Under the pieces are notes generated by a model. It searched no databases, was not told the DNA's origin, and saw only the letters and a program-made list of their open reading frames with translations. Position numbers and translations under genes: made by a program. A DNA stretch of 64,000 nucleotides from Bacteroidales bacterium. GTDB taxonomy: Bacteria > Bacteroidota > Bacteroidia > Bacteroidales > UBA932. Shown here piece by piece: positions 1-64,000 of this stretch. Position 1 is the first letter of the stretch; each line of letters begins with the position of its first letter. The stretch lies in NCBI GenBank assembly GCA_016285455.1, contig JAEEQS010000007.1:1-64000 (forward strand). Direction: 5' to 3'.

Positions 1-53
1 CCAGCAGAACAAGTCTCTTATTGGAGAAGAGCGCTGGCTTCCAAAAACAATGA
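1..53 (+). CDS. 3' end of an upstream ORF, possibly rpmI (ribosomal protein L35)
   Basis: An open frame enters from the left edge and stops at TGA 51-53, three bases before rplT. Position favours L35, because infC-rpmI-rplT is a conserved order. The visible 16 residues (ending SAGFQKQ) do not clearly match the L35 C-terminus, so identity is inferred from context only. Confidence 0.25.
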   Translation, partial: SRTSLLLEKSAGFQKQ

Positions 54-56
54 ATT

Positions 57-401
57 ATGCCAAGAAGTGTAAATTCTGTAGCGTCAAGAGCAAGACGCAA
101 GAAAATCTTAAAGCAGACCAAAGGCAACTTCCACGCAAGGGCTAACGTTTACACCGTAGCAAAGAACACCCTTGAGAAAGGTTGGACACACGCCTATAAC
201 GATCGCAAGGACAAGAAGAAGAACTACAGGGTACTCTGGATCCAGAGAATCAACGCAGCCGTAAGGGCTTACGGTCTGAATTACTCTCAGTTCATAGGCA
301 AGCTTGCCAAGAGCAACGTAAACCTCAACCGCAAAGTCCTGGCCGATCTGGCCATGAACAATCCTCAGGCTTTCGAGAAAGTAGTAAAGTCTTTGGACTA
401 A
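57..401 (+). CDS. rplT: 50S ribosomal protein L20
   Basis: 114 aa, full length for L20. It binds 23S rRNA early in large-subunit assembly. The N-terminus [20 protein letters not shown] and the following basic segment with [10 protein letters not shown] are typical of the family, as is the C-terminal globular part containing [17 protein letters not shown]. The ATG is the first in frame and gives the canonical MPRS start. lepB begins 11 bases downstream, so co-transcription is likely. Confidence 0.97.
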
Positions 402-412
402 TATGACCGTAG

Positions 413-1762
413 ATGGGATTCTGGCGGAACAAATGGTTTAAGTTCGCCCTTTGGGGAACTCTTTACCTTTTGTGGGTAATATGGCTCGGAAATTACTGGT
501 GGCTTTTGGGACTGCCGGTAATTTTCGATTTATACATAACCAAAAAGGTTAAGTGGGCTTTCTGGAGGCGGAAGGAGAAGAAGGGTAACGTCACCGATAC
601 CCTTCTGGATTGGCTCGATGCAGGTATCTTTGCCGTAGTTGCCGCTATGGTTATCAAGATATTCTGGTTCGAGGCTTTCACAATTCCATCTCCGTCTATG
701 GAAAAGACCTTGTTCACCGGAGATTATCTCTTTGTTTCCAAGGTGGCTTACGGGCCAAAGATTCCGCAGACTCCTCTGTCTGTTCCGCTGGTTCACAATT
801 CGATTTTCGGCGGAGAATCCTATTCTACTCTCATACAGAACAAGTACCGCAGACTTAAAGGTTTCGGAAAGGTTAAGCGCTACGATATCGTGGTCTTTTC
901 CTTCCCGCACGGAGACACCGTACTCAAGCAGGTTCCGCAGGCAGACTACTATCAGCTGGTTCGCCTCAACGGTGGAGACAGGGAGGCTGTCGTATCGGCT
1001 TACGGCCCTATGATAGTTCGCCCTAAAGACAAGAAAGACAACTACGTAAAACGTTGCGTGGCAATTCCGGGAGACACACTCCAGGTTATAGATGGAGCCG
1101 TTTACGTAAACCGCAAAAAGGAACCGCAGAGAGCTACCATTCAGAGTTCATACACAGTTGTGACCAAGGGAGATCCGATTAACAAGATAACCCTGGACGA
1201 TATGAGAATCAATCCTGAGGACTCTCAGTTTGATCCTTCTCTTCCTGGCTATCCTGACATTTCCCTGACCTCAGAAGAGGCAGAGCGTTTCTCCCGTTTC
1301 CCAGCAGTGCTGAAGATTGAGGAAAACATAGACGTCTATCCTCCGGACTATCCGGATTCTCCGCTTATGCTTTTCCCGTTCGACACTCTCCGCAGGTGGA
1401 CAAGAGACAACTACGGTCCAATCTGGATTCCTCAGGCAGGAGCTACAGTCACCCTGGACGAGAACAACATCTCCCTCTATCGCAGAATAATAACTTCATA
1501 TGAAGACAATTCTCTGGAGGAAAAAGATGGCAAATTTTTCATAAACGGGCAGGAGACAACCACCTATACATTCCGTCAGGATTACTACTGGATGATGGGT
1601 GATAACCGCCACAACTCTTTGGATTCCAGATACTGGGGCTTTGTTCCTGAAGATCATATCGTAGGCGCGCCTTACATAATATGGTTCTCAAGAGACCGCT
1701 ACCGCAGTTTCCCTCAGAGTATCAGGTGGAACCGCATTTTTAAGTTTGTAAGAAACATTTGA
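413..1762 (+). CDS. lepB: Signal peptidase I
   Basis: 449 aa membrane serine protease that cleaves signal peptides of exported preproteins. Hydrophobic segments lie near residues 10-40 and 66-88. The catalytic serine is in PSPSM (Ser95) and the general-base lysine in KRCVAIPGD (Lys213). A C-terminal box MMGDNRHNSLDSRYWG marks the conserved SPase core. The protein is longer than the E. coli enzyme (about 324 aa) because of an insertion between roughly residues 225 and 385, as is usual in Bacteroidota. It follows rplT closely. Confidence 0.95.
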   Translation: MGFWRNKWFKFALWGTLYLLWVIWLGNYWWLLGLPVIFDLYITKKVKWAFWRRKEKKGNVTDTLLDWLDAGIFAVVAAMVIKIFWFEAFTIPSPSMEKTLFTGDYLFVSKVAYGPKIPQTPLSVPLVHNSIFGGESYSTLIQNKYRRLKGFGKVKRYDIVVFSFPHGDTVLKQVPQADYYQLVRLNGGDREAVVSAYGPMIVRPKDKKDNYVKRCVAIPGDTLQVIDGAVYVNRKKEPQRATIQSSYTVVTKGDPINKITLDDMRINPEDSQFDPSLPGYPDISLTSEEAERFSRFPAVLKIEENIDVYPPDYPDSPLMLFPFDTLRRWTRDNYGPIWIPQAGATVTLDENNISLYRRIITSYEDNSLEEKDGKFFINGQETTTYTFRQDYYWMMGDNRHNSLDSRYWGFVPEDHIVGAPYIIWFSRDRYRSFPQSIRWNRIFKFVRNI

Positions 1763-1794
1763 TTTGGGAATTAGAAAAATATTTCTCATATTTG
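1763..1794 (+). promoter_or_regulatory. Probable promoter of the rpmB-rpmG operon
   Basis: TTTG (1763-1766), 20 bases, then CATATTTG (1787-1794). This resembles the Bacteroidota -33/-7 consensus TTTG/TAnnTTTG, with one deviation in the -7 box. It lies 40 bases upstream of rpmB and just after the lepB stop. Confidence 0.5.
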
Positions 1795-1834
1795 CACCCC
1801 GATTTTGATAATTATAAAATAAATAGATACAGTT

Positions 1835-2077
1835 ATGGCAAGGGTTTGTCAAATTACAGGTAAAAAGAGAATGATTGGTAACAACGTTTCTCACTCAAAG
1901 AGGCGCACCAAGCGTGAATTCGCCGTTAATCTGAGAGAGAAGAAGTTCTGGCTAGAGAGCGAGAAAAGATTTGTTACCCTTAAGGTTAGCGCCGCAGGTA
2001 TGCGCAACATCAACAAGAATGGCCTCGAGGCTGAGCTCAAGAAGGCTATGGATAATGGTTATATAGACATCGTTTAA
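1835..2077 (+). CDS. rpmB: 50S ribosomal protein L28
   Basis: 80 aa, usual length. The N-terminus [20 protein letters not shown] with SKRRTKREF is diagnostic of L28; the C-terminal half holds the helix that ends in GYIDIV. It is followed 12 bases later by rpmG with a GGAGG ribosome-binding site between them, so the two are one operon. Confidence 0.97.
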
Positions 2078-2089
2078 GGAGGTTAGGCT

Positions 2090-2272
2090 ATGGCAAAGAA
2101 AGAAAACAGAGTTCAGGTTATCCTCGAGTGCACAGAGCAGAGGGAGAGCGGTGTTCCAGGCATGAGCCGTTACATCACCACCAAGAACAAGAAGAACACA
2201 AACCAGCGTCTGGAGCGTAAGAAATATAATCCTTACCTCAAGAGAGTTACGCTGCACAGAGAAGTAAAATAA
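2090..2272 (+). CDS. rpmG: 50S ribosomal protein L33
   Basis: 60 aa. Family landmarks are [23 protein letters not shown] and the end [17 protein letters not shown]. Only one cysteine is present, so this is the zinc-independent (C-minus) form. It sits between rpmB and the DUF4295 gene in the ribosomal operon. Confidence 0.96.
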
Positions 2273-2288
2273 TTAAAACGTTTAGAAT

Positions 2289-2456
2289 ATGGCAAAGAAA
2301 GCGGTTGCAACATTCGCTGGCGACAAGTCTCAGAACAAGAATGTTGTTAAATGTATCCGCATGGTCAGAAGCAAGAAGACCGGTTCTTACTATTTTGAAG
2401 AGGCCGTTGTTCCAGTAGGACAGGAGAAGGAATTTCTCCAGGGCAAGAAGAACTAG
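2289..2456 (+). CDS. DUF4295 family ribosome-associated small protein
   Basis: 55 aa, starting MAKKAVATFAGDKSQNKN and ending EFLQGKKN, with a central KCIRMVRSKKTGSYYFEE stretch. The pattern matches the DUF4295 family, which is restricted to Bacteroidota and conserved after rpmG in the order rpmB-rpmG-DUF4295-ftsY seen here. It is very basic, which fits rRNA contact; the molecular role is not established by sequence. A rho-independent terminator follows. Confidence 0.88.
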   Translation: MAKKAVATFAGDKSQNKNVVKCIRMVRSKKTGSYYFEEAVVPVGQEKEFLQGKKN

Positions 2457-2480
2457 TCATAGACCATCGCAAGAGTGAGG

Positions 2481-2509
2481 CTTCCGGATTGATCCGGAAG
2501 TCTTTTTTT
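2481..2509 (+). terminator. Rho-independent terminator of the rpmB-rpmG-DUF4295 operon
   Basis: Perfect 9-bp stem CTTCCGGAT/ATCCGGAAG with a 2-base TG loop, followed by a T-rich tract (TCTTTTTTT). Confidence 0.92.
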
Positions 2510-2520
2510 GTGTATATTTG
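2489..2520 (+). promoter_or_regulatory. ftsY promoter
   Basis: TTG (2489-2491), 21 bases, TATATTTG (2513-2520): a full Bacteroidota promoter. Its -33 element lies in the loop of the preceding terminator. The expected transcription start near 2527 excludes the upstream in-frame TTG at 2518 as the ftsY start. Confidence 0.75.
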
Positions 2521-2553
2521 TTATTTGTTTACAACCAAACAAAACCAAAGGAA

Positions 2554-3552
2554 ATGGGACTTTTCTCAAGGAAGAAAAAATCGGATTCTTCTCTGGATCT
2601 GGGGCTTCACAAAACCAGGCGGGGATTCTTTTCCAGGATCGCCGATGCCATAACGGGTAAAACCGTTGTAGATGACGAAGTTCTGGAGAGCATAGAAGAA
2701 GCTCTAATTGGATCTGATGTAGGCATAGACACCACATCTGAGATTATGGACAGGCTTCAGGAGAGAGTCCGCAAGGAAAAGGGCATATCCACAGACAGGG
2801 TGATGGATCTTCTCAAAGAAGAGATTGCCGATATGCTTACCTGTTCTTCCACCAATGGTGTTCCTGACGACGAATACGTAGAAACGGCTTTCAAAGACAA
2901 CAGCCGTGTATTCGACTTTTCCAAGAAGCCATACGTAATTATGGTTGTGGGAGTAAACGGAGTCGGCAAAACCACCACTATAGGCAAGATAGCTTCTCAG
3001 TTAAAGGATAGCGGCAAGAAGGTAATGATTGGCGCTTCAGACACTTTCCGAGCTGCCGCGGTTGAGCAGCTTGATATCTGGGCCCAGAGAGCAGGAGTGG
3101 AGATTATCAAGCAGAAGATGGGCGCAGATCCTGCCGCAGTTGCCTTTGACACCTTGAGTTCAGCCGTTGCCAAAGGAGCGGATGTAGTAATCATCGATAC
3201 GGCCGGCAGACTCCATAACAAGATCGGCTTGATGAACGAGCTGACCAAGATCAAGAACGTGATGAAGAAGGTGGTCAGCGATGCTCCTCACGACGTTATG
3301 CTTGTTCTGGACGGCTCCACTGGCCAGAACGCCCTCGTCCAGGCGAGGGAATTCTCAAAGGCCACAGACATTACTTCATTGGCAGTTACTAAGTTAGATG
3401 GCAGTGCCAAGGGCGGAGTTGTTATCGGCATCGCTGAGCAATTCAAGGTTCCTGTAAAATTCATTGGAGTAGGAGAAAAGGTGGGAGACCTGAAGGTTTT
3501 CAACAGGGAAGACTTTGTTGATTCTCTCTTTGACAAGACAAAAGACCAATAG
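2554..3552 (+). CDS. ftsY: Signal recognition particle receptor FtsY
   Basis: 332 aa SRP-receptor GTPase that docks ribosome-SRP complexes at the membrane. A short basic N-terminus MGLFSRKKK replaces the long acidic A domain. The NG domain shows the P-loop GVNGVGKTTT, DTFRAAAVEQL, DTAGR and TKLDGSAKGG motifs. ATG 2554 is chosen because the longer frame (TTG 2518) starts upstream of the predicted transcription start. Contains one ATCGCTGAG 9-mer (3430). Confidence 0.96.
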   Translation: MGLFSRKKKSDSSLDLGLHKTRRGFFSRIADAITGKTVVDDEVLESIEEALIGSDVGIDTTSEIMDRLQERVRKEKGISTDRVMDLLKEEIADMLTCSSTNGVPDDEYVETAFKDNSRVFDFSKKPYVIMVVGVNGVGKTTTIGKIASQLKDSGKKVMIGASDTFRAAAVEQLDIWAQRAGVEIIKQKMGADPAAVAFDTLSSAVAKGADVVIIDTAGRLHNKIGLMNELTKIKNVMKKVVSDAPHDVMLVLDGSTGQNALVQAREFSKATDITSLAVTKLDGSAKGGVVIGIAEQFKVPVKFIGVGEKVGDLKVFNREDFVDSLFDKTKDQ

Positions 3553-3576
3553 CGATAATTATAAAAATCATTAGAT

Positions 3577-6048
3577 ATGGATATTTCTTACAATTGGCTG
3601 AAAGAGTATGTGAAGTTCAATCTCAATCCAGACGAGGTTGCTCAGGCTCTTACCAATATCGGTCTGGAAGTTGAACACCAGGATATGGTGGAAGAGATTC
3701 CGGGCGGACTGGAAGGTGTTGTAACCGCTTATGTGGTTGAGTGTGTTGATCATCCTAATTCAGACCATCTCCACGTGACCAAGGTTGACTGTGGAACAGG
3801 AGAGCTTTTGCAGGTTGTCTGCGGTGCTCCAAATGTGGCTGCTGGCCAGAAGGTTCTGCTTGCTACCATCAACACTAAGCTTGTTATCCACGGAGAAGAA
3901 ATAAAGATAAAGAAGAACAAGATCAGGGGAATTGAGTCCTGCGGTATGATTTGCGCTGAAGATGAGCTTGGAGTGGGAACAGACCACGCCGGCATTATGG
4001 TTCTCCCTTCAGATACTCCTGTGGGTATGAAGGCAAGAGACTATTTCGGCTTCAAAACAGATACTGTTTACACTATCGGCCTTACTCCTAACCGCATAGA
4101 CGCCGCTTCTTTCATCGGAGTTGCCAGAGACCTTAGCGCTTGGCTGAGACTCAACAACCTGGGCGGAGAGCTGACTCTTCCTTCAGTAGCAGATTTCAAG
4201 GCTCCCGAGGCAGACAATGGCTCTGTGGATGTTGTTGTAAACCAGCCAGATGGAGCTCCGCGATATGCAGGCCTTACGATCAAGGGCATTACCGTAAAGG
4301 AGTCTCCTGACTGGATGAAGAAAAAACTTTTGAGCGTTGGCTTCCGTCCTATCAACAACATCGTTGACATTACAAACTACATCCTTATAGAAACCGGAAA
4401 TCCTATGCACGCCTTTGACGTAAATTACGTTAAGGGCAACAAGATTGTGGTGGATTTCTGCCCAGATGGCACTCCTTTCACCACTCTGGATGGTGTGGAG
4501 AGAAAGCTTGACAAACAGGACCTTATGATCTGCAACGCTGAAGGTCCTATGTGCATTGCCGGCGTTTTCGGCGGTCAGGACAGCGGCGTAAAGGACAGCA
4601 CCACTTCTGTTTTCCTGGAGAGCGCTTACTTCAATCCTGTTCTTGTCAGGAAGACTTCCAAGAGGCATACTCTCAAGACTGAGGCTAGCTTCCGCTTTGA
4701 GAGAGGATGCGACCCTAATATGGTTCCATACGCTCTTAAGAGAGCTGCGATGCTGGTTCTTGAACTTGCCGGCGGAGAAATTGTTGGCCCTGTCAAAGAC
4801 GTGATTTCCAAGCCAATCGAGAAGAAGACCGTTGAACTCGACTATGCCAGAATGGAGTCTTTGATGGGCTGCAAGATAGGCAAGGAGAAGATTCATCAGA
4901 TTCTGGAATATCTTGAAATGGAGTTCGTGAACGAGACAGAAACAGGCTGCACTGTAAAGGTTCCTACATACAGGGTGGATGTTTACCGCGAATGCGATGT
5001 GGTGGAGGATGTACTCCGCATCTGGGGCTACAACAATGTTCCGCTTCCTGGCAGCATGAAGTGCTCCGTAAATATTGCTCCGCATCCAGATCCGGAGAAG
5101 ATCAGGAAGACCGCCTGCGAGACCTTGACAGCCAACGGCTTTATGGAGATGATGAACAACTCCCTGACCAAGAGTGCTTACTACGAGGATCTTAAGACTT
5201 ATCCGACAGACAAGCTGGTTATGATCTGCAACCCTCTGTCTTCTGACCTTAACTGTATGAGGCAAACTCTTCTTCTCAACGGACTTGAGGTTGTTGCCTA
5301 TAACATCAACCGCCAGGAGACTCAGCTCAAACTCTACGAGTTTGGAAACGTTTACTCTTTCAACAAAGACTATGTAAAGCCAGAAGAAGAAAGAAGCACT
5401 CTTAAAGCTTACTCCGAGCGTCCTAAACTCTCTATGTTTGTAACTGGAGAAGGGCTCAAGAGCTGGAGAAACCAGACCATCAGCGGAGACTACTTCTCTC
5501 TCAAGGGCTATGTTGAGCTCCTTCTGAAGAAGTTTGCCATCGATATCAAAGACCTTGACTATGAGGGCGCTCCATCTGACATTTTCTCAGAGGGTTTGAC
5601 CTACAAGCTGAAGGCCAGTGGCAAGGAAATCGTGACAATGGGTGCCATAAAGGACAAGCTCGCCAAGAAGTTCGGCATCAAGCAGAAGGTTTATGCCGCT
5701 GAGTTCTCCTGGGATGTCCTTCTGAACAAGATCAAGAAGAACACTGTCAAGTTCACCGAGCTTCCTAGATTCCCTGAAGTTAGGCGAGACCTGGCTTTGC
5801 TTCTGGATTACCAGGTATCCTTCGCCGACCTCAGAACTGCCGCTTACCAGGCAGAAAAGAAGCTTCTGAAGAACATCGTTCTCTTTGATGTCTACACTGG
5901 CGACAAGATTCCTGAGGGCAAAAAGCAGTACGCTATCAGCTTCTATCTCCAGGATCCTGACAAGACCTTGACCGACAAGGCTGTGGATGCAATTATGGAC
6001 AAGCTCCTGAGAATCTTCAAGGAAAGGTTCAACGCTGAACTCAGATAG
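3577..6048 (+). CDS. pheT: Phenylalanine--tRNA ligase beta subunit
   Basis: 823 aa, full length. The beta subunit pairs with PheS (not in this window) to charge tRNA-Phe. Domains in order: EMAP/tRNA-binding OB fold about 39-155 (HPNSDHLHVTKVDCG, CGAPN), B3/4 editing domain about 210-370 (RPINNIVDITNYI, GNPMHAFD), B5 about 410-480, catalytic-like core, and the FDX-ACB anticodon-binding domain at the C-terminus (FPEVRRDLALLLD). It starts 24 bases after ftsY. Confidence 0.96.
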   Translation: MDISYNWLKEYVKFNLNPDEVAQALTNIGLEVEHQDMVEEIPGGLEGVVTAYVVECVDHPNSDHLHVTKVDCGTGELLQVVCGAPNVAAGQKVLLATINTKLVIHGEEIKIKKNKIRGIESCGMICAEDELGVGTDHAGIMVLPSDTPVGMKARDYFGFKTDTVYTIGLTPNRIDAASFIGVARDLSAWLRLNNLGGELTLPSVADFKAPEADNGSVDVVVNQPDGAPRYAGLTIKGITVKESPDWMKKKLLSVGFRPINNIVDITNYILIETGNPMHAFDVNYVKGNKIVVDFCPDGTPFTTLDGVERKLDKQDLMICNAEGPMCIAGVFGGQDSGVKDSTTSVFLESAYFNPVLVRKTSKRHTLKTEASFRFERGCDPNMVPYALKRAAMLVLELAGGEIVGPVKDVISKPIEKKTVELDYARMESLMGCKIGKEKIHQILEYLEMEFVNETETGCTVKVPTYRVDVYRECDVVEDVLRIWGYNNVPLPGSMKCSVNIAPHPDPEKIRKTACETLTANGFMEMMNNSLTKSAYYEDLKTYPTDKLVMICNPLSSDLNCMRQTLLLNGLEVVAYNINRQETQLKLYEFGNVYSFNKDYVKPEEERSTLKAYSERPKLSMFVTGEGLKSWRNQTISGDYFSLKGYVELLLKKFAIDIKDLDYEGAPSDIFSEGLTYKLKASGKEIVTMGAIKDKLAKKFGIKQKVYAAEFSWDVLLNKIKKNTVKFTELPRFPEVRRDLALLLDYQVSFADLRTAAYQAEKKLLKNIVLFDVYTGDKIPEGKKQYAISFYLQDPDKTLTDKAVDAIMDKLLRIFKERFNAELR

Positions 6049-6068
6049 TTACTTCAAACAAAACATAT

Positions 6069-6701
6069 ATGAAAAACATCTTGTTAGCGGCAGTCTGCAT
6101 ACTGGCTCTCTCTGCCTGCAAGCAGAACGCCGGCCAGAACACCGAGCAGACCAAAGAGGCGGCTGAAGAAGTAAAGCGCGAGTACCTGTCACAGGATCTT
6201 GCAACATTAGAGCTTTACGGGCAGGTTCAGTCTGTGACATACACAGAGGAGCATGTTTATCCTGTTACCATCTTGTTTGATGAAAAGGGAAGTGTTACCG
6301 CAATTCAAAAGATTCTCAGCGATGAGGAAAAGGAGAATGCTGAATTCTCATACAGTTCAGAAGACGGCGCGATCAAATCCATCCAGTTCCCTTCTGATGA
6401 TCCTTGGATTACATATCTCGGCTATGAAAAAGGACCTGGCTTCAAGGCGCCAAGTTCTTATACAGCTTCCAACCAGACAGGCAATTACACGGAGGAGACT
6501 TACCACCGTGATTCTACAGGCCGAGTTGTCAGCATAGATGTAGAGGAGGCTATACACTTCAATGTAGTGGAAGACAATACTCCTCTCACCGTTGAGTTCT
6601 CAGACTTCGACGAGAAGGGCAACTGGCTCAAATGCACACAAAAGTCTGGCGACAATACTTTTGTAAAGGTCCGCACCATCACTTATTATCCCAAGATGTA
6701 A
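6069..6701 (+). CDS. Hypothetical lipoprotein
   Basis: 210 aa. A signal peptide with lipobox LSAC (Cys17) predicts lipidation and export. The mature part begins with an acidic, probably disordered linker, then repeats short segments built around a Gly-turn between beta strands (YGQVQSVTYTEE, FDEKGSVTAIQK, FDEKGNWLKCTQ), like the antiparallel YD-type repeats of many Bacteroidota envelope proteins. No enzymatic motif is visible. It starts 20 bases after pheT. Confidence 0.75.
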   Translation: MKNILLAAVCILALSACKQNAGQNTEQTKEAAEEVKREYLSQDLATLELYGQVQSVTYTEEHVYPVTILFDEKGSVTAIQKILSDEEKENAEFSYSSEDGAIKSIQFPSDDPWITYLGYEKGPGFKAPSSYTASNQTGNYTEETYHRDSTGRVVSIDVEEAIHFNVVEDNTPLTVEFSDFDEKGNWLKCTQKSGDNTFVKVRTITYYPKM

Positions 6702-6720
6702 TTATTAATCCACAAACAAG

Positions 6721-7614
6721 GTGGTTCCTTTTGAACAGTTTCCAGAGGATGACTTTGAGAAGATAGCCGAAGCTAAAAAGAAAATGGTTTCCGGTTTGCT
6801 TTGGTGCATAGCCGGTTTTCTGGTAACTCTTGCCGCTTATTATTTAGCGAAACCTAACTCTAAATATTTGTTTGCCATAGTTGTTTTTGTTATCTATGGC
6901 GGTTTTCGCGGCATTCGCGGTTTGGCAGTGTATCTGAGAATGATGAAACATTATCAGGATGAAGAAAAATTCAGGAGGGTATTTAAACTAGGTATTGTTT
7001 CAATTGTAGGAGTTGCAGTATTGGTTGTATTAGGCTTGAAACTTATTGTCAAGAAAACTAGTCAGAATGATTTTGAGTCTGAAAGCCAGGAGGTTGTTGA
7101 CAGAATGACAGGAGTGAAGTTTTCTGTTCCTCCAGGATTCACGAAGATTAACGAAACATGGAAATGGGAAACCGACACTTCTTCTTATAGATCACGTTAC
7201 ATAGCTATGTCTCCTGATTATGCCATTTTCGTTGATGTTGTTGCCGATGGTAAGCGGTGGCTGACGAGCGAATATTATCCTGCTGATTCTGTGAAAATTG
7301 ACTTTAATGATTCTCTAGCCTTCGGCAATGTAAAAGCCTTCGAAAAGTATTTCAACGTTCTGGATGAGAATTACTATTCAAAGGATGAAATGCTATGTGA
7401 ACCGTGTTTCTTTGAGCTAGGAGAAAAGACATATTACAAGAGTATTGGTATTGATGAAGACCGGACGTGCACCGTCAATTACTATACTTTTAACGAAAAC
7501 AGTTTCATAAACATTTGCATAGATTATTATTCCGAGAGCTTAGATGGTGACAAGAATAAAGAAAGCTGGGCAGATGTTTTTGTGTCGAGGTTTCATTATT
7601 TTGAGGTTCCATAA
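6721..7614 (+). CDS. Hypothetical membrane-anchored protein
   Basis: 297 aa with a GTG start, as no suitable upstream ATG exists. Three hydrophobic segments (about 23-42, 48-66, 88-108) are followed by a soluble domain of about 180 residues that contains a run of aromatic and acidic residues (YFNVLDENYYSKDEM, TVNYYTFNENSF). Family not recognised. Slightly more AT-rich than its neighbours. It lies between two lipoprotein genes, all on the same strand. Confidence 0.65.
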   Translation: MVPFEQFPEDDFEKIAEAKKKMVSGLLWCIAGFLVTLAAYYLAKPNSKYLFAIVVFVIYGGFRGIRGLAVYLRMMKHYQDEEKFRRVFKLGIVSIVGVAVLVVLGLKLIVKKTSQNDFESESQEVVDRMTGVKFSVPPGFTKINETWKWETDTSSYRSRYIAMSPDYAIFVDVVADGKRWLTSEYYPADSVKIDFNDSLAFGNVKAFEKYFNVLDENYYSKDEMLCEPCFFELGEKTYYKSIGIDEDRTCTVNYYTFNENSFINICIDYYSESLDGDKNKESWADVFVSRFHYFEVP

Positions 7615-7625
7615 TACTTTTATTT

Positions 7626-8891
7626 ATGCGCAAATTCTTTGCTATTTTACTTATTTCAAGCGTGTTATGCTTGGTTATGGCTTCTTGTGAATCTTCCGGA
7701 AATGGAAATCCAGTCCAGGAAGGAATAGGTTCGGTTGTGGTGGCATATGTGAGCGGAGGTCAGGGGAAGCCGCTTCCGGATTTCGGGAAGGTCACTCACA
7801 TAGATTATGCTTTTGGCCGGGTAGACAGTACGTTCTCAGGTTTGAATATTGAGAATCCGGCAAGGTTCAAGGAAATCGCCGAGCTGAAGAACGACTACAA
7901 CAAAACTGCTGGAAGGAAGGTCTTTATGCAGCTTTCCATTGGAGGATGGGGAAGCGGCAGGTTCAGCGAGATGGTCACCGATACCGCTTACAGGCACGCA
8001 TTTGTGGCTTCCTGCAAGAAGGTGGTGGAAGAGTACGGCATAGACGGCATAGACCTGGACTGGGAGTATCCGTCCAGCGGAGTGGCAGGCATTTCTTCAG
8101 CTCCTACAGACATTGACAATTTCACTCTCTGGGTAAAGGAACTAAGAGAGGCTCTCGGACAGGACAAACTCTTGACAATTGCCACCATTTCTACTGCAAG
8201 GTTCATAGATTTCAAGGCAGTAGATCCGTACATAGACTTCTACAACATAATGAGTTACGATATGGATGTGGCTCCTTGTCATCATGCTCCGCTGAAGAGG
8301 TTTGAGACAGAGATTCTCCGCGACAGCCTTATCGGAAACCTCAGGATGGGCTTCGGCTTTATGGGCTATCCGTCTGACTCATCAGTTGCCCAGAAATACG
8401 GGCAGATGTACCAGACTCCGGTCATGCTCAATGCTGATTACTTCAGGCAGTTCGCTGCCAGCCTAACCAAAGAAGAGAATCCTAAGGAGAGCAAGATTGC
8501 GGGGCAGTGCACTACGGAAGAGGCTGTAATGATGCATATTGCAGCAGGCCTGGATCCAAGTAAGCTTGTTCTTGGAATGCCGTTCTACGGCAAGAGCGGA
8601 GGCGGAGTGGAATATCCGTTCCAGAAAGAGTTCTGGGAGACCGGAGAAGTCGGGGAAGGCTACCAGGAAGTCTGGGACGAGATTGCCTGGGTTCCATACA
8701 TCGCAGATGCCGAAGGGAATCTTGTTTACGGCTTTGAAAACGAGCAGTCAATTCGCGCCAAATGCCGCTTTGCCAAGGAGCATCACCTTCTCGGCGCAAT
8801 GTACTGGGAATACTGCATCGATGCAGGACGCATCGAGCCTTTCCGCAATAAACTAATTAACGCTGTCGCTGAGGAAATCCTCAACAATTGA
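7626..8891 (+). CDS. Glycoside hydrolase family 18 lipoprotein (chitinase-like)
   Basis: 421 aa. Signal peptide with lipobox MASC (Cys20), so probably surface or periplasmic and lipid-anchored. The GH18 TIM barrel is shown by KVFMQLSIGGWGSGRFSEM (the SxGG motif) and the catalytic DGIDLDWEYP, whose last Glu is the proton donor, plus IMSYDMD and the late tryptophan in GAMYWEYCIDAG. A KLVLGMPFYGKS stretch is also typical. Substrate could be chitin, chitooligosaccharides or an N-glycan (endo-beta-N-acetylglucosaminidase activity); sequence alone does not decide. Confidence 0.88.
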   Translation: MRKFFAILLISSVLCLVMASCESSGNGNPVQEGIGSVVVAYVSGGQGKPLPDFGKVTHIDYAFGRVDSTFSGLNIENPARFKEIAELKNDYNKTAGRKVFMQLSIGGWGSGRFSEMVTDTAYRHAFVASCKKVVEEYGIDGIDLDWEYPSSGVAGISSAPTDIDNFTLWVKELREALGQDKLLTIATISTARFIDFKAVDPYIDFYNIMSYDMDVAPCHHAPLKRFETEILRDSLIGNLRMGFGFMGYPSDSSVAQKYGQMYQTPVMLNADYFRQFAASLTKEENPKESKIAGQCTTEEAVMMHIAAGLDPSKLVLGMPFYGKSGGGVEYPFQKEFWETGEVGEGYQEVWDEIAWVPYIADAEGNLVYGFENEQSIRAKCRFAKEHHLLGAMYWEYCIDAGRIEPFRNKLINAVAEEILNN

Positions 8892-8907
8892 TTTTTCCAA
8901 TAAAAAG

Positions 8908-8937
8908 TTTGCAATTATTAAAAAACAACTATCTTTG
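8908..8937 (+). promoter_or_regulatory. Promoter of a short leader transcript
   Basis: TTTG (8908-8911), 18 bases, TATCTTTG (8930-8937). The -7 box fits TAnnTTTG exactly. Expected start near 8943-8945. Confidence 0.65.
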
Positions 8938-8942
8938 CATTA

Positions 8943-9028
8943 GCATGTTAGAAGATGGTCACGGTCACCTTCAGTGGCCTGAGTCCGAAATTTAAGGCAT
9001 TTCATTCCCACATTGAAATGCCTTTTTG
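8943..9028 (+). ncRNA. Candidate small RNA or attenuator leader with a 16-codon ORF
   Basis: The roughly 85-nt stretch from the predicted start to the terminator contains a leaderless ORF at 8945-8995 encoding MLEDGHGHLQWPESEI, with its stop TAA overlapping the base of the terminator stem. A tandem GGTCAC repeat lies inside it. Either a free small RNA or a transcription-attenuation leader for the gene at 9059. No known riboswitch fold was recognised. Confidence 0.4.
8994..9028 (+). terminator. Rho-independent terminator or attenuator hairpin
   Basis: Stem AAGGCATTTCA/TGAAATGCCTT (8994-9004 with 9014-9024) followed by TTTGTTTT. It lies between the promoter at 8908 and the next gene at 9059, so transcripts must read through it to express that gene. 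Confidence 0.8.
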
Positions 9029-9058
9029 TTTTAATGGGGCATGCAATGGAGAGAAGAT

Positions 9059-9475
9059 ATGAAAGAGATTCCAAACATACCAACTGGAGATACTCCGGAA
9101 GACATTGCAAAGAGGAGACGGATTATTTCAAACTTTTATCGTGAATGGAAAGAACGAAATCCTTTGCACAGGCGTTATAACAATTCTTTAAAAGAGTATA
9201 TAAACATACGTTTTGTTTCTATCACAGAGACTTGTGCCCATGCATCAAGAACTTATTTGTCAACCCTTGCCGTTTTGCAGTTGGATGCGATCTTAACTGA
9301 CGCCCAAAAAGTGGCAACTGTTCGTACCAAGCAAAACGCAAATCAGAAACAATTTGAGAAGATGCTGGTTATGACTTATCAATGCAGAGGAATTGGTAAG
9401 GTCAAGATGACTGTAGGTGTCAAAAGAAGGAGTCACGAAAAGGTTCAGTACTGTATTACAGTTATAGATCAATAG
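9059..9475 (+). CDS. Conserved Bacteroidales hypothetical protein
   Basis: 138 aa from ATG 9059 (MKEIPNIPTGDTPEDIAKRR); the upstream in-frame ATG at 9041 lacks a ribosome-binding site and GAGAAG precedes 9059. No signal peptide or membrane segment. Basic protein with core YLSTLAVLQLDAIL and a C-terminal beta-rich part GIGKVKMTVGVKRRSHEKVQYC. I recall similar proteins in several Bacteroidales genomes, without a known function. It has its own terminator and a leader with an internal terminator, so expression may be conditional. Confidence 0.75.
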   Translation: MKEIPNIPTGDTPEDIAKRRRIISNFYREWKERNPLHRRYNNSLKEYINIRFVSITETCAHASRTYLSTLAVLQLDAILTDAQKVATVRTKQNANQKQFEKMLVMTYQCRGIGKVKMTVGVKRRSHEKVQYCITVIDQ

Positions 9476-9477
9476 AA

Positions 9478-9507
9478 AAATGGATGTCAAAAAATTGACA
9501 TCCATTT
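9478..9507. terminator. Bidirectional terminator
   Basis: 13-bp perfect stem AAATGGATGTCAA/TTGACATCCATTT with a 4-base loop. T runs follow it on both strands (strongest on the minus strand, TTTTTCT). It ends the plus-strand gene at 9475 and the minus-strand RNA. Confidence 0.88.
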
Positions 9508-9612
9508 AATTTTGCCCCAGGAATACGCACCGGATGTTTACCTTTCGGTGAGGCTCGAGGCGGGGGCTTTGCACTTAGCGAATTACCTCATCCTTAATGC
9601 GGTTTATTTCCC
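9478..9612 (-). ncRNA. Candidate structured small RNA, about 135 nt
   Basis: A minus-strand transcript from about 9612 to 9478, bounded by a strong promoter and a terminator, with no ORF of note. The ends pair through an interrupted helix: GGAUG with CAUCC, CGCA with UGCG, AUA with UAU and GGA with UCC, separated by small internal loops. Inside are a GAGG/CCUC helix and a small hairpin ACC-GAAA-GGU with a GNRA loop; GCCCC near the middle could also pair with GGGGC near the 3' side. The conserved SRP Alu/domain IV loop, tmRNA ends and RNase P signatures are absent. Long-hairpin shape is compatible with a 6S-like RNA, but the family is not recognised. Confidence 0.62.
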
Positions 9613-9616
9613 ACTG

Positions 9617-9647
9617 CAAAAATATTAAGTTTTTAATTAATTGCAAA
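9617..9647 (-). promoter_or_regulatory. Promoter of the minus-strand small RNA
   Basis: On the minus strand: TTTG (9647-9644), exactly 19 bases, TATTTTTG (9624-9617). Both boxes fit the Bacteroidota consensus. Lies between the deoC stop and the RNA, so the RNA is independently transcribed. Confidence 0.78.
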
Positions 9648-9677
9648 TAATAATGCAAAGCCTTTTGCCGTTTTTCT

Positions 9678-10571
9678 TTAGTAGAACTTTACTGGGGTGC
9701 CTTCAAGGGAGGTAAGGACCTTGTTGGCAAGGCTGCTGGCTCCGATTCTGAAGAACTTAGGAGTGAGCTGCTCCCTTCCCATAGTGTGCTCAACAATAGT
9801 CAGATAGAGTATGGCGTCCTCTGAAGAGGAAACGCCGCCGGCTGGCTTGAAGCCTCTTCTGCTGCCGGTCTTTTCCATAAAGGCCTTCAGGCATTTGCAC
9901 ATAACCAGAGCGGCGATAGGGGTTGCGCTTGGCTCCTGCTTTCCGGTAGAAGTCTTGATAAAGTCCGCGCCACACTCAAGGGCCAGGAGAGAAGCCTCTG
10001 CAATGGCCTCGAGGCCTTCCTGGAGGGTAGGGTAGCCGGTCTGGAGAGCGCCGCTTTCCAGAATCACTTTCAGAGTTTTGCCTTCGGTAACTTTTCTCAG
10101 CGATTGGATCTCGTTTCTTGTATCCTTTTCATTTCCTGCAACAAAGAAGCTGTGAGGAAGAACAATGTCTATCTCTGTGGCGCCGTCTTCAATGGCGTGC
10201 CTTGTTTCCAGCTCTTTGACGTCGAGGAAGCTCTGCGATGAAGGGAAGCAGGCGGAAACTGTGGTAATGCCCACGCCTTCTTCCTTGAGAGTGGCTTTCA
10301 CGGTCTTGGCAAAGTTAGGATAAACGCAGATAGATGCCGGAAGCGGATACTGTGGATATTGAGCCTTGAACTTGTTTACCTTGTCAGTGAACTTTTCTAT
10401 GAACTCTGGAGTGTCTGATGTGTGGAGGCTGGTAAGGTCTATTGCTCCAAGAGCAATTTTCAGGTTTTCTGCACTGAAGTTGGCCTTGGCCTTTTCTCTT
10501 ATTGCAATAAGTTCTTTTTCAATGTTTTCTGCATCGATTTCCAGGTTGTACTTTTTAAGAATCTCTTTCAT
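9678..10571 (-). CDS. deoC: Deoxyribose-phosphate aldolase
   Basis: 297 aa class I aldolase that splits 2-deoxyribose 5-phosphate into glyceraldehyde 3-phosphate and acetaldehyde, the last step of deoxynucleoside catabolism. The Schiff-base lysine lies in DFIKTSTGK and the second active-site lysine in GFKPAGGVSS; ATEIDIVL holds the catalytic Asp. Longer than the 250-260 aa E. coli type because of an N-terminal helical extension. Last gene of the minus-strand run 13684-9678, 12 bases after dtd. Confidence 0.94.
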   Translation of the reverse strand: MKEILKKYNLEIDAENIEKELIAIREKAKANFSAENLKIALGAIDLTSLHTSDTPEFIEKFTDKVNKFKAQYPQYPLPASICVYPNFAKTVKATLKEEGVGITTVSACFPSSQSFLDVKELETRHAIEDGATEIDIVLPHSFFVAGNEKDTRNEIQSLRKVTEGKTLKVILESGALQTGYPTLQEGLEAIAEASLLALECGADFIKTSTGKQEPSATPIAALVMCKCLKAFMEKTGSRRGFKPAGGVSSSEDAILYLTIVEHTMGREQLTPKFFRIGASSLANKVLTSLEGTPVKFY

Positions 10572-10583
10572 ATTTTGATGTTT

Positions 10584-11036
10584 TTATTCTTTCCTTTTGC
10601 TGTCCATAAGAATGGTTACGGGGCCGTCGTTGAGCAGTTCAACTTTCATATCCGCTCCGAATTCTCCGGTTGCCACTTCTTTGCCCATTACGGCCTGGAT
10701 CTTTTTAACGAATTCTTCGTAGAGGGGGATGGATATCTCAGGTCTGGCTGCCTTGAAATAGGAAGGGCGGTTGCCCTTGGCAGTCTGGGCCATAAGGGTG
10801 AACTGGCTGACAACCAGTATGTCTCCGCCGTCATCCAGCACTGAAATGTTCATTACGCCGTTCTGGTCGTCAAAGATTCTGAGGTTGGTGATCTTCTTAA
10901 CCAGATAGTCTATGTCTTCAGCGTTGTCGTCTTCTCCCACGCCAAGAAGAACGAGAATTCCCTTGCCGATGGAGGATTTGACCTTGCCGTCTATTGTGAC
11001 GCTGCAATGCTTTACTCTCTGTATTACTGCTCTCAT
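10584..11036 (-). CDS. dtd: D-aminoacyl-tRNA deacylase
   Basis: 150 aa, standard DTD length. It hydrolyses D-amino acids from mischarged tRNAs. The N-terminus MRAVIQRVKHCSVTIDG, the SQFTLMA motif and the NDGPVTI motif with the Gly-cisPro pair are all present. Its ATG overlaps the stop of the upstream radical SAM gene (ATGA), which indicates translational coupling. Confidence 0.95.
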   Translation of the reverse strand: MRAVIQRVKHCSVTIDGKVKSSIGKGILVLLGVGEDDNAEDIDYLVKKITNLRIFDDQNGVMNISVLDDGGDILVVSQFTLMAQTAKGNRPSYFKAARPEISIPLYEEFVKKIQAVMGKEVATGEFGADMKVELLNDGPVTILMDSKRKE

Positions 11037-11842
11037 ACTGTAACAGGTTCTCCGTTAATTGTTATGATGAAGCCTTCTTTTACGAGTGGCTTTGCAATTT
11101 CAGCCATCTCTTCCATTGTGGCTTTCTTCAGGCCCTTGGCAGGAGTGTCACGGTCAAGGGTGTACATCATTATCTGCCTCGGTTTCAGCTCTCTGACAAG
11201 GTTTTGCCAGTCTTCCGTAAGCTTTTTGTTTGTGAGGTCTATGTCTACGGTTTTGCCTGTCGTGATGTCATCCACCCTTCCCTTGAAAAAGATGGTCTGG
11301 AGAATGAAGTTGCCATTGAATTTCTTGAGGTTTTGGATGGTTTGCTTCAGGCTGTAGCTTGGGGTAGGGCGGTTTACGGCGCTGACTATAGACTCGTCTG
11401 TGGAATCGATCTTGAGGATAGGGTTGTCTACTTTCATAAGAGCCTGTCTGATTTCCTTTTTCCCTATCATTGAAGCGTTGCTAAGGACGGAAACTTTGGC
11501 ATCCTTGAGGTATTTGTCTCTGATGCTGAGGGTTATGTCAACGATCTTGGCAAATTCAGGATGAACGGTTGGTTCCCCGTTGCCGGAGAAAGTGATGGAA
11601 TCTACCCTTATGTTGGCTTTGTGAAGTTCTTCGGCTTTTTGCTTGAGGGCCTGTTCAACCTGCTTTGCGTTTGGCCGGACTTTATCCTGGTCGTGGTCTT
11701 TGTTCCATCCGCATTCGCAGTAGACGCAGTCAAAGGTGCAGATTTTGCCCCTTTCAGGCATCAGGTTGATTCCCAGGGAGGAACCGAGCCTGCGGCTATG
11801 GATGGGACCCACTATCAGAGATTCAAAAAGTTTTGTTGGCAT
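11033..11842 (-). CDS. Radical SAM protein (COG0731-like)
   Basis: 269 aa. The N-terminal CTFDCVYCECGW carries a CxxxCxxC cluster binding a 4Fe-4S centre, followed by FSGNGEPTVHPEF, the GGE-like SAM-binding motif. It resembles the short radical SAM oxidoreductases of COG0731; substrate is unknown. No extra iron-sulfur C-terminal domain (SPASM) is visible. Coupled to dtd by a 4-base overlap and 8 bases from the amidohydrolase gene. Confidence 0.85.
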   Translation of the reverse strand: MPTKLFESLIVGPIHSRRLGSSLGINLMPERGKICTFDCVYCECGWNKDHDQDKVRPNAKQVEQALKQKAEELHKANIRVDSITFSGNGEPTVHPEFAKIVDITLSIRDKYLKDAKVSVLSNASMIGKKEIRQALMKVDNPILKIDSTDESIVSAVNRPTPSYSLKQTIQNLKKFNGNFILQTIFFKGRVDDITTGKTVDIDLTNKKLTEDWQNLVRELKPRQIMMYTLDRDTPAKGLKKATMEEMAEIAKPLVKEGFIITINGEPVTV

Positions 11843-11850
11843 ATTTGTTT

Positions 11851-13050
11851 TTATGCTATTCGTGTTGACTTGGTGTCTTTAGTTATTCTGAAATCATCCA
11901 GGTTTTCCAGAAGGACAATTCCAGGAGTTTTGCCTTCCTTGATGCTTCCCAGAGTGTCTTGCTTACCAAGGAGCTCTGCTCCGTTAGTGCAGGCCCATTT
12001 GAGGATTTGGCCAAGTTCAAGGCTAGGGAAGTTATCCTGAAGGCATTCCATTTCCCTTATCATATCCAGTATGAGGTTGGAAGACAGGCTGTCTGTTCCA
12101 AGGCAAATCTTAAGATTGTTCTTCATCATAAGGTCAATCGGCGGGAGCTGCCTGTGAATGAAGATGTTGGAAAGAGGGCAGATGGTAAAGAACGGAGACT
12201 CTAACGCCTCTTTAGCCCTGTCTATGCTCTTTTGGCTGATGACAACGTTGTGTACAAGATTTATCCTTCCCTGAACCTTTTTGTCTTTCTCAGCGATTAG
12301 GTCTATGAAGTATTCCAGTGCCGTGCCTCCGGTAACAGGCGGGGTGGAAAGTCCTCTTGAGCGGTAGTTGTCTGCCAGAGCTCCGCTGCCTTTAGCTATC
12401 ATATCCTCTTCTTCCTGGCTTTCCTGGCTGTGGTAGGAGATAGAGCCACTCTCAAGGCCCCGCTTTGCCGTGATTTCCAGAAGCTTGGGACTCATAGTAT
12501 AGCAGGAATGCGGAGTGACCGAAGCATCCAGCCCCATAGCCGTAGCCTGGTCTGCTACCTTTTGCCCGCCTTCCAGAATGGCTTCTGAATCGGCTTTCTC
12601 GGTACCGAAGAGCTCCACAAAAGTTCTGTAATAGACCTTTTTCTGATACTCTTTCTTCAGAGGAAAACTTTCATTGCAGTTGCTGATGTCGGAAACCGCA
12701 ACAACACCCTGGCGGTAAAAGTTTTCGAATTCTGCCTGCATGGCCTTCAGACGGCCTTGCTCATCCACGCTTTCTCGGAGCTCGTTAATCTGGTTGATGA
12801 ATCCGCTCATTCCGGTGGCCTGGCGGAAGACTCCCTTAAGGTGTGAAAGCTCAATGTGGCAGTGGGCATTCACCATTCCTGGAATAAGCGTTCCCTTGTG
12901 GTACTCTATATCCTGCGCCTTGAGATCTTTATCGGTGAACTGGCTTACAGACAAGATCTTGCCGCCTTCATCGGTGACAATCAAAGGCCTTTCCACCGGC
13001 TTAAGGGAGCCGTTGAGGGTAAAAGCATAGTCTGCCGCTATCTTTTTCAT
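11851..13050 (-). CDS. Metal-dependent amidohydrolase (deaminase-like)
   Basis: About 399 aa from ATG 13050; the longer frame to 13110 would overlap the preceding gene by 50 bases, so it is not chosen. TIM-barrel metal sites: NAHCHIELSHLKG (HxH), VTPHSCYTMS, LVHNVVIS and the final catalytic LGTDSLSSN. The layout matches the S-adenosylhomocysteine/aminofutalosine/chlorohydrolase deaminase group. The exact substrate cannot be read off; no other menaquinone-futalosine genes are nearby, so that assignment is only one option. Confidence 0.85.
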   Translation of the reverse strand: MKKIAADYAFTLNGSLKPVERPLIVTDEGGKILSVSQFTDKDLKAQDIEYHKGTLIPGMVNAHCHIELSHLKGVFRQATGMSGFINQINELRESVDEQGRLKAMQAEFENFYRQGVVAVSDISNCNESFPLKKEYQKKVYYRTFVELFGTEKADSEAILEGGQKVADQATAMGLDASVTPHSCYTMSPKLLEITAKRGLESGSISYHSQESQEEEDMIAKGSGALADNYRSRGLSTPPVTGGTALEYFIDLIAEKDKKVQGRINLVHNVVISQKSIDRAKEALESPFFTICPLSNIFIHRQLPPIDLMMKNNLKICLGTDSLSSNLILDMIREMECLQDNFPSLELGQILKWACTNGAELLGKQDTLGSIKEGKTPGIVLLENLDDFRITKDTKSTRIA

Positions 13051-13060
13051 TGCAATGCCG

Positions 13061-13684
13061 TTATTTGAATTCGAGCTCTTCCTGTATGAAATCGTTATCT
13101 TCTTCTTCAATCATCTTTGGCTGCTCGTTTGCCTGTATGATTTTCTCTTCTCTCTGGCGGGTTTTCTCCATTTCCTTGGCACTTCTGGCAATTCCCTCTA
13201 GGTAATCGTGGAAGCTGCCTTTCGGAGCTTCGTTTCCGTCTATGCGCTTTGTCCACCACTCTTCCTTCTGGACTTCAACTCCTGGAGCCAGATCAGGAAC
13301 TCTTACGATAGTGCCTTTAGGGCGATCCATATTAAGCTCCTTGTTTGCCTTGCTGGCGCTGTCTTGTGCCGTCCGGACAGCTCTGTCTAGAATGTAAGAA
13401 TAGGCTTTTTCATCTGGTATATAATACCTTATGGAATTGCGATAATCTTCAAGAGTGCAGTTGTACTCGTCAAAAATATGCTGGTACAGAAGCATGGTGT
13501 CCGCAGCCTGGTTAACAGGAAAGTATTTCTTGGCATATTCATCCACCACAAACATCCTGTACATTATATCGGCCACATCGTCTTTGGGCAATATGCCTTT
13601 TTTGTGGCACGATGAAGCCGCAAGACTAGCAGCAAGGGCAACTGCAGCTGCAACGATATGCAAGATTTTGCTTTGTTTGTTCAT
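13061..13684 (-). CDS. DUF4296 domain lipoprotein
   Basis: 207 aa from ATG 13684. Signal peptide with lipobox ASSC. The segment ILPKDDVADIMYRMFVVDEY is the recognisable start of DUF4296, a Bacteroidota family of unknown function. The C-terminus is acidic and charged. A GTG six bases upstream lies inside the -7 box, so the ATG at 13684, essentially at the transcription start, is preferred; the mRNA may be leaderless. First gene of the five-gene minus operon ending with deoC. Confidence 0.82.
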   Translation of the reverse strand: MNKQSKILHIVAAAVALAASLAASSCHKKGILPKDDVADIMYRMFVVDEYAKKYFPVNQAADTMLLYQHIFDEYNCTLEDYRNSIRYYIPDEKAYSYILDRAVRTAQDSASKANKELNMDRPKGTIVRVPDLAPGVEVQKEEWWTKRIDGNEAPKGSFHDYLEGIARSAKEMEKTRQREEKIIQANEQPKMIEEEDNDFIQEELEFK

Positions 13685-13689
13685 ACCCA

Positions 13690-13719
13690 CAAAGTTAATT
13701 TATTATTTTTGTCAATCAA
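13690..13719 (-). promoter_or_regulatory. Promoter of the DUF4296-deoC operon
   Basis: Minus strand: TTG (13719-13717), 19 bases, TAACTTTG (13697-13690). Predicted start near 13684 coincides with the first ATG. Confidence 0.72.
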
Positions 13720-13729
13720 TACTGAAGAA

Positions 13730-14341
13730 ATGAAGATCAACCCGCCAAAATTCATTCGAAGGATGTTCCCTAGTTTCATCTGGGATATTCCTAACGACAG
13801 GAACGAGGTGTATCTGACCTTTGACGACGGCCCCAGGCCAGAAGTTACCCCGTGGGTTCTGGACGAGCTGGACAAATACAATGCCAAGGCAACTTTCTTC
13901 TGCATAGGCAAGAACGTGGAGATGTTCCCCGATCTTTTTGAAGAAATAAAGGCCAGAGGCCATGCGGTGGGAAACCACTCATACAGCCATGTCAAGGGTT
14001 GGGGGATGAGCACTGGAGACTATGTAAGAGACATAGATATTGCTTCAGACCTTATTCACTCCAACCTTTTCCGCCCGCCATACGCCCGTATAGGGCCGAA
14101 TCAGGCAAGAGTGCTGGCTGAACGCTACAGGCACATACTCTGGACTATAATCAGCAAAGACTACAGCCGCCGTGTTAACGGGCAGAAATGTATCAAAAAC
14201 GTGGTTCCTTATCTTGAAAGCGGGGCGATAATTGCCTTCCACGATTCCATAAAATGTTCGGCAAACTTGTTTGAAGCTCTTCCTGTGGTTCTGCAGGCCA
14301 TTTATGACAAAGGGCTTCACAGCGCAAGGATAGAAATGTAA
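13730..14341 (+). CDS. Polysaccharide deacetylase family protein
   Basis: 203 aa NodB-homology carbohydrate esterase (CE4). Catalytic TFDDGP (two Asp: base and metal ligand) and the metal-binding GNHSYSH are intact, with RPPYARI and the late histidine in IIAFHDS. No signal peptide from the chosen ATG 13730, so it may be cytoplasmic or weakly attached. Likely removes acetyl groups from an amino-sugar polymer or precursor. Lies 4 bases before purD. Confidence 0.88.
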   Translation: MKINPPKFIRRMFPSFIWDIPNDRNEVYLTFDDGPRPEVTPWVLDELDKYNAKATFFCIGKNVEMFPDLFEEIKARGHAVGNHSYSHVKGWGMSTGDYVRDIDIASDLIHSNLFRPPYARIGPNQARVLAERYRHILWTIISKDYSRRVNGQKCIKNVVPYLESGAIIAFHDSIKCSANLFEALPVVLQAIYDKGLHSARIEM

Positions 14342-14345
14342 AATA

Positions 14346-15671
14346 ATGAAAGCATTGGTTTTGGGCGGCGGCGGCCGCGAACACGCTATAGCCTGGAAGA
14401 TAAAACAGAGTTGGGATTGTGACAAGCTTTACTCTTTGCCGGGAAATCCCGGAACTGCACAGGTGGGAACAAACATAGCTGGCGATCCTAACGATTTCCA
14501 GGCTGTAAGGAAAGCTGTTCTGGACAATGGCATAGACATAGTTGTAGTAGGGCCCGAAGAACCGCTGGTAAGAGGCCTCAGAGACAGGTTTGAGGAAGAT
14601 TCAGATCTCAAAGACGTGATGTTCGTGGGCCCTGGAGCAGCGGGCGCAGCCCTGGAAGGCAGCAAGCGGTTTGCCAAGGAATTTATGGAAAGGCACAACA
14701 TTCCTACTGCTGCTTTCAGGAGTTTTTCTGCTGGACAAAATGCAGAGGCCGATAGTTTCCTGAAAACACTCAAGCCGCCGTATGTACTTAAGGCAGACGG
14801 GCTTGCAGGAGGCAAAGGCGTGCTTATCTGCAACAGCCTAGAACAGGCAGAAGAAGAGGTTGAAAAAATGCTTGGCGGAAAATTCGGCAAGGCATCTTCT
14901 ACTATAGTTATAGAAGAGTTCCTTTCAGGCATAGAGGTTTCTATGTTCATTCTTACAGACGGCAAAAGTTATTTGATGCTCCCCGAGGCCAAAGACTACA
15001 AGAGAATCGGAGACGGAGATACAGGCCTTAATACAGGGGGAATGGGTGCCGTTTCCCCGGTTCCGTTTGCGGATGAAGAATTCAAGAACAAGGTTAAATC
15101 AAGAATAATAGAACCAACTCTTAAAGGCCTTGCGGAAGAAAACATTCCGTACAAGGGATTTATTTTCCTTGGACTTATGAACTGTGGCGGAGACCCTTAT
15201 GTAATAGAGTACAATGTTAGGATGGGAGATCCTGAGACTGAGGCCGTTATGACTAGGATAGACTCGGATTTCCTGAGCCATCTTTGCGCCTGTGCAAAGG
15301 GAACTCTAGAAGGGGAGAAGCTGGAGATTTCAGAAGATGCCGCCCTTACTGTTGTATGCGTAAGCGGTGGCTATCCGGGAAGCTACCCTAAAGCAAAGAA
15401 AATAACGGGAGATCCGACTCTTTTCAGCAACTCTTTTACCGGCCCTGTTAAGGTATTTCACAGCGGAACAAAGGAACCGGAAGACGGAAACCTTGTAACT
15501 TCCGGCGGCAGAGTGCTTGCCATAACAGCTAATTCTCCGGCGGAAGGCTCGGTCAAGGAAACCATTGAAAAAGGCCGCTGTCTGGCATACTCTCATATTC
15601 AGAGGATTAAGTTTGAGGGAAAGTATTTCAGGAATGACATAGGCCTGGACATTATCCGTTATTGCAAATGA
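14346..15671 (+). CDS. purD: Phosphoribosylamine--glycine ligase
   Basis: 441 aa ATP-grasp enzyme; second step of de novo purine synthesis (PRA + glycine to GAR). Begins MKALVLGGGGREHAIAWK, with the ATP-grasp core GLAGGKGVLI, the acidic metal loop YNVRMGDPE and the characteristic LNTGGMGAVSP. Full length. Stop overlaps the ATG of the next gene. Confidence 0.96.
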   Translation: MKALVLGGGGREHAIAWKIKQSWDCDKLYSLPGNPGTAQVGTNIAGDPNDFQAVRKAVLDNGIDIVVVGPEEPLVRGLRDRFEEDSDLKDVMFVGPGAAGAALEGSKRFAKEFMERHNIPTAAFRSFSAGQNAEADSFLKTLKPPYVLKADGLAGGKGVLICNSLEQAEEEVEKMLGGKFGKASSTIVIEEFLSGIEVSMFILTDGKSYLMLPEAKDYKRIGDGDTGLNTGGMGAVSPVPFADEEFKNKVKSRIIEPTLKGLAEENIPYKGFIFLGLMNCGGDPYVIEYNVRMGDPETEAVMTRIDSDFLSHLCACAKGTLEGEKLEISEDAALTVVCVSGGYPGSYPKAKKITGDPTLFSNSFTGPVKVFHSGTKEPEDGNLVTSGGRVLAITANSPAEGSVKETIEKGRCLAYSHIQRIKFEGKYFRNDIGLDIIRYCK

Positions 15672-16606
15672 ACACTCTGAAGGAATATGTCGTGATGGGG
15701 CGCTACAACAGGATTGCCCTTTATGTCGTGGCAGCTTTTCTTCTTGCGTCTTCTTTCTTCATAAAATTTTCCCCGGCATCCTTCTTTTCACTTGAGAATT
15801 CCTGGACTATGCCTCTGGGCATATTGTTTTGCATAGTACTTCTTTCTACTGTTTATGTTATTTCAGAACCGGTGTTGCCTTCCCACAAAGACAGGCTAAC
15901 GGCCGTGGCAATGAGCGCGGCTCTGCTTTTTGCCTGCCCGGGAGCCCTGAGTGCCAGCTTTATACACATTGCAGCCATTGCTCTCCTGTGGGCACAGTTC
16001 TGCCTTTTGCGAGAGCAATATTTTACGGCTTTTTTCCTTATGGCGGCATCTTCTATGTTCTTTCCGCCTGTTGTGTGGATTGCTCTTCTGGTAATAATCC
16101 TGATGCTTTGCTCCGGCCTTACAGACACAATCAGGAATCTTCTAAAGTTTATTGGAGGGTTTCTGGTACCATATATTCTCCTTATGAGCGTTGCACATAT
16201 ATTAGGGTATGATGTGTTGAAGGCCTTGTCAGATATTTTCTTGTCTATGACCACAGTCTATTACGATATTTTCTCTCTGGACATTCCTGTGCTTTTCCTT
16301 CTGGCTTGCCTTGTTTTCATACTCTCTCATGCCATTATCCTCTTTAGCGGAAAGATGAGGGAATATGGCATCGCTGAGGCCTATGCCCTTAAAATGCAGA
16401 TAATAAACGTGATAGTATGCGTGGTGGAGGTTTTTCTGTTTGCTTCCACTTCAGAACATCCGGTTGCGCTGCTGGCCTGCTGCCCAGCGGGAATCCTTTT
16501 GGCAAGGTATTTTTCTCAGTACGGGGCCAAGTCTTTCCTCAGGATAGAGATTGTGGTGCTGCTTTGCGCTCTGGTTATTTCCAGACTTGGTAATTTCATA
16601 GTTTAA
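15668..16606 (+). CDS. Multi-pass membrane protein of unknown function
   Basis: About 312 aa from the ATG that overlaps the purD stop (ATGA), indicating translational coupling; a second ATG six bases upstream is less likely. About eight to ten hydrophobic segments spread over the whole length, few charged residues, no signature motif that I recognise. Similar polytopic proteins with no assigned function are frequent in Bacteroidota. Confidence 0.78.
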   Translation: MNTLKEYVVMGRYNRIALYVVAAFLLASSFFIKFSPASFFSLENSWTMPLGILFCIVLLSTVYVISEPVLPSHKDRLTAVAMSAALLFACPGALSASFIHIAAIALLWAQFCLLREQYFTAFFLMAASSMFFPPVVWIALLVIILMLCSGLTDTIRNLLKFIGGFLVPYILLMSVAHILGYDVLKALSDIFLSMTTVYYDIFSLDIPVLFLLACLVFILSHAIILFSGKMREYGIAEAYALKMQIINVIVCVVEVFLFASTSEHPVALLACCPAGILLARYFSQYGAKSFLRIEIVVLLCALVISRLGNFIV

Positions 16607-16617
16607 GCTTAAATTTG
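16587..16617 (+). promoter_or_regulatory. dacB promoter
   Basis: TTG (16587-16589), 20 bases, TAAATTTG (16610-16617); 20 bases upstream of the dacB ATG. Confidence 0.72.
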
Positions 16618-16637
16618 AGTTCAATTTCAAAACCGAT

Positions 16638-18119
16638 ATGAAAAAGATTTTCTCATTGATTGCTTTGGCCGCTATTTCCCTAATTCCGGCAATGCTTTTT
16701 GCCCAGGCAAAGTCGGCCTACACTCCACAGGAGTACATAGACAAAGTGCTCAAGAAAGATCCTAACTACCTGAATGCCATAGCTGCCATCAAGGCCGTGG
16801 ACAAGAACGGCAAGGTCGTTGCCGAGTGGAATTCCAATCTCCCGGTGCTTACCGCTTCTACTCTGAAGACTATTACAACAGGACTTGCCCTTGTTTATTT
16901 CGGAGAAGACTACAAGTTCTCCACCAGCCTCAAATACAGCGGATCAATCAGCGGAGGAACCCTCCACGGAGACCTCTGGATAGTGGGTGGGGGAGACCCT
17001 TCCCTCGGAAGCGAAGACGGGATGGCCTATCCTATTGATTCTATTTTCGGAGTATGGACCTCAGCGATGAAGGATCTGGGAATAAAGACTGTGGAAGGCA
17101 ATATTGTGATTGACGACAGATATTTGGAAAGAGAAGTGATTCCTTCTTCCTGGGCTTGGGGAAACATCGGCTATGACTACGGCTCAGCTCCTAGCGGTCT
17201 GCCGTTCCATCAGGATATCCAGAACGTGAGAATCATCCCTGGAAAGAAAGAAGGCGAGAAGCCTCAGATTAAGGTTCTCTATCCGCAGATTCCGGGATTC
17301 ACATATGTAAACGCCTTGACTACAGGCCCTGCAAAGAGCGGAGACTGGTCTGAATACAATGCTTCTGACCTTGCAAGAGTAGGAAAGTTCACTGGCAGTG
17401 TTCCTTTGGATAGAGACACTATCCGCAGCACCATTTCCAACAAGTTCTCCTACCTGTCCTGCGGTGCGGCTTTCAGAGACTTTGCCGTTTCTCAGGGAAT
17501 AGTTATTCTTGGGCCGGATGTTCTTCCTATAGAGGATGTTCAGGATGCTGATCTTACTGAAATTGCAACAACCTATTCTCCTGAGCTGTGGAAAATTACA
17601 GCCCAGACTCTTCTGGTCAGCGACAATTTCTACGCCGAGACTCTTTTCAAGCAGCTTGGCAAGAAGATGTTCGGCGACGGATCCTACAGGGCCGCAAAGA
17701 GAGCCGCCAAGAAGCTTCTGGACTCCCTTGGAGTAAATACCGTGGGCTACACCCAGGACGACGGCAGCGGTCTTAGCCGCGAGAATTACCTTTCTCCTAA
17801 TTTCTTCTGCAACTTCTACTCTGCAATGGCAAAGCAGCCTTGCTTTGAGAAGTTTGTAGGCGGTTTCCCTTATCCTGGAGTCGGCACCCTGCGCAACGTT
17901 CTCAAGGACCCTAAGAAGTTCAATGCAGACATTGCAGCAGGAGTTCACGCCAAGAGCGGAAGCCTTTCTTGCGTAAAGACTTACGCCGGGTATGTTTATG
18001 CCGGACCTAAACACGGCCTTATAAAGTTTGCTATACTGGTAAACAACTACGCCTGCCCTACAAGGGAAATCCAGAAACACCTGGAGGGCTTTATGTACTC
18101 CCTTGCCAGCGCAGACTAA
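16638..18119 (+). CDS. dacB: D-alanyl-D-alanine carboxypeptidase/endopeptidase (PBP4, peptidase S13)
   Basis: 493 aa periplasmic penicillin-binding protein that trims peptidoglycan cross-links. Signal peptide ending near AQAKS. Active-site triad of S13: STLK (Ser of SxxK, in TASTLKTITTG), SDN (in LLVSDNFYAETLF) and KSG (in HAKSGSLSCVKTYAG). Full length for the family, including the large insertion domain between SxxK and SxN. Has its own promoter. Confidence 0.93.
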   Translation: MKKIFSLIALAAISLIPAMLFAQAKSAYTPQEYIDKVLKKDPNYLNAIAAIKAVDKNGKVVAEWNSNLPVLTASTLKTITTGLALVYFGEDYKFSTSLKYSGSISGGTLHGDLWIVGGGDPSLGSEDGMAYPIDSIFGVWTSAMKDLGIKTVEGNIVIDDRYLEREVIPSSWAWGNIGYDYGSAPSGLPFHQDIQNVRIIPGKKEGEKPQIKVLYPQIPGFTYVNALTTGPAKSGDWSEYNASDLARVGKFTGSVPLDRDTIRSTISNKFSYLSCGAAFRDFAVSQGIVILGPDVLPIEDVQDADLTEIATTYSPELWKITAQTLLVSDNFYAETLFKQLGKKMFGDGSYRAAKRAAKKLLDSLGVNTVGYTQDDGSGLSRENYLSPNFFCNFYSAMAKQPCFEKFVGGFPYPGVGTLRNVLKDPKKFNADIAAGVHAKSGSLSCVKTYAGYVYAGPKHGLIKFAILVNNYACPTREIQKHLEGFMYSLASAD

Positions 18120-18169
18120 TCTAATCGCTGAGAATTAAAGAATTACAACATCAAAACTAATATTACATC

Positions 18170-19366
18170 ATGTTAACTCTTTCACAGAAAGCAATAGAAA
18201 TGCCTGCTTCCCCAATCAGGAAGCTGGTGCCTTACGCCGAGGCGGCAAAGAAAAGGGGAGTGAAGGTTTTCCACCTTAACATCGGACAGCCTGACATAGA
18301 CTCTCCTGAATGTGTAATGGAAGCAATCCGCAACATCCGCCTCAATAACCTGGCATACGCAAACTCCGGTGGCATTGAGAGTTACCGCAAGGGCCTTGCA
18401 GGCTATTACAACAAGATCGGCATTGGAGTTGAATCTTCTGACATCATCGTTACCACTTCCGGAAGCGAGGCTGTCCTGTTTGCAATGGCAGTTCTCTGCA
18501 ACCCTGGCGACGAGGTTGTAGTTATGGAACCTTTCTACACCAACTACCGCGCCTTCGCAGTCCAGACTGGTGTTACCCTGGTTCCTATCTCCACCAAGAT
18601 CGATGATGGGTTCCAGGTACCTCCAATCGAGGAGTTTGACAAGTACATCACTCCAAAGACCAAGGCTATCCTGATCTGCAACCCTGGCAACCCTACAGGA
18701 ACGCTATATTCAAAGGAGAGCATGCTCAAGCTCGGAGAAATAGTGAAGAAGCACGATATCTATCTGCTTTCAGACGAGGTTTACAGGGAATTCTGCTATT
18801 CAGACGAGCCTCATTTCTCAGCGATGCAGATTCCTGGCCTGGAACAGAATGTTCTGCTGCTTGACTCTGTATCAAAGCGTTACAGTATGTGCGGCGCACG
18901 TATAGGCTGCATAGTTTCCAAGAACAAGGAGGTTATGGCTGCCATCATGAAGTTTGCAATGAGCCGCCTTTGCTCTCCAACCGTAGAGCAGATTGCCGCT
19001 GAGGCCGCTCTTGACACTCCTGCTGAGTACTTTGCTGCAGTTAAGGCCGAGTATATCCACAGAAGAGACGTTATGTGCGATATGCTCAACAAGATTCCTG
19101 GAGTATTCACTCCTAAGCCAATGGGTGCGTTCTACACCATCGCCCGTCTGCCTGTTGATTCTGCAGAGAACTTTGCAAAGTGGATGCTGGAGGAATTCAA
19201 CTACAACGGAGAAACCACTATGGTTGCTCCTGCAGCAGGATTCTACGCCAGCGAAGGCAGAGGCACAGATGAGGTTAGGCTTGCATACGTTCTCAAGGTA
19301 GAAGACATTGAGCATGCCATCAAGTGCCTGGAGGAAGGCTTGAAGGTTTATCCGGGAAGGAAATAA
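18170..19366 (+). CDS. Class I/II pyridoxal-phosphate aminotransferase
   Basis: 398 aa fold-type I enzyme. PLP contacts: CNPGNPTGTLYS, the Tyr/Asp segment LLSDEVYREF, and the Schiff-base lysine in LDSVSKRYSMCGARIGC. Starts MLTLSQKAIEMPASPIRKL, as in Bacteroidota aspartate/aromatic aminotransferase-like proteins. Amino-donor specificity cannot be stated. Followed by a strong terminator. Confidence 0.9.
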   Translation: MLTLSQKAIEMPASPIRKLVPYAEAAKKRGVKVFHLNIGQPDIDSPECVMEAIRNIRLNNLAYANSGGIESYRKGLAGYYNKIGIGVESSDIIVTTSGSEAVLFAMAVLCNPGDEVVVMEPFYTNYRAFAVQTGVTLVPISTKIDDGFQVPPIEEFDKYITPKTKAILICNPGNPTGTLYSKESMLKLGEIVKKHDIYLLSDEVYREFCYSDEPHFSAMQIPGLEQNVLLLDSVSKRYSMCGARIGCIVSKNKEVMAAIMKFAMSRLCSPTVEQIAAEAALDTPAEYFAAVKAEYIHRRDVMCDMLNKIPGVFTPKPMGAFYTIARLPVDSAENFAKWMLEEFNYNGETTMVAPAAGFYASEGRGTDEVRLAYVLKVEDIEHAIKCLEEGLKVYPGRK

Positions 19367-19384
19367 GCATTCTTCAGCTGATTG

Positions 19385-19418
19385 AAAAGGACCGGTTTTT
19401 GAAGACCGGTCCTTTTTT
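19385..19418 (+). terminator. Rho-independent terminator after the aminotransferase gene
   Basis: 12-bp stem AAAAGGACCGGT/ACCGGTCCTTTT with an 8-base loop and a T tract. Confidence 0.92.
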
Positions 19419-19462
19419 ATCCTAAAATATGTAGAAAAGATATAATTTTTCTAAAAAATATC

Positions 19463-19470
19463 TATATTTG
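19463..19470 (+). promoter_or_regulatory. Probable -7 box of the glnN promoter
   Basis: TATATTTG fits TAnnTTTG; no clear -33 element. Puts the transcript start near 19476, downstream of the alternative start at 19468, which supports ATG 19519 for glnN. Confidence 0.5.
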
Positions 19471-19518
19471 CGGTGTCATCCTGGTAAAAGCATAGTAATT
19501 TTCCCTAAAAATACAATT

Positions 19519-21720
19519 ATGAGCAATGTCCGTACAAGAGCCCTGGCAGAAAGCGCTACTCACCAGGCAGAACGTTTTTATGTTGATCCGCGACCGGTTT
19601 CCGAGTATTTCGGAATGAACGTGTTTGACCTTCCCAAGATGCAACTCTATCTTTCCCAGCAGGCTTATGACGCCGTTGTGGATGCCGTGGAGAACGGAGC
19701 GGCTCTACAGAGGGAAATTGCAGACCAGATTGCCCTGGGCATGAAGAACTGGGCGGTGAAGATGGGTGCCACTCACTACACCCACTGGTTCCAGCCGCTT
19801 ACAGACGCTACGGCAGAAAAGCACGAGTCTTTCTCTGATCCAGTAAAAAGCGCCGGCGGGGGTTCTTTCGAGAACTTCAGGGGCAGCACTCTTATCCAGC
19901 AGGAGCCTGACGCTTCGAGCTTCCCGAACGGAGGACTGAGGAACACTTTTGAAGCCAGGGGATATACAGCCTGGGATCCCACATCGCCAGCTTTCATCAT
20001 AGGAAAGACGCTTTGCATTCCAACGGTATTCGTCTCTTATACAGGAGAGGCTCTGGACCAGAAAACCCCTCACCTGAAGAGCATTGCTGCAATTGACAAG
20101 GCTGCCGTGGCCGTTTGCCGGATGTTTGACAAGAATGTGGAGAAAGTAGTTCCTCAATTGGGAATAGAGCAGGAGTATTTTCTTGTAGACAGCGCCCTCT
20201 ATAGCGCAAGGCCAGACCTTGTTGCCTGCGGACGCACGCTTCTGGGCCATACCGCGGCCAAAGACCAGCAGCTGGAAGACCATTACTTTGGCGCCATTCC
20301 GAGCAGGGTTATGGCTTTCATGCAGGACTTTGAGACAGAAGCCTACAAGCTGGGCGTCCATTTGAAGACCCGCCATAACGAAGTGGCTCCCAACCAGTTT
20401 GAATTCGCTCCTGTTTACGGGAACGCAAACATATCCTCTGACCAGAACCTGATGATGATGATTATAATGAAGGCCATCGCCGAGAAGCATCACCTCAGGG
20501 TGATTTTCCACGAGAAGCCTTTTGACGGTGTTAACGGCAGCGGCAAACATTGCAACTGGAGCCTTGTCACCAATACTGGAGTGAACCTTCTCAAGCCGGG
20601 AAAGAATCCTAGGGCCAACCTCCAGTTCCTGTGCTTCTTCTCCTGCGTCCTCAGAGGAGTGTACGAGCACAACCATCTGCTTATGAGCACAGTGGCATCG
20701 TTGAACAATATGTACCGTCTGGGTGGAAACGAGGCTCCGCCTGCAGTCCTGAGCATATTCATCGGCGAGACTCTGACTCGTCTTGTGGAGAGCATAGAAA
20801 AGCTCCCTGACGACAATCTTGCAAGTGTGGCTGACAAAGACGTTAAGGTCCGTAGCAAAATGCACATAGTCAACCAGATTCCTGAAATTCTCCCAGACAA
20901 TACAGACCGCAATCGAACGTCTCCTTTTGCTTTCACCGGCAACAGGTTTGAATTCAGGGCTGTTGGCTCTTCCGCAAATGTGGCCTCATCGCTTTTCGTT
21001 CTGAATGCTGTTGTAGCCGAGCAGCTCCTCCGCTTCAAGAATTTGGTAGGGGAGAATATGGAAAGCGGGATGAGCGAGAGCAAGGCTATGATGAAGGTAA
21101 TTCGCCAGTTCCTGGTTGAAAGCCGCAAGATCCGCTTCGAGGGCAACGGCTACAGCGAGCAGTGGAGAAAAGAAGCCGCAAGAAGAGGACTCAAGAGCAT
21201 CAGCGTTCCTGACGCGTTCGCGGAGTACAAGGTCAAGAAGAATATAGCCCTTTTTGAAGGCTTGGATATAATGACCAAGCGAGAGGCCGAAGCCCGCTAC
21301 GAGGTGCTCAACGAAATTTACGTAAAGAAACTCCAGATAGAGGCCAGGGTACTCGGCGATCTGGTTACCAATCACGTGATACCGACAGCCATTACCTTCC
21401 AGAACTCACTTATACAGAATGTGAAAGGAATCAAGGAACTCTTCCCGGATAACTTCTCTGACATGTCCCAAATGCAGATGAATCTGATAGAAAAGATTTC
21501 CGGTTACATTAATGTTCTGCACAAAGATGTGCACGATCTGGTAGAGGCCAGAAAGGTGGCCAACAAGATTTCCGATATTCCTGCCAAGGCCAAGGCCTAT
21601 TCAGAGACGGTGGCGCCTTATATGGCAAAGATCAGGGAGAAGGCAGACAAGCTGGAAATGGTTATAGACGACGAACTGTGGCCGCTGCCAAAGTACAGGG
21701 AACTCCAGTCTTTCCGCTAG
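19519..21720 (+). CDS. glnN: Glutamine synthetase type III
   Basis: 733 aa, the usual size of GSIII (about 720-730), the form typical of Bacteroidota. Makes glutamine from glutamate, ammonia and ATP. Landmarks: THYTHWFQPLTDATAEKHES, the IEQEYFLVD metal site, RHNEVAPNQFEFAPVY, FDGVNGSGKHCNWS and NRTSPFAFTGNRFEFR. The upstream frame start (19468) overlaps the promoter and is not used. Likely nitrogen regulated; no operator was identified. Confidence 0.95.
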   Translation: MSNVRTRALAESATHQAERFYVDPRPVSEYFGMNVFDLPKMQLYLSQQAYDAVVDAVENGAALQREIADQIALGMKNWAVKMGATHYTHWFQPLTDATAEKHESFSDPVKSAGGGSFENFRGSTLIQQEPDASSFPNGGLRNTFEARGYTAWDPTSPAFIIGKTLCIPTVFVSYTGEALDQKTPHLKSIAAIDKAAVAVCRMFDKNVEKVVPQLGIEQEYFLVDSALYSARPDLVACGRTLLGHTAAKDQQLEDHYFGAIPSRVMAFMQDFETEAYKLGVHLKTRHNEVAPNQFEFAPVYGNANISSDQNLMMMIIMKAIAEKHHLRVIFHEKPFDGVNGSGKHCNWSLVTNTGVNLLKPGKNPRANLQFLCFFSCVLRGVYEHNHLLMSTVASLNNMYRLGGNEAPPAVLSIFIGETLTRLVESIEKLPDDNLASVADKDVKVRSKMHIVNQIPEILPDNTDRNRTSPFAFTGNRFEFRAVGSSANVASSLFVLNAVVAEQLLRFKNLVGENMESGMSESKAMMKVIRQFLVESRKIRFEGNGYSEQWRKEAARRGLKSISVPDAFAEYKVKKNIALFEGLDIMTKREAEARYEVLNEIYVKKLQIEARVLGDLVTNHVIPTAITFQNSLIQNVKGIKELFPDNFSDMSQMQMNLIEKISGYINVLHKDVHDLVEARKVANKISDIPAKAKAYSETVAPYMAKIREKADKLEMVIDDELWPLPKYRELQSFR

Positions 21721-21761
21721 ATGTACGATAGCCGTCAATTTTTGCTAAATTTGCCAAAGAT

Positions 21762-22958
21762 ATGACGGCAGACAATCACGAAAGCATAGACAGATACGCA
21801 CTCCGTGGCGTGTCTTCGCAAAAAGAAGATGTCCACAAAGCAATAAAGAACGTGGACAAGGGTTTGTTTCCCAAAGCGTTCTGCAAAATAACCGAGGATG
21901 CTTACTCAAATGATGAGGCCGATCCGTGGTGCTGTGTAATGCACGCAGACGGAGCAGGTACCAAATCCTCCCTGGCCTACGCCTACTGGAAGGAGACCGA
22001 TGATCTCAGTGTCTGGGACGGCATTGCTCAGGATGCCATTGTGATGAACACGGATGATCTTCTGTGCGTGGGAATTACAAACAATATCTACATCAGTTCA
22101 ACGATAGGAAGGAACAAGAACCTGATTCCTGGGGAAGTCATAGAGAGGCTCATTTCCGGAAGCCAGAAGTTTGTTTCCAGAATGAAGGAGTATGGAGTTA
22201 ACCTTATTCCTACTGGAGGGGAGACTGCAGACGTTGGAGATCTTGTAAGAACCGTCATAGCAGATACTACCGTCTTTGCCAAGATCCGCAAAAGCCAGGT
22301 GATAGACAACGCTAATATCCGTGCTGGAGACGTGATTGTGGGACTGGCTTCAGACGGAAAGGCTAAGTACGAAGATATCTGGAACGGCGGTATGGGAAGC
22401 AATGGCCTTACATCCGCCCGCCACGACGTGTTTGCCCGTTATCTGGGCTGGAAATATCCCGAGTCTTACGACGGGGCTATGCCTAAGGAACTGGTTTACA
22501 GCGGTACCCGCAATCTGACAGACATAGAGCCAGAAACCGGACTTACTTATGGAAAGCTGGTTTTGAGCCCTACCAGAACCTACGCTCCAGTGGTTAAGGC
22601 CGTGCTGGACAAGATGAGAAATAGAATCCACGGAATGATACACTGCACCGGCGGAGCCCAGAGCAAGATACTGCATTTTGTTGACAACGTGAGGATTGTG
22701 AAAGACAATCTCTTTCCTGTTCCGGTTCTGTTCCGTACCATCCAGAACGAGAGCGGCACTCCTTGGGCAGAGATGTTCAAGGTCTTCAATATGGGCCACC
22801 GCCTGGAGTTTTACACAGGTGAAACGGAAGCTCAGGATATTATAAAGATTTCGGAAAGCTTCGGCATTCCAGCCCGCGTTGTAGGAAGGGTGGAGAAGGC
22901 CGCTGCAGGTCTTTCCCGCCTTACGGTAAAATGCCCTGCAGGTGAATTCAACTATTAG
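21762..22958 (+). CDS. purM: Phosphoribosylformylglycinamidine cyclo-ligase (AIR synthetase)
   Basis: 398 aa; converts FGAM to AIR in purine synthesis. Begins DRYALRGVSSQKEDVHKAIK and contains HADGAGTKSSLAY, NTDDLLCVG, PTGGETADV and IHCTGGAQSKI, as in the longer Bacteroidota PurM. A possible -7 box TAAATTTG lies at 21746-21753, so close to the ATG that the mRNA may be leaderless. purD is 6 kb upstream, not adjacent. Confidence 0.93.
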   Translation: MTADNHESIDRYALRGVSSQKEDVHKAIKNVDKGLFPKAFCKITEDAYSNDEADPWCCVMHADGAGTKSSLAYAYWKETDDLSVWDGIAQDAIVMNTDDLLCVGITNNIYISSTIGRNKNLIPGEVIERLISGSQKFVSRMKEYGVNLIPTGGETADVGDLVRTVIADTTVFAKIRKSQVIDNANIRAGDVIVGLASDGKAKYEDIWNGGMGSNGLTSARHDVFARYLGWKYPESYDGAMPKELVYSGTRNLTDIEPETGLTYGKLVLSPTRTYAPVVKAVLDKMRNRIHGMIHCTGGAQSKILHFVDNVRIVKDNLFPVPVLFRTIQNESGTPWAEMFKVFNMGHRLEFYTGETEAQDIIKISESFGIPARVVGRVEKAAAGLSRLTVKCPAGEFNY

Positions 22959-22978
22959 ATAATCAAATATTCAGAAAT

Positions 22979-24475
22979 ATGAAAAGATTTGTTCCTTGCC
23001 TGATGTTGGCGCTGGCCCTAGTGGGGCTTTCTTCCTGCAAAAACCGCAAGAAGCCTAACGTAGAGATAATTCCGGTTACGGAGAAAGCTATTTCAGACGC
23101 TTCCAGCGTATGGTATGCAGATTTTGACAATTTTCCCGCAAAGGATGAGCGGAGCCAGCTTCCGATAGGCGTGTTTGATTCAGGCACCGGCGGACTGACT
23201 GTTCTGGAAGTTATCCTCAAGTCAGACTATCTTGACAATATAGACGGAGACCTTGAGTCCGACGGCATTCCTGATTTCCGTGGAGAAGACTTTCAGTACC
23301 TTGCAGATCAGGCGAATATGCCTTACGGAACATATTCTTCCGAAGGCAAGGCAGATTATCTGAGGGAGCTTGCCGTAAAGGACGCCCTTTTCCTCCTCGG
23401 CGACAAGTATTACGCAAAAAGCAGCGACAAGCGCGCCAAGGAAAAGAAGGAAAGGTGCAAGATCATAGTGATTGCCTGCAACACTGCTACGGCGTACGGG
23501 CTTAACGACATAAGGACTCTTCTGGATCTTTCCGGAACCGGAGTCAAGGTCATTGGAGTTATTAACGCAGGAGTGAATGCAGCTTTCGACGACATTCTCT
23601 CTAGCCGCCGCCGTGATTCCCTTGCAGTGGGAGTTATGGCTACTATAGGAACCATAGATTCAGACGCTTACCGCCGCACAATTATGCAGGTTAAAAAGGA
23701 GAGAGTGTATGATGGTTACATCCAGGTGGTCAACCAGAAGGGCGCGGGATTTGCTGAGGCTGTGGATCTGGAGAAGGACTTTGTGGACCTTTCGCTTACC
23801 GCCCCGAGAGACACTTACCGTGGCCCGAAGCTGGGCGATGGTCCAGATGACATAAAGGAAGAGCTTTTGGACGTTTACAATTTCAGCTTTGCAGACAATG
23901 CTGTCCTTTACAAGAAAGTAAACAAAAAATACACTGATTTCCAGCTCAATTCAGCCGCAAACTATGCAAGGTTCCATCTGGTTAGCCTTCTGGAGCAGCT
24001 GCGCCAGTCTCCTGAGCAGTGTCCTTTGAAGAGCGTCATTCTAGGTTGCACTCACTATCCGTTCCTTCTGGATACCCTCAAGAAGACTCTGGACGAACTC
24101 AAGACCTATCGCCGCAACGGCAAGCTCCTCTACGCCCATCTCATCGCTGATGACTTTACCTTTATAGATCCTGCCGTTTTCACTGCCATCGAGTGCTGCA
24201 GAGCTCTCCGCGATGAAAAGCTTATGGCCCTGAGAACCAGGATGGGGCAGGTGGACGCTTTCATTTCCGTTCCTTCCTACGGAGTTTCCACCAAATACCT
24301 TCAAGAAGACGGCGGACTGACCCACGACTTCAAGTACGGAAGGCCTGTGGGAACCGAGGAAATCACCACCGTTCCGGTTCCTTTCTCCAAAGACAACCTC
24401 AATCCAGACAACCTTAAGAGAATCCAGAAACTCGTTCCTTATACATACGAGAAGATCAAAGAAAAAATCAAGTAG
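22979..24475 (+). CDS. Lipoprotein homologue of glutamate racemase (MurI/Asp-Glu racemase family)
   Basis: 498 aa, about twice the usual MurI length. An export signal with lipobox LSSC (Cys20) precedes the racemase core. All MurI landmarks are present: GVFDSGTGGLTVL, ADQANMPYG, IACNTATAYG with the first catalytic Cys, and GCTHYPFLL with the second. Two insertions (around residues 75-115 and 225-300) and a C-terminal extension with VPSYGVSTKY and KYGRPVGTEEI account for the extra length. Cytoplasmic MurI makes D-Glu for peptidoglycan; this protein should act in the periplasm or at the surface, on an unknown substrate. Coupled to the next gene with no spacing. Confidence 0.85.
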   Translation: MKRFVPCLMLALALVGLSSCKNRKKPNVEIIPVTEKAISDASSVWYADFDNFPAKDERSQLPIGVFDSGTGGLTVLEVILKSDYLDNIDGDLESDGIPDFRGEDFQYLADQANMPYGTYSSEGKADYLRELAVKDALFLLGDKYYAKSSDKRAKEKKERCKIIVIACNTATAYGLNDIRTLLDLSGTGVKVIGVINAGVNAAFDDILSSRRRDSLAVGVMATIGTIDSDAYRRTIMQVKKERVYDGYIQVVNQKGAGFAEAVDLEKDFVDLSLTAPRDTYRGPKLGDGPDDIKEELLDVYNFSFADNAVLYKKVNKKYTDFQLNSAANYARFHLVSLLEQLRQSPEQCPLKSVILGCTHYPFLLDTLKKTLDELKTYRRNGKLLYAHLIADDFTFIDPAVFTAIECCRALRDEKLMALRTRMGQVDAFISVPSYGVSTKYLQEDGGLTHDFKYGRPVGTEEITTVPVPFSKDNLNPDNLKRIQKLVPYTYEKIKEKIK

Positions 24476-25057
24476 ATGGCATTTCTTCAACATATTGCAA
24501 CTGAGCAGATAGAGAAGTTGCCTATGGCTGAATTCCACGGAGAGATTACAGTTGTGGAAAGAGAGGACCAGACCTACCGCGATGCAATAAAGACTCTCAG
24601 ACAGTGCAAGATCATAGGTTTTGACACAGAGACCAAGCCTTGCTTTATTGCCCACGCGCCCAAGAACAGGATGGCTCTTCTCCAGCTTTCCACAGAAGAC
24701 CACGCATTCATTTTCCGCCTTCAGCAGCTGGGGCTTCCGGAGGGTCTTGCCTCAATTCTTTCTGATCCCGCAATCATCAAGGTGGGGGCTGCCGTAAGAG
24801 ACGACATCAGCGGCCTCAACACATACGCCAGGTTCGAGTCAGGTGGCTTTGCAGACCTTCAGACCATTGCTGAGAAATTCGGAATAGAAGAGAAAAGCGT
24901 CCGGAAAATGAGCGCCATTATCCTGGGTATCAGGGTATCCAAGTCTCAGCAGCTTTCCAACTGGGAGAGCAGCCGCCTTTCAGATGCCCAGCTCCGTTAT
25001 GCTGCCATAGATGCCTGGGTTTGCCGTCAGATGTATGTTAAGCTTATGTCTGTTTAA
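24476..25057 (+). CDS. 3'-5' exonuclease domain protein (RNase D-like, DEDDy)
   Basis: 193 aa, starts directly after the previous stop codon. Single DEDDy exonuclease domain: Exo I IIGFDTETKP (D, E), Exo II around VGAAVRDDISGL, Exo III QLRYAAIDAWVCRQMY (Y and D). Lacks the HRDC domains of full RNase D. Small stand-alone versions are frequent in Bacteroidota; RNA substrate likely but not proven. Confidence 0.88.
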   Translation: MAFLQHIATEQIEKLPMAEFHGEITVVEREDQTYRDAIKTLRQCKIIGFDTETKPCFIAHAPKNRMALLQLSTEDHAFIFRLQQLGLPEGLASILSDPAIIKVGAAVRDDISGLNTYARFESGGFADLQTIAEKFGIEEKSVRKMSAIILGIRVSKSQQLSNWESSRLSDAQLRYAAIDAWVCRQMYVKLMSV

Positions 25058-25072
25058 ATTAAACCAATCATT

Positions 25073-26278
25073 ATGGACAATAAATCAGCAGCCGTCATCC
25101 TGAAAAAAGGCAAGGACCAGAGCCTTCAGAGATTCCACCCCTGGGTATTTTCCGGCGCTGTTGCTAAAATACTCGGCGATCCTGAAAACGGAGATCTTGT
25201 CAAAGTTCTTTCATCTGACGGAACTCTCATAGGCAAGGGCCATTTCCAGAGAGGCTCCATAATGGTTAGGATGCTGGTTTGGGACGATAGCACGCCAGAC
25301 CTTGGCTTCTTTAAGGATCGTATCTCTAAAGCCTTAAGCCTCAGGGCTTCATCCATTCCTGAAATCAAGGCCGGCAGCACAGACTGCTACCGTCTTGTTC
25401 ACGGAGAAGGAGACTTTCTTCCCGGCCTGATTGTGGACATTTACGGCAAAACCGCCGTTCTCCAGACTCACTCCGCCGGAATGTACCAAAGCAGAAATGA
25501 AATCGCTGAGGCAATAAAGGATGTTTTCCAGGAAAACAATGAAACTATAGACGCCATTTATTCAAAGTCTACACCAATTGGCACTTTCAAGGGTGACGAC
25601 GATTACCTCTATATCAGAGACGGTTACACTCCCGTCTGCCCGATTAAGGTCAAGGAAAACGGCTGCCTGTTCTGGGTGGATTGGGAAAAGGGCCAGAAAA
25701 CAGGCTTCTTCTTGGACCAGAGAGATAACCGCAACCTTGTAAGAAAATTCTCCAGCGGAAAAACCGTCCTCAACCTTTTCTGCTATACTGGAGGTTTTTC
25801 TGTCTACGCCCTCAGGGGCGGAGCCATTCTCTGCGATTCTGTTGACAGTTCCCAAACTGCCATAGACGCCTGCAAGGACAATATCATCCTCAACGGCTTC
25901 ATAGACAGCGGAGATTGCATCTGCACCGATGCCATTGAATACCTCAAAAACGTAGAGACGGGCAAGTATAGCTTGATGATTGTAGATCCTCCTGCATTTG
26001 CAAAACACCTGAGCGCAAAGCAAAACGCCCTGAGGGCTTACAAGAAGCTTAACGCCATGGCCATAGAAAAAGTTGCCAAAGGCGGCGTTGTCTTCACTTT
26101 CAGTTGTTCCCAGGTGGTTGACAAAAACGATTTTGCCCTTGCTGTATTCAGCGCTGCCGCCCTTGCCAAGAGAAAGGTCAGGATCATCCACCGCCTTACT
26201 CAGCCTTCTGACCATCCGGTAGATATTTGCCATCCGGAAGGGGAATATCTTAAGGGTTTGGTTCTCTATGTTGAGTAG
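25073..26278 (+). CDS. Class I SAM-dependent rRNA methyltransferase (RlmI/RlmL-K family)
   Basis: 401 aa. N-terminal PUA domain (AAVILKKGKDQSLQRFHPWV), then a Rossmann methyltransferase: FFLDQRDNR, VLNLFCYTGGFSVYALRGG (motif I), VDSSQTAIDACKDN and MIVDPPAF (motif IV). The arrangement matches RlmI, which makes m5C in 23S rRNA; the precise target base is inferred by homology. Contains ATCGCTGAG at 25502. Confidence 0.9.
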   Translation: MDNKSAAVILKKGKDQSLQRFHPWVFSGAVAKILGDPENGDLVKVLSSDGTLIGKGHFQRGSIMVRMLVWDDSTPDLGFFKDRISKALSLRASSIPEIKAGSTDCYRLVHGEGDFLPGLIVDIYGKTAVLQTHSAGMYQSRNEIAEAIKDVFQENNETIDAIYSKSTPIGTFKGDDDYLYIRDGYTPVCPIKVKENGCLFWVDWEKGQKTGFFLDQRDNRNLVRKFSSGKTVLNLFCYTGGFSVYALRGGAILCDSVDSSQTAIDACKDNIILNGFIDSGDCICTDAIEYLKNVETGKYSLMIVDPPAFAKHLSAKQNALRAYKKLNAMAIEKVAKGGVVFTFSCSQVVDKNDFALAVFSAAALAKRKVRIIHRLTQPSDHPVDICHPEGEYLKGLVLYVE

Positions 26279-26302
26279 ATATCAAAATTTTTACTATATT
26301 TG
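26271..26302 (+). promoter_or_regulatory. tRNA-Cys promoter
   Basis: TTG (26271-26273), 21 bases, TATATTTG (26295-26302), 12 bases before the tRNA. Confidence 0.7.
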
Positions 26303-26314
26303 CATTCCCAATAC

Positions 26315-26385
26315 GGTACCATGGCCGAGTGGCTAGGCAACGGTCTGCAAAACCGTGTACAGCAGTTCGATTCTGCTTGGTACCT
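26315..26385 (+). tRNA. tRNA-Cys (anticodon GCA)
   Basis: 71 bases. Acceptor GGTACCA/TGGTACC with discriminator T; anticodon stem ACGGT/ACCGT closing loop CTGCAAA (anticodon GCA); T arm AGCAG-TTCGATT-CTGCT. The terminal CCA is not encoded. Confidence 0.96.
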
Positions 26386-26397
26386 CAAAACATACAA

Positions 26398-26427
26398 AAG
26401 GCTCAGCTGGTTTGCTGAGCCTTTCTT
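26398..26427 (+). terminator. Terminator after tRNA-Cys
   Basis: Stem AAAGGCTCAGC/GCTGAGCCTTT with a 6-base loop and T-rich tail. Confidence 0.85.
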
Positions 26428-26442
26428 AAAATCAAAACAAAG

Positions 26443-26937
26443 ATGAAAACTACATTCAGACTCACTTTCGCCATGTTTGTAATGGCCTTTGTTTTCTCCT
26501 CTTTGATTCCTAATGTCACTTATGCTCAGAAAGCCACATTCAAGAACTGCAGTCTTGAGCAAAACGTGAAAGATCAAAACGGAAAGAAGAAAATGATATT
26601 CCATTTCTCAGCTGACTTTACTGGAATGAAGAAGCATGATGCCGAAATATGGATGGAAATTGAATGTCCTAAAGGCACAATGCATGAATACCTGGATGAC
26701 GATGAAGGAGGTGAGGGTCGTTTGCGTTTGCCAGTACGCAAATTAAAAGAGTTCAAAAACAAGTACAAAACAGACTCATTCGTTCTTAACAACAAAATTA
26801 TCTGGATGTGGAACAGCGACCTCCATCCGAAGAAGGGCACACACACTTATTATGTGCGCCTTGTAGCAAACGACGCTCAGACCTACGAAGAAATAGGTCA
26901 TTCTCCATATATCTCATTCACAATGACAGGGAAATAG
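26443..26937 (+). CDS. Hypothetical secreted protein
   Basis: 164 aa with a cleavable signal peptide ending near TYAQK (no lipobox). The mature part contains a beta-rich domain with HFSADFTGMKKHDAEIWMEI, an acidic turn DDDEGGEG and a Trp-rich strand KIIWMWNSDLHP. Family not recognised. It stands alone between two terminators. Confidence 0.75.
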   Translation: MKTTFRLTFAMFVMAFVFSSLIPNVTYAQKATFKNCSLEQNVKDQNGKKKMIFHFSADFTGMKKHDAEIWMEIECPKGTMHEYLDDDEGGEGRLRLPVRKLKEFKNKYKTDSFVLNNKIIWMWNSDLHPKKGTHTYYVRLVANDAQTYEEIGHSPYISFTMTGK

Positions 26938-26961
26938 CTTTGGTTCCTCCTAACAAGAAAT

Positions 26962-26997
26962 AACCCCTTCCAGATGAACTTGGAAGGGGTTTTCTTT
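26962..26997. terminator. Probably bidirectional terminator
   Basis: Stem AACCCCTTCCA/TGGAAGGGGTT with an 8-base loop, then TTCTTTT on the plus strand. The region is also the end point of the minus-strand DUF3276 transcript. Confidence 0.85.
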
Positions 26998-27018
26998 TGA
27001 CAGATGATAAAGATACCG

Positions 27019-27150
27019 TTATTTTCTCTCTTTACCCTTGTCTTTGTCAGCGTTTTTCTCTCTATTCTCTTTGTCTTGCTTTTCTTTTTCTTGTTCCTTC
27101 TTTACTTTCTTGTCCTTTTCATCATAACTTATAGTTTTCTGATTGTAATG
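27019..27150 (-). other. In-frame Lys/Glu-rich open extension beyond the DUF3276 stop codon
   Basis: Directly after the TAA of the DUF3276 gene (27153-27151) the same frame stays open for 43 codons, rich in Lys, Glu and Asp (DEKDKKVKKEQEKEKQDKEN is part of it), and ends at TAA 27021-27019. Could be a tail cut off by a nonsense mutation, a readthrough product or chance. Confidence 0.35.
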
Positions 27151-27513
27151 TTAGAGCTTGTCGAAGTCTACATCGGTGAAGTCAGTCTTTTTTGGGGCTT
27201 CTTCAGAAGGTTCTGTATAAACTTTCTCCTGAACAGGGCATTTCTCCTTGATGAACTGCACAACTTCCTGAAGCCCTGCGGCAAACTTCTCAAAGTCCTC
27301 CTTGTAGAGGAAGATCTTGTGCTTGTCGTATGAGAAACGTCCGTCTTTTTCTACCTTGCGCTTGCTTTCTGTAATGGTAAGGTAGTAATCGTTGTTCTTG
27401 GTGACCTTCACGTCAAAGAAATAAGTCCTCTTGCCCGCTCTTACCGGCCTTGAATAAATGTCATCCCCGCTTTTCTCCTGAGAGAAAGAATTATCAAAAT
27501 CTTCTTGATACAT
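27151..27513 (-). CDS. PUR-alpha / DUF3276 family nucleic-acid-binding protein
   Basis: 120 aa. The single PUR repeat shows SRPVRAGKRTYFFDVKVTKN, DYYLTITESKRK and HKIFLYKEDFEKFAAGL, which is the DUF3276 pattern found across Bacteroidota; relatives bind single-stranded DNA or RNA. Acidic C-terminus DFTDVDFDKL is a usual family end. Transcribed divergently from nusB. Confidence 0.88.
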   Translation of the reverse strand: MYQEDFDNSFSQEKSGDDIYSRPVRAGKRTYFFDVKVTKNNDYYLTITESKRKVEKDGRFSYDKHKIFLYKEDFEKFAAGLQEVVQFIKEKCPVQEKVYTEPSEEAPKKTDFTDVDFDKL

Positions 27514-27536
27514 AATCTTGCATTTTTAATTCTTTA

Positions 27537-27576
27537 CAAAGATATAACTTTTTGCTCTCATTTTTCGTTATATTTG
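27537..27576. promoter_or_regulatory. Divergent -7 boxes for DUF3276 (minus) and nusB (plus)
   Basis: Minus strand TATCTTTG (27544-27537) and plus strand TATATTTG (27569-27576). Both fit TAnnTTTG; -33 elements are weak on each side. Confidence 0.5.
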
Positions 27577-27599
27577 TCAAATATTATAATTTGTCTCAA

Positions 27600-28544
27600 A
27601 TGATTAGCAGGACACTTATAAGAATTAAGGCATTCAAGGAGCTTTACAGTAGGATTGCAACGGAAAATACAGATACCGCACCGGCGGAGAAAGAGCTGAT
27701 GCTGTCTCTGGAAAAGACACTCCAGCTGTACTGCCTTATGGCTCTGCTGCCTGCCGCTCTGGTTCCGGTGGCAGAAGACAAGATATCCCAGCAGAACAGA
27801 AAGTTCAAGCCGGATTTTAGTGTAATTGAGCTGAACCGCAAGTTTATAGCAAATCCGCTTTCTGCAATGGTAAAGGCGGATTCTGCATTCTGCAATTTTT
27901 GCACTAATCTTGGAATCGGATGGGCGAATCTTGAAACTCCTTTGAAATCAATATACTCAGCGATGGTTTCCTCAGACTGGTTCAAAAAGTATCTGGAGAT
28001 CGAATCGCCGAGAATGGAAGATGCGGTAGCGCTTTTTAGCCGTGTTTACTCAGAGACGGTGCTCTCCAGCGAGATACTGGAAGACGCCCTGGAAGGCGAG
28101 TGCATCTGGTGGGCTGATGATCTGGACTATGTTGTATCTGTCATTCAGAAAAACATCAAGTTTATGGCAAAGGCCGGTCATATAGACCCTCCAGCTCTGT
28201 TTGACAAGCCTGAAGACGAGATCTTTGCACGCAAGCTTGTAGGATGCGTGCTGCTGGAATATGACGACCTTGCCGAGACAGTTTCATCCTATATGTCCAA
28301 CTGGGACGTTTCCAGAGTGGTGCAGAGCGACATACTCATTGCGGCAATGGGGCTGGCAGAAGCCAAGACTTTCAAGGATATACCTTTCAAGGTAACCATT
28401 GATGAGTATGTGGATATAGCCAAGCATTTCAGCACACCAAAGAGCTACTCCTTTGTAAATGGCCTTCTTAACGCAATTTTGAAGGACCTGTATTCCCAGG
28501 GAAAAATCACGAAAAATCCAGCCGGACTGGTTGGCGGATTCTAG
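27600..28544 (+). CDS. nusB: Transcription antitermination factor NusB (long Bacteroidota form)
   Basis: 314 aa from ATG 27600 (MISRTLIRIKAFKELYSRIA). The C-terminal half is the NusB helical domain with DWDVSRVVQSDILIAAMG-like and VTIDEYVDIAKHFSTPKSYS motifs; an N-terminal helical extension is typical of this phylum. Joins NusE/S10 on boxA RNA during rRNA antitermination. An upstream frame extension (27552) overlaps the promoter. yajC follows after 21 bases. Confidence 0.9.
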   Translation: MISRTLIRIKAFKELYSRIATENTDTAPAEKELMLSLEKTLQLYCLMALLPAALVPVAEDKISQQNRKFKPDFSVIELNRKFIANPLSAMVKADSAFCNFCTNLGIGWANLETPLKSIYSAMVSSDWFKKYLEIESPRMEDAVALFSRVYSETVLSSEILEDALEGECIWWADDLDYVVSVIQKNIKFMAKAGHIDPPALFDKPEDEIFARKLVGCVLLEYDDLAETVSSYMSNWDVSRVVQSDILIAAMGLAEAKTFKDIPFKVTIDEYVDIAKHFSTPKSYSFVNGLLNAILKDLYSQGKITKNPAGLVGGF

Positions 28545-28565
28545 AAAACAACAAAACACGTTTAT

Positions 28566-28892
28566 ATGAATATCTTTACAATTATTCTCCAGCAGGCTGC
28601 TCCCGCACAGCAGGGCGGCGGCGGTCTTTCCCTCATCATAATGATGGTGGCCATCTTTGCAATCATGTACTTCCTTATGATCCGTCCTCAGCAGAAAAAG
28701 CAGAAGGAGCTTCAGAGATTCCGCAACGAGCTCAAGAAAGGTGACAAGGTAGTTACCATAGGCGGCATCTACGGAACCATAGATGAGCTTCCTGAGAACG
28801 GGAACTATGTAATGATGAGGATAGACACCAACGTCCGCATCAAGGTGGCAAAGAGCTCAATCGTAAAGGATTTCTCAGACGTACAGCAGTAA
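28566..28892 (+). CDS. yajC: Preprotein translocase subunit YajC
   Basis: 108 aa. Single membrane segment about residues 19-40, then MIRPQQKKQKE and GDKVVTIGGIYGTI, which are diagnostic for YajC, a SecDF-associated accessory protein. Confidence 0.94.
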   Translation: MNIFTIILQQAAPAQQGGGGLSLIIMMVAIFAIMYFLMIRPQQKKQKELQRFRNELKKGDKVVTIGGIYGTIDELPENGNYVMMRIDTNVRIKVAKSSIVKDFSDVQQ

Positions 28893-28898
28893 AAAGCT

Positions 28899-29915
28899 TT
28901 GGCTTACGAGGATCAGGACAAGGGCTTTAGGGCAAACTGGGGCGGCAATGTGATAGTTTTTTTGCTGTCTCTGATGGTGGCCTTGGTGGTCTGGGGAGTG
29001 ATGAAACTCAGCCTCCAGTACCGCTATGTCTTCCATTACAACGTGCAGCTGACATCTCCTATGGAAGGCCGCGTGTTTCAGTCTCTGTCTCAGGATCCTC
29101 TTACGGTAAGAGGTACCGCATCAGGCTTTTACCTTCTAAGGCATAAATATTTCACGTCTAAGAAAGGAGAAACTCTGACCTTCAGGGCAGAGCCGTCTGC
29201 CCTTCGCCCGATGAACGGGAAGGAAGACGCTTTTTACATACTGACATCCCAGATCAAAGACAAGGCGGCACAGAAACTTGACGGGTATCTGACTATAGAT
29301 GACATAGTTTCAGACACTCTGGTGTTTGTCTTCCCAAAGACTTACCAGAAGAAAGTTCCCGTATTCCTGAAAGCGGATCTTAGCTTCAAGCAGCAATATA
29401 TGCCGCTAGACAGGGTATCCGTAAAGCCAGACTCTGTTCTGATCAACGGGCAGGAGAGCGTGGTGGATGCCATTGATTCTGTGTTCACCGAAAAGATAAC
29501 GGCCCGTTCTCTAAAGAGAAGCATACAGGGAGAGGCTGACATAGAAGCAGTTGCAGGAGTGCAGATGTCTGAAGACAAGGTGGTCTACCACCTTAATGTT
29601 GGGCGTTACGTTGGCCGCAGCATGGATCTGCCAGTAGAAGTAAGAGGCCAGGAAGAGGGCTCTAGGATGATTCTTGTACCTTCTTCAGTCAGGATTTCCT
29701 TTAAGGAGGAATATGGCCGCAAACGCAATCTCTCTCCGCAGGACTTTGCGGCTTACGTAGATTATTCACAGGCGGTTACGTCTTCTTCCGGCAAGGCCAA
29801 GGTGCTTATAGACAAGTCTCCGGAAGGAGTGTTTGAACTTAGGGTGGAGCCCGCATTTGTAGACAGGGTTGTTATGATCCCCGATGAGGGCAAGGACAAA
29901 CAGCCGCAAAACTGA
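28899..29915 (+). CDS. YbbR-like domain protein
   Basis: 338 aa with a TTG start (AYEDQDKGFRANW), preceded by an A/G-rich site; no upstream ATG is available. One N-terminal membrane anchor (about 19-40), then YbbR-type beta-barrel repeats (KVPVFLKADLSF, SVKPDSVLINGQE, DLPVEVRG, VPSSVRISF). YbbR proteins in Firmicutes regulate diadenylate cyclase; that role is not shown here. Followed by coaE one base after the stop. Confidence 0.82.
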   Translation: MAYEDQDKGFRANWGGNVIVFLLSLMVALVVWGVMKLSLQYRYVFHYNVQLTSPMEGRVFQSLSQDPLTVRGTASGFYLLRHKYFTSKKGETLTFRAEPSALRPMNGKEDAFYILTSQIKDKAAQKLDGYLTIDDIVSDTLVFVFPKTYQKKVPVFLKADLSFKQQYMPLDRVSVKPDSVLINGQESVVDAIDSVFTEKITARSLKRSIQGEADIEAVAGVQMSEDKVVYHLNVGRYVGRSMDLPVEVRGQEEGSRMILVPSSVRISFKEEYGRKRNLSPQDFAAYVDYSQAVTSSSGKAKVLIDKSPEGVFELRVEPAFVDRVVMIPDEGKDKQPQN

Positions 29916-29916
29916 T

Positions 29917-30492
29917 ATGGCAAAGGTTCTGGGGATAACGGGAGGAATCGGCTCCGGCAAAAGCTATGTGTGCGGAGTGTTCAGGTCCTTGGGTTGCAAG
30001 GTATATGACTCTGACTCAAGGACAAAGGAACTGTATGACGAGAATCCGCAGATATTGGCCGGACTGAAAAATATACTGGGGAAGGGCATCCTGAAAAACG
30101 GGAGGCTAGACAAGAAGGCTATGGCGTCAATAATTTTCAGAGATCGCAGCCTTCTGGAAAAAGTGAAGGAATTTGTATATCCATTTGTGATAGAAGATTT
30201 CCTCAGATGGAAAAGATGGAAAAGGGGAACGGTGGTTTTTGAAAGCGCCGTTATACTTGAAAATGAATATGTAAGGAGCTTTATGGACAAGACTCTTGTG
30301 GTTACCGCCCCGCTTGGTGAGAGAATCCGCAGGGTTATTGCCAGAGACGGCTCCACAGAAGAAGAAGTTAGAGCCAGGCTCGCTAGCCAGTGCCCGGACA
30401 GTCAAAGGATATCCAAGGCGGATTTTGTCCTTGAGTCTGTTGAAGGGGCAGACTTGGAGTCAAAGGCAAGGCATATACTTGAGTTGATATGA
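29917..30492 (+). CDS. coaE: Dephospho-CoA kinase
   Basis: 191 aa from ATG 29917 (MAKVLGITGGIGSGKSYVC); an upstream in-frame start at 29884 would overlap the ybbR-like gene. P-loop GGIGSGKS, YDSDSRTKEL and FESAVILEN are CoaE landmarks. Final step of CoA synthesis. Overlaps the next gene by 4 bases (ATGA). Confidence 0.93.
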   Translation: MAKVLGITGGIGSGKSYVCGVFRSLGCKVYDSDSRTKELYDENPQILAGLKNILGKGILKNGRLDKKAMASIIFRDRSLLEKVKEFVYPFVIEDFLRWKRWKRGTVVFESAVILENEYVRSFMDKTLVVTAPLGERIRRVIARDGSTEEEVRARLASQCPDSQRISKADFVLESVEGADLESKARHILELI

Positions 30493-31265
30493 TATTCAGG
30501 TTCATATTCGGAGCAATAGGTTGGGCGGCCGGAGGTTTTATCGGCGGCCTGATAGGCTTTGCCCTGGGTTCTTTCGTAGACGGAGCCACATCGCAGAAGA
30601 CAATAGGCGCCGGAAGCGGCAGTTCCACAGGTGGCGGTTATTCCGGAGGAGGCTATTCCGGAAGGCGGACCTATACCACCAACGAACAGCGAAATAGCTT
30701 CCTTGTTAGCCTTCTGGTGCTTTCTGCTGCCGTGATGAAGGCAGACGGAAAGGTACTCAAGTCTGAGTTAAACTACGTAAAGGACTTTATCCGCCAGAAC
30801 TTTGGCGAGGATGCCGTGCAGGATGCTCTCAGCATTATCAAGAACCTGTTGCAGAGCAATATAGACGTTTACCAGGCCTGCTCCCAGATAAAGATGTATA
30901 TGCAGCTTTCCCAGCGTCTTCAGCTTTTCCACTATCTGCTGGGAATTGCCCAGGCGGACGGTCAGCTATCGCCTGAGGAAAGCAGCCTTCTCTATACCAT
31001 AGGAACCAGTCTCGGCCTTAACGAAAAGGACATTCGCAGCATAATGGGAATGTTCGAGCCGGACAAGGATCCGTATAAGATTCTGGAGATAGACAAGACT
31101 GCCACAGATGAGGAAGTGCGAAAGGCTTACCGCAGAATGGCCGTAAGGTTCCATCCGGACAAGGTGGAAAGCCTGGGAGCGGATGTGAAGAAAGCCGCGG
31201 AAGAAAAGTTCAAGAGCGTGCAGAGCGCTTACGAGCAGATAAAGAAAGAAAGGGGAATGAAATAG
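30489..31265 (+). CDS. TerB-DnaJ domain protein (DjlA-like co-chaperone)
   Basis: 258 aa. N-terminal glycine-rich hydrophobic segment (GWAAGGFIGGLIGFALGS) that may enter the membrane, a Gly/Ser linker, a TerB/DjlA-like helical domain (about 65-180, LVLSAAVMKADGKVLKSE and GIAQADGQLSPEE), and a C-terminal J domain with the HPD tripeptide in RFHPDKVES. Same architecture as DjlA; it probably stimulates DnaK near the membrane. Translationally coupled to coaE. Confidence 0.87.
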   Translation: MIFRFIFGAIGWAAGGFIGGLIGFALGSFVDGATSQKTIGAGSGSSTGGGYSGGGYSGRRTYTTNEQRNSFLVSLLVLSAAVMKADGKVLKSELNYVKDFIRQNFGEDAVQDALSIIKNLLQSNIDVYQACSQIKMYMQLSQRLQLFHYLLGIAQADGQLSPEESSLLYTIGTSLGLNEKDIRSIMGMFEPDKDPYKILEIDKTATDEEVRKAYRRMAVRFHPDKVESLGADVKKAAEEKFKSVQSAYEQIKKERGMK

Positions 31266-31289
31266 GAAATTTTTCAAAGTTTTTAAGAT

Positions 31290-31835
31290 ATGAAGACAGA
31301 TTTAGGAAAAGTACTCACAGTCAGCGGCCAGCAAGGTCTTTTTACCTACGTGGCCCAAGCCGCCAGAGGCGCGATACTGGAGTCTATGCTTACAAAGAAG
31401 AGATTTGCCGCAGGAGCCTCAACCAAGATGAGCGCCCTTGCAGACATATCCATTTTCACCCAGGAAGGAGAGAAGAAGCTCCAGGAAGTTCTTGAGGCAA
31501 TGAAGACTTTCCTCGGCGACGAGAAAGCTCCTTCTGGAAAGAGCGATCCAGAAGTTTTGAAGGAATTCTTCGGGAAGGTTGTTCCGGATTATGACGCAGA
31601 CCGTTTCTATCCTTCTCATATGAAGAAAGTTGTGGAGTGGTATAACTGTCTGAAGGAATATGCCAGCCTCGATTTTGAGACCGAGGAAGACCAGACCAAG
31701 ACTTCAGAAAACGAGGAAAGCGCAAAGACCACAGCCTCTAAGCAGGCAAAGGAAGCTTCCAAACAGAAAGGTGCCAAAGTGAGCAACAAGCAGGCCGCTC
31801 CGGCAAAGGCCAGCGTTCCGAGAAAGGTTGTTTAG
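31290..31835 (+). CDS. DUF5606 domain protein
   Basis: 181 aa. The N-terminal 135 residues (LGKVLTVSGQQGLFTYVAQA, ESMLTKKRFAAG, FYPSHMKKVVEWYNCLKEY) match DUF5606, a Bacteroidota family of unknown function. A low-complexity Lys/Ala/Glu tail follows. No membrane segment. Confidence 0.85.
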   Translation: MKTDLGKVLTVSGQQGLFTYVAQAARGAILESMLTKKRFAAGASTKMSALADISIFTQEGEKKLQEVLEAMKTFLGDEKAPSGKSDPEVLKEFFGKVVPDYDADRFYPSHMKKVVEWYNCLKEYASLDFETEEDQTKTSENEESAKTTASKQAKEASKQKGAKVSNKQAAPAKASVPRKVV

Positions 31836-31840
31836 TCTGG

Positions 31841-33190
31841 ATGGGTGCAGCAAAGCCTCATAGGTTGCAGCTCCTTACTCTTGGATGTTGTAAAAACAGG
31901 GTGGACTCCGAGCATCTTCTGTCTAAGCTGGCGGAAGATGTGGAGATCATTCCTGAAGAATTGCCTTATGAGGAATCTCGGCCCGACACAGTGATTATTA
32001 ATACCTGTGGCTTCATCGGCGACGCAAAGAAAGAATCTATAGACGAGATTCTTCTAGCTGTGAGTGCAAAGCAGGCTGGATATGTGGGCAGAGTTGTTGT
32101 ATGCGGATGTCTTTCTGAGCGTTACAAAGAAGATCTCAAAGAGTCTCTTCCGGAGGTTGACGCCTTCTTCGGCTCTTTCCAGTGGAAGGAAATCCTGAAT
32201 TGGATGAGAGTCCACTCAAAAGGAGACTGGACCGGAAGGCATCTTACCACGCCTTCTCATTACGCCTATCTGAAGATTGCTGACGGTTGCAACCGCAAAT
32301 GCTCATATTGCGCCATCCCTTTGATAAAGGGGCCGTTTAAGTCCGTTCCGATGGCAACCCTAGTAAAGGAAGCAAAGGCCCTGGCCATCAAGGGAGTGAG
32401 AGAACTCATACTCATAGCGCAGGACACCACTTTCTACGGAATGGACCTTTACGGAAAGAAGATGCTGGCCCCTCTGATCCAAAAGCTTTCCAGGATAGAC
32501 GGAATAGAGTGGATCAGGATCCATTATTCCTATCCGACAGGCTTCCCTAAAGATGTGCTCAAGGAAATGGCAGAAAACCCTAAGGTCTGCAAGTATCTGG
32601 ACATTCCACTTCAGCATTCCTCCACCAAAGTCCTTAAGATGATGCGCCGCGGCGTAGACCGGGAAAGGCAGCAGTCTCTTCTGGATGACCTTAGGTCCAG
32701 GGTTCCGGGCATTGCCCTCAGAACCACGATGATAGTAGGCCATCCTGGAGAAGGGGAGGCTGAGTTCAACAATCTTCTGGAATTCGTAAAGCATAACCGC
32801 TTTGAGATGATGGGAGCCTTTACTTACAGCGAGGAAGAAGGAACCTATGACGCCAAGACATTCAAGGACGAAATACCGCAAAGCGTAAAGAAAAGGCGCT
32901 ATGCCCGCCTGATGAAGCTTCAGAGCCGCATCTCCCTGGAAAACAACCTGAAGAGAGTGGGCGGCGTGGAGAAAGTCATCATAGACGATGTAAAGGACGG
33001 CTTCCTTATCTGCCGCAGCCAAAAGGAAAGCCCGGAGGTGGACGGTAGCGTAATCGTGGATATGAACTCATTTCCTGGCTTTGACTCTCAGCGATATATT
33101 GGTAAATTTGCGGCAGTAAGAATAGTTTCCGCCACCGAGTACGACCTGACGGGAGTGCTTGCAGGCGGCTATACAGAAAAGAAACAATAA
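31841..33190 (+). CDS. rimO: Ribosomal protein S12 methylthiotransferase RimO
   Basis: 449 aa radical SAM methylthiotransferase acting on an Asp of S12. UPF0004 N-domain LLTLGCCKNRVDSEHLL with INTCGFIGDAKKES and CGCLSERY (cluster cysteines), then radical SAM CNRKCSYCAIPLIKG, and a C-terminal TRAM domain. GCCKNRVDSE distinguishes RimO from MiaB. Starts 5 bases after the DUF5606 gene. Confidence 0.95.
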   Translation: MGAAKPHRLQLLTLGCCKNRVDSEHLLSKLAEDVEIIPEELPYEESRPDTVIINTCGFIGDAKKESIDEILLAVSAKQAGYVGRVVVCGCLSERYKEDLKESLPEVDAFFGSFQWKEILNWMRVHSKGDWTGRHLTTPSHYAYLKIADGCNRKCSYCAIPLIKGPFKSVPMATLVKEAKALAIKGVRELILIAQDTTFYGMDLYGKKMLAPLIQKLSRIDGIEWIRIHYSYPTGFPKDVLKEMAENPKVCKYLDIPLQHSSTKVLKMMRRGVDRERQQSLLDDLRSRVPGIALRTTMIVGHPGEGEAEFNNLLEFVKHNRFEMMGAFTYSEEEGTYDAKTFKDEIPQSVKKRRYARLMKLQSRISLENNLKRVGGVEKVIIDDVKDGFLICRSQKESPEVDGSVIVDMNSFPGFDSQRYIGKFAAVRIVSATEYDLTGVLAGGYTEKKQ

Positions 33191-33206
33191 ACAAAAACTG
33201 AATATT

Positions 33207-33953
33207 ATGAAATTACTCGAAGGAAAAGTAGCCCTCATAACAGGAGCGGCAAGAGGAATCGGCAAGGCCGTTGCCCTCAAGTTTGCAAGTGAAGGAGCAA
33301 ACATCGCTTTTACTGATCTGGTTATAGACGAGCTTGGAGAGCAGACCAAGAAAGAGCTTGAAGCTTTTGGCGTAAAGGTTATAGCTATACCATCTAACGC
33401 TGCTGATTTCCAGCAGGCTCACGATGCCGTTGCCCAGGTTGTAAAGGAACTGGGAAGAATAGACGTTCTGGTGAACAACGCCGGCATAACCAAAGACGGA
33501 CTGATGCTCAAGATGACTGAAGCACAGTGGGATGCAGTTTTGGCTGTAAACCTAAAGAGCGCCTTCAACTTCATCCACGCCGTTACTCCGGTAATGATGA
33601 GCCAGAAGGGCGGAAGCATTATCAATATGTCTTCTGTAGTAGGTGTTCACGGCAACGCCAGCCAGTGCAATTATTCTGCTTCCAAGGCAGGAATGATCGG
33701 GCTTGCAAAGAGTATCGCGCAGGAAATGGGAAGAAGGGGTATCCGCGCCAACGCTGTTGCTCCAGGATTCATCATCACCGAGATGACAGCCCAGCTGCCG
33801 GAAGAAGTTAAGCAGGACTGGTACAAGAAGATTCCTCTCAGAAGGGGAGGCACTCCTGAGGACATAGCTAACGTATGCCTTTTCCTGGCAAGCGACATGT
33901 CTTCATACGTTTCAGGCCAGGTAATCCAGGTCTGCGGCGGAATGATGATGTAA
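33207..33953 (+). CDS. fabG: 3-oxoacyl-[acyl-carrier-protein] reductase
   Basis: 248 aa short-chain dehydrogenase. Begins MKLLEGKVALITGAARGIGK (TGxxxGIG), NNAGITKDG, catalytic Ser and the YSASK Tyr/Lys pair, then APGFIITEMT and a C-terminal YVSGQVIQVCGGMMM. The match to FabG of fatty acid synthesis II is good. ATG 33207 is chosen over the in-frame codon inside rimO. Confidence 0.92.
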   Translation: MKLLEGKVALITGAARGIGKAVALKFASEGANIAFTDLVIDELGEQTKKELEAFGVKVIAIPSNAADFQQAHDAVAQVVKELGRIDVLVNNAGITKDGLMLKMTEAQWDAVLAVNLKSAFNFIHAVTPVMMSQKGGSIINMSSVVGVHGNASQCNYSASKAGMIGLAKSIAQEMGRRGIRANAVAPGFIITEMTAQLPEEVKQDWYKKIPLRRGGTPEDIANVCLFLASDMSSYVSGQVIQVCGGMMM

Positions 33954-33956
33954 TTT

Positions 33957-34883
33957 ATGGCGGGAAAGGTTTTTACCAAACAGAACATATTGGAATACAG
34001 CCTTCTGGCGGGTGGGTGCTTCATCTTTTCGCTGGGGGCTGTGCTCCTTATTGAGCCTTATGGTTTCGCCCCAGGCGGAACCTACGGTCTTTCTATGGTA
34101 TTCCATCATCTCTGGGGCTGGAGAACGGAAGTTTCCGCCCTGTGTATGGATATCCCTCTTCTGATTCTGGGTACGATAGTACTCGGAAGCCGTTTCGGAA
34201 TCAAGACCCTTCTTTGCACTTTCCTGATACCGGCGTTCATGTGGATTATCCACCAGACCTATGGTTTTGATTCCCTGATAGAACCTGAAATCAGCCAGAA
34301 GATTGCAGCCGAGGGCATTACTGGAGAAGCTGCCATAAGTCTCTATGACCACCAGCTTCTTGCCGCCATTTTCGGGGGCATACTCTATGGAATCGGCCTT
34401 GGTATGATTTTCCGCTCCAGGGCCACAAGTGGAGGAAGCGATATCATTTCGATGATCATAAACAAGTATCTCCACATCTCTATGGGAACGGCTGTGACCA
34501 TTGTGGATGGTCTTATAACTCTCTCTACCGTAATAGCTTTCGGAGACTGGAAGCTTCCTATGTACTCCTGGCTTATCATTATTCTGGAGAGTATAATCAT
34601 CGACAAGGTAATTGCTGGCCAGGCTGCGAAGACAATGATGATCATCTCCAGGAAGCAGGATGAAATCCGAAAGGTAATCATAGAAGATATGCATCGCGGA
34701 GCCACCCTCATTCACGCTACCGGAATGTACAAGGGAGAGCAGAAAGACATTATCTACGTGAACCTTACAAGAAGGGAAGTGGTGAATCTGAGATATCGTG
34801 TCGCCGAGATAGATCCGGAGGCGTTCATCAACATCATAAACTCCTCGGAAACTCTGGGACGCGGTTTTAATCCAATTTCATAA
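33957..34883 (+). CDS. YitT family membrane protein (DUF161/DUF2179)
   Basis: 308 aa with five to six hydrophobic segments, GGTYGLSMVFHHLWGW and ATSGGSDIISMIINKY, followed by a cytosolic C-terminal DUF2179 domain (RGATLIHATGMYKGEQKDIIYV). Transport role assumed for the family, substrate unknown. It ends overlapping the convergent mgtC-like gene by 17 bases. Confidence 0.88.
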   Translation: MAGKVFTKQNILEYSLLAGGCFIFSLGAVLLIEPYGFAPGGTYGLSMVFHHLWGWRTEVSALCMDIPLLILGTIVLGSRFGIKTLLCTFLIPAFMWIIHQTYGFDSLIEPEISQKIAAEGITGEAAISLYDHQLLAAIFGGILYGIGLGMIFRSRATSGGSDIISMIINKYLHISMGTAVTIVDGLITLSTVIAFGDWKLPMYSWLIIILESIIIDKVIAGQAAKTMMIISRKQDEIRKVIIEDMHRGATLIHATGMYKGEQKDIIYVNLTRREVVNLRYRVAEIDPEAFINIINSSETLGRGFNPIS

Positions 34884-35553
34884 GAGTGAGCTCGTCGATT
34901 TCGTTAAGTCTCTTGAAAAGCTCATTCTCGTCGTTCTTGTTGTGAATCCTTACCACAACGTCTATCTTGTATCCGGTAGGGGTTTCGCTTACGTTGTAGT
35001 TGCTGACCATATACTTGGTTTCGGCCAGGATTTTCTGAACAGACTCCAGCTGCTTTTTTGCAGGGATCAGGAGTTCTAGACCTATGCTTCTAAGCCCCAG
35101 TCCTTTGAAGAAGAACCTGAGAACTTCCAGGCCTACCAGGATGAGAATGGTTGCTGTTATTCCGACAACATACATTCCAGCTCCTACGGCAAGTCCCACG
35201 CCTGCCAGCGCCCAAAGTCCTGCCGCCGTTGTAAGTCCTTTGACAATCTGTTTCTGGAGTATGATTGTGCCTGCACCGAGGAAACCGATTCCGGATACCA
35301 CCTGGGCTGCAACTCTGGCAGGGTCCAGTCTCATAGCATTGACCTGTCCGCCGTATTTCTGGAGCACGGCTTCAAAACCGTACTGAGAAATGAGCATAAA
35401 TGTGGCACTGCCCAGGCAGATCAGAAAATGGGTCCTGTAACCGGCTGCCTTTGCCCTGTACTCTCTTTCCAGACCCACCATCGTTCCCAGTATTCCGGCA
35501 ACAAGCAGTCTAAGAAGATGTTCCCATTGGATGTTTGCTAAAAATTCCTGCAT
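34867..35553 (-). CDS. MgtC/SapB family membrane protein
   Basis: 228 aa. Four to five hydrophobic segments containing GTMVGLEREYRAKAAGYRTH, the MgtC signature, and GIGFLGAGTII, plus a C-terminal cytosolic ACT-like domain. MgtC proteins influence magnesium homeostasis and virulence in some bacteria; the role here is open. Follows the DUF6340-like gene by 5 bases. Confidence 0.9.
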   Translation of the reverse strand: MQEFLANIQWEHLLRLLVAGILGTMVGLEREYRAKAAGYRTHFLICLGSATFMLISQYGFEAVLQKYGGQVNAMRLDPARVAAQVVSGIGFLGAGTIILQKQIVKGLTTAAGLWALAGVGLAVGAGMYVVGITATILILVGLEVLRFFFKGLGLRSIGLELLIPAKKQLESVQKILAETKYMVSNYNVSETPTGYKIDVVVRIHNKNDENELFKRLNEIDELTLMKLD

Positions 35554-35558
35554 ATGAT

Positions 35559-36494
35559 TTATGGTTTTCTTGGATTCTCTAAATAAAGTATGAGTTGCTG
35601 CACTTCCCTGAAGAAATATTTTTCTTTAGAGAACCTAGCCCAGTCCAGTGCAAGATTTGCTTCTCCCAGCATCTGGCAGGCAACAGCTATGTTGAAAGCC
35701 GCGTATGAAGCTTTCTCCGCCTTCTTGTCTTCTGTCATTGGCAGCCAGGCCTTAATGGCTTCTTCCCACTTGAAATCCATAGCGTTATTGTAGGCTGAAT
35801 GCCAGGCTGAATCATCCGGATAATCTATCAGCATCCACTCTTCTTCTATCCAGCTGTTGCAAATATGGTCTGCAAGCTTCTGCCCGAATGCTGTCATTAT
35901 TATGGAGTCGTTTGCTGCAATGAAACCCCTGACAGAAGCTTCAGAAAGACTCTCTTCATACGGAATCTTGAAAATAATGCTGTCTGAAATATACTTCTGG
36001 AATAGTGTTGTATCCAGTATGGCGTCATAGATCGTCATAGCGGTTTTTCCCCTCAATGTCAGGAATGTGCCTGTCCCTACCAGTCCGTTATATTCTCTGG
36101 AGAGCTTGAAGTCGTTCAGTTTCAGGTCATCCAGTATCACAAGAAGCTGGCTTCCCGTGGCCAGCATCAGCTGCTCCAGATATTCCTTGTCCTGCGTTCC
36201 AGTATATTCCCCGCCTGGAATGGTGTATGCTCCAACGCTTCCTTCTTCCAGAGCGTTCTTTGCCTCAAGGTAGGTGGCCGCTCCGTTGGCAACGCAGGAA
36301 ACTCTTACGCTGTCTTTTTTATCCTTGGCGTAGGTTGCCACCACAGCGGCGTTCTGCTCGTCCAGATCCAGGACAAATGCCTTTGGAGTCATTACCTCCA
36401 CGTCGAACGTCATTGCCTGCGGCACGCCGCATCCTGAAATCAACAGTGCCGCGCCCGCAACAGGCAATATGTGCCGAAGCATAAAACGTTTCAT
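35559..36494 (-). CDS. Lipoprotein, DUF6340-like with TPR-type C-terminus
   Basis: 311 aa. Signal peptide and lipobox ISGC (Cys22). Contains DDLKLNDFKLS and a C-terminal helical region KAEKASYAAFNIAVACQMLGEANLALDWARFSK resembling one TPR pair. This matches my memory of the DUF6340 family of Bacteroidota; function unknown. Upstream of the mgtC-like gene, same strand. Confidence 0.75.
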   Translation of the reverse strand: MKRFMLRHILPVAGAALLISGCGVPQAMTFDVEVMTPKAFVLDLDEQNAAVVATYAKDKKDSVRVSCVANGAATYLEAKNALEEGSVGAYTIPGGEYTGTQDKEYLEQLMLATGSQLLVILDDLKLNDFKLSREYNGLVGTGTFLTLRGKTAMTIYDAILDTTLFQKYISDSIIFKIPYEESLSEASVRGFIAANDSIIMTAFGQKLADHICNSWIEEEWMLIDYPDDSAWHSAYNNAMDFKWEEAIKAWLPMTEDKKAEKASYAAFNIAVACQMLGEANLALDWARFSKEKYFFREVQQLILYLENPRKP

Positions 36495-36568
36495 ATCCTA
36501 ATCTCCTATAATTTACGCAGCTTTTACTGCAAAATTCAGGCTACAATTGTTCTGGTAATAACTTTTGG

Positions 36569-37432
36569 CTACAATATGTTCAGGCTTTGCTCTCTTATTT
36601 TTTCCAGCTCGTCCTTCATCTTTACCACTACGGCCTGGATATCAGCGTCGTTAGCCTTTGACCCCAGAGTGTTTATTTCCCTTCCCATCTCCTGCACAAT
36701 GAATCCAAGCTTCTTTCCGGCCAGGGGATCTTTCATTACGGTGTCCATAAAATACTTGCAGTGCTGGGCCAGCCTGACTTTCTCTTCGTTAATGTCCAGC
36801 TTTTCCACATAGAAGACGATCTCCTGCTCCAGACGTTCAGGATTAGCCTCTATTCCAGCCTTGTCTATCTTCTGGCGAAGCCTTTCCTTTATGGCTGGCA
36901 CTCTCTTGACATCCAGCTTCTTGACTTCTTCCAAGAAAGACATTATGTTGGCTACTCTTCCCAGCACGTCTTCCAGAAGAGCCGTGCCTTCAGCCATTCT
37001 GTAAGAGTTAAGCTTCTTGATTGCCTGGGAGATTGCCTTGTCTATCTTTGCCCAGTCGGCATCGCTGAGCTCATTGTCTTTAGTTTCAATAACATCTGGA
37101 ATCCTCAGCACGGAAGACAGAATGATGCTTTTATCGCATTCCGGCTCAATATCGCGGAGCTGGGAAATGAATTCCTTTACAGCCTCCTTGTTTATCTGCT
37201 TTTTCAGCGCTCCGCCCTTCATTTCCTGTATCAGGGAGAAGTCTATGGTTCCCCGTACCAGCTCAGCCGCCAGTAACTTGCGTATTTCCAGTTCCTTGTC
37301 TTTGGGAACTATCTGGCTCTTGAAACTTATGTCTGCGCTTTTGCCGTTGAGGGTTTTTATCTCCACGGTTACCTTGCTTTGGTCGGAGAGGGTGCATTCT
37401 CCCTTGCCGTATCCTGTCATTGACTTTATCAT
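36569..37432 (-). CDS. YicC family endoribonuclease-like protein
   Basis: 287 aa from ATG 37432 (MIKSMTGYGKGECTLSDQSK). YicC_N motif SMTGYG and C-terminal DUF1732 GKKLGFIVQEMGREINTLGSKA are both clear. E. coli YicC is reported to promote small-RNA decay; the family is conserved. Divergent from glnS. Confidence 0.92.
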   Translation of the reverse strand: MIKSMTGYGKGECTLSDQSKVTVEIKTLNGKSADISFKSQIVPKDKELEIRKLLAAELVRGTIDFSLIQEMKGGALKKQINKEAVKEFISQLRDIEPECDKSIILSSVLRIPDVIETKDNELSDADWAKIDKAISQAIKKLNSYRMAEGTALLEDVLGRVANIMSFLEEVKKLDVKRVPAIKERLRQKIDKAGIEANPERLEQEIVFYVEKLDINEEKVRLAQHCKYFMDTVMKDPLAGKKLGFIVQEMGREINTLGSKANDADIQAVVVKMKDELEKIREQSLNIL

Positions 37433-37437
37433 AACCG

Positions 37438-37475
37438 CAAATTTAATAATAATTGGGCGGAAAGTCGTATATTTG
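37438..37475. promoter_or_regulatory. Divergent -7 boxes for yicC (minus) and glnS (plus)
   Basis: Minus TAAATTTG (37445-37438) and plus TATATTTG (37468-37475). Both match TAnnTTTG. The yicC transcript would begin almost at its ATG. Confidence 0.55.
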
Positions 37476-37500
37476 TATGATTCAAACAACATTCAACGAT

Positions 37501-39156
<1,656 letters not shown>

Positions 39157-39163
39157 ACCTTAA

Positions 39164-39847
39164 ATGAAATCATACTTCACTCTAATCGTTGCAGCTGTGT
39201 TGCTTGCAACTGGATGTCATACACGTAATTCTCTGTCCTTCACTGAAAACGAGCTGCTTATAATAAACCAGTCCGATTCCGTAATGTATCTGACAGTTGT
39301 CACCGATAAGGCAGACAGCATCATCCTGAGAAACAAGTCCAGGGACTTCACCGATGAAGAAATGCAAAGCAAAGAGTTCCAGACTCTTGCCAAAAACCTT
39401 CTTGCCACGGTCCAGGACCCGAGCCAGGACGGAGTGGGCATCGCCGCTCCTCAGGTTGGCCTCAATCTCAGGATGCTTGCCCTTATGCGCTATGACAAGC
39501 CAGACAAGCCTATCGAGCCTTACGCCAACGTCCACATCTTGGAATATAGCAAAACTGAAAAGATCGGCCCGGAAGGCTGCCTCTCCATACCAAAATATCG
39601 CGGAGAAGTAAAAAGGGCAGACTCCATAATTGTCTCTTATTACGACATTAACGCAAAAACTCACCGTACAGATACCATTGCCGGCTACACCGCCATCATC
39701 TTCCAGCACGAGACAGACCATCTGGAGGGCATCCTCTACACAGACCGTGCAGACACCGTCTATTTCAATCAGAAATGGGCAGATGAGCGCAAACTCTACG
39801 AGCAGCAGGGCGCCTACACCAAACCCGCCTGGTGGCCCTACAAATAA
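39164..39847 (+). CDS. Lipoprotein homologue of peptide deformylase
   Basis: 227 aa. Signal peptide with lipobox ATGC (Cys18) and a linker, then a complete deformylase domain from about residue 60: GVGIAAPQVG (motif 1), EGCLSIP with the metal-ligand Cys, and QHETDHLEG (HExxH). A cytoplasmic deformylase trims formyl-Met; this copy is predicted to be outside the cytoplasm, so its target must differ or the signal is misleading. Starts 7 bases after glnS. Confidence 0.87.
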   Translation: MKSYFTLIVAAVLLATGCHTRNSLSFTENELLIINQSDSVMYLTVVTDKADSIILRNKSRDFTDEEMQSKEFQTLAKNLLATVQDPSQDGVGIAAPQVGLNLRMLALMRYDKPDKPIEPYANVHILEYSKTEKIGPEGCLSIPKYRGEVKRADSIIVSYYDINAKTHRTDTIAGYTAIIFQHETDHLEGILYTDRADTVYFNQKWADERKLYEQQGAYTKPAWWPYK

Positions 39848-39866
39848 TTATGCGTAACTGTCCCAA

Positions 39867-40178
39867 TTATTTTCTTGCTCTGGTTATTTCCACTTGAAGC
39901 CCAAGAGCATTGATAATTCGGTAGAATGTTCCTACACTGGGTACCATAACTCCATTCTCTATCTTGGAAATATAGCTTTTTGTACTTCCGATTCTAGAGG
40001 CCAATTCATTTTGAGTAACTCTTTCCCCTTTACGCGCATCCTTTAAAACTTGTCCGGAATAGAAAGCATACGCCTGTTCTTCTGCCTTGATTCTCTCCTC
40101 ACTTCCAGGAACACCGAACTCGGCATCTAAAACACTATCATAATCTCTTATTTGATTGTCATTTACATGCTCTCTCAT
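39867..40178 (-). CDS. XRE-family antitoxin (HigA-like)
   Basis: 103 aa. Helix-turn-helix in the C-terminal part: RVTQNELASRIGSTKSYISK with a following recognition helix, preceded by an N-terminal helical region with EERIKAEEQAYAFYSGQVL. Overlaps the toxin gene upstream by 20 bases, in toxin-first order. Expected to neutralise the toxin and repress the shared promoter. Confidence 0.85.
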   Translation of the reverse strand: MREHVNDNQIRDYDSVLDAEFGVPGSEERIKAEEQAYAFYSGQVLKDARKGERVTQNELASRIGSTKSYISKIENGVMVPSVGTFYRIINALGLQVEITRARK

Positions 40179-40575
40179 AGTATGCTTTCTTTATTTGTTT
40201 AGCTTTATCAATCTCTTTTCTAGGTGTTTTTTGAGTCTTTTTCTTAAAACCGTTGAATAGTACAACAAGATTCTCTGCATCAAATATGAAGAAAGTCCTG
40301 AATATGTTTCCTTCATATTCTGTACGGAGTTCATAAATACCATCTTCAATGCACCTTACAAATTTGGCGGGTATCCTGTTTTGAGTTTTTAGAAGAAGTA
40401 ACCCGTACTTAATTTTTTGTTGTTGTTCAGGTGTCAGAGTTTTCATGAATGCCTCAAAGTATCCTCCGTATGTCAAGATACGTCTTGTCGTTTGCAAAGG
40501 TAGTGAAGGTTGTAGTATTGTGCAACTTTTAGCATCTTTTTTCTTCCTCTTTTTCCTTTTCTTGCCTTTATTCAT
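40159..40575 (-). CDS. RelE/HigB-type toxin (phage-derived Gp49-like)
   Basis: The frame spans 138 aa. The domain runs from RRILTYGGYFEAFMKTL through KFVRCIEDGIYELRTE and VVLFNGFKKKTQKTP, the signature of the Gp49-like HigB toxins, which cut mRNA on the ribosome. The N-terminal 27 residues are Lys-rich and outside the domain. A strong promoter (40525-40495) sits inside this N-terminal part, so the real start is probably shorter: TTG 40476 or ATG 40446. Coordinates give the full open frame. Confidence 0.8.
   Translation of the reverse strand: MNKGKKRKKRKKKDAKSCTILQPSLPLQTTRRILTYGGYFEAFMKTLTPEQQQKIKYGLLLLKTQNRIPAKFVRCIEDGIYELRTEYEGNIFRTFFIFDAENLVVLFNGFKKKTQKTPRKEIDKAKQIKKAYYERACK
40495..40525 (-). 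promoter_or_regulatory. Promoter of the first HigBA-type pair
   Basis: Minus strand TTG (40525-40523), 20 bases, TACCTTTG (40502-40495). It lies within the 5' part of the annotated toxin frame. Confidence 0.65.
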
Positions 40576-40768
40576 GTTTTTCCTATTTGAAGTTCTTCTC
40601 GCAAAGAAAAACCATAACCAAGAAAAGCGGATGCCAAGCGGTAAAATTGACTGTGTCCGCCCCCAAAGAATTTACTTTTACGAAATGGAACAACTCTCAG
40701 ATCTGCAATTGTTCCTATTGAAAGATTCCAGGATTATCAAAAAAGATAGAGCTCCAGAGCCCTAAAGA

Positions 40769-41248
40769 CTAGCCCTTCCACTCCAGCACTGCCTTCTTTC
40801 TCTCCTCCAGCCCCCTTAGATACTTCTCTCTATTTGCCTTTATCTCAGCGATAACCTTTTCTGCCGTCTGCTCTATCTTTCCTGCTCCCAGCTCGCACTC
40901 CCATACTGTAATAACATACCATCCCAGCGCCTCCAGCCTTCTCCAGGCCTGCTGGTCCCTCTCCCTGTTTGCCGCCACTTTCTTCTCCCAGTACTCCACG
41001 TTTGTCTTAGGCACCACATACATCCTGCACCCCTGATGCCCGTGCCAGAAACATCCGTTTACAAACACTGTCGTCCTGTACTTCGGCAGCACAATATCTG
41101 GCCTCCCTGGCAACCTGGACACATTAACCCTGTACCTAAACCCTGCGTGCCACAGCATCTTCCTCAGCCGAACTTCCGGCTTTGTCCCCGATGAGTGTAT
41201 CTGCGACATACAGTAATGCCGCTGCGCCTTGGTCATCTTGTCTGCCAT
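40769..41248 (-). CDS. vsr: Very short patch repair endonuclease Vsr
   Basis: 159 aa from ATG 41248 (MADKMTKAQRHYCMSQIHSS). Vsr landmarks TKPEVRLRKMLWHAGFRYRV, LPGRPDIVLPKYRTTVFVNG with the catalytic Asp and CFWHGHQGC with zinc ligands. It nicks T:G mismatches formed by deamination of 5-methylcytosine, so it fits the cytosine methyltransferase gene 3 kb away. Divergent from the nuclease operon. Contains one CTCAGCGAT 9-mer. Confidence 0.94.
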   Translation of the reverse strand: MADKMTKAQRHYCMSQIHSSGTKPEVRLRKMLWHAGFRYRVNVSRLPGRPDIVLPKYRTTVFVNGCFWHGHQGCRMYVVPKTNVEYWEKKVAANRERDQQAWRRLEALGWYVITVWECELGAGKIEQTAEKVIAEIKANREKYLRGLEERKKAVLEWKG

Positions 41249-41401
41249 ATTTGTTCCGATTCTGCTTGCTGAAGTATTGCAATAGTAAAGGTACAAATAT
41301 TCTTTGCAACCACTATCATTTCACATCCAGACAGTTGCTTCTGTAACCGCCGTTACCTTAACCGCGGTTACAGAACGAACGCCATAATAATTCAAATTCC
41401 T

Positions 41402-41433
41402 TTTGCCTTTTGCTCAGCGATTTGTTAAATTTG
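41402..41433 (+). promoter_or_regulatory. Promoter of the nuclease operon
   Basis: TTTG (41402-41405), 20 bases, TAAATTTG (41426-41433). The CTCAGCGAT 9-mer (41413-41421) lies between the two boxes. Predicted start near 41440, 15 bases before the 43-aa ORF. Confidence 0.72.
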
Positions 41434-41454
41434 CTATAGCAAGTAGTATTTAAT

Positions 41455-41586
41455 ATGTCGTTATCTAACTATTGGTCTGTAAATGAGACCTTATTGGCTT
41501 TGTATAAATATCGTCCCAAGCCATTCGGCCATCTTAATGCCACTATTTGGGAAAATGACGTTTTAACATTTGGGGGATTATTATGA
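41455..41586 (+). CDS. Small ORF, 43 aa, translationally coupled to the next gene
   Basis: Starts 15 bases after the predicted transcription start, begins MSLSNYWSVNETLLALYKYR and ends NDVLTFGGLL. Its stop overlaps the next ATG as ATGA, which argues for real translation. No homology recognised. It may be a small regulator or a controller of downstream translation. Confidence 0.6.
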   Translation: MSLSNYWSVNETLLALYKYRPKPFGHLNATIWENDVLTFGGLL

Positions 41587-42278
41587 ATTTGGATTCTAAA
41601 CAGTTCAAGACTCTCTCTAATGATCTTAGAAGAATTGCACCATTAATTCCGCTTAGATGGGGACATATTCAGAATAACAGATATGATGATGAATTAAAAA
41701 AATACTGTAACATTTTTGCAGTTTTTTCTAAAGATGAGTTGGAGAATAGTATTGCTTCTTTTGATCTTGATCACAAGAATTATTATCGTCGTCGTTGGTA
41801 TATCTTAAGATGTTCAGATTGTGATGAGTATCTGTTTTATAAGAATGAAGGAGTGGAGCATAACCCTGATCGATTTGATAAAAGATGGGATATTAGAATT
41901 GGAAAAATAATTGAATTCGACGTTAAGGGTACTGTAATTCCTAGACCTTTCATTTCTTCATATGAAGACGTTATACTCGACCCTTCAACTATTATTAAGT
42001 TCTATTATGATAAGCAAAGTCGGGGCATACGATATGATATGCAAAACAGACTTTTTATTGTTCATCACTCATTAATAGATTCAAATAGAGAATTATATCT
42101 GCGTTGTGCTTGGGAAACCAAGGATAGAGTTTTTAAGAAATTCGTTGAAAATGCAGATTCTATAAATTTTTTTTCTTATGGAGGCTGTACGGCTTCTGTC
42201 ATTTTTATCGTTGAAACGACTCTCAATAATCTTGAATCTAAGATATCAGGATTAGATACAAATCTTGTGACCATTTAA
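41583..42278 (+). CDS. Candidate restriction endonuclease subunit (PD-(D/E)XK-like), AT-rich
   Basis: 231 aa, family not recognised. WDIRIGKIIEFDVKGTVIP has the D-x9-DVK spacing of the PD-(D/E)XK active site, ending DVKGT as in several type II restriction enzymes. A CSDCDEY pair of cysteines lies just upstream (about residues 79-82). No membrane segment. Low GC like the rest of the operon. The ATG overlaps the 43-aa ORF stop. Enzymatic assignment is inference from this single motif. Confidence 0.55.
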   Translation: MNLDSKQFKTLSNDLRRIAPLIPLRWGHIQNNRYDDELKKYCNIFAVFSKDELENSIASFDLDHKNYYRRRWYILRCSDCDEYLFYKNEGVEHNPDRFDKRWDIRIGKIIEFDVKGTVIPRPFISSYEDVILDPSTIIKFYYDKQSRGIRYDMQNRLFIVHHSLIDSNRELYLRCAWETKDRVFKKFVENADSINFFSYGGCTASVIFIVETTLNNLESKISGLDTNLVTI

Positions 42279-42298
42279 CAAACTATTGTTTATATGCT

Positions 42299-43120
42299 AT
42301 GGTAAATTCTCAGAAAGAAATAGAACTCATTTCTCATTGTATTGAGTTTATGTCAAATAAGGCATCTATTTCAGAATTATATTCTTGTTACGGATTGCCT
42401 TTTAGAGATTCTTATTCGTACTCAAAGTTAGCCGGGATTTTTGAATCAAATCCTAATGCTTTTTCTTTAGCCGATTTAACTGCCCTTTTTCGATCAAAAT
42501 GGATGTCTTGTGATATAGAAAGGCATTATAAACATTTAAAATCTGGTTTATTGCGTGGCCATGATTGGCACGGAGCAATGCCTTCTTTTTTGCATAGATG
42601 CATTCAAGATCGTGTGAGAGAATGTTGCGAAGGCAACTTGTCTCTTGAGAAATATCTCAGCATAGGAAATGATATTTTTAAGCACGAATACTTTATGGTC
42701 GCAACTCACGATATATGTGAATCTTATGTGATATTGGCAAAAAGCTCAATTATTCCTCCAATAGGTAATAAAAGTGTTTCAGATTTCATATACGATAATA
42801 TTCCATACGATTTAAAAGTATCCTCACATCCTCCTAAGTGGCAAAAGAAGGCTGGAAAAATGACAATTGAAGAAAAGAAACAACTTGCTTATGAATTATA
42901 TGAGGGTGCTGACAAAGAAAGGATGAGAAAAGTTGCGGATGCTTGCAAGAATAATTGGGGCCTCAATAGGATGTATTACCTCGTTGCTGACCAGGAAAAG
43001 TGGCTTCAATCTCCTGAAAACACTGTCTCATTTCTTACATCTCAGCTGTCAAATCCAGACAATTACTTTGACATTGTTGTACACGAACTTAGTATTCATA
43101 TATGTTTAGTTGAACAATAA
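42299..43120 (+). CDS. Candidate restriction endonuclease (PD-(D/E)XK-like), AT-rich
   Basis: 273 aa, family not recognised. KSVSDFIYDNIPYDLKVSS (about residues 163-181) resembles the core beta-hairpin of PD-(D/E)XK nucleases, D-x8-DLK. Helical N-terminus with Trp/His-rich WMSCDIERHYKHLKSGLL and RGHDWHGAMPSF. Follows the previous gene by 20 bases. Could be the partner subunit of the 231-aa protein in a heteromeric enzyme. Confidence 0.55.
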   Translation: MVNSQKEIELISHCIEFMSNKASISELYSCYGLPFRDSYSYSKLAGIFESNPNAFSLADLTALFRSKWMSCDIERHYKHLKSGLLRGHDWHGAMPSFLHRCIQDRVRECCEGNLSLEKYLSIGNDIFKHEYFMVATHDICESYVILAKSSIIPPIGNKSVSDFIYDNIPYDLKVSSHPPKWQKKAGKMTIEEKKQLAYELYEGADKERMRKVADACKNNWGLNRMYYLVADQEKWLQSPENTVSFLTSQLSNPDNYFDIVVHELSIHICLVEQ

Positions 43121-43134
43121 TTTCTTTTATTCAT

Positions 43135-44199
43135 ATGGGACATTTAGCGATAGTCAATTCTGCAACAATTCAAAAGATTTCGGATTCTCACCCATACATT
43201 TCTTTCGGTGGTAAATTAAAAGAATTACCGCTTAAAACTATTTCCGACTTATTTGCAGATGCATTAGCTGTTCGCGACGGTGACTATATTTTTACTTGGA
43301 TGATTAATGGGGGTCTCTCGCCAGGTGTGGGTTTTGACCGTTTCTATATTGCAAGTGGCAGCGTAATGTTCGATCCATCAGATTGTTATCCTATTAAAGT
43401 TGGCGTTCGTGAGGGGTTTAAGTTTGATACAGCTATACCTGAAGAAGTTGCATTGGATATTTTTCGTCCTAATTTGCTTTGGAATGCCATTGGTAAGAAA
43501 TCTCTTGGCCGGGGAAGAAGCCTTTCACATCAAACGTTAGATGAAGACAACCTATTGATGTCATTGTTAAATAGTAAGAACAATCTTATTGCTCCTCATA
43601 AGATTTTGAGTAACCCTGTGTACAACAATGCATATATTCCAATAACTATCAACAATTTTAGGCCTATTGCTAATAATGTAGTGGGCAGCAATGCCACTCT
43701 GAGTAATGTTATTCTCTCAAATATCGTATGGAATAAGAATAATAAATTTCAATACGAAAAGACTTTAGAGGCCTACATTTGTGAAAATATTGACAAGCGT
43801 CAAGTTGGTTTTTGTAATCTTCTAGGATATCCGAATCATCGTATTAAATGGTTTGGCAATTACTTGCCGTATGGTGTGGCTGGGAAGAATATTGATCTTG
43901 TGTGTGAAATATATAGTGGAAATGATTCAAGAATTCTTGTTATAGAATTGAAGAACGATCCAGTATCATACAATGGTTATAGGACGATAGTTGATGATCA
44001 ATTAATTAAATATAGTCAGTTTATAGAAGAAGCATTCAAGTCATATAGAGGGGATAATGTTGTAGTTGAGAGAATTGTCTTAACTCATTTGCCTCTTCAT
44101 CAGCTTGTTCCGAGTCAAACCCAGTTCCGGAATACGAAATGGATAGGTTATAATATAGATTCTAATAGAGGCGTTGTTACATTCTCTCGTTTATTATAG
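43135..44199 (+). CDS. PUA/EVE-like plus PD-(D/E)XK nuclease domain protein
   Basis: 354 aa. The first ~150 residues (DYIFTWMING, GVGFDRFYIASGSVMF, FRPNLLWNAIGKKSLGRGRS) look like a PUA/EVE-type nucleotide-reading fold, a tentative reading. The C-terminal part has YEKTLEAYICENI, GKNIDLVCEIYSG and ILVIELKND, i.e. the E..D-x13-ELK of PD-(D/E)XK nucleases of the NucS/DUF91 kind, then DQLIKYSQFIEEA. Suggests a nuclease that senses a base state before cutting. Third candidate nuclease of the operon. Confidence 0.6.
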   Translation: MGHLAIVNSATIQKISDSHPYISFGGKLKELPLKTISDLFADALAVRDGDYIFTWMINGGLSPGVGFDRFYIASGSVMFDPSDCYPIKVGVREGFKFDTAIPEEVALDIFRPNLLWNAIGKKSLGRGRSLSHQTLDEDNLLMSLLNSKNNLIAPHKILSNPVYNNAYIPITINNFRPIANNVVGSNATLSNVILSNIVWNKNNKFQYEKTLEAYICENIDKRQVGFCNLLGYPNHRIKWFGNYLPYGVAGKNIDLVCEIYSGNDSRILVIELKNDPVSYNGYRTIVDDQLIKYSQFIEEAFKSYRGDNVVVERIVLTHLPLHQLVPSQTQFRNTKWIGYNIDSNRGVVTFSRLL

Positions 44200-44212
44200 T
44201 TTCAAAGAGATA

Positions 44213-44242
44213 TTGACATTTGACATTATATTCATATATTTA
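44213..44242 (+). promoter_or_regulatory. Internal promoter of the methyltransferase gene
   Basis: TTG (44213-44215), 19 bases, TATATTTA (44235-44242); the last base departs from TAnnTTTG. Predicted start near 44249, at the operator repeats. Confidence 0.5.
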
Positions 44243-44252
44243 CATAGCAATT

Positions 44253-44278
44253 GGACAATTATGGACAATTAGGACAAT
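44253..44278 (+). promoter_or_regulatory. Three phased direct repeats, candidate operator
   Basis: GGACAATT at 44253 and 44263 and GGACAAT at 44272: spacings of 10 and 9 bases place them on one helix face. They overlap the predicted start of the methyltransferase mRNA, whose product has its own N-terminal helix-turn-helix. Confidence 0.55.
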
Positions 44279-44289
44279 GCTATGTAATT

Positions 44290-45561
44290 ATGGAGGAAAG
44301 AGGTTTTTATTCTATTTCAGAGGTTGCTAAGCAGTTAGACGTTTCTCAAAAATCTATACGCAGGTATATTGCCAGCGGTATACTTGGTGCAACAAAGATA
44401 GGTAGTACCTATAGAATTCCTAAAGGTGCTCTAGAATATTTTATTAACAATCAGACAACTGCTTCTAATGATGTCAATTATGATCTTTTTGGGAATATAG
44501 TTGAAGACTATCAAGAGGTTCACCATTCGCCTAAATTTGATCAAGTTAATTGGTTTGATATTGGGGATAGATGGTTAAAGCCGGGTAAGTCGAATCTGAC
44601 ATTTGTAGATTGCTTTTGTGGAGCTGGAGGGCTTACAAAAGGGCTTGAGTTGTCCGGCCTTGAAGGCATCTGTGGTCTAGATTGGTTTAAGGAGGCTGGA
44701 ATGACTTATGAAAGGAACTTTAAACATCCTTTTGTCAATGGTGATATTACTCTTCCTGAAGTGAAACGTCATTTTTATGAAGTTATTGAGAGACAGCTCA
44801 ATGGAAGACATCTTAATATTGTCGCTGGCGGTTTCCCGTGCCAGGGCTTTAGTATGGCGGGTAATCGGATTGTAGATGATCCAAGAAATTCACTTTATAA
44901 AGAGTTGCTGGATATTGTAGATTATCTTAAACCAGATTTTGTTATTTGTGAGAATGTTAAAGGTTTGCGCTCTATGCTTGGTGGAAGGGTAGAACAAAAA
45001 ATTCTTTCTGATTTTCGTTCTATAGGATACAATATGAATGTCACAACATTATGTGCTGCAGATTATTATGTTCCTCAGAAAAGAGAAAGGGTTATTTTTA
45101 TCGGTAATCGCATAGGAAGGAAGAATTATCATCCGAAACCAATTCTTTCCTCCAATAATTATATAACCACAGGAGAAGCAATTGCTGACTTAATGGATCA
45201 TACCGTTGATAAAGAATTCAATCACGTTCCAACGAAACATTCTCCTGAAATGGAAGAAAGGATGCGTAAGTGTCCTGAAGGACAAAGTCTGTATAAAGGA
45301 TATTCTGATGCTTGGAAGAAATGTCCTTGGAATGAGGCTTCCTGTACCATTAAAGAAAATCACGGTGGGGTTAATGTCCATCCTAAACTTCCGCGAGTTC
45401 TTACTGCCCGCGAAATGGCTAGGCTTCAATCCTTTCCAGACGATTTTATTTTTGAAGGTCCAAAGAATAAACAGCTTGTTCAAATAGGGAATGCTGTTCC
45501 TCCATTATTGGGCAAAGCAATAGGTTTGGCCGTTAGATATTCTGCAGAAGATTTTAAATAA
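44290..45561 (+). CDS. DNA (cytosine-5)-methyltransferase with N-terminal helix-turn-helix
   Basis: 423 aa from ATG 44290; the frame opens at TTG 44251 but this lies at the predicted mRNA start. An N-terminal MerR/excisionase-like helix-turn-helix (residues about 4-50, FYSISEVAKQLDVSQKSIRR) precedes a C5 methyltransferase: motif I FVDCFCGAGGLTKGLE, motif IV GGFPCQGFSMAG with catalytic Cys, motif VI ENVKG, motif VIII QKRERV, motif X QIGNAVPPLL. All catalytic motifs are intact. Target site unknown. It should protect host DNA from the upstream nucleases. Confidence 0.93.
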   Translation: MEERGFYSISEVAKQLDVSQKSIRRYIASGILGATKIGSTYRIPKGALEYFINNQTTASNDVNYDLFGNIVEDYQEVHHSPKFDQVNWFDIGDRWLKPGKSNLTFVDCFCGAGGLTKGLELSGLEGICGLDWFKEAGMTYERNFKHPFVNGDITLPEVKRHFYEVIERQLNGRHLNIVAGGFPCQGFSMAGNRIVDDPRNSLYKELLDIVDYLKPDFVICENVKGLRSMLGGRVEQKILSDFRSIGYNMNVTTLCAADYYVPQKRERVIFIGNRIGRKNYHPKPILSSNNYITTGEAIADLMDHTVDKEFNHVPTKHSPEMEERMRKCPEGQSLYKGYSDAWKKCPWNEASCTIKENHGGVNVHPKLPRVLTAREMARLQSFPDDFIFEGPKNKQLVQIGNAVPPLLGKAIGLAVRYSAEDFK

Positions 45562-45568
45562 TTTTTAT

Positions 45569-45922
45569 ATGTCATTAGTTGATTGGATTGCAATAGCAAC
45601 GTTATTAATTGCTTGTGCCACAATTTGGTTTAATAGTAGAGGGACAAATAAATTATTATGTACCTTGAAACGACTCGCTATGATTCAGGTGGAATTAGAT
45701 CTCAGACGGGAGCAATTGTTATCCGAACTACAGCAAGCGAAATATGGTTATTTAGCAGATAATCATATTGCTGGTTATTACAAAGAAGCAGCAGATTTCT
45801 TGAAAGATCAATTTGAAAGAGTTGAAGAACCAAAGTTGATGGCTAAGATGCATAAAGAGTTTCTAGAAATTCAGAAATCTCATTTGGCTAAGTTGAAGGA
45901 TTTGGCAAAGGACTTATCTTAG
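45569..45922 (+). CDS. Small membrane-anchored coiled-coil protein
   Basis: 117 aa. One N-terminal membrane segment (about 4-22), then a charged helical, probably coiled-coil region (LKRLAMIQVELDLRREQLLS to the end). It begins 7 bases after the methyltransferase stop and shares its low GC, so it belongs to the same transcription unit. Function unknown. Confidence 0.6.
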   Translation: MSLVDWIAIATLLIACATIWFNSRGTNKLLCTLKRLAMIQVELDLRREQLLSELQQAKYGYLADNHIAGYYKEAADFLKDQFERVEEPKLMAKMHKEFLEIQKSHLAKLKDLAKDLS

Positions 45923-46027
45923 TCTTATAAGAAAGGTCCGTAGATAACGTTCAAGACTTCGGAAGCCTGCGTAAAGGAAAAGTGTAAAAAGCGGGGGGGG
46001 ATGCAGTGAGTTCACAATCTGGGTTTT

Positions 46028-46058
46028 GCGGTCGAGATTGCTCGGCCGCTTTTTGTTT
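46028..46058 (+). terminator. Probable terminator of the defence operon
   Basis: Stem GCGGTCGAG/CTCGGCCGC (one G-T pair) with a 4-base ATTG loop, followed by a T-rich tract. A G8 run (45993-46000) lies just upstream. Confidence 0.72.
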
Positions 46059-46071
46059 TTAGGGGAGTGAA

Positions 46072-46164
46072 AAAAGTTGCTCTTTTCCGTACGATTCCAT
46101 AATTGTACGGGGTAAATTTTACCGTATGGTTTGCTGGAAGGGGTGGGGAGGGTGTAGATTTGTG
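46072..46164 (+). repeat. 93-bp direct repeat, left copy
   Basis: About 89% identical (10 differences counted by eye) to 46781-46873, same orientation. Contains the near-perfect inverted repeat CCGTACGATT/AATTGTACGG and the 13-base palindrome GGTAAATTTTACC, followed by a purine-rich stretch. Flanks the MuF-C-like gene. Confidence 0.85.
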
Positions 46165-46176
46165 GATTTGAGATTG

Positions 46177-46749
46177 ATGGGTATGGAAGAGAGCCGTTCA
46201 ATAGATGAGCAGATAAGGGAATATGATAAGCTTAACTCTTCAAATCTAGCTGGTTTTATAGAGATGTTAAGAATGAAAAAGCGTGGAGAGAATTTGCCAT
46301 TGGGATTTTTCCATATAGGAAAGACTGGAAGCATTCTAAATCAATTCGGAATCTCGGGAGACCTTACAGCCAATAAATATGTTTTAGATGGACGTCGCCA
46401 TTCAAAAGATGATCTCCACAATCTATCCGAAGAAGAGTGGCTGGAAACACTTGAGAATATTAACGATCCAATTGCAATAAGTCGTTATAGGGAAAGAAAG
46501 AATGGATATCGTATTTATACCCAAAATAGAATAAAAGGGAAGAATGTATGTGTTGGACTTGATATCAACAGCATAGGTAGGAATGTGTGTGTGGCTAAAG
46601 TATCTACGGTTTTTGGGAGGGATTTGCGGAAACTTGGGAAAAGTTCTACGGAGAAAGTGCTATATAAAAAAGAGGCGGCTGAAGAATTTTCATCCGGTCA
46701 CAATCCCCAGATATATCCTCAGTCGCCTATATCTGACGCAAAGGTATAA
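46177..46749 (+). CDS. Candidate MuF-C-like (barnase/EndoU/ColicinE5-RelE fold) toxin
   Basis: 190 aa from ATG 46177 (MGMEESRSIDEQIREYDKLN); upstream codons lie in the repeat. The region SILNQFGISGDLTANKYVLD, then NGYRIYTQNRIKGKNVCVGL and VAKVSTVFGRDLRK, resembles the MuF-C/BECR nuclease domains of phage-encoded toxins and type VI/VII effectors. That assignment is recalled from family pattern and is tentative. No immunity gene is evident beside it; the downstream HigBA pair is separate. Sits between two direct repeats. Confidence 0.5.
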   Translation: MGMEESRSIDEQIREYDKLNSSNLAGFIEMLRMKKRGENLPLGFFHIGKTGSILNQFGISGDLTANKYVLDGRRHSKDDLHNLSEEEWLETLENINDPIAISRYRERKNGYRIYTQNRIKGKNVCVGLDINSIGRNVCVAKVSTVFGRDLRKLGKSSTEKVLYKKEAAEEFSSGHNPQIYPQSPISDAKV

Positions 46750-46780
46750 AATGGTTTGTGTTCTGCAAGACCAAAAGCAA

Positions 46781-46873
46781 AATAATTGCTCATTTCCGTA
46801 CGATTCCAGAATTGTACGGGGTAAATTTTACCGGATGGTTTGGTTGAAGGGGTGGGGCGGGTGTAGATTTGCA
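46781..46873 (+). repeat. 93-bp direct repeat, right copy
   Basis: Second copy at an offset of 709 bases from the left copy, with the same palindromes. Ends just before the operator of the second HigBA pair. Confidence 0.85.
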
Positions 46874-46886
46874 GTAGGGAACAATA

Positions 46887-46927
46887 TTCGCAAAATTTGC
46901 GAACAATATTTTTTATTAATAACTTTG
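46887..46927 (+). promoter_or_regulatory. Operator and promoter of the second HigBA pair
   Basis: Perfect inverted repeat TTCGCAAA-A-TTTGCGAA (46887-46903). Its TTTG (46896-46899) is also the -33 element of a promoter with 20 bases spacing to TAACTTTG (46920-46927). Repressor binding would block this promoter. Confidence 0.75.
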
Positions 46928-46946
46928 TCAACATTATAGGTAGCAA

Positions 46947-47258
46947 ATGGAGATTTCGTTTGAGAAGGATTACCTAAGAAAACTGTTTTATGACGGTGAC
47001 TCAGGTGATAAACAACATCGTTTCCAGCCTGAAATAGTTAAGAGATACGTTAAGGTAGTGAATATACTTGACTCTGTGGATAAGCCAGCAGACCTTTATC
47101 GTTATCGTTCGTTGCATTACGAAAAGCTTGTAGGGGATAAAACTGGATTAGAATCTGTGCGTGTGAATGATAAGTATCGCCTGGAAATCAAAACATCAGC
47201 TGATGGGATTATTACTATTTGCAGTATTATTGAATTGTCTAACCATTATAAGAAGTGA
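46947..47258 (+). CDS. higB: HigB-type toxin
   Basis: 103 aa. Landmarks: RFQPEIVKRYVKVVNILDSV, YEKLVGDKTGLESVRVNDKYRLEIK and the C-terminal YKK; this is the HigB/RelE mRNA interferase pattern with RVNDKYRLEI. Toxin-first order with the antitoxin 4 bases downstream. Confidence 0.88.
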   Translation: MEISFEKDYLRKLFYDGDSGDKQHRFQPEIVKRYVKVVNILDSVDKPADLYRYRSLHYEKLVGDKTGLESVRVNDKYRLEIKTSADGIITICSIIELSNHYKK

Positions 47259-47262
47259 AACA

Positions 47263-47574
47263 ATGGGCAACTTGGGATATGGAGTTTATCCAACTCACCC
47301 TGGTGAGGTGCTAAAAGATGAAATAGAAGAGCGTGGAATCAGTCAGCGCCAGCTGGCAAAGAATATGGGGTTGGCGTATTCAGTTGTAAACGAAATACTC
47401 AACACAAAGCGTCCGTTGACGGCCAAGACCGCATTGATGTTTGAGGCGGCGCTTGATGTTCCTGCAGAATCTTTAATGTTTCTGCAGACTAAGTATAACA
47501 TACAGACTGCGCGCAAAGATTCATCGCTGAATAAATTGCTCAAAGAGATTAGAAAGGTTGCTGCGGTTTTCTGA
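47263..47574 (+). CDS. higA: HigA-type antitoxin
   Basis: 103 aa from ATG 47263. YPTHPGEVLKDEIEERGISQ is the typical HigA start; helix-turn-helix QRQLAKNMGLAYSVVNEILN follows. It neutralises the upstream toxin and probably binds the palindrome at 46887. A longer frame from 47167 lies within higB and is not used. Confidence 0.9.
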   Translation: MGNLGYGVYPTHPGEVLKDEIEERGISQRQLAKNMGLAYSVVNEILNTKRPLTAKTALMFEAALDVPAESLMFLQTKYNIQTARKDSSLNKLLKEIRKVAAVF

Positions 47575-47589
47575 TTTATATCGTTGAAA

Positions 47590-48495
47590 CTAGAGGGAGC
47601 GGGCGGTGCGGGCGGCAAGGCGGGCGTTGTTGAGGACAAGCTGGATGTTGGCCTTGAGGCTGTCTCCGCCGGTAAGGTCTTTAACCTTGGCAAGGAGGAA
47701 AGGGGTGGTTTCTTTGCCGTGGATGCCTTGTTCTTTGGCTTCTTTGACGGCCTGGTCAATGGCTTGGTTGATGTAGTCTGGATCCATAGACCATTCTTCC
47801 GGGATAGGGTTGGTTACAAGCATACCGGAGTTCAGACCCATTTCCTGCTGGGCATTGAATGCTGCGGCAAGGTCTTCTGGAGTGTCGATCCTGTAGTCAA
47901 CCTTAAAGCCGCTGACTCTGGTGTAGAAGGCAGGGAGCTCGTTTGTCTGGTAGCCGATAACGGGCACGCCCTTGGTTTCCAGGTATTCCAGAGTTAGGCC
48001 AAGATCCAGGATAGACTTGGCGCCGGCGCAAACAACCATAACCGGAGTGCGGGAAAGCTCCTCCAGATCGGCAGAAATATCCATAGTGGTTTCAGCTCCG
48101 CGATGAACGCCTCCAACTCCGCCGGTGGCAAAGATTTTTATGCCCGCAAGATGGGCTATAATCATAGTGGTGGCAACGGTGGTGGCGCCGTCTCTATTCT
48201 GGGCCACAAGCACGGGAAGATCTCTTCTGGAAGCCTTGGTTACAGCTGGCCCTTTCTTGCCGAGATACTCGATCTCCTCTTTGGTCAGGCCGGCCTTTAG
48301 TTTTCCTTTAATGACAGCTATGGTAGCAGGAACGGCTCCTTCCTTGCGGATGGCGTCTTCTACCATTAGGGCAGTCTCAACATTCTGAGGATAAGGCATT
48401 CCGTGAGAGATGATGGTAGATTCCAGGGCTACAACAGGCTTGCCGAGTTCTATTGCGGTTTTGACTTCGGGAGATAATTCCAAGTGCTTGTTCAT
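47590..48495 (-). CDS. psuG: Pseudouridine-5'-phosphate glycosidase
   Basis: 301 aa. Splits pseudouridine 5'-phosphate into uracil and ribose 5-phosphate. VVALESTIISHGMPYPQN, FATGGVGGVHRGAE and GVPVIGYQTNELPAFY are PsuG landmarks. Overlaps psuK by 4 bases. Convergent with higA. Confidence 0.94.
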   Translation of the reverse strand: MNKHLELSPEVKTAIELGKPVVALESTIISHGMPYPQNVETALMVEDAIRKEGAVPATIAVIKGKLKAGLTKEEIEYLGKKGPAVTKASRRDLPVLVAQNRDGATTVATTMIIAHLAGIKIFATGGVGGVHRGAETTMDISADLEELSRTPVMVVCAGAKSILDLGLTLEYLETKGVPVIGYQTNELPAFYTRVSGFKVDYRIDTPEDLAAAFNAQQEMGLNSGMLVTNPIPEEWSMDPDYINQAIDQAVKEAKEQGIHGKETTPFLLAKVKDLTGGDSLKANIQLVLNNARLAARTARSL

Positions 48496-49355
48496 AAAGA
48501 AAGAGTTTTGAGTTCAGGGTTGACGGCTTCTGGGCTTTCAAGGGTAAGGGCGGCGCATCTTAGGCCGAATTTTGAGGCTTCTTCAACGGGGGAGTTGGGG
48601 CCGTTGTGGATTATGCCAGCAAACAGGGCGTCTCCAGCGCCGGTCATATTCTTGATCTTTTCCGCTGCAATCGGGTATGCCGGAAAGGCTTGTGTTTTGC
48701 CTTGGTTGTCTATAACCTTCAGGCCATCTTTGCCAAGGCTGATGAAATGGCGGCCGTGGTGCTGCAAATGGCTGAGAGACTGCTCTTCAAGGCGGTTATA
48801 CTTTATAGAGTGGAAGCGTGGATGGGCGGCCATTTCGAACGCCTGGGCTATGCGCTTTGACTTGGGGCCAGAAACGGCGTCCAGGAACAAAGGAGCCTTG
48901 CAGTTGTCCATAAGCCAGGCAATTGTTTTTGGCTGAAGGTTGGCCTCGGCGACAACGATGTCGGCTTCATTTATCTTTGCTTTCCTTTGGCTGAGCCAAT
49001 CAGGAGTTATAAGGTTGGTGGTGTCCATATCGGCGATGCCGCCAATCATTCTTCCGTCTGAATCGTTGATGGAGGCAAAACAGGGATTTGGAGCGTTTTC
49101 TCCTGTTTGGCAGGCGGAAATGTCCATTCCAAGAGTTCTGCAGGACTCTGCGATAGATTTGCCGAAAAGGTCATCGCCGAAGACGGTAAGGAAGGTGATC
49201 TGGTCTCCAAGCAAAGAAAGGTTGTGGGCAATGTTGCGGCCAACGCCGCCAAAGGAAGTGCGCACCCGTCCGGGGTTGGAATCTTCGGGGCGGAAAGGGG
49301 CGTTGGAGGTAGCTGTGATATCCAGGTTGGCTCCGCCTATTACGCAGATTTTCAT
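48492..49355 (-). CDS. psuK: PfkB-family sugar kinase, probable pseudouridine kinase
   Basis: 287 aa. PfkB signatures: GGANLDITA at the start, SFGGVGRNIAHNLSLLG and the C-terminal GAGDALFAGI with the catalytic Asp. Adjacency and 4-base overlap with psuG make pseudouridine the likely substrate; this is inference from context. Confidence 0.9.
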   Translation of the reverse strand: MKICVIGGANLDITATSNAPFRPEDSNPGRVRTSFGGVGRNIAHNLSLLGDQITFLTVFGDDLFGKSIAESCRTLGMDISACQTGENAPNPCFASINDSDGRMIGGIADMDTTNLITPDWLSQRKAKINEADIVVAEANLQPKTIAWLMDNCKAPLFLDAVSGPKSKRIAQAFEMAAHPRFHSIKYNRLEEQSLSHLQHHGRHFISLGKDGLKVIDNQGKTQAFPAYPIAAEKIKNMTGAGDALFAGIIHNGPNSPVEEASKFGLRCAALTLESPEAVNPELKTLSL

Positions 49356-49356
49356 A

Positions 49357-50151
49357 TTAGTAGTCGCCAGCGTTTTCGAAGGATATAATGCCTTCGTAGT
49401 AGAGTTTCCACTTCTGGCCGTTGCTCAGGGAAACGTCTATGTTTGCCACATAACCCTTGCCGGAAACCATTTCAAGGCTGAAGTATCCTGTGGCGGTAAT
49501 CGGAAGTACATCCCACATCTCGTTTCTTATGACGGGATCATAGTCTCTGCTGAGATAGATGGTAATGTCGTTGTCGTTGTTGTTTCTTACAGAGCATAAG
49601 AAGCAGGTGTCGAATTCGTCGAGAGATGAAAGCGGTTTGGAAACGTCTATTTTCTTGCCAAGATCGCGGTCCATCAGCATCATTATGAAATGCTCGGTAC
49701 CGTCTGTGAAATCCACCTCATAGTAATTGACTACTCCGGGAGAGTCATAAACCTTGTAGCCTGAAGCCTTCTTTATCGGGTAGGAGAGGCTGCCTTTTGT
49801 CATTGTCCAATAAACCTTGATATTAGCTTCCGTTCTTACGGCATCGCAAACTGCAATCAGCTTGGCACTTCCGGCAGCAGCTCCCGTTACCTTGCCGTTT
49901 TCATAAGTGGCTATGTCCGGCTTGTTTACATTTACCTGGAGGTTGCCGGTGTTGGTGGCGTTCTCAGGAGTTGTTGTAATGACAACCGGAAGACTCTGGC
50001 CGATGAACATCTCCATTGAGTTAGGAAGGATTTCTATTCCAGTTACGGGAATGGGCTTGCTGCTTTTGCCGCAGGAGGCAAGAATTACCATCGCTGAGGC
50101 GGCCAATGATAAAAGATTTAATATACGTCTGGTTTTGTTCAGTTCTTTCAT
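49357..50151 (-). CDS. Lipoprotein with BIG2-like Ig domain
   Basis: 264 aa. Lipobox LASC. Residues about 35-110 (PVTGIEILPNSMEMFIGQSL, VTGAAAGSAKLIAV) are a bacterial Ig-like (BIG2) domain; the C-terminal part (LMDRDLGKKIDVSKPLSSL) is not recognised. Lies inside the signalling operon, one base before psuK. Confidence 0.8.
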   Translation of the reverse strand: MKELNKTRRILNLLSLAASAMVILASCGKSSKPIPVTGIEILPNSMEMFIGQSLPVVITTTPENATNTGNLQVNVNKPDIATYENGKVTGAAAGSAKLIAVCDAVRTEANIKVYWTMTKGSLSYPIKKASGYKVYDSPGVVNYYEVDFTDGTEHFIMMLMDRDLGKKIDVSKPLSSLDEFDTCFLCSVRNNNDNDITIYLSRDYDPVIRNEMWDVLPITATGYFSLEMVSGKGYVANIDVSLSNGQKWKLYYEGIISFENAGDY

Positions 50152-50179
50152 TTTTGTTTTTTCAAGTGTTCATAGAAAA

Positions 50180-50482
50180 TTACCTGATTTCAAACAGGTT
50201 AAGGAAGCCGGTCATCATAAAGACAGAACGTATGTCATCATTGATGCTCTGGACAATGATCTTGCCTCCCTTGTCTTCTGCAGCCTTTCTAAGGGTGAGG
50301 AATATTCTCAGTCCGGAACTGGAAATGTAGGTCAGGTCTTTACAGTCAAGAATTATGGTTTTGTCTGCCTCTTCCAGAAGCGGATTGATAATAGGGTTGG
50401 CTTCCTGGGCAGCCGGGGTGTCTAGACGGCCTGAAAAGGCAACTGTAATCTGGCCTTCTTCTTTTGTGACTTTTGTTTTCAT
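50180..50482 (-). CDS. STAS-domain anti-sigma factor antagonist
   Basis: 100 aa SpoIIAA/RsbV-type STAS domain: ITVAFSGRLDTPAAQEANP and ILDCKDLTYISSSGLRIFLT with the phosphorylatable Ser in SSSGLR. Starts 2 bases after the stop of the Cache-PP2C-HATPase gene, so this is the expected partner for its phosphatase and kinase domains. Confidence 0.93.
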   Translation of the reverse strand: MKTKVTKEEGQITVAFSGRLDTPAAQEANPIINPLLEEADKTIILDCKDLTYISSSGLRIFLTLRKAAEDKGGKIIVQSINDDIRSVFMMTGFLNLFEIR

Positions 50483-50484
50483 TT

Positions 50485-52692
50485 TTATTGTATTTTCTTT
50501 GTTAGCGTAAGTATGTTCTTGTTATCCTGACGTTTGTAGGTGACACTGTCCATAATTTTGCGGTATAGGTGAATGCCCAGTCCTCCAATAGGTCTGTCTA
50601 CAGCCACCTTGCTAGTATCAACATCCGGAGCTTGGGTAGGGTCGAACGGTTTGCCGCAGTCTGTAATGGTAAAGATGATTTCATCCGGGGTGCTCTCGGC
50701 TTGTATATTCACCTTTTCTGAGCCTGAATACATAATCACATTGGTCACCGCCTCTTCCATAGCAAGATTTATGCTAGATTCAACAGGGTGAGGAATATGG
50801 TGTTCCTCAGCGATTTTGCTGATCAAGCCTTCTAGGCGGCTAAGCTGGCTGATGTCGTTTGTAAGAGTTATGCTGTGCATGGATTTGCTTTGCGCTGGCT
50901 TGTTATCTTCTGTATTATTCAGATAGTGGAAAAAGAGCATTGTGAGGTCGTCGCTCTGAGGAGCCTCCTTGACAAAGTCCGCAACGGCCTTCTTCACATT
51001 GTCCAGATGGGCCTGGGCAGGCTTTCTGCCGGAAAGGGTTTCTTTCAGTCTCTGGATGCCGAACAGTTCGTGAGCAGGATTTTCTGCCTCCGTGATGCCG
51101 TCGGTATAAAGGAAGATAGCGTCGTCGTGATGGAGTGTCACCTCTTGCAGGGTAAATTCCATATTGCGTATGACGCCTAGCGGAAGGTTCGGATTTACAG
51201 GAAGTTCGCTAATCTTGTCGGTGAAGATAAGGGGAGCGTTGTGACCGGCGTTGCAGTACTGCATCTTTCCGGTTTTCAGGTTCAGAACGCAGCAGATGAA
51301 AGTCACGAACATATTGCTTTCGTTCATATCTGACATGCTTTTGTTCATACTGGTGACCATATCCTTTGGATTGTCATTATGGGCGCCAATGGTGCGGAAG
51401 AGGCTTCTTGTAACCGCCATCAGCAAAGAGGCCGGCACGCCTTTTCCGCTCACGTCTCCGATGCAGAAGAAGAGCTTTTCGTCGCGGATAAAGAAGTCAT
51501 AGAGATCTCCGCTGACTTCCTTTGCCGGAACCAGTGCGGCAGAAAGATCTATGTCTTTTCTCTCTGGGAATGGCGGGAAAGTCTTTGGTATCATAGACAT
51601 CTGGATGTCGCTGGCAATCTTCAGCTCGCCCTCCATTAACTCCTTCTTCTCTGATAAGGACTTGAACCTTAACTGACTCTTGGCAATCGCACGGAAGATC
51701 ATTATTATAAGAAGAAGACCAAGAACCTGAAGTATCCTTATAAGATTGTCAAGTTTCCTCAGGTCTGCGAACATCTCTTTTTCAGGAATGATGATATTCA
51801 TTGCCCAGCCTGTCTTGTCTATAGGGGCGTAGTAGACCATATTCTTCTCGCCATTGTGAGATACTTGAATGCTTCCGGTTTCCCTGTTGAGCATAGCCCT
51901 GTTGAGAGCGTTGAAATGGGCTGTATCTTTGACGGTTGCGGCATACTCGTCTATGGTGGTGTTCATTATGAGGCTGTTGTCTGGACTTACCAGAAGCCTT
52001 CCGGTGCGGCTGACAACAGTGCTGAATGCCCCGGGATAAATCTTGGTTTCGTGGGCAAGGGCGGTAAGCCACTCAAGGTCAAGGTCTGCGGTAAGCACTG
52101 CGGCGGTTTTTCCCTGGCTGTCCTTGATAGGAACGGAGTAGGTGGTCATCAGGATTTCTCCGCCTCCGGTATCCACGTAAGGTTCGGACCAGTATCCCCT
52201 GTCCAGCTCGATAGGCTTGACAAACCATTCTTGAGACGGATAGTCATACTCCGGAGTAGCCAGTGAAGTTTCTATGATTTCCCCGTTAGTTATTGCAGTG
52301 TACGGAGAGTACAGCGGCCTGTCTTTATAATAATTTGGAACCATTGCTATTGTGGAGCCGGCCACAAGCGGGTTGTTGTTTACAATCAGCTTTGGAATGT
52401 TGGCCAGGCTGTCCGGAACCTGAAGGCTCCACTGGGCTACCCAAACGCTGTTTCTCACGGCGCTTTCTACCTGATTTACAATGTTGAGGATTCCGCTTCT
52501 GCTTGCGTCCAGCTGGCTCTCTGCCTTTGTCTTTGCCTCCTGGCGTATGCCTTCCTGGGCGTAATATGCCTGGACAAGCGATATGGCTTCCAGAATGGCC
52601 ACAGAAACAATGATAAGCAGAAGACCAGTCCACCTGGTTCTTCTTTTCATTGCTTTTTCAGCAAGTTTCTTTGTGCGCTCCGTTACATTCAT
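50485..52692 (-). CDS. Cache-PP2C(SpoIIE)-HATPase partner-switching protein (RsbU-RsbW fusion)
   Basis: 735 aa. Membrane segment (about 22-43), extracytoplasmic dCache-like sensor (about 50-310, DYPSQEWFVKPIELDRGYWS), second membrane segment (about 325-345), SpoIIE/PP2C phosphatase (AALVPAKEVSGDLYDFFI, FCIGDVSGKGVPASLLMAV) and a C-terminal HATPase anti-sigma kinase domain (SINLAMEEAVTNVIMYSG, GLGIHLYRKIMD). Phosphatase and switch kinase in one chain act on the adjacent STAS protein. Overlaps the next upstream gene by 4 bases. Regulated output unknown: Bacteroidota lack SigB. Confidence 0.9.
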   Translation of the reverse strand: MNVTERTKKLAEKAMKRRTRWTGLLLIIVSVAILEAISLVQAYYAQEGIRQEAKTKAESQLDASRSGILNIVNQVESAVRNSVWVAQWSLQVPDSLANIPKLIVNNNPLVAGSTIAMVPNYYKDRPLYSPYTAITNGEIIETSLATPEYDYPSQEWFVKPIELDRGYWSEPYVDTGGGEILMTTYSVPIKDSQGKTAAVLTADLDLEWLTALAHETKIYPGAFSTVVSRTGRLLVSPDNSLIMNTTIDEYAATVKDTAHFNALNRAMLNRETGSIQVSHNGEKNMVYYAPIDKTGWAMNIIIPEKEMFADLRKLDNLIRILQVLGLLLIIMIFRAIAKSQLRFKSLSEKKELMEGELKIASDIQMSMIPKTFPPFPERKDIDLSAALVPAKEVSGDLYDFFIRDEKLFFCIGDVSGKGVPASLLMAVTRSLFRTIGAHNDNPKDMVTSMNKSMSDMNESNMFVTFICCVLNLKTGKMQYCNAGHNAPLIFTDKISELPVNPNLPLGVIRNMEFTLQEVTLHHDDAIFLYTDGITEAENPAHELFGIQRLKETLSGRKPAQAHLDNVKKAVADFVKEAPQSDDLTMLFFHYLNNTEDNKPAQSKSMHSITLTNDISQLSRLEGLISKIAEEHHIPHPVESSINLAMEEAVTNVIMYSGSEKVNIQAESTPDEIIFTITDCGKPFDPTQAPDVDTSKVAVDRPIGGLGIHLYRKIMDSVTYKRQDNKNILTLTKKIQ

Positions 52693-53522
52693 AATACTGA
52701 TTCCAATGCAGCCCTGAAATTAGGCATCGGGCATTTGGTGTCTCTTTCAATAATAAGTGTCTTCAGACCCGCGTAAGGGCGGATCATTTCCTCAGTGTCT
52801 TTGAGGTTTATGCCTTCCCCGAAATAAAGCGGGGCGAAAGTGTCCCAGAATTTCATTGCCACAGGCTTAGGCATATGGTAGGTCTCCTGGATGAATTCCG
52901 CGTCGCTGAGGTAACAGCACAGGTAAACCATTCCAAGGTCGAACAGGCGGTTGCCGCGGCAGAAATCGCCGAGGTCTATAAAATACTTCCTGCCGTCTGG
53001 TGTAAATATGGCGTTGCTGAACTGCAGGTCTCCGTGAAGGGCAGTGTTTTCATCTGGAGTGTCTGAAATGAATTTTCCCAGCTTGTCTTTTTCTTTAACG
53101 GTGAAGAAAGGGTTCTCTTCCAGTAGCTTATAGTAGCGGTCTTTGACGTTGTAAAAGTCTTTTGGGTTTAGCTGAATCTTATGGAGTTCCAGGCACATCT
53201 GGGTAAATTCCGCGGCATACTGTGGTATGTTTTCCGGGTTGTCACCGATAGCTCTGGAGTAAGATTTCTTGCCCACTATTCTCTTGAAACGTATGCCGTA
53301 GCGGCCGTCTTCCGTAACCACATACTCTCCAGGCTCAGGAGTAGGGATTCCCAGCTGGTAAACCTTCTTTGCCATCAGCATTTCATCCAGCGGCTGGCTT
53401 ATCTTGCCCGGGAAATACAGCTTGAGCATAATGGAAGGGTCTGTCTTGTGGTCGTAGCTCTCTCCGTTGGCACCGCCCCCAGAAAGAACATAATCGCTGA
53501 GAGAAATCTTGATAGGCTCCAT
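52689..53522 (-). CDS. Aminoglycoside-phosphotransferase-like kinase (TIGR02172-like)
   Basis: 277 aa. APH-type kinase fold with the catalytic loop ALHGDLQFSNAIF (HGD, N) and metal site YFIDLGDFCRGNRLFDLGMV. It resembles the TIGR02172 domain family, which is known in Bacteroidota and Fibrobacter. Substrate unknown; the gene lies between the partner-switching protein and the alarmone hydrolase, so a regulatory target is possible. Confidence 0.82.
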   Translation of the reverse strand: MEPIKISLSDYVLSGGGANGESYDHKTDPSIMLKLYFPGKISQPLDEMLMAKKVYQLGIPTPEPGEYVVTEDGRYGIRFKRIVGKKSYSRAIGDNPENIPQYAAEFTQMCLELHKIQLNPKDFYNVKDRYYKLLEENPFFTVKEKDKLGKFISDTPDENTALHGDLQFSNAIFTPDGRKYFIDLGDFCRGNRLFDLGMVYLCCYLSDAEFIQETYHMPKPVAMKFWDTFAPLYFGEGINLKDTEEMIRPYAGLKTLIIERDTKCPMPNFRAALESVL

Positions 53523-53534
53523 ATTACTGATTTG

Positions 53535-54116
53535 TTATTCTTCTTCAAATACTTGGTTTACAAGCATCTCAAACTCCTTAAAAGCGAAGGTGCCAGCGAG
53601 CTCGCGGAGAGAATCCGCCAGACCCCTATAATGCCATTCGTGGTCTTTCTTGTCGTGGACGTGAAAAATCTTCCATAATTCGTCCCCCTTTTCGCTGTAG
53701 TCTCTTGCTATGGCTCTCATATTGGAGAGCTTGTCTCCCAGAGCAACAATCTTTGTGTCTAGGGGAGCATTTGCAAGACGCTCAATGGCAGATCTTTTGC
53801 GGTCGTGCCAGCTGTCTGTTTCGCTTCTTCCGGCAGCGTGCTTGTCGCTTTCGTTCTCCACAATATCTGCAATCCTGTCTCCGAACTCTTCTCTTATCTG
53901 TTCTACGGTTACGTTTGTGTCTTCAACCGTGTCATGAAGGGCGGCAGCAGCAAGAAGCTCCTGGTCTGAAGTCATCGTTGAAACTATCTCCACGGCCTCC
54001 ATCGGATGAACTATGTAAGGGAAGCCCTTGCCCCTTCTCTCTGTTCCGGAGTGGGCTTTGACAGCGAACAGAATCGCTTTGTCAAGAAGCTGAGTGTCAA
54101 GAGGTTTATTTGCCAT
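53535..54116 (-). CDS. HD-domain small alarmone hydrolase ((p)ppGpp hydrolase)
   Basis: 193 aa. RelA/SpoT-type HD domain alone: GTERRGKGFPYIVHPMEAV and AAALHDTVEDTNVTVEQI, with H...HD and the ED pair, and KIVALGDKLSNMRAIARDY. Catalytic residues intact, no synthetase part: a MESH1/SAH-type enzyme. Overlaps the synthetase gene upstream by 11 bases. Confidence 0.9.
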   Translation of the reverse strand: MANKPLDTQLLDKAILFAVKAHSGTERRGKGFPYIVHPMEAVEIVSTMTSDQELLAAAALHDTVEDTNVTVEQIREEFGDRIADIVENESDKHAAGRSETDSWHDRKRSAIERLANAPLDTKIVALGDKLSNMRAIARDYSEKGDELWKIFHVHDKKDHEWHYRGLADSLRELAGTFAFKEFEMLVNQVFEEE

Positions 54117-55182
54117 TTTGCTGATTCATAAAAGGCAGGTCCTTTGCCTGTTCCACAATCATTTCGGCTACGATTTCGTTGCTCTTTTCCTTGCCGTTCA
54201 AAAGGTCAAAGAAATAGCGGACTCCGCCCTTTCCCCAGCCTTTCTTCAAAATGTATGCTATGCACAGGTTTTGAGGGCCAATAGAGGAGGAGATGATGTC
54301 CAGGTCTGTAAGGCCCATCTGGTAGCAGGCAATCTGGTAAGCGCCGTCAAAGCTGTCTTTGATTATGGCGTGGATGTCTCCCAGAGTCTTGCATCCTATG
54401 CCCTTGAAAACAGACAGGTACGGAAGCAGTGAAACTTCCTGGATCTCTGCCTGGTTGACGGCGGCTATCTTCTTGTTAATCTGGCGGAAAGGATCCAGCT
54501 CAAGGTAGCTGCGGAAAGTGTCTCCGTCCAGCGGAACCTCGTCCAGGTTGCCAGAAGAAACAAGCTTGTGGACCTTGCGCCGGTAGTCCGTGATCTCTGA
54601 ACGGATCTTGCTGAACTCTTCGTCTATAAGTTCCAGCATTCCTGCAAGGCGGCTCATAGAGCGCATATACCTTTTAGGAATCTCCACTCCGGCCTTGTAG
54701 CCAGTGTCGTGGTCCAGATTGGCCCAGGCGTGCTGAAGAACCGTACGCATCTGGACTTCAAACTTGTACGGGAAGTCCTTCATTGAGCATACGTAATGCA
54801 GGGAAAGGTAGCCGAAACTGTCTATGTCGTGAACCTTGCGCTTGTCTATGGAATTCTCCCAGTCAACTTCAAACATTCTCTCGATTGCCGTTGCAACCTT
54901 TTCCACATCGTCTATGTAATAGGTTATTACGCGAACGCCGAGTATGTCTGTAATGTCTGCCAGGCTCTTGTACTTGGAGCCTTTCCTCTCAAGCTTTCCG
55001 GCCAGGGAGTCTTCCTTCTTGATTCTGGATTCCACGCTTGCAACGTGAAGGCCCGTCTCCTTGAAAGTCTGCGTGAGCAGGGAGAGTACCTTTGCCTCTG
55101 CATTCTCAAAGAGGGGATACTTGTCTTTGTATTCCTGAATGATGGCTTTGCAGTGGTCGTCCAGATGTGCTGTATAGGTCAT
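54106..55182 (-). CDS. RelA/SpoT-domain (p)ppGpp synthetase with novel C-terminal domain
   Basis: 358 aa small alarmone synthetase. Catalytic region about residues 45-200: KGSKYKSLADITDILGVRVI, SFGYLSLHYV and FEVQMRTVLQHAWANLDHD. No HD or TGS domain. A C-terminal ~120-residue region (LDPFRQINKKIAAVNQAE, KGIGCKTLGDIHAIIKDSF, FMNQQNGK) is not recognised. Coupled to the upstream gene by a one-base overlap and to the hydrolase by 11 bases: a split synthetase/hydrolase pair. Confidence 0.88.
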   Translation of the reverse strand: MTYTAHLDDHCKAIIQEYKDKYPLFENAEAKVLSLLTQTFKETGLHVASVESRIKKEDSLAGKLERKGSKYKSLADITDILGVRVITYYIDDVEKVATAIERMFEVDWENSIDKRKVHDIDSFGYLSLHYVCSMKDFPYKFEVQMRTVLQHAWANLDHDTGYKAGVEIPKRYMRSMSRLAGMLELIDEEFSKIRSEITDYRRKVHKLVSSGNLDEVPLDGDTFRSYLELDPFRQINKKIAAVNQAEIQEVSLLPYLSVFKGIGCKTLGDIHAIIKDSFDGAYQIACYQMGLTDLDIISSSIGPQNLCIAYILKKGWGKGGVRYFFDLLNGKEKSNEIVAEMIVEQAKDLPFMNQQNGK

Positions 55183-55829
55183 TATTGCTTTATGTATGAA
55201 AGGATAATGTCAACGATTTCGTCTTCCGTATGGTTGTCTGCATTTATCACCAGGTCATAGTTGCGGGAGTCGTAGCGGCTCTTTCCGGTGTAGCGCTTTA
55301 CGTAATTGTCTCTGCTTTCGTCTATGGAATCCATAACGGTTTCAGCCTCTGTCTCATTAAGATGCTGCTTCTTGACAATTCTCTTGATTCGGTTTTCCCT
55401 GGATGCGGTAATGAAAACGTCCACCTTGTTAGGGTGGTCTCTGAGCACAAAGAATCCGCTTCTGCCGGCTATCACGCAGGAACCTTCCTCGGCTATTTCC
55501 TTCAGGATCTCGGTCTCAGCCTTGAAGATGTCATTGGTGGTAACGTCTCCTCGGAGTTCCTGGAGGTATTTGGCGTCAACCTCTATAATCCTGCCGACTT
55601 TTGGAACGGGAGCCACAAAGTGCATGAAGTCTGCCAGCCAGCTCTTCTTTTCTCCCTTGAGCTTCTCGATGGCGTAGGTGGTAAGGTCGAATTTCTCCCT
55701 CAGGTTGCGGATAAGTTCCTTGTCTGAGTAGTGAACGCCTAGCTTGGCGGCCAGTTTGCGGCCCACAGTATGTCCTCCTGAACCAACTTCGCGGGCAACG
55801 GTGATAACGAATTTTTCCTTGGTATCCAT
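55182..55829 (-). CDS. Cytidylate kinase-like family protein
   Basis: 215 aa P-loop kinase: VAREVGSGGHTVGRKLAAKL replaces the classic GxxGxGKS with GSGG, as in the cytidylate-kinase-like (AAA_33) family; CVIAGRSGFFVLR is the second landmark. Not the genuine Cmk length or motif set. First gene of the signalling operon; substrate unknown. Confidence 0.83.
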   Translation of the reverse strand: MDTKEKFVITVAREVGSGGHTVGRKLAAKLGVHYSDKELIRNLREKFDLTTYAIEKLKGEKKSWLADFMHFVAPVPKVGRIIEVDAKYLQELRGDVTTNDIFKAETEILKEIAEEGSCVIAGRSGFFVLRDHPNKVDVFITASRENRIKRIVKKQHLNETEAETVMDSIDESRDNYVKRYTGKSRYDSRNYDLVINADNHTEDEIVDIILSYIKQ

Positions 55830-55860
55830 ATCTGATATATGTTTTGTTTCCTCTAAACTA

Positions 55861-55868
55861 CAAATTTA
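55861..55868 (-). promoter_or_regulatory. Probable -7 box of the signalling operon
   Basis: Minus strand TAAATTTG (55868-55861), 32 bases before the first ATG; no convincing -33 element. Confidence 0.45.
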
Positions 55869-56086
55869 ATGAATTCTTTATAGAATACCGCAGACCTTTG
55901 CCGCCTTGAAGACATTTTGTCTGTGAAGATGGACAGTTTTTCCTTTTTTCAACGACAATTTTTCAGTCTTGGCCCTGTTTTCCGCCTGGCACCTGATTTG
56001 CCGGCGTAAAGGTGTCTCCGCCTTTGGAGATCAGCGAACAAGGCCCTTTGCAGGCCGGAAGGCTGAACATTTTAAGTTGTTGTATT

Positions 56087-56518
56087 ATGCTACCTGTAAG
56101 AAGAACTTCAAATAGCTGGTTGCCAGAGATATTCAATGATTTCTTCGACAACAGCTGGATGGAAAGGACAAACTACACGGCTCCTGCCATCAATGTAATT
56201 GAAAACGAAAAGGAATATGAGCTAGAGCTTGCGGCTCCAGGCCTCAATAAAGATGATTTCAAGATTCATCTGGACAATGAAGGAAATCTTGTGATCCATA
56301 TGGAAAAGAAGACCGAGACCAATGATGAGAAGAAGAAAGGCCGCTTCCTTAGGCGTGAATTCTCGTACGAGAAATTCCACCAGAGCCTTTTGCTTCCAGA
56401 TGATGTTGACATTGAGAAGATTGAGGCAAAGATGGAAAACGGCGTGCTGAATGTTGTTCTGCCTAAGATTGTAAAGGTTACGCCTTCTGTAGAGCACAGA
56501 ACCATTGATATCAAGTAA
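56087..56518 (+). CDS. Hsp20 small heat-shock protein
   Basis: 143 aa. Alpha-crystallin domain: APAINVIENEKEYELELAAP, GRFLRREFSYEKFHQSLLLP and MENGVLNVVLPKI, ending TIDIK. ATP-independent holdase for unfolded proteins. ATG 56087 starts MLPVRRTSNSWLPEIF, a usual Hsp20 start. The preceding 257 bases hold no gene; no heat-shock operator was identified. Confidence 0.92.
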   Translation: MLPVRRTSNSWLPEIFNDFFDNSWMERTNYTAPAINVIENEKEYELELAAPGLNKDDFKIHLDNEGNLVIHMEKKTETNDEKKKGRFLRREFSYEKFHQSLLLPDDVDIEKIEAKMENGVLNVVLPKIVKVTPSVEHRTIDIK

Positions 56519-56541
56519 AGCCCGTTTTTAGTTGGCTATAG

Positions 56542-58722
56542 CTAGGAAATAGCAGAATAATCTTTGACGTCTTTCCCCTGCTTTCTGAGGATTGCCAATT
56601 GAGCTGCAAGAAGCTTGTTGTCAGCCTTCTGGAGCAGGGGATCGTCGTCCAGTATATCCAGAGCCGTTCTCCTGGCCTCTTCCAGAGCCTGCCCGTCGCG
56701 GTAAAGCGAGGCAATGTGCAGGTCTATTGCAAGGCCGCTCTGCGATGTGCCCTCAAGGTCTCCCGGGCCTCTCATCTTCATGTCTTCTTCCGCAAGCACA
56801 AAGCCGTCTGTTGTCTTGCACATAAGTTCCAGCCTTTTGCGGCTTTCCTTGCTGAGCTTATAGCCGCTCATAAGTATGCAGTAGCTCTTGGCCGCTCCTC
56901 TTCCCACTCTTCCGCGGAGCTGGTGGAGCTGGCTCAGCCCGAACCTTTCCGCGCTCTCTATTACCATAACAGATGCGTTAGGAACATCCACTCCAACTTC
57001 TATAACGCTGGTGGCCACCAGTATATGAGCTCTCCCGCTGGCAAACAGGTTCATATCTATTGCCTTGTCTTCCGGCTTCATCTTGCCGTGGACAACGGCC
57101 GTTATGTACTGTGGCGTTTTGAATTCCTCTATGATGCGCATATATCCTGCTTCAAGGTTCTCGTAGTCCATCTTCTCGCTTTCCTTTATCAGCGGATAGA
57201 CAACAAATACCTGCCGACCCTGGTCTATCTGACTGCGCATAAACTCAAATACCTGCCGTCTCTGGTTTTCCCAGGCGTGGGTTGTAACCACAGGCGTACG
57301 GCCTGGAGGCATTTCGTCTATAATGCTGACGTCCAGATCTCCGTAGAGAGTCATAGCCAGGGTTCTAGGGATAGGGGTGGCCGTCATTACCATTATGTGC
57401 GGAGCCAAATTTTCTGCTTGGGCTTCTTCGTTCTTGCTCCACAGCCGGCTTCTCTGATCTACGCCAAAGCGGTGCTGCTCGTCTATTATGGCAAGTCCCA
57501 AAGCGTGGAACTTGACCCTATCTTCTATGAGGGCGTGAGTACCAACGATTATGTTCAGAGTTCCTTCTTCAAGGTCTTTCAGAATCTGCTTCCTTTCCTT
57601 GGCCTTGGTGCTTCCTGTAAGAAGGGCAATCTTTGCATCAGTGGCCTTGAGAAATTTTGATATGCTTGCAAGATGCTGCAGGGCAAGCACTTCAGTAGGG
57701 GCCATAATGCAGGCTTGGTAGCCGTTGTCTATCGCGATTAAACTCAAGAGAACCGCAACCAGAGTCTTGCCGCTTCCAACGTCTCCCTGAAGCAGGCGGT
57801 TCATCTGCTTCCCGCTGCGCATATCTTCCCGCATTTCCTTTATCACCCGTTTCTGGGCTCCCGTAAGAGGGTATGGCAAAGAGGCATAGCAGCGGTTGAA
57901 ATTGCTTCCGACCTTGGTCATCATAATGCCGCCGCTTTTTGAAAGGCGGACGTTTCTTTGCTTAAGAAGGCTAAGCTGAAGGTAGAAAAGCTCCTCGAAC
58001 TTAAGCCTTTTCTGGGCTGCTTCCAGTTCTCTTTGGCCAGCGGGGAAGTGGATGTTTCTCAGAGCCTCTTCCAGAGGACAGAGGCCCTTGGAACGGATTA
58101 GAGACTGCGGAAGGGTTTCTTCTATATGACCCTTGACCTTTTCCAGAAGAACGCTCTGGATTTTGGTTATGGCCTTTATTCCCATTCCGGAATTCTTCAT
58201 CTTTTCCGTAATAGAGTATATGCCTGCCATTGAGCCTGTTCCGTAAGTCAAGGCTTCAGATGGCTTATAAATTTCTGGATGAACAAGATTCACGTGACCG
58301 TTGAAGATGGAGGGCTTTCCAAAGGCAATGAACTCCTCTCCCTGGACCAGCTTTTCGCTTATCCATTTCAGGCCGGAGAAAAAAACAAGTTCCATCTTTC
58401 CCGTGGCATCCTGGAGGGTGGCGACAAGGCGAGATTTCCCCTTTACCGTCCGGCCTGAGACAAGGCCCGCGTATTCCTTCTTCACAACCACTCCCCTGAT
58501 CTGTATATAAGAAGAAGATGGAGCGTCATCCCCTTCAAGAGTCTGAGAGCTCAGGATGGAGCTTATTGGATAGACCTTGCTCTTGTCTATCCACCTGAAA
58601 GGAAAGTAGTAGAGCATATCTCTGAAGGTATGCACATCTGCCTCCTTTGCCAGCAGCTCCGCCCTCTTTGGGCCGATTCCCGGAAGGTACTTTATGTCCG
58701 TGTCCAATATGCCGGTTTTCAT
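56542..58722 (-). CDS. recG: ATP-dependent DNA helicase RecG
   Basis: 726 aa from ATG 58722 (MKTGILDTDIKYLPGIGPKR). Wedge domain at the N-terminus, then SF2 motifs: I LLQGDVGSGKTLVA, II IDEQHRFGV, III TATPIPRTLA, VI QLRGRVGRG. Processes stalled forks and branched DNA. The open frame reaches TTG 58731, which lies in a -7 box TAAATTTG (58736-58729), so the ATG is used and the mRNA may be leaderless. Confidence 0.95.
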   Translation of the reverse strand: MKTGILDTDIKYLPGIGPKRAELLAKEADVHTFRDMLYYFPFRWIDKSKVYPISSILSSQTLEGDDAPSSSYIQIRGVVVKKEYAGLVSGRTVKGKSRLVATLQDATGKMELVFFSGLKWISEKLVQGEEFIAFGKPSIFNGHVNLVHPEIYKPSEALTYGTGSMAGIYSITEKMKNSGMGIKAITKIQSVLLEKVKGHIEETLPQSLIRSKGLCPLEEALRNIHFPAGQRELEAAQKRLKFEELFYLQLSLLKQRNVRLSKSGGIMMTKVGSNFNRCYASLPYPLTGAQKRVIKEMREDMRSGKQMNRLLQGDVGSGKTLVAVLLSLIAIDNGYQACIMAPTEVLALQHLASISKFLKATDAKIALLTGSTKAKERKQILKDLEEGTLNIIVGTHALIEDRVKFHALGLAIIDEQHRFGVDQRSRLWSKNEEAQAENLAPHIMVMTATPIPRTLAMTLYGDLDVSIIDEMPPGRTPVVTTHAWENQRRQVFEFMRSQIDQGRQVFVVYPLIKESEKMDYENLEAGYMRIIEEFKTPQYITAVVHGKMKPEDKAIDMNLFASGRAHILVATSVIEVGVDVPNASVMVIESAERFGLSQLHQLRGRVGRGAAKSYCILMSGYKLSKESRKRLELMCKTTDGFVLAEEDMKMRGPGDLEGTSQSGLAIDLHIASLYRDGQALEEARRTALDILDDDPLLQKADNKLLAAQLAILRKQGKDVKDYSAIS

Positions 58723-58774
58723 CTTGGGCAAATTTACGAATTATTGCAGTTTTTTTCGTAAATTGCACTTTAAT

Positions 58775-59869
58775 ATGAAACAGAAACTTGTAATCGGAAT
58801 TACGCAGGGAGACAGCAATGGAATAGGCTATGAAGTTATCATCAAGGCCCTTTCCAATGCCAATGTGCTGGAACTTTTTACTCCGGTGGTTTACGGCTCC
58901 TCTAAAGCTTTCGGGTACTACCGCAAGCAAATACCTGAAACAGAAAATATTAACACTAATCTTATATCTTCCGCCAAAGATGCTCATCCAAAGAGGGTGA
59001 ATATCGTAAACTGTGTTGGAGATGACCTTCCGATTGAGCCAGGAAAGCTTACGCACGAAAGCGCCAAGGCTGCCATAGCTTCTCTGGAAATGGCGGTTAA
59101 GGAAGCCAAGGCCGGGTACATAGATGTCATAGTTACTGCTCCTTTCAGCAAAAAGGGAGTTACCCTGGAGCATTTCAAGTATGCCGGCCACACGGGATAT
59201 CTGATAGAGACTTTCGGGGCAAAGGACGGACTGATGTTTATGTGCTCAGACACTCTGAGAGTGGGCGTTGTAACTATGCACATTCCGCTTAAGGATGTAT
59301 CTTCTTCCATCAGCAAGGAGCTTATAATGAGCAAGCTCCGATTGATGAACGAATCGCTGAGGAAAGATTTCAGAATTGAGCGGCCGAAGATTGCCGTTCT
59401 GGGTCTCAACCCTCACGCGGGAGACAGGGGACTTTTGGGAGATGAGGAACAAAACATTATAATTCCTGCCATAAAGGAGGCTAACGCTGAGGGCATAGAC
59501 ACCTTTGGGCCTTTCCCTCCTGATGGGTTCTTTGCGGCCACTCTCCAGGGCAAGTACGATGCTGTGCTTACTATGTATCACGACCAGGGGCTGATACCGT
59601 TCAAGACGCTTAGCTTTGATTCCGGAGTTAACTACACCGCCGGCCTGCCTGTCATAAGAACTAGTCCGGATCACGGAACTGCATTTGACATTGCAGGCCA
59701 GAACAAGGCCAATCCGCACTCTATGCTTTCCGCGATTTACCTTGGCATAGATATTTACCGCAACCGTGAACATTACCTCCAGATACACGCTAACCCGATG
59801 ACTGCCCAGATTCCTGGAAACGACGACAATACTCGCAGGGGACCGGCTCCGGAAGCAGAAACTGAATAA
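58775..59869 (+). CDS. pdxA: 4-hydroxythreonine-4-phosphate dehydrogenase
   Basis: 364 aa from ATG 58775 (MKQKLVIGITQGDSNGIGYE). Pyridoxal-phosphate synthesis. ITQGDSNGIGYE, HAGHTGYLIE-like GHTGYLIETFG, GLNPHAGDRGLLGDEE and MYHDQGLIPFK with metal-ligand histidines are PdxA landmarks. C-terminal 20 residues are charged and variable. One base before rnhA. Confidence 0.94.
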   Translation: MKQKLVIGITQGDSNGIGYEVIIKALSNANVLELFTPVVYGSSKAFGYYRKQIPETENINTNLISSAKDAHPKRVNIVNCVGDDLPIEPGKLTHESAKAAIASLEMAVKEAKAGYIDVIVTAPFSKKGVTLEHFKYAGHTGYLIETFGAKDGLMFMCSDTLRVGVVTMHIPLKDVSSSISKELIMSKLRLMNESLRKDFRIERPKIAVLGLNPHAGDRGLLGDEEQNIIIPAIKEANAEGIDTFGPFPPDGFFAATLQGKYDAVLTMYHDQGLIPFKTLSFDSGVNYTAGLPVIRTSPDHGTAFDIAGQNKANPHSMLSAIYLGIDIYRNREHYLQIHANPMTAQIPGNDDNTRRGPAPEAETE

Positions 59870-59870
59870 T

Positions 59871-60338
59871 ATGCCGCAGAAACGCCCTCCGATATTTTTG
59901 TACACAGACGGGTCTTCCAGGGGAAACCCCGGGCCCGGAGGATGGGGCGTTGTCCTGGTATGCGGAGACAAGCGTAAGGAACTCAGCGGTGGAGAGGCTC
60001 TTACCACAAATAACCGGATGGAGCTTACGGCTGTGATTGAAGGGCTCAAGGCTATAAAGTGGAAAAACGCAACGGTTGAAGTCTGGTCTGATTCTTCCTA
60101 CGTGGTCAAGGCCATAGAAGAAGGCTGGCTTGAAGGCTGGATTGCCAACGGCTTCAGAGACAAGCATAACAAGAAGAAGAAAAACGAGGAGCTGTGGATG
60201 GAGTATGTGGAGGTGTCAAAAGGCTTTGACCTTCACTATCACTGGCTGAAAGGCCACGCGGGCCATCCTGAAAATGAAAGGTGCGACGCCCTTGCCTTTG
60301 CCCAGGCTTCTCTCTACGCTCAGGAAAACAAAACATAG
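59871..60338 (+). CDS. rnhA: Ribonuclease HI
   Basis: 155 aa. FLYTDGSSRGNPGPGGWG (first catalytic Asp), NRMELTAVIEGL (Glu), VWSDSSYVVKAI (Asp) and the final ENERCDALA (Asp), with GHAGHPENE. Degrades RNA in RNA-DNA hybrids. In an apparent operon pdxA-rnhA-gpsA-pgi. Confidence 0.95.
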   Translation: MPQKRPPIFLYTDGSSRGNPGPGGWGVVLVCGDKRKELSGGEALTTNNRMELTAVIEGLKAIKWKNATVEVWSDSSYVVKAIEEGWLEGWIANGFRDKHNKKKKNEELWMEYVEVSKGFDLHYHWLKGHAGHPENERCDALAFAQASLYAQENKT

Positions 60339-60341
60339 GCT

Positions 60342-61349
60342 ATGGACAATATACTTGGAAAAAGAAACCTGAAGTTCGCGATGGTGGGCAGCGGAAGCTG
60401 GGCTACGGCTCTGGTAAAGCTGCTTATGAACCATCAGGAAAAAATATCTTGGTTTATAAGAGACCAGAAAAACATAGACCGAGTGATGAAGAATCACCGC
60501 AACAAGGTATATCTGAGTTCCGTAATTCTGGAGCCGGACCGCCTGTTTATGAGTACAGACATAAACGCGGTGGTAGATAGCGCAGACGTTCTTGTTTTCT
60601 GTATCCCGAGCGCTTATTTTCTTGGAGTTATGGAGAAGCTTACTGTTTCTCTGGACAGCAAGTTCATCATTTCCGCCATCAAGGGCTTTGTGGGAGAGAG
60701 GACGATCGCCGAGTATTTCAACCAGGTTCACCACATTCCTTACGACAGGATAGGCGTAGTCAGCGGCCCTTGCCACGCTGAGGAAGTGGGAATGGAAAGG
60801 CTTTCCTATCTGACATTCACCAGCAAATACATTGCAACGGCCAAGACCCTCTGCGATTTCTTTGAGTGCGATTATGTAAGGACAATGCCGGGAACGGACA
60901 TCTACGGAGTGGAATACGCTGCCGCGCTTAAGAATATTTACGCTATTGCCGCGGGAATCGCGCACGGTCTGGGCTATGGAGACAATTTTCTTTCTGTGCT
61001 GATGACCAGTTCTTTCAAGGAAATGACCGAGTTCCTGAACGCATCGCATCCGGACAAGAAACGCAATGTTCTTACTTCTCCTTATCTGGGAGACTTGCTT
61101 GTTACCGGTTACAGCCAGTTCAGCCGCAATCGCACTTTCGGAAGCATGATAGGAAAGGGCTATTCCGTCAGAAACGCTCAGGTGGAAATGAATATGGTGG
61201 CTGAAGGCTATTACGCAAGTGCGGCTATCAATCTTATAAACAAGAAATACAGAGTTGAGATGCCTATAGCAGAGGCTGTTTACGACATACTCTACGAGGA
61301 GAAGTATCCGGCTTACGTGCTAAAGAGACTGAGCGACAAACTTTACTAG
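60342..61349 (+). CDS. gpsA: Glycerol-3-phosphate dehydrogenase [NAD(P)+]
   Basis: 335 aa. Nucleotide-binding MVGSGSWATALVKLL (GxGxxA), SAIKGFVGERTIA, SGPCHAEEVGMERL and the catalytic-lysine region EYAAALKNIYAIAAG. Makes sn-glycerol 3-phosphate for phospholipids. Three bases after rnhA. Confidence 0.94.
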   Translation: MDNILGKRNLKFAMVGSGSWATALVKLLMNHQEKISWFIRDQKNIDRVMKNHRNKVYLSSVILEPDRLFMSTDINAVVDSADVLVFCIPSAYFLGVMEKLTVSLDSKFIISAIKGFVGERTIAEYFNQVHHIPYDRIGVVSGPCHAEEVGMERLSYLTFTSKYIATAKTLCDFFECDYVRTMPGTDIYGVEYAAALKNIYAIAAGIAHGLGYGDNFLSVLMTSSFKEMTEFLNASHPDKKRNVLTSPYLGDLLVTGYSQFSRNRTFGSMIGKGYSVRNAQVEMNMVAEGYYASAAINLINKKYRVEMPIAEAVYDILYEEKYPAYVLKRLSDKLY

Positions 61350-61362
61350 AAACCTAAGGATT

Positions 61363-62664
61363 ATGCTTAAGCTTCATACTGATATGATAGAGCCCTTCAT
61401 AGGGCCTGAAGATTTCAAGGGGGCAATGGACAGGGCTTTGCAAGCCTACGACACCCTCCTTTCTGGAACCGGTCCTGGCGGTGAGATGACCGGCTGGCTG
61501 GATCTTCCAGTCAAGACTCCGGAGAAAATTCTGGCGGATTGCAAAATGATTGCAAACCGCTGGCTGGGAACGATGGACGTGGTTGTGGTGATAGGAATCG
61601 GAGGATCCTTCCTCGGGGCTAAATGCGCTCTGGAAGCGTTTTCCCACAGTTTTGCCAGCGCCGGAGAGAGAAATAGCCCTCACATAGTCTTTGCAGGATA
61701 TTCTCTCAGCGAGGACTATATGTCTGACCTTCTGGGCTATCTGAAGAAGAAATCTTACGGAATGATTGTCATATCCAAGTCAGGCACTACCATAGAGCCT
61801 GCCCTGGCATTCAGGATTCTGAGGAACGATATGCTTAAGAGGTTTGGGGTTGAGGATACCAGAAGGAGAATAGTAACTGTCACCGATGAGAGTAACGGAG
61901 CCCTCAGGGCGATGAGCGAGAAATACGGATACACTTCTCTTCCAGTGCCTTCCAATGTGGGCGGGCGCTATTCTGTACTTACGGCTGTGGGTCTTCTTCC
62001 GATTGCTGTAGCGGGATTCGACGTTGAGAGTTTCCTGGGAGGGGCAGCGGAGGCAAGGGAGCATCTTCTCAAGAAAGACAAGAGCAATCCGGCCTTGGTT
62101 TACGCATCGCTGAGGAACATTATGTACCGGTGCGGCAAGAAAATTGAGGTATTCGTCAATTATCATCCAAAGCTCAAGTATCTGGGAGAGTGGCTCAAGC
62201 AGCTTTTTGCCGAGAGCGAGGGCAAGCAGCTCAAGGGGCTTTTCCCTGCCACTCTGGACTTTACCACAGACCTGCATTCCGTAGGCCAGTATATTCAGGA
62301 TGGAGAGAGGACAATGTTTGAGACTTCCATTCTGGCAGGAAGCAAGGAGGTGGAGGTGTTTGTTCCTAAATCTACAGACAATCTCGACGGCCTGGACTAT
62401 CTTGTGGGAAGGACTCTGGAAGATATCAACTTTATGGCGGAGAAGGGTACCAGAATGGCACATACCAGCGGCAATGTTCCAAATATCTACATAGAGATGG
62501 AGAAGATAGACGAGTGGAATATGGGACAGCTCTTCTACTTCTTTGAATTCTCCTGTGCCGTAAGCGCCTATATGCTGGGCGTAAATCCTTTTGACCAGCC
62601 TGCAGTTGACGTTTACAAGAACAATCTTTACAAGTTGCTGGGAAGACCGGGATATACGGAATAG
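61363..62664 (+). CDS. pgi: Glucose-6-phosphate isomerase
   Basis: 433 aa, the shorter bacterial form. SIS domains: VVIGIGGSFLGAKCALEA, VISKSGTTIEPALAF, GGRYSVLTAVGLLP and DFTTDLHSVGQYIQDG. Interconverts glucose- and fructose-6-phosphate. It is the fourth gene of the pdxA operon. Confidence 0.94.
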   Translation: MLKLHTDMIEPFIGPEDFKGAMDRALQAYDTLLSGTGPGGEMTGWLDLPVKTPEKILADCKMIANRWLGTMDVVVVIGIGGSFLGAKCALEAFSHSFASAGERNSPHIVFAGYSLSEDYMSDLLGYLKKKSYGMIVISKSGTTIEPALAFRILRNDMLKRFGVEDTRRRIVTVTDESNGALRAMSEKYGYTSLPVPSNVGGRYSVLTAVGLLPIAVAGFDVESFLGGAAEAREHLLKKDKSNPALVYASLRNIMYRCGKKIEVFVNYHPKLKYLGEWLKQLFAESEGKQLKGLFPATLDFTTDLHSVGQYIQDGERTMFETSILAGSKEVEVFVPKSTDNLDGLDYLVGRTLEDINFMAEKGTRMAHTSGNVPNIYIEMEKIDEWNMGQLFYFFEFSCAVSAYMLGVNPFDQPAVDVYKNNLYKLLGRPGYTE

Positions 62665-62666
62665 AA

Positions 62667-64000
62667 ATGACTTCTGCCATTAACCCTATGCTTTTGGACC
62701 TGGCCCTGATACTCGTGGTAGCGGGGGTGGTGACCATTATATTCAAGGCGCTGAAACAGCCCCTTGTGCTGGGTTATATTGTGGCTGGCATTCTCACCGG
62801 TCCATACATTGGCTGGATTCCTACGGCAACCCAGGTGGAGAGCGTGGAGTTCTGGGGGAAGATTGGCGTTATCTTCCTTCTGTTCGGCCTTGGTCTGGAG
62901 TTCAGTTTCAAGCAGTTGAAGAAGGTCGGCGGCCCTGGCGCCACAACGGTTTTCTCCGAAGCGGTGGTAATGTTCTGCATGGGCTTTCTCATAGCCAAGA
63001 TTTTCGGATGGGAGACCGTGACTGCTCTGTTTGTGGGAGCTATGCTTTCCATTTCTTCAACATCCATTATTATCAAGACCTTTGATGACCTTAAAATCAG
63101 CGGCAAAAAATCTTCACAGCTTGTGTTCGGAGCACTGATTTGCGAGGATCTTGTGGCAATACTTCTTCTTGTGCTGCTTCCTACATTTGTGCTCAGCAAG
63201 ACATTCAACGGCGTGGAACTGGCTACCAAAATTCTGGGAATAACGGTGTTCCTCCTGCTTTGGTTTACAGGCGGAATATATTTCATACCAACTATTTACA
63301 AGAAGCTCCGCAAGCTTATGAGTGACGAGACCCTGATTGTGGTTTCCCTTGGACTTTGCCTTTTTATGGTTGTTGTAACCCTTAAGGCCAACATCTCGGA
63401 GGCGCTTGGGGCTTTCGTTATGGGAAGCATTCTCTCCGGAACAGTTCAGAGGGACAAGATACTTGCCCTTACCAGGCCTATCAAAGACTTCTTTGGTGCC
63501 ATATTCTTTGTGTCTGTGGGAATGCTTGTGGATCCAGCGGTTCTTCTGCATTACTGGCCTCACGTACTGGTGATTACACTTGCTGTTATCATTGTCAAGC
63601 CGCTGGCTGCTACCATCGGTTTCCTCTTCAGCGGGCAGGCGCTGAAGATTGCCCTTCCCGCCGGATTGTGCATGTGCCAGATCGGTGAGTTTTCCTATAT
63701 CATAGCATCTCTTGGCAAGAATATGCACGCCACTCCGGAATATCTTTATCCGGTGATAGTTACGGTTTCCATACTTACCACTTTTGTTACTCCATACTGG
63801 GCTAAGGGCGGAGACAAGGTCTTCAAGTTCATCTATGTCCACTCTTCCAAGGGCTGGCGCAACGTTATAGACCGTCTGGGAAGCGGCAAGAACACTTTCA
63901 ACCAGCAGTCCAGATGGCGGAAGCTTCTGAAAAACTATCTTGGCCGTGTTCTCCTTTTCACTACCTGGATGGCTTTCATTATCATCCTGTTTACCAAGGT
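62667..64000 (+). CDS. Kef-type cation:proton antiporter, 3'-truncated by the window edge
   Basis: 444 codons visible, open at the right edge. Twelve or so hydrophobic segments of the CPA2 fold; VLGYIVAGILTGPYIGWIP, LLFGLGLEFSFKQLKK, GAMLSISSTSIIIKTF, GALICEDLVAILLL and FFVSVGMLVDP are typical of KefB/C-like antiporters. A C-terminal TrkA domain may follow outside the window. Starts 2 bases after pgi. Confidence 0.92.
   Translation, partial: MTSAINPMLLDLALILVVAGVVTIIFKALKQPLVLGYIVAGILTGPYIGWIPTATQVESVEFWGKIGVIFLLFGLGLEFSFKQLKKVGGPGATTVFSEAVVMFCMGFLIAKIFGWETVTALFVGAMLSISSTSIIIKTFDDLKISGKKSSQLVFGALICEDLVAILLLVLLPTFVLSKTFNGVELATKILGITVFLLLWFTGGIYFIPTIYKKLRKLMSDETLIVVSLGLCLFMVVVTLKANISEALGAFVMGSILSGTVQRDKILALTRPIKDFFGAIFFVSVGMLVDPAVLLHYWPHVLVITLAVIIVKPLAATIGFLFSGQALKIALPAGLCMCQIGEFSYIIASLGKNMHATPEYLYPVIVTVSILTTFVTPYWAKGGDKVFKFIYVHSSKGWRNVIDRLGSGKNTFNQQSRWRKLLKNYLGRVLLFTTWMAFIIILFTK

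What the first reader, a model, noticed from the sequence alone, without database searches (positions are those of the whole stretch)
3430..62114. Strongly over-represented 9-mer ATCGCTGAG across the whole window
Nineteen exact copies were counted where about 0.5 are expected by chance. They fall on both strands (9 plus, 10 minus), in different reading frames (I-A-E, S-L-R, L-S-D and S-A-M all occur as translations) and in two intergenic sites, so protein or codon bias does not explain them. Single-mismatch copies also occur (GTCGCTGAG near 8865 and 52911; ATCGCTGAT near 24142). The average spacing is about 3.4 kb. Balanced orientation points to a DNA-uptake-like or recombination-related word rather than a strand-skewed chi site, but this window alone cannot distinguish them. 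I know of no described uptake sequence in Bacteroidales.
Basis: seen in the sequence. Interest (0 to 1): 0.82.

Follow-up and report, generated by a model that had tools for sequence, protein, structure and literature searches.

The report
DNA-uptake-like word in rumen Bacteroidales
A short DNA word is scattered over a rumen bacterium's genome on both strands, and relatives carry differently spaced versions of it; this looks like the self-recognition tag that some bacteria use when they take up DNA, in a group where we found no report of such a tag.

Summary
ATCGCTGAG occurs 19 times in the window (shuffles: mean 0.58, largest 3) and 625 times in the 2.15 Mb assembly (308/317; reversed-word control 1). 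In 350 genes of a 455-kb sample it occurs 121 times against a mean of 6.5, maximum 15, under synonymous-codon shuffling. It is the peak of a degenerate motif, RTCG[CG][TCG]GA[GC], with an A-rich tract at +10 to +13 and no strand polarity. Own and nine congeners carry mainly RTCG-N2-GA; older branches of the genus carry CYRTCGGGA, that is RTCG-N1-GA, the same core with a spacer one base shorter. Motif copies persist in same-dialect relatives (384 of 771; control motifs 0.26) but not in four others (33 of 294; 0.09). These are hallmarks of DNA uptake sequences, so far attributed only to Neisseriaceae and Pasteurellaceae. ComEC is found in 38 of 39 genomes of the genus, a pilus-type ATPase over cut-off in none. 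The receptor is not identified: a DUF5689/outer-membrane-barrel operon is a candidate, but three species strong in the N1 word lack it. Uptake itself is untested.

The parts
3430..3438 (+). exact word ATCGCTGAG
6315..6323 (-). exact word ATCGCTGAG
10096..10104 (-). exact word ATCGCTGAG
12289..12297 (-). exact word ATCGCTGAG
16370..16378 (+). exact word ATCGCTGAG
17060..17068 (-). exact word ATCGCTGAG
18124..18132 (+). exact word ATCGCTGAG, intergenic
18817..18825 (-). exact word ATCGCTGAG
25502..25510 (+). exact word ATCGCTGAG
27956..27964 (-). exact word ATCGCTGAG
33087..33095 (-). exact word ATCGCTGAG
37061..37069 (+). exact word ATCGCTGAG
40844..40852 (-). exact word ATCGCTGAG
41413..41421 (-). 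exact word ATCGCTGAG, intergenic
50090..50098 (+). exact word ATCGCTGAG
50806..50814 (-). exact word ATCGCTGAG
53493..53501 (+). exact word ATCGCTGAG
59353..59361 (+). exact word ATCGCTGAG
62106..62114 (+). exact word ATCGCTGAG
590..598 (-). variant ATCGGTGAC of RTCG[CG][TCG]GA[GC]
3274..3282 (-). variant ATCGCTGAC
4256..4264 (-). variant ATCGCGGAG
7875..7883 (+). variant ATCGCCGAG
7974..7982 (-). variant ATCGGTGAC
8316..8324 (-). variant GTCGCGGAG
8865..8873 (+). variant GTCGCTGAG
12970..12978 (+). variant ATCGGTGAC
17616..17624 (-). variant GTCGCTGAC
20476..20484 (+). variant ATCGCCGAG
20761..20769 (+). variant ATCGGCGAG
21352..21360 (-). variant ATCGCCGAG
23396..23404 (-). variant GTCGCCGAG
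24206..24214 (-). variant ATCGCGGAG
25172..25180 (-). variant ATCGCCGAG
28004..28012 (+). variant ATCGCCGAG
31512..31520 (-). variant GTCGCCGAG
32015..32023 (+). variant ATCGGCGAC
34693..34701 (+). variant ATCGCGGAG
34800..34808 (+). variant GTCGCCGAG
37151..37159 (+). variant ATCGCGGAG
39299..39307 (-). variant ATCGGTGAC
39597..39605 (+). variant ATCGCGGAG
41184..41192 (-). variant ATCGGGGAC
48096..48104 (-). variant ATCGCGGAG
48945..48953 (-). variant GTCGCCGAG
52902..52910 (+). variant GTCGCTGAG
52965..52973 (+). variant ATCGCCGAG
53241..53249 (-). variant ATCGGTGAC
60705..60713 (+). variant ATCGCCGAG
61879..61887 (-). variant ATCGGTGAC
63681..63689 (+). variant ATCGGTGAG
24143..24151 (+).
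57731..57738 (.). ATCGCGAT, palindrome in which the one-base-spacer core ATCG-C-GA overlaps itself on both strands
   Evidence: enriched genome sample
41583..47574 (.). contrast: low-GC foreign-looking island (C5 methyltransferase, MuF_C, HigB-like toxin) with no motif copy

Best explanation
The word is a DNA uptake sequence, or works like one. An envelope DNA receptor prefers double-stranded DNA carrying RTCG-N2-GAG followed by an A-rich tract; ComEC moves a strand inward and recombination inserts it. Because DNA with the word is taken up more often, copies are copied into and kept in the chromosome on both strands wherever proteins tolerate them. When the receptor's reading changes, the genome's dialect slowly follows; here the main change is one extra base between the half-sites RTCG and GA. 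Shown: the genome-wide, unpolarised enrichment that codon usage does not explain; dialects with a shared core and an A-rich flank; dialect-specific persistence; presence of ComEC. Inferred: that uptake preference is the cause, and that the receptor is not a type IV pilin.
For: Over-representation. Position-specific tolerance: mismatches at T2, C3, G4, G7, A8 near background, positions 1, 5, 6, 9 soft. The 18 leading 8-mers against a third-order Markov model all fit this motif or its ATCGCGA form. A-rich +10 to +13 in sense and antisense copies, and in the 26 intergenic ones with more scatter. No polarity: adjacent exact copies on the same strand 58 of 130; degenerate copies 119 of 290, and 153 with against 140 against local GC skew. 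Dialects: CTGTCGGGA has 125-717 copies in 12 of 39 genomes and in the stretches read it is dispersed with unrelated flanks; RTCG-N2-GA O/E 2.66-4.35 in 10 of 10 N2 species sampled; RTCG-N1-GA O/E 1.87-7.69 in G003, G045, G086, G164, G140, G162, G165. Persistence 384 of 771 against 0.256 weighted for 60 shuffled-column motifs in same-dialect relatives, 33 of 294 against 0.090 in four others. ComEC in 38 of 39. Only 2 of 98 five-kb bins have no motif, both low in GC and foreign-looking, as is the window's longest motif-free gap. Published DUS/USS share these traits (passages), and Riemerella columbina, also Bacteroidota, prefers its own DNA (passages).
Against: No uptake or binding data exist and no receptor is identified. 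PF00437 passes cut-off in 0 of 39 genomes (31 have weak sub-cut-off matches), so the machinery of the two known families is not in evidence. Spacing is only marginally more regular than random (exact words KS p=0.053; degenerate p=0.29). The dialect split is not clean: N2 species also show an N1 excess of 1.26-2.29 and a four-base-spacer excess of 1.29-1.94, G003 an N2 excess of 2.09 (23 against 11), and G061 and G119 a mild N1 excess. Depletion in islands is partly a low-GC effect; two other low-GC bins hold 2 and 3 copies, and the window gap alone has P=0.18. Mismatches at hard positions sit at background, so there is little halo of decayed copies. A is also raised at some other flank positions, for example -5. 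ComEC is just as present in G027, which shows no clear word. Milder N2 excess occurs in Prevotella-like loci L115 and L109.
Confidence: 0.66

Rival explanations
1. Chi-like recombination signal or FtsK-orienting (KOPS-like) word: a polar word read by RecBCD/AddAB or FtsK.
For: Short, genome-wide, strongly over-represented word in and between genes.
Against: No polarity by neighbour test or local GC skew; the word changes within one genus; an A-rich flank and soft positions. RecBCD/AddAB genes were not looked for.
Confidence: 0.08
2. Binding site of an unknown chromosome-organising, repair or methylation-linked system (HIP1-like maintenance) whose specificity drifts between species.
For: A bipartite core with positional tolerance and a maintained state would fit any sequence-specific DNA-binding protein; HIP1 words have been linked to methyltransferases (PMC4390886, search listing and start of abstract only).
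Against: The main word is not a palindrome; I know of no such protein that drives hundreds of copies with clade dialects (recalled); foreign-looking segments are poor in it.
Confidence: 0.18
3. A narrower form of the best explanation, not exclusive of it: the DUF5689/CarboxypepD-barrel/BACON-nuclease operon is the uptake device and one of its surface proteins the word's receptor.
For: Riemerella proteins of these two kinds, with adjacent locus tags, are reported as essential for transformation (PMC8459023 passages). The operon's barrel is found at full length (13) or in contig-edge pieces (2) in 15 of 39 genomes, including all 10 RTCG-N2 species; G140/G162/G165, with a 69% identical barrel, use N1 words; G152, which lies among carriers on the PheT tree but shows no DUF5689 or full barrel, has RTCGCNGAG near background (5 against 3 reversed).
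Against: G003, G045 and G169 have strong CTGTCGGGA but no DUF5689 and no PF01223 hit; six more CTGTCGGGA species (G153, G154, G155, G158, G163, G164) have no DUF5689 hit. The association follows the species tree. G152 keeps a weak N2 signal (57 against 25). Absences are from draft genomes. The operon could serve DNA scavenging.
Confidence: 0.2
4. Artefact of codon usage, protein motif or a repeat family.
For: Most copies lie in ORFs (125 of 138).
Against: Synonymous shuffle: 121 observed against mean 6.5, max 15 of 200; both strands, several frames, intergenic copies; unrelated flanks in the 19 window copies.
Confidence: 0.01

Closest known systems
Uptake signal sequence (USS) of Pasteurellaceae, AAGTGCGGT and ACAAGCGGT
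   Same: 9-base core, AT-rich tract just 3' of the core, no orientation bias, two subclade types (PMC1626085 passages) with a conserved inner core (PMC12616744 passages)
   Different: Unrelated word; here a bipartite core whose spacer length changes; no second AT segment stands out as in USS; no pilus-type ATPase over cut-off
DNA uptake sequence (DUS) dialects of Neisseriaceae
   Same: Several dialects along the species tree with a shared core; TGA in one reading frame of nearly all dialects; overlapping dyads in one species; islands poor in the word (PMC3630211 and PMC7371117 passages)
   Different: Different word; Neisseria DUS is described without flanking motifs; a counterpart of the ComP minor pilin was not searched for directly, only the pilus-type ATPase
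Natural transformation of Riemerella and Porphyromonas (Bacteroidota)
   Same: ComEC-dependent, no pilus implicated; R. columbina prefers its own DNA (passages)
   Different: No uptake word was named in the passages read

Membership tests
DNA uptake sequences (DUS/USS) | Very high genome-wide over-representation of a 9-12 base word | tested here: met
DNA uptake sequences (DUS/USS) | No orientation bias | tested here: met
   308/317; for local polarity
DNA uptake sequences (DUS/USS) | Clade dialects with a conserved inner core | tested here: met
   on the PheT tree; some species show excess of both spacers
DNA uptake sequences (DUS/USS) | AT-rich 3' flank (USS type) | tested here: met
   A-rich downstream also in CTGTCGGGA copies
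DNA uptake sequences (DUS/USS) | More regular spacing than random | tested here: inconclusive
   KS p=0.053 exact words; p=0.29 degenerate motif
DNA uptake sequences (DUS/USS) | Under-represented in foreign islands | tested here: inconclusive
   0 copies in the 6-kb window island and in 2 low-GC bins of 98, but low GC confounds and two other low-GC bins hold copies
DNA uptake sequences (DUS/USS) | ComEC-type DNA translocase | tested here: met
   PF03772 in 38 of 39 genomes of the genus, own included
DNA uptake sequences (DUS/USS) | Type IV pilus machinery as in the two known families | tested here: not met
   PF00437 over cut-off in 0 of 39; other pilus parts were not searched. I therefore file it as working like a DUS, not as a member of either known family
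DNA uptake sequences (DUS/USS) | Measured preference in DNA binding, uptake or transformation | not testable with these tools
   needs a culture
DNA uptake sequences (DUS/USS) | Identified sequence-specific receptor | tested here: inconclusive
   DUF5689 operon candidate, with contrary species
Chi / KOPS | Strand polarity with replication | tested here: not met
   (local tests on contigs; origin not mapped)
HIP1-type palindromes | Palindromic word | tested here: not met
   ATCGCTGAG is not a palindrome; ATCGCGAT is, but is less enriched

The most novel reading that the evidence does not exclude
An uptake-sequence system outside Neisseriaceae and Pasteurellaceae, in Bacteroidota, read by an outer-membrane receptor that is not a pilin, whose dialects evolve by changing the spacer between two half-sites, RTCG and GA.
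Probability: 0.55. Interest if true: 0.92.

Novelty: new variant of a known kind. Interest (0 to 1): 0.82.

Why it matters
[quoted passage not shown] How Porphyromonas brings DNA across its outer membrane is described as unclear (PMC11532111 passages). A word with dialects gives a handle: it predicts a sequence-specific receptor that can be fished with word-bearing DNA, and it implies frequent transformation in uncultured rumen Bacteroidales.

Tried and rejected
GCATCTGAAC looked like a third dialect in G061. The genome-wide listing and the positions show it in clusters with fixed spacings, a repeat array, so it was withdrawn. The OMP_b-brl_4 barrel found through G086 seemed to be the uptake barrel; in own the match lies on another contig (C23) than the DUF5689 operon (C9) and in G003 no DUF5689 was found, so it was set aside. 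Chi and KOPS were rejected on polarity and within-genus turnover. GTCTATG enrichment was set aside as mostly antisense to genes (33 sense, 123 antisense). The motif-free gap in the window is not significant alone (P=0.18). Paper searches listed no paper whose title or shown abstract reports an uptake word in Bacteroidota; PMC11033201, listed, was not opened; the library holds no preprints and few subscription journals.

Corrected while checking: the ten N2 species were first called one clade; the tree joins them with G152/G170 in one 12-row group (support 99) whose three branches are not resolved. The confidence of the best explanation was lowered from 0.68 to 0.66 for that and for the mixed spacer counts, and the second rival raised from 0.17 to 0.18.

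Rows dropped: 11 of 71 shuffled motifs with fewer than 60 aligned copies; 3 of the 60 kept exceed 0.50. In some searches the genus loci L084, L092 and L110 and the loci L093-L103 and L106 were not used. Searches count only fetched stretches (6 to 509 kb per genome), not whole genomes; one search leaves out L092's larger genome and several congeners with little or no fetched DNA. In some searches the samples of G003 (20 kb), G108 (6 kb), G172 (7 kb) and G160 (24 kb) are small.

Full report
Observation. ATCGCTGAG occurs 19 times in the window, 9 plus and 10 minus, where 100 shuffles give a mean of 0.58 and never more than 3. It is the window's most frequent 9-mer. The window is part of a 2,151,071-base assembly in 25 contigs, in which the word occurs 308 times forward and 317 reverse, and the same word read backwards once.

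It is not a coding artefact. In 455 kb taken from the assembly, window included, there are 138 copies: 125 in ORFs (68 sense, 57 antisense), 12 between ORFs, 1 at an ORF edge; 0.29 per kb inside and 0.38 to 0.42 outside ORFs. Permuting synonymous codons among 350 genes 200 times leaves a mean of 6.5 and at most 15 copies where 121 are seen. The flanks of the window copies are unrelated.

It is the peak of a degenerate motif. Single-base variants show hard positions (T2, C3, G4, G7, A8, where mismatches sit near background) and soft ones: G at position 1 (26 against 1.4 expected), any base at 6 (C 60 against 1.2, G 32 against 2.0, A 29 against 3.0), T or A at 9, some tolerance at 5. Among 8-mers ranked against a third-order Markov model, the first 18 all fit RTCG[CG][TCG]GA[GC] or the ATCGCGA form. 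The window holds 51 copies of the degenerate form. Downstream positions +10 to +13 are A-rich (A z = 8.8, 3.7, 4.6, 6.6 over 362 copies) in both sense and antisense copies, and with more scatter in the 26 intergenic ones; A is also raised at a few other flank positions such as -5.

No polarity. Adjacent exact copies share a strand in 58 of 130 cases and degenerate copies on three contigs in 119 of 290, if anything fewer than half; these copies lie with or against the local GC skew 153 to 140. Chi and KOPS words are polar (established knowledge), so they fit poorly. The origin was not mapped.

Dialects. Among 149 genomes of the family, own included, 4 of the 12 members of the genus sampled have more than 100 copies of ATCGCTGAG (625, 543, 289, 263); the other eight have 3 to 40, and the highest outside the genus is 53. 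Other congeners carry CTGTCGGGA instead: 12 of 39 have 125 to 717 copies, roughly balanced in orientation; in the stretches read these are dispersed with unrelated flanks, hard positions TCG..GA and an A-rich downstream flank. Written as half-sites, own and nine relatives carry RTCG-N2-GA (O/E 2.66 to 4.35; own 900 against 207), while G003, G045, G086, G164 and also G140, G162, G165 carry RTCG-N1-GA (O/E 1.87 to 7.69; G003 64 against 8). The split is of degree: N2 species have an N1 excess of 1.26 to 2.29 as well, and G003 an N2 excess of 2.09. CY just upstream is common in the N1 species profiled, weaker in the pooled loci L095-L103. ATCGCGAT is the N1 core overlapping itself on both strands. 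So the dialects share a core and differ mainly by one base of spacer. On a PheT tree of all 39 genomes the ten N2 species fall with G152/G170 in one 12-row group of three unresolved branches; next to it stand G140, G162, G165 and G174; the N1 word CTGTCGGGA is spread over older branches. The genus is one of uncultured Bacteroidales, largely rumen MAGs such as RUG11482 (G097), RUG234 (G108) and RGIG10157 (G167); names come and were matched to handles by contig coordinates. Its formal genus name was not established.

Maintenance. In orthologous regions of up to 22 kb around pheT in nine N2 species, a motif copy in one species is still a motif in another in 384 of 771 aligned cases; 60 column-shuffled motifs of equal degeneracy give 0.256 weighted, 3 of them exceeding 0.50. 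In four relatives outside the N2 group it is 33 of 294 against 0.090. Exact letters are hardly more conserved than other 9-mers (0.272 against 0.255), so it is the motif class that is kept, and only where the dialect is in force. Pairs are not independent, so this is an estimate, not a P value.

Foreign DNA. The window's longest motif-free gap holds a 36.5% GC island (rest 47.6%) with a C5 methyltransferase, a MuF_C protein and toxin-antitoxin-like genes. Of 98 five-kb bins only two lack the motif, at 34.1% and 39.2% GC; one has a type I restriction locus with an integrase, the other four proteins without a family and an LHH nuclease. Two other low-GC bins hold 2 and 3 copies. Low GC alone would lower counts, and the window gap has P=0.18 on its own, so this is supportive only. 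In Neisseria, DUS-poor stretches mark islands (PMC7371117 passages).

Machinery. ComEC is found in 38 of 39 genomes of the genus; PF00437 passes its cut-off in none, though 31 have weak matches below it. This resembles Riemerella and Porphyromonas, for which no pilus is implicated and the outer-membrane step is open (passages). R. columbina prefers its own DNA in competition (passages). In R. anatipestifer a DUF5689 protein and a CarboxypepD-regulatory outer-membrane protein with adjacent locus tags are reported as essential (passages). Own has such a pair in an operon-like row with BACON/Endonuclease_NS and Exo_endo_phos proteins; its barrel is found in 15 of 39 genomes, 13 at full length, and all ten N2 species are among them. 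But G003, G045 and G169 have a strong N1 word and no DUF5689 or Endonuclease_NS hit, and six further CTGTCGGGA species have no DUF5689 hit. The operon is a candidate receptor for the N2 dialect at best.

Conclusion. The feature behaves like a DUS/USS in over-representation, lack of polarity, dialects with a shared core, and 3' A-rich flank; regular spacing and island depletion are inconclusive; the pilus ATPase of the known families is not found. Uptake is inferred, at 0.66.

Noticed in passing
L211 6704-9460, 3455-6685, 1879-3441 (G061); L208 8097-10310, 4856-8062, 2683-4854 (G086): Fused BACON-DUF5689-Endonuclease_NS proteins beside an OMP_b-brl_4 barrel and a BACON protein with weak OB-fold hits: a possible surface DNA-processing system in its own right.
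   Followed up: partly
L031 7614-14302, L034 465-1172 (G061): GCATCTGAAC occurs in alternating orientation at recurring spacings (24, 87, 100, 111) in arrays; clusters also in G149. A repeat array of unknown kind.
   Followed up: no
own genome, 455 kb sample: GTCTATG is enriched and mostly antisense to genes (33 sense, 123 antisense; codon-shuffle means 18 and 39).
   Followed up: no
window 41583-47574: Low-GC island with a C5 methyltransferase carrying an excisionase-like HTH, a MuF_C protein and a HigB-like toxin with an HTH antitoxin-like neighbour; several ORFs without any family.
   Followed up: partly
L020 90-5795: Type I restriction locus with three hsdS-like genes and an integrase between them and hsdM; that such loci can be invertible is recalled.
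   Followed up: no
L115 (Prevotella), L109, L112: Milder excess of RTCG-N2-GA (99 against 49; 64 against 38) or RTCG-N1-GA (32 against 17) outside the genus; may be codon usage.
   Followed up: no
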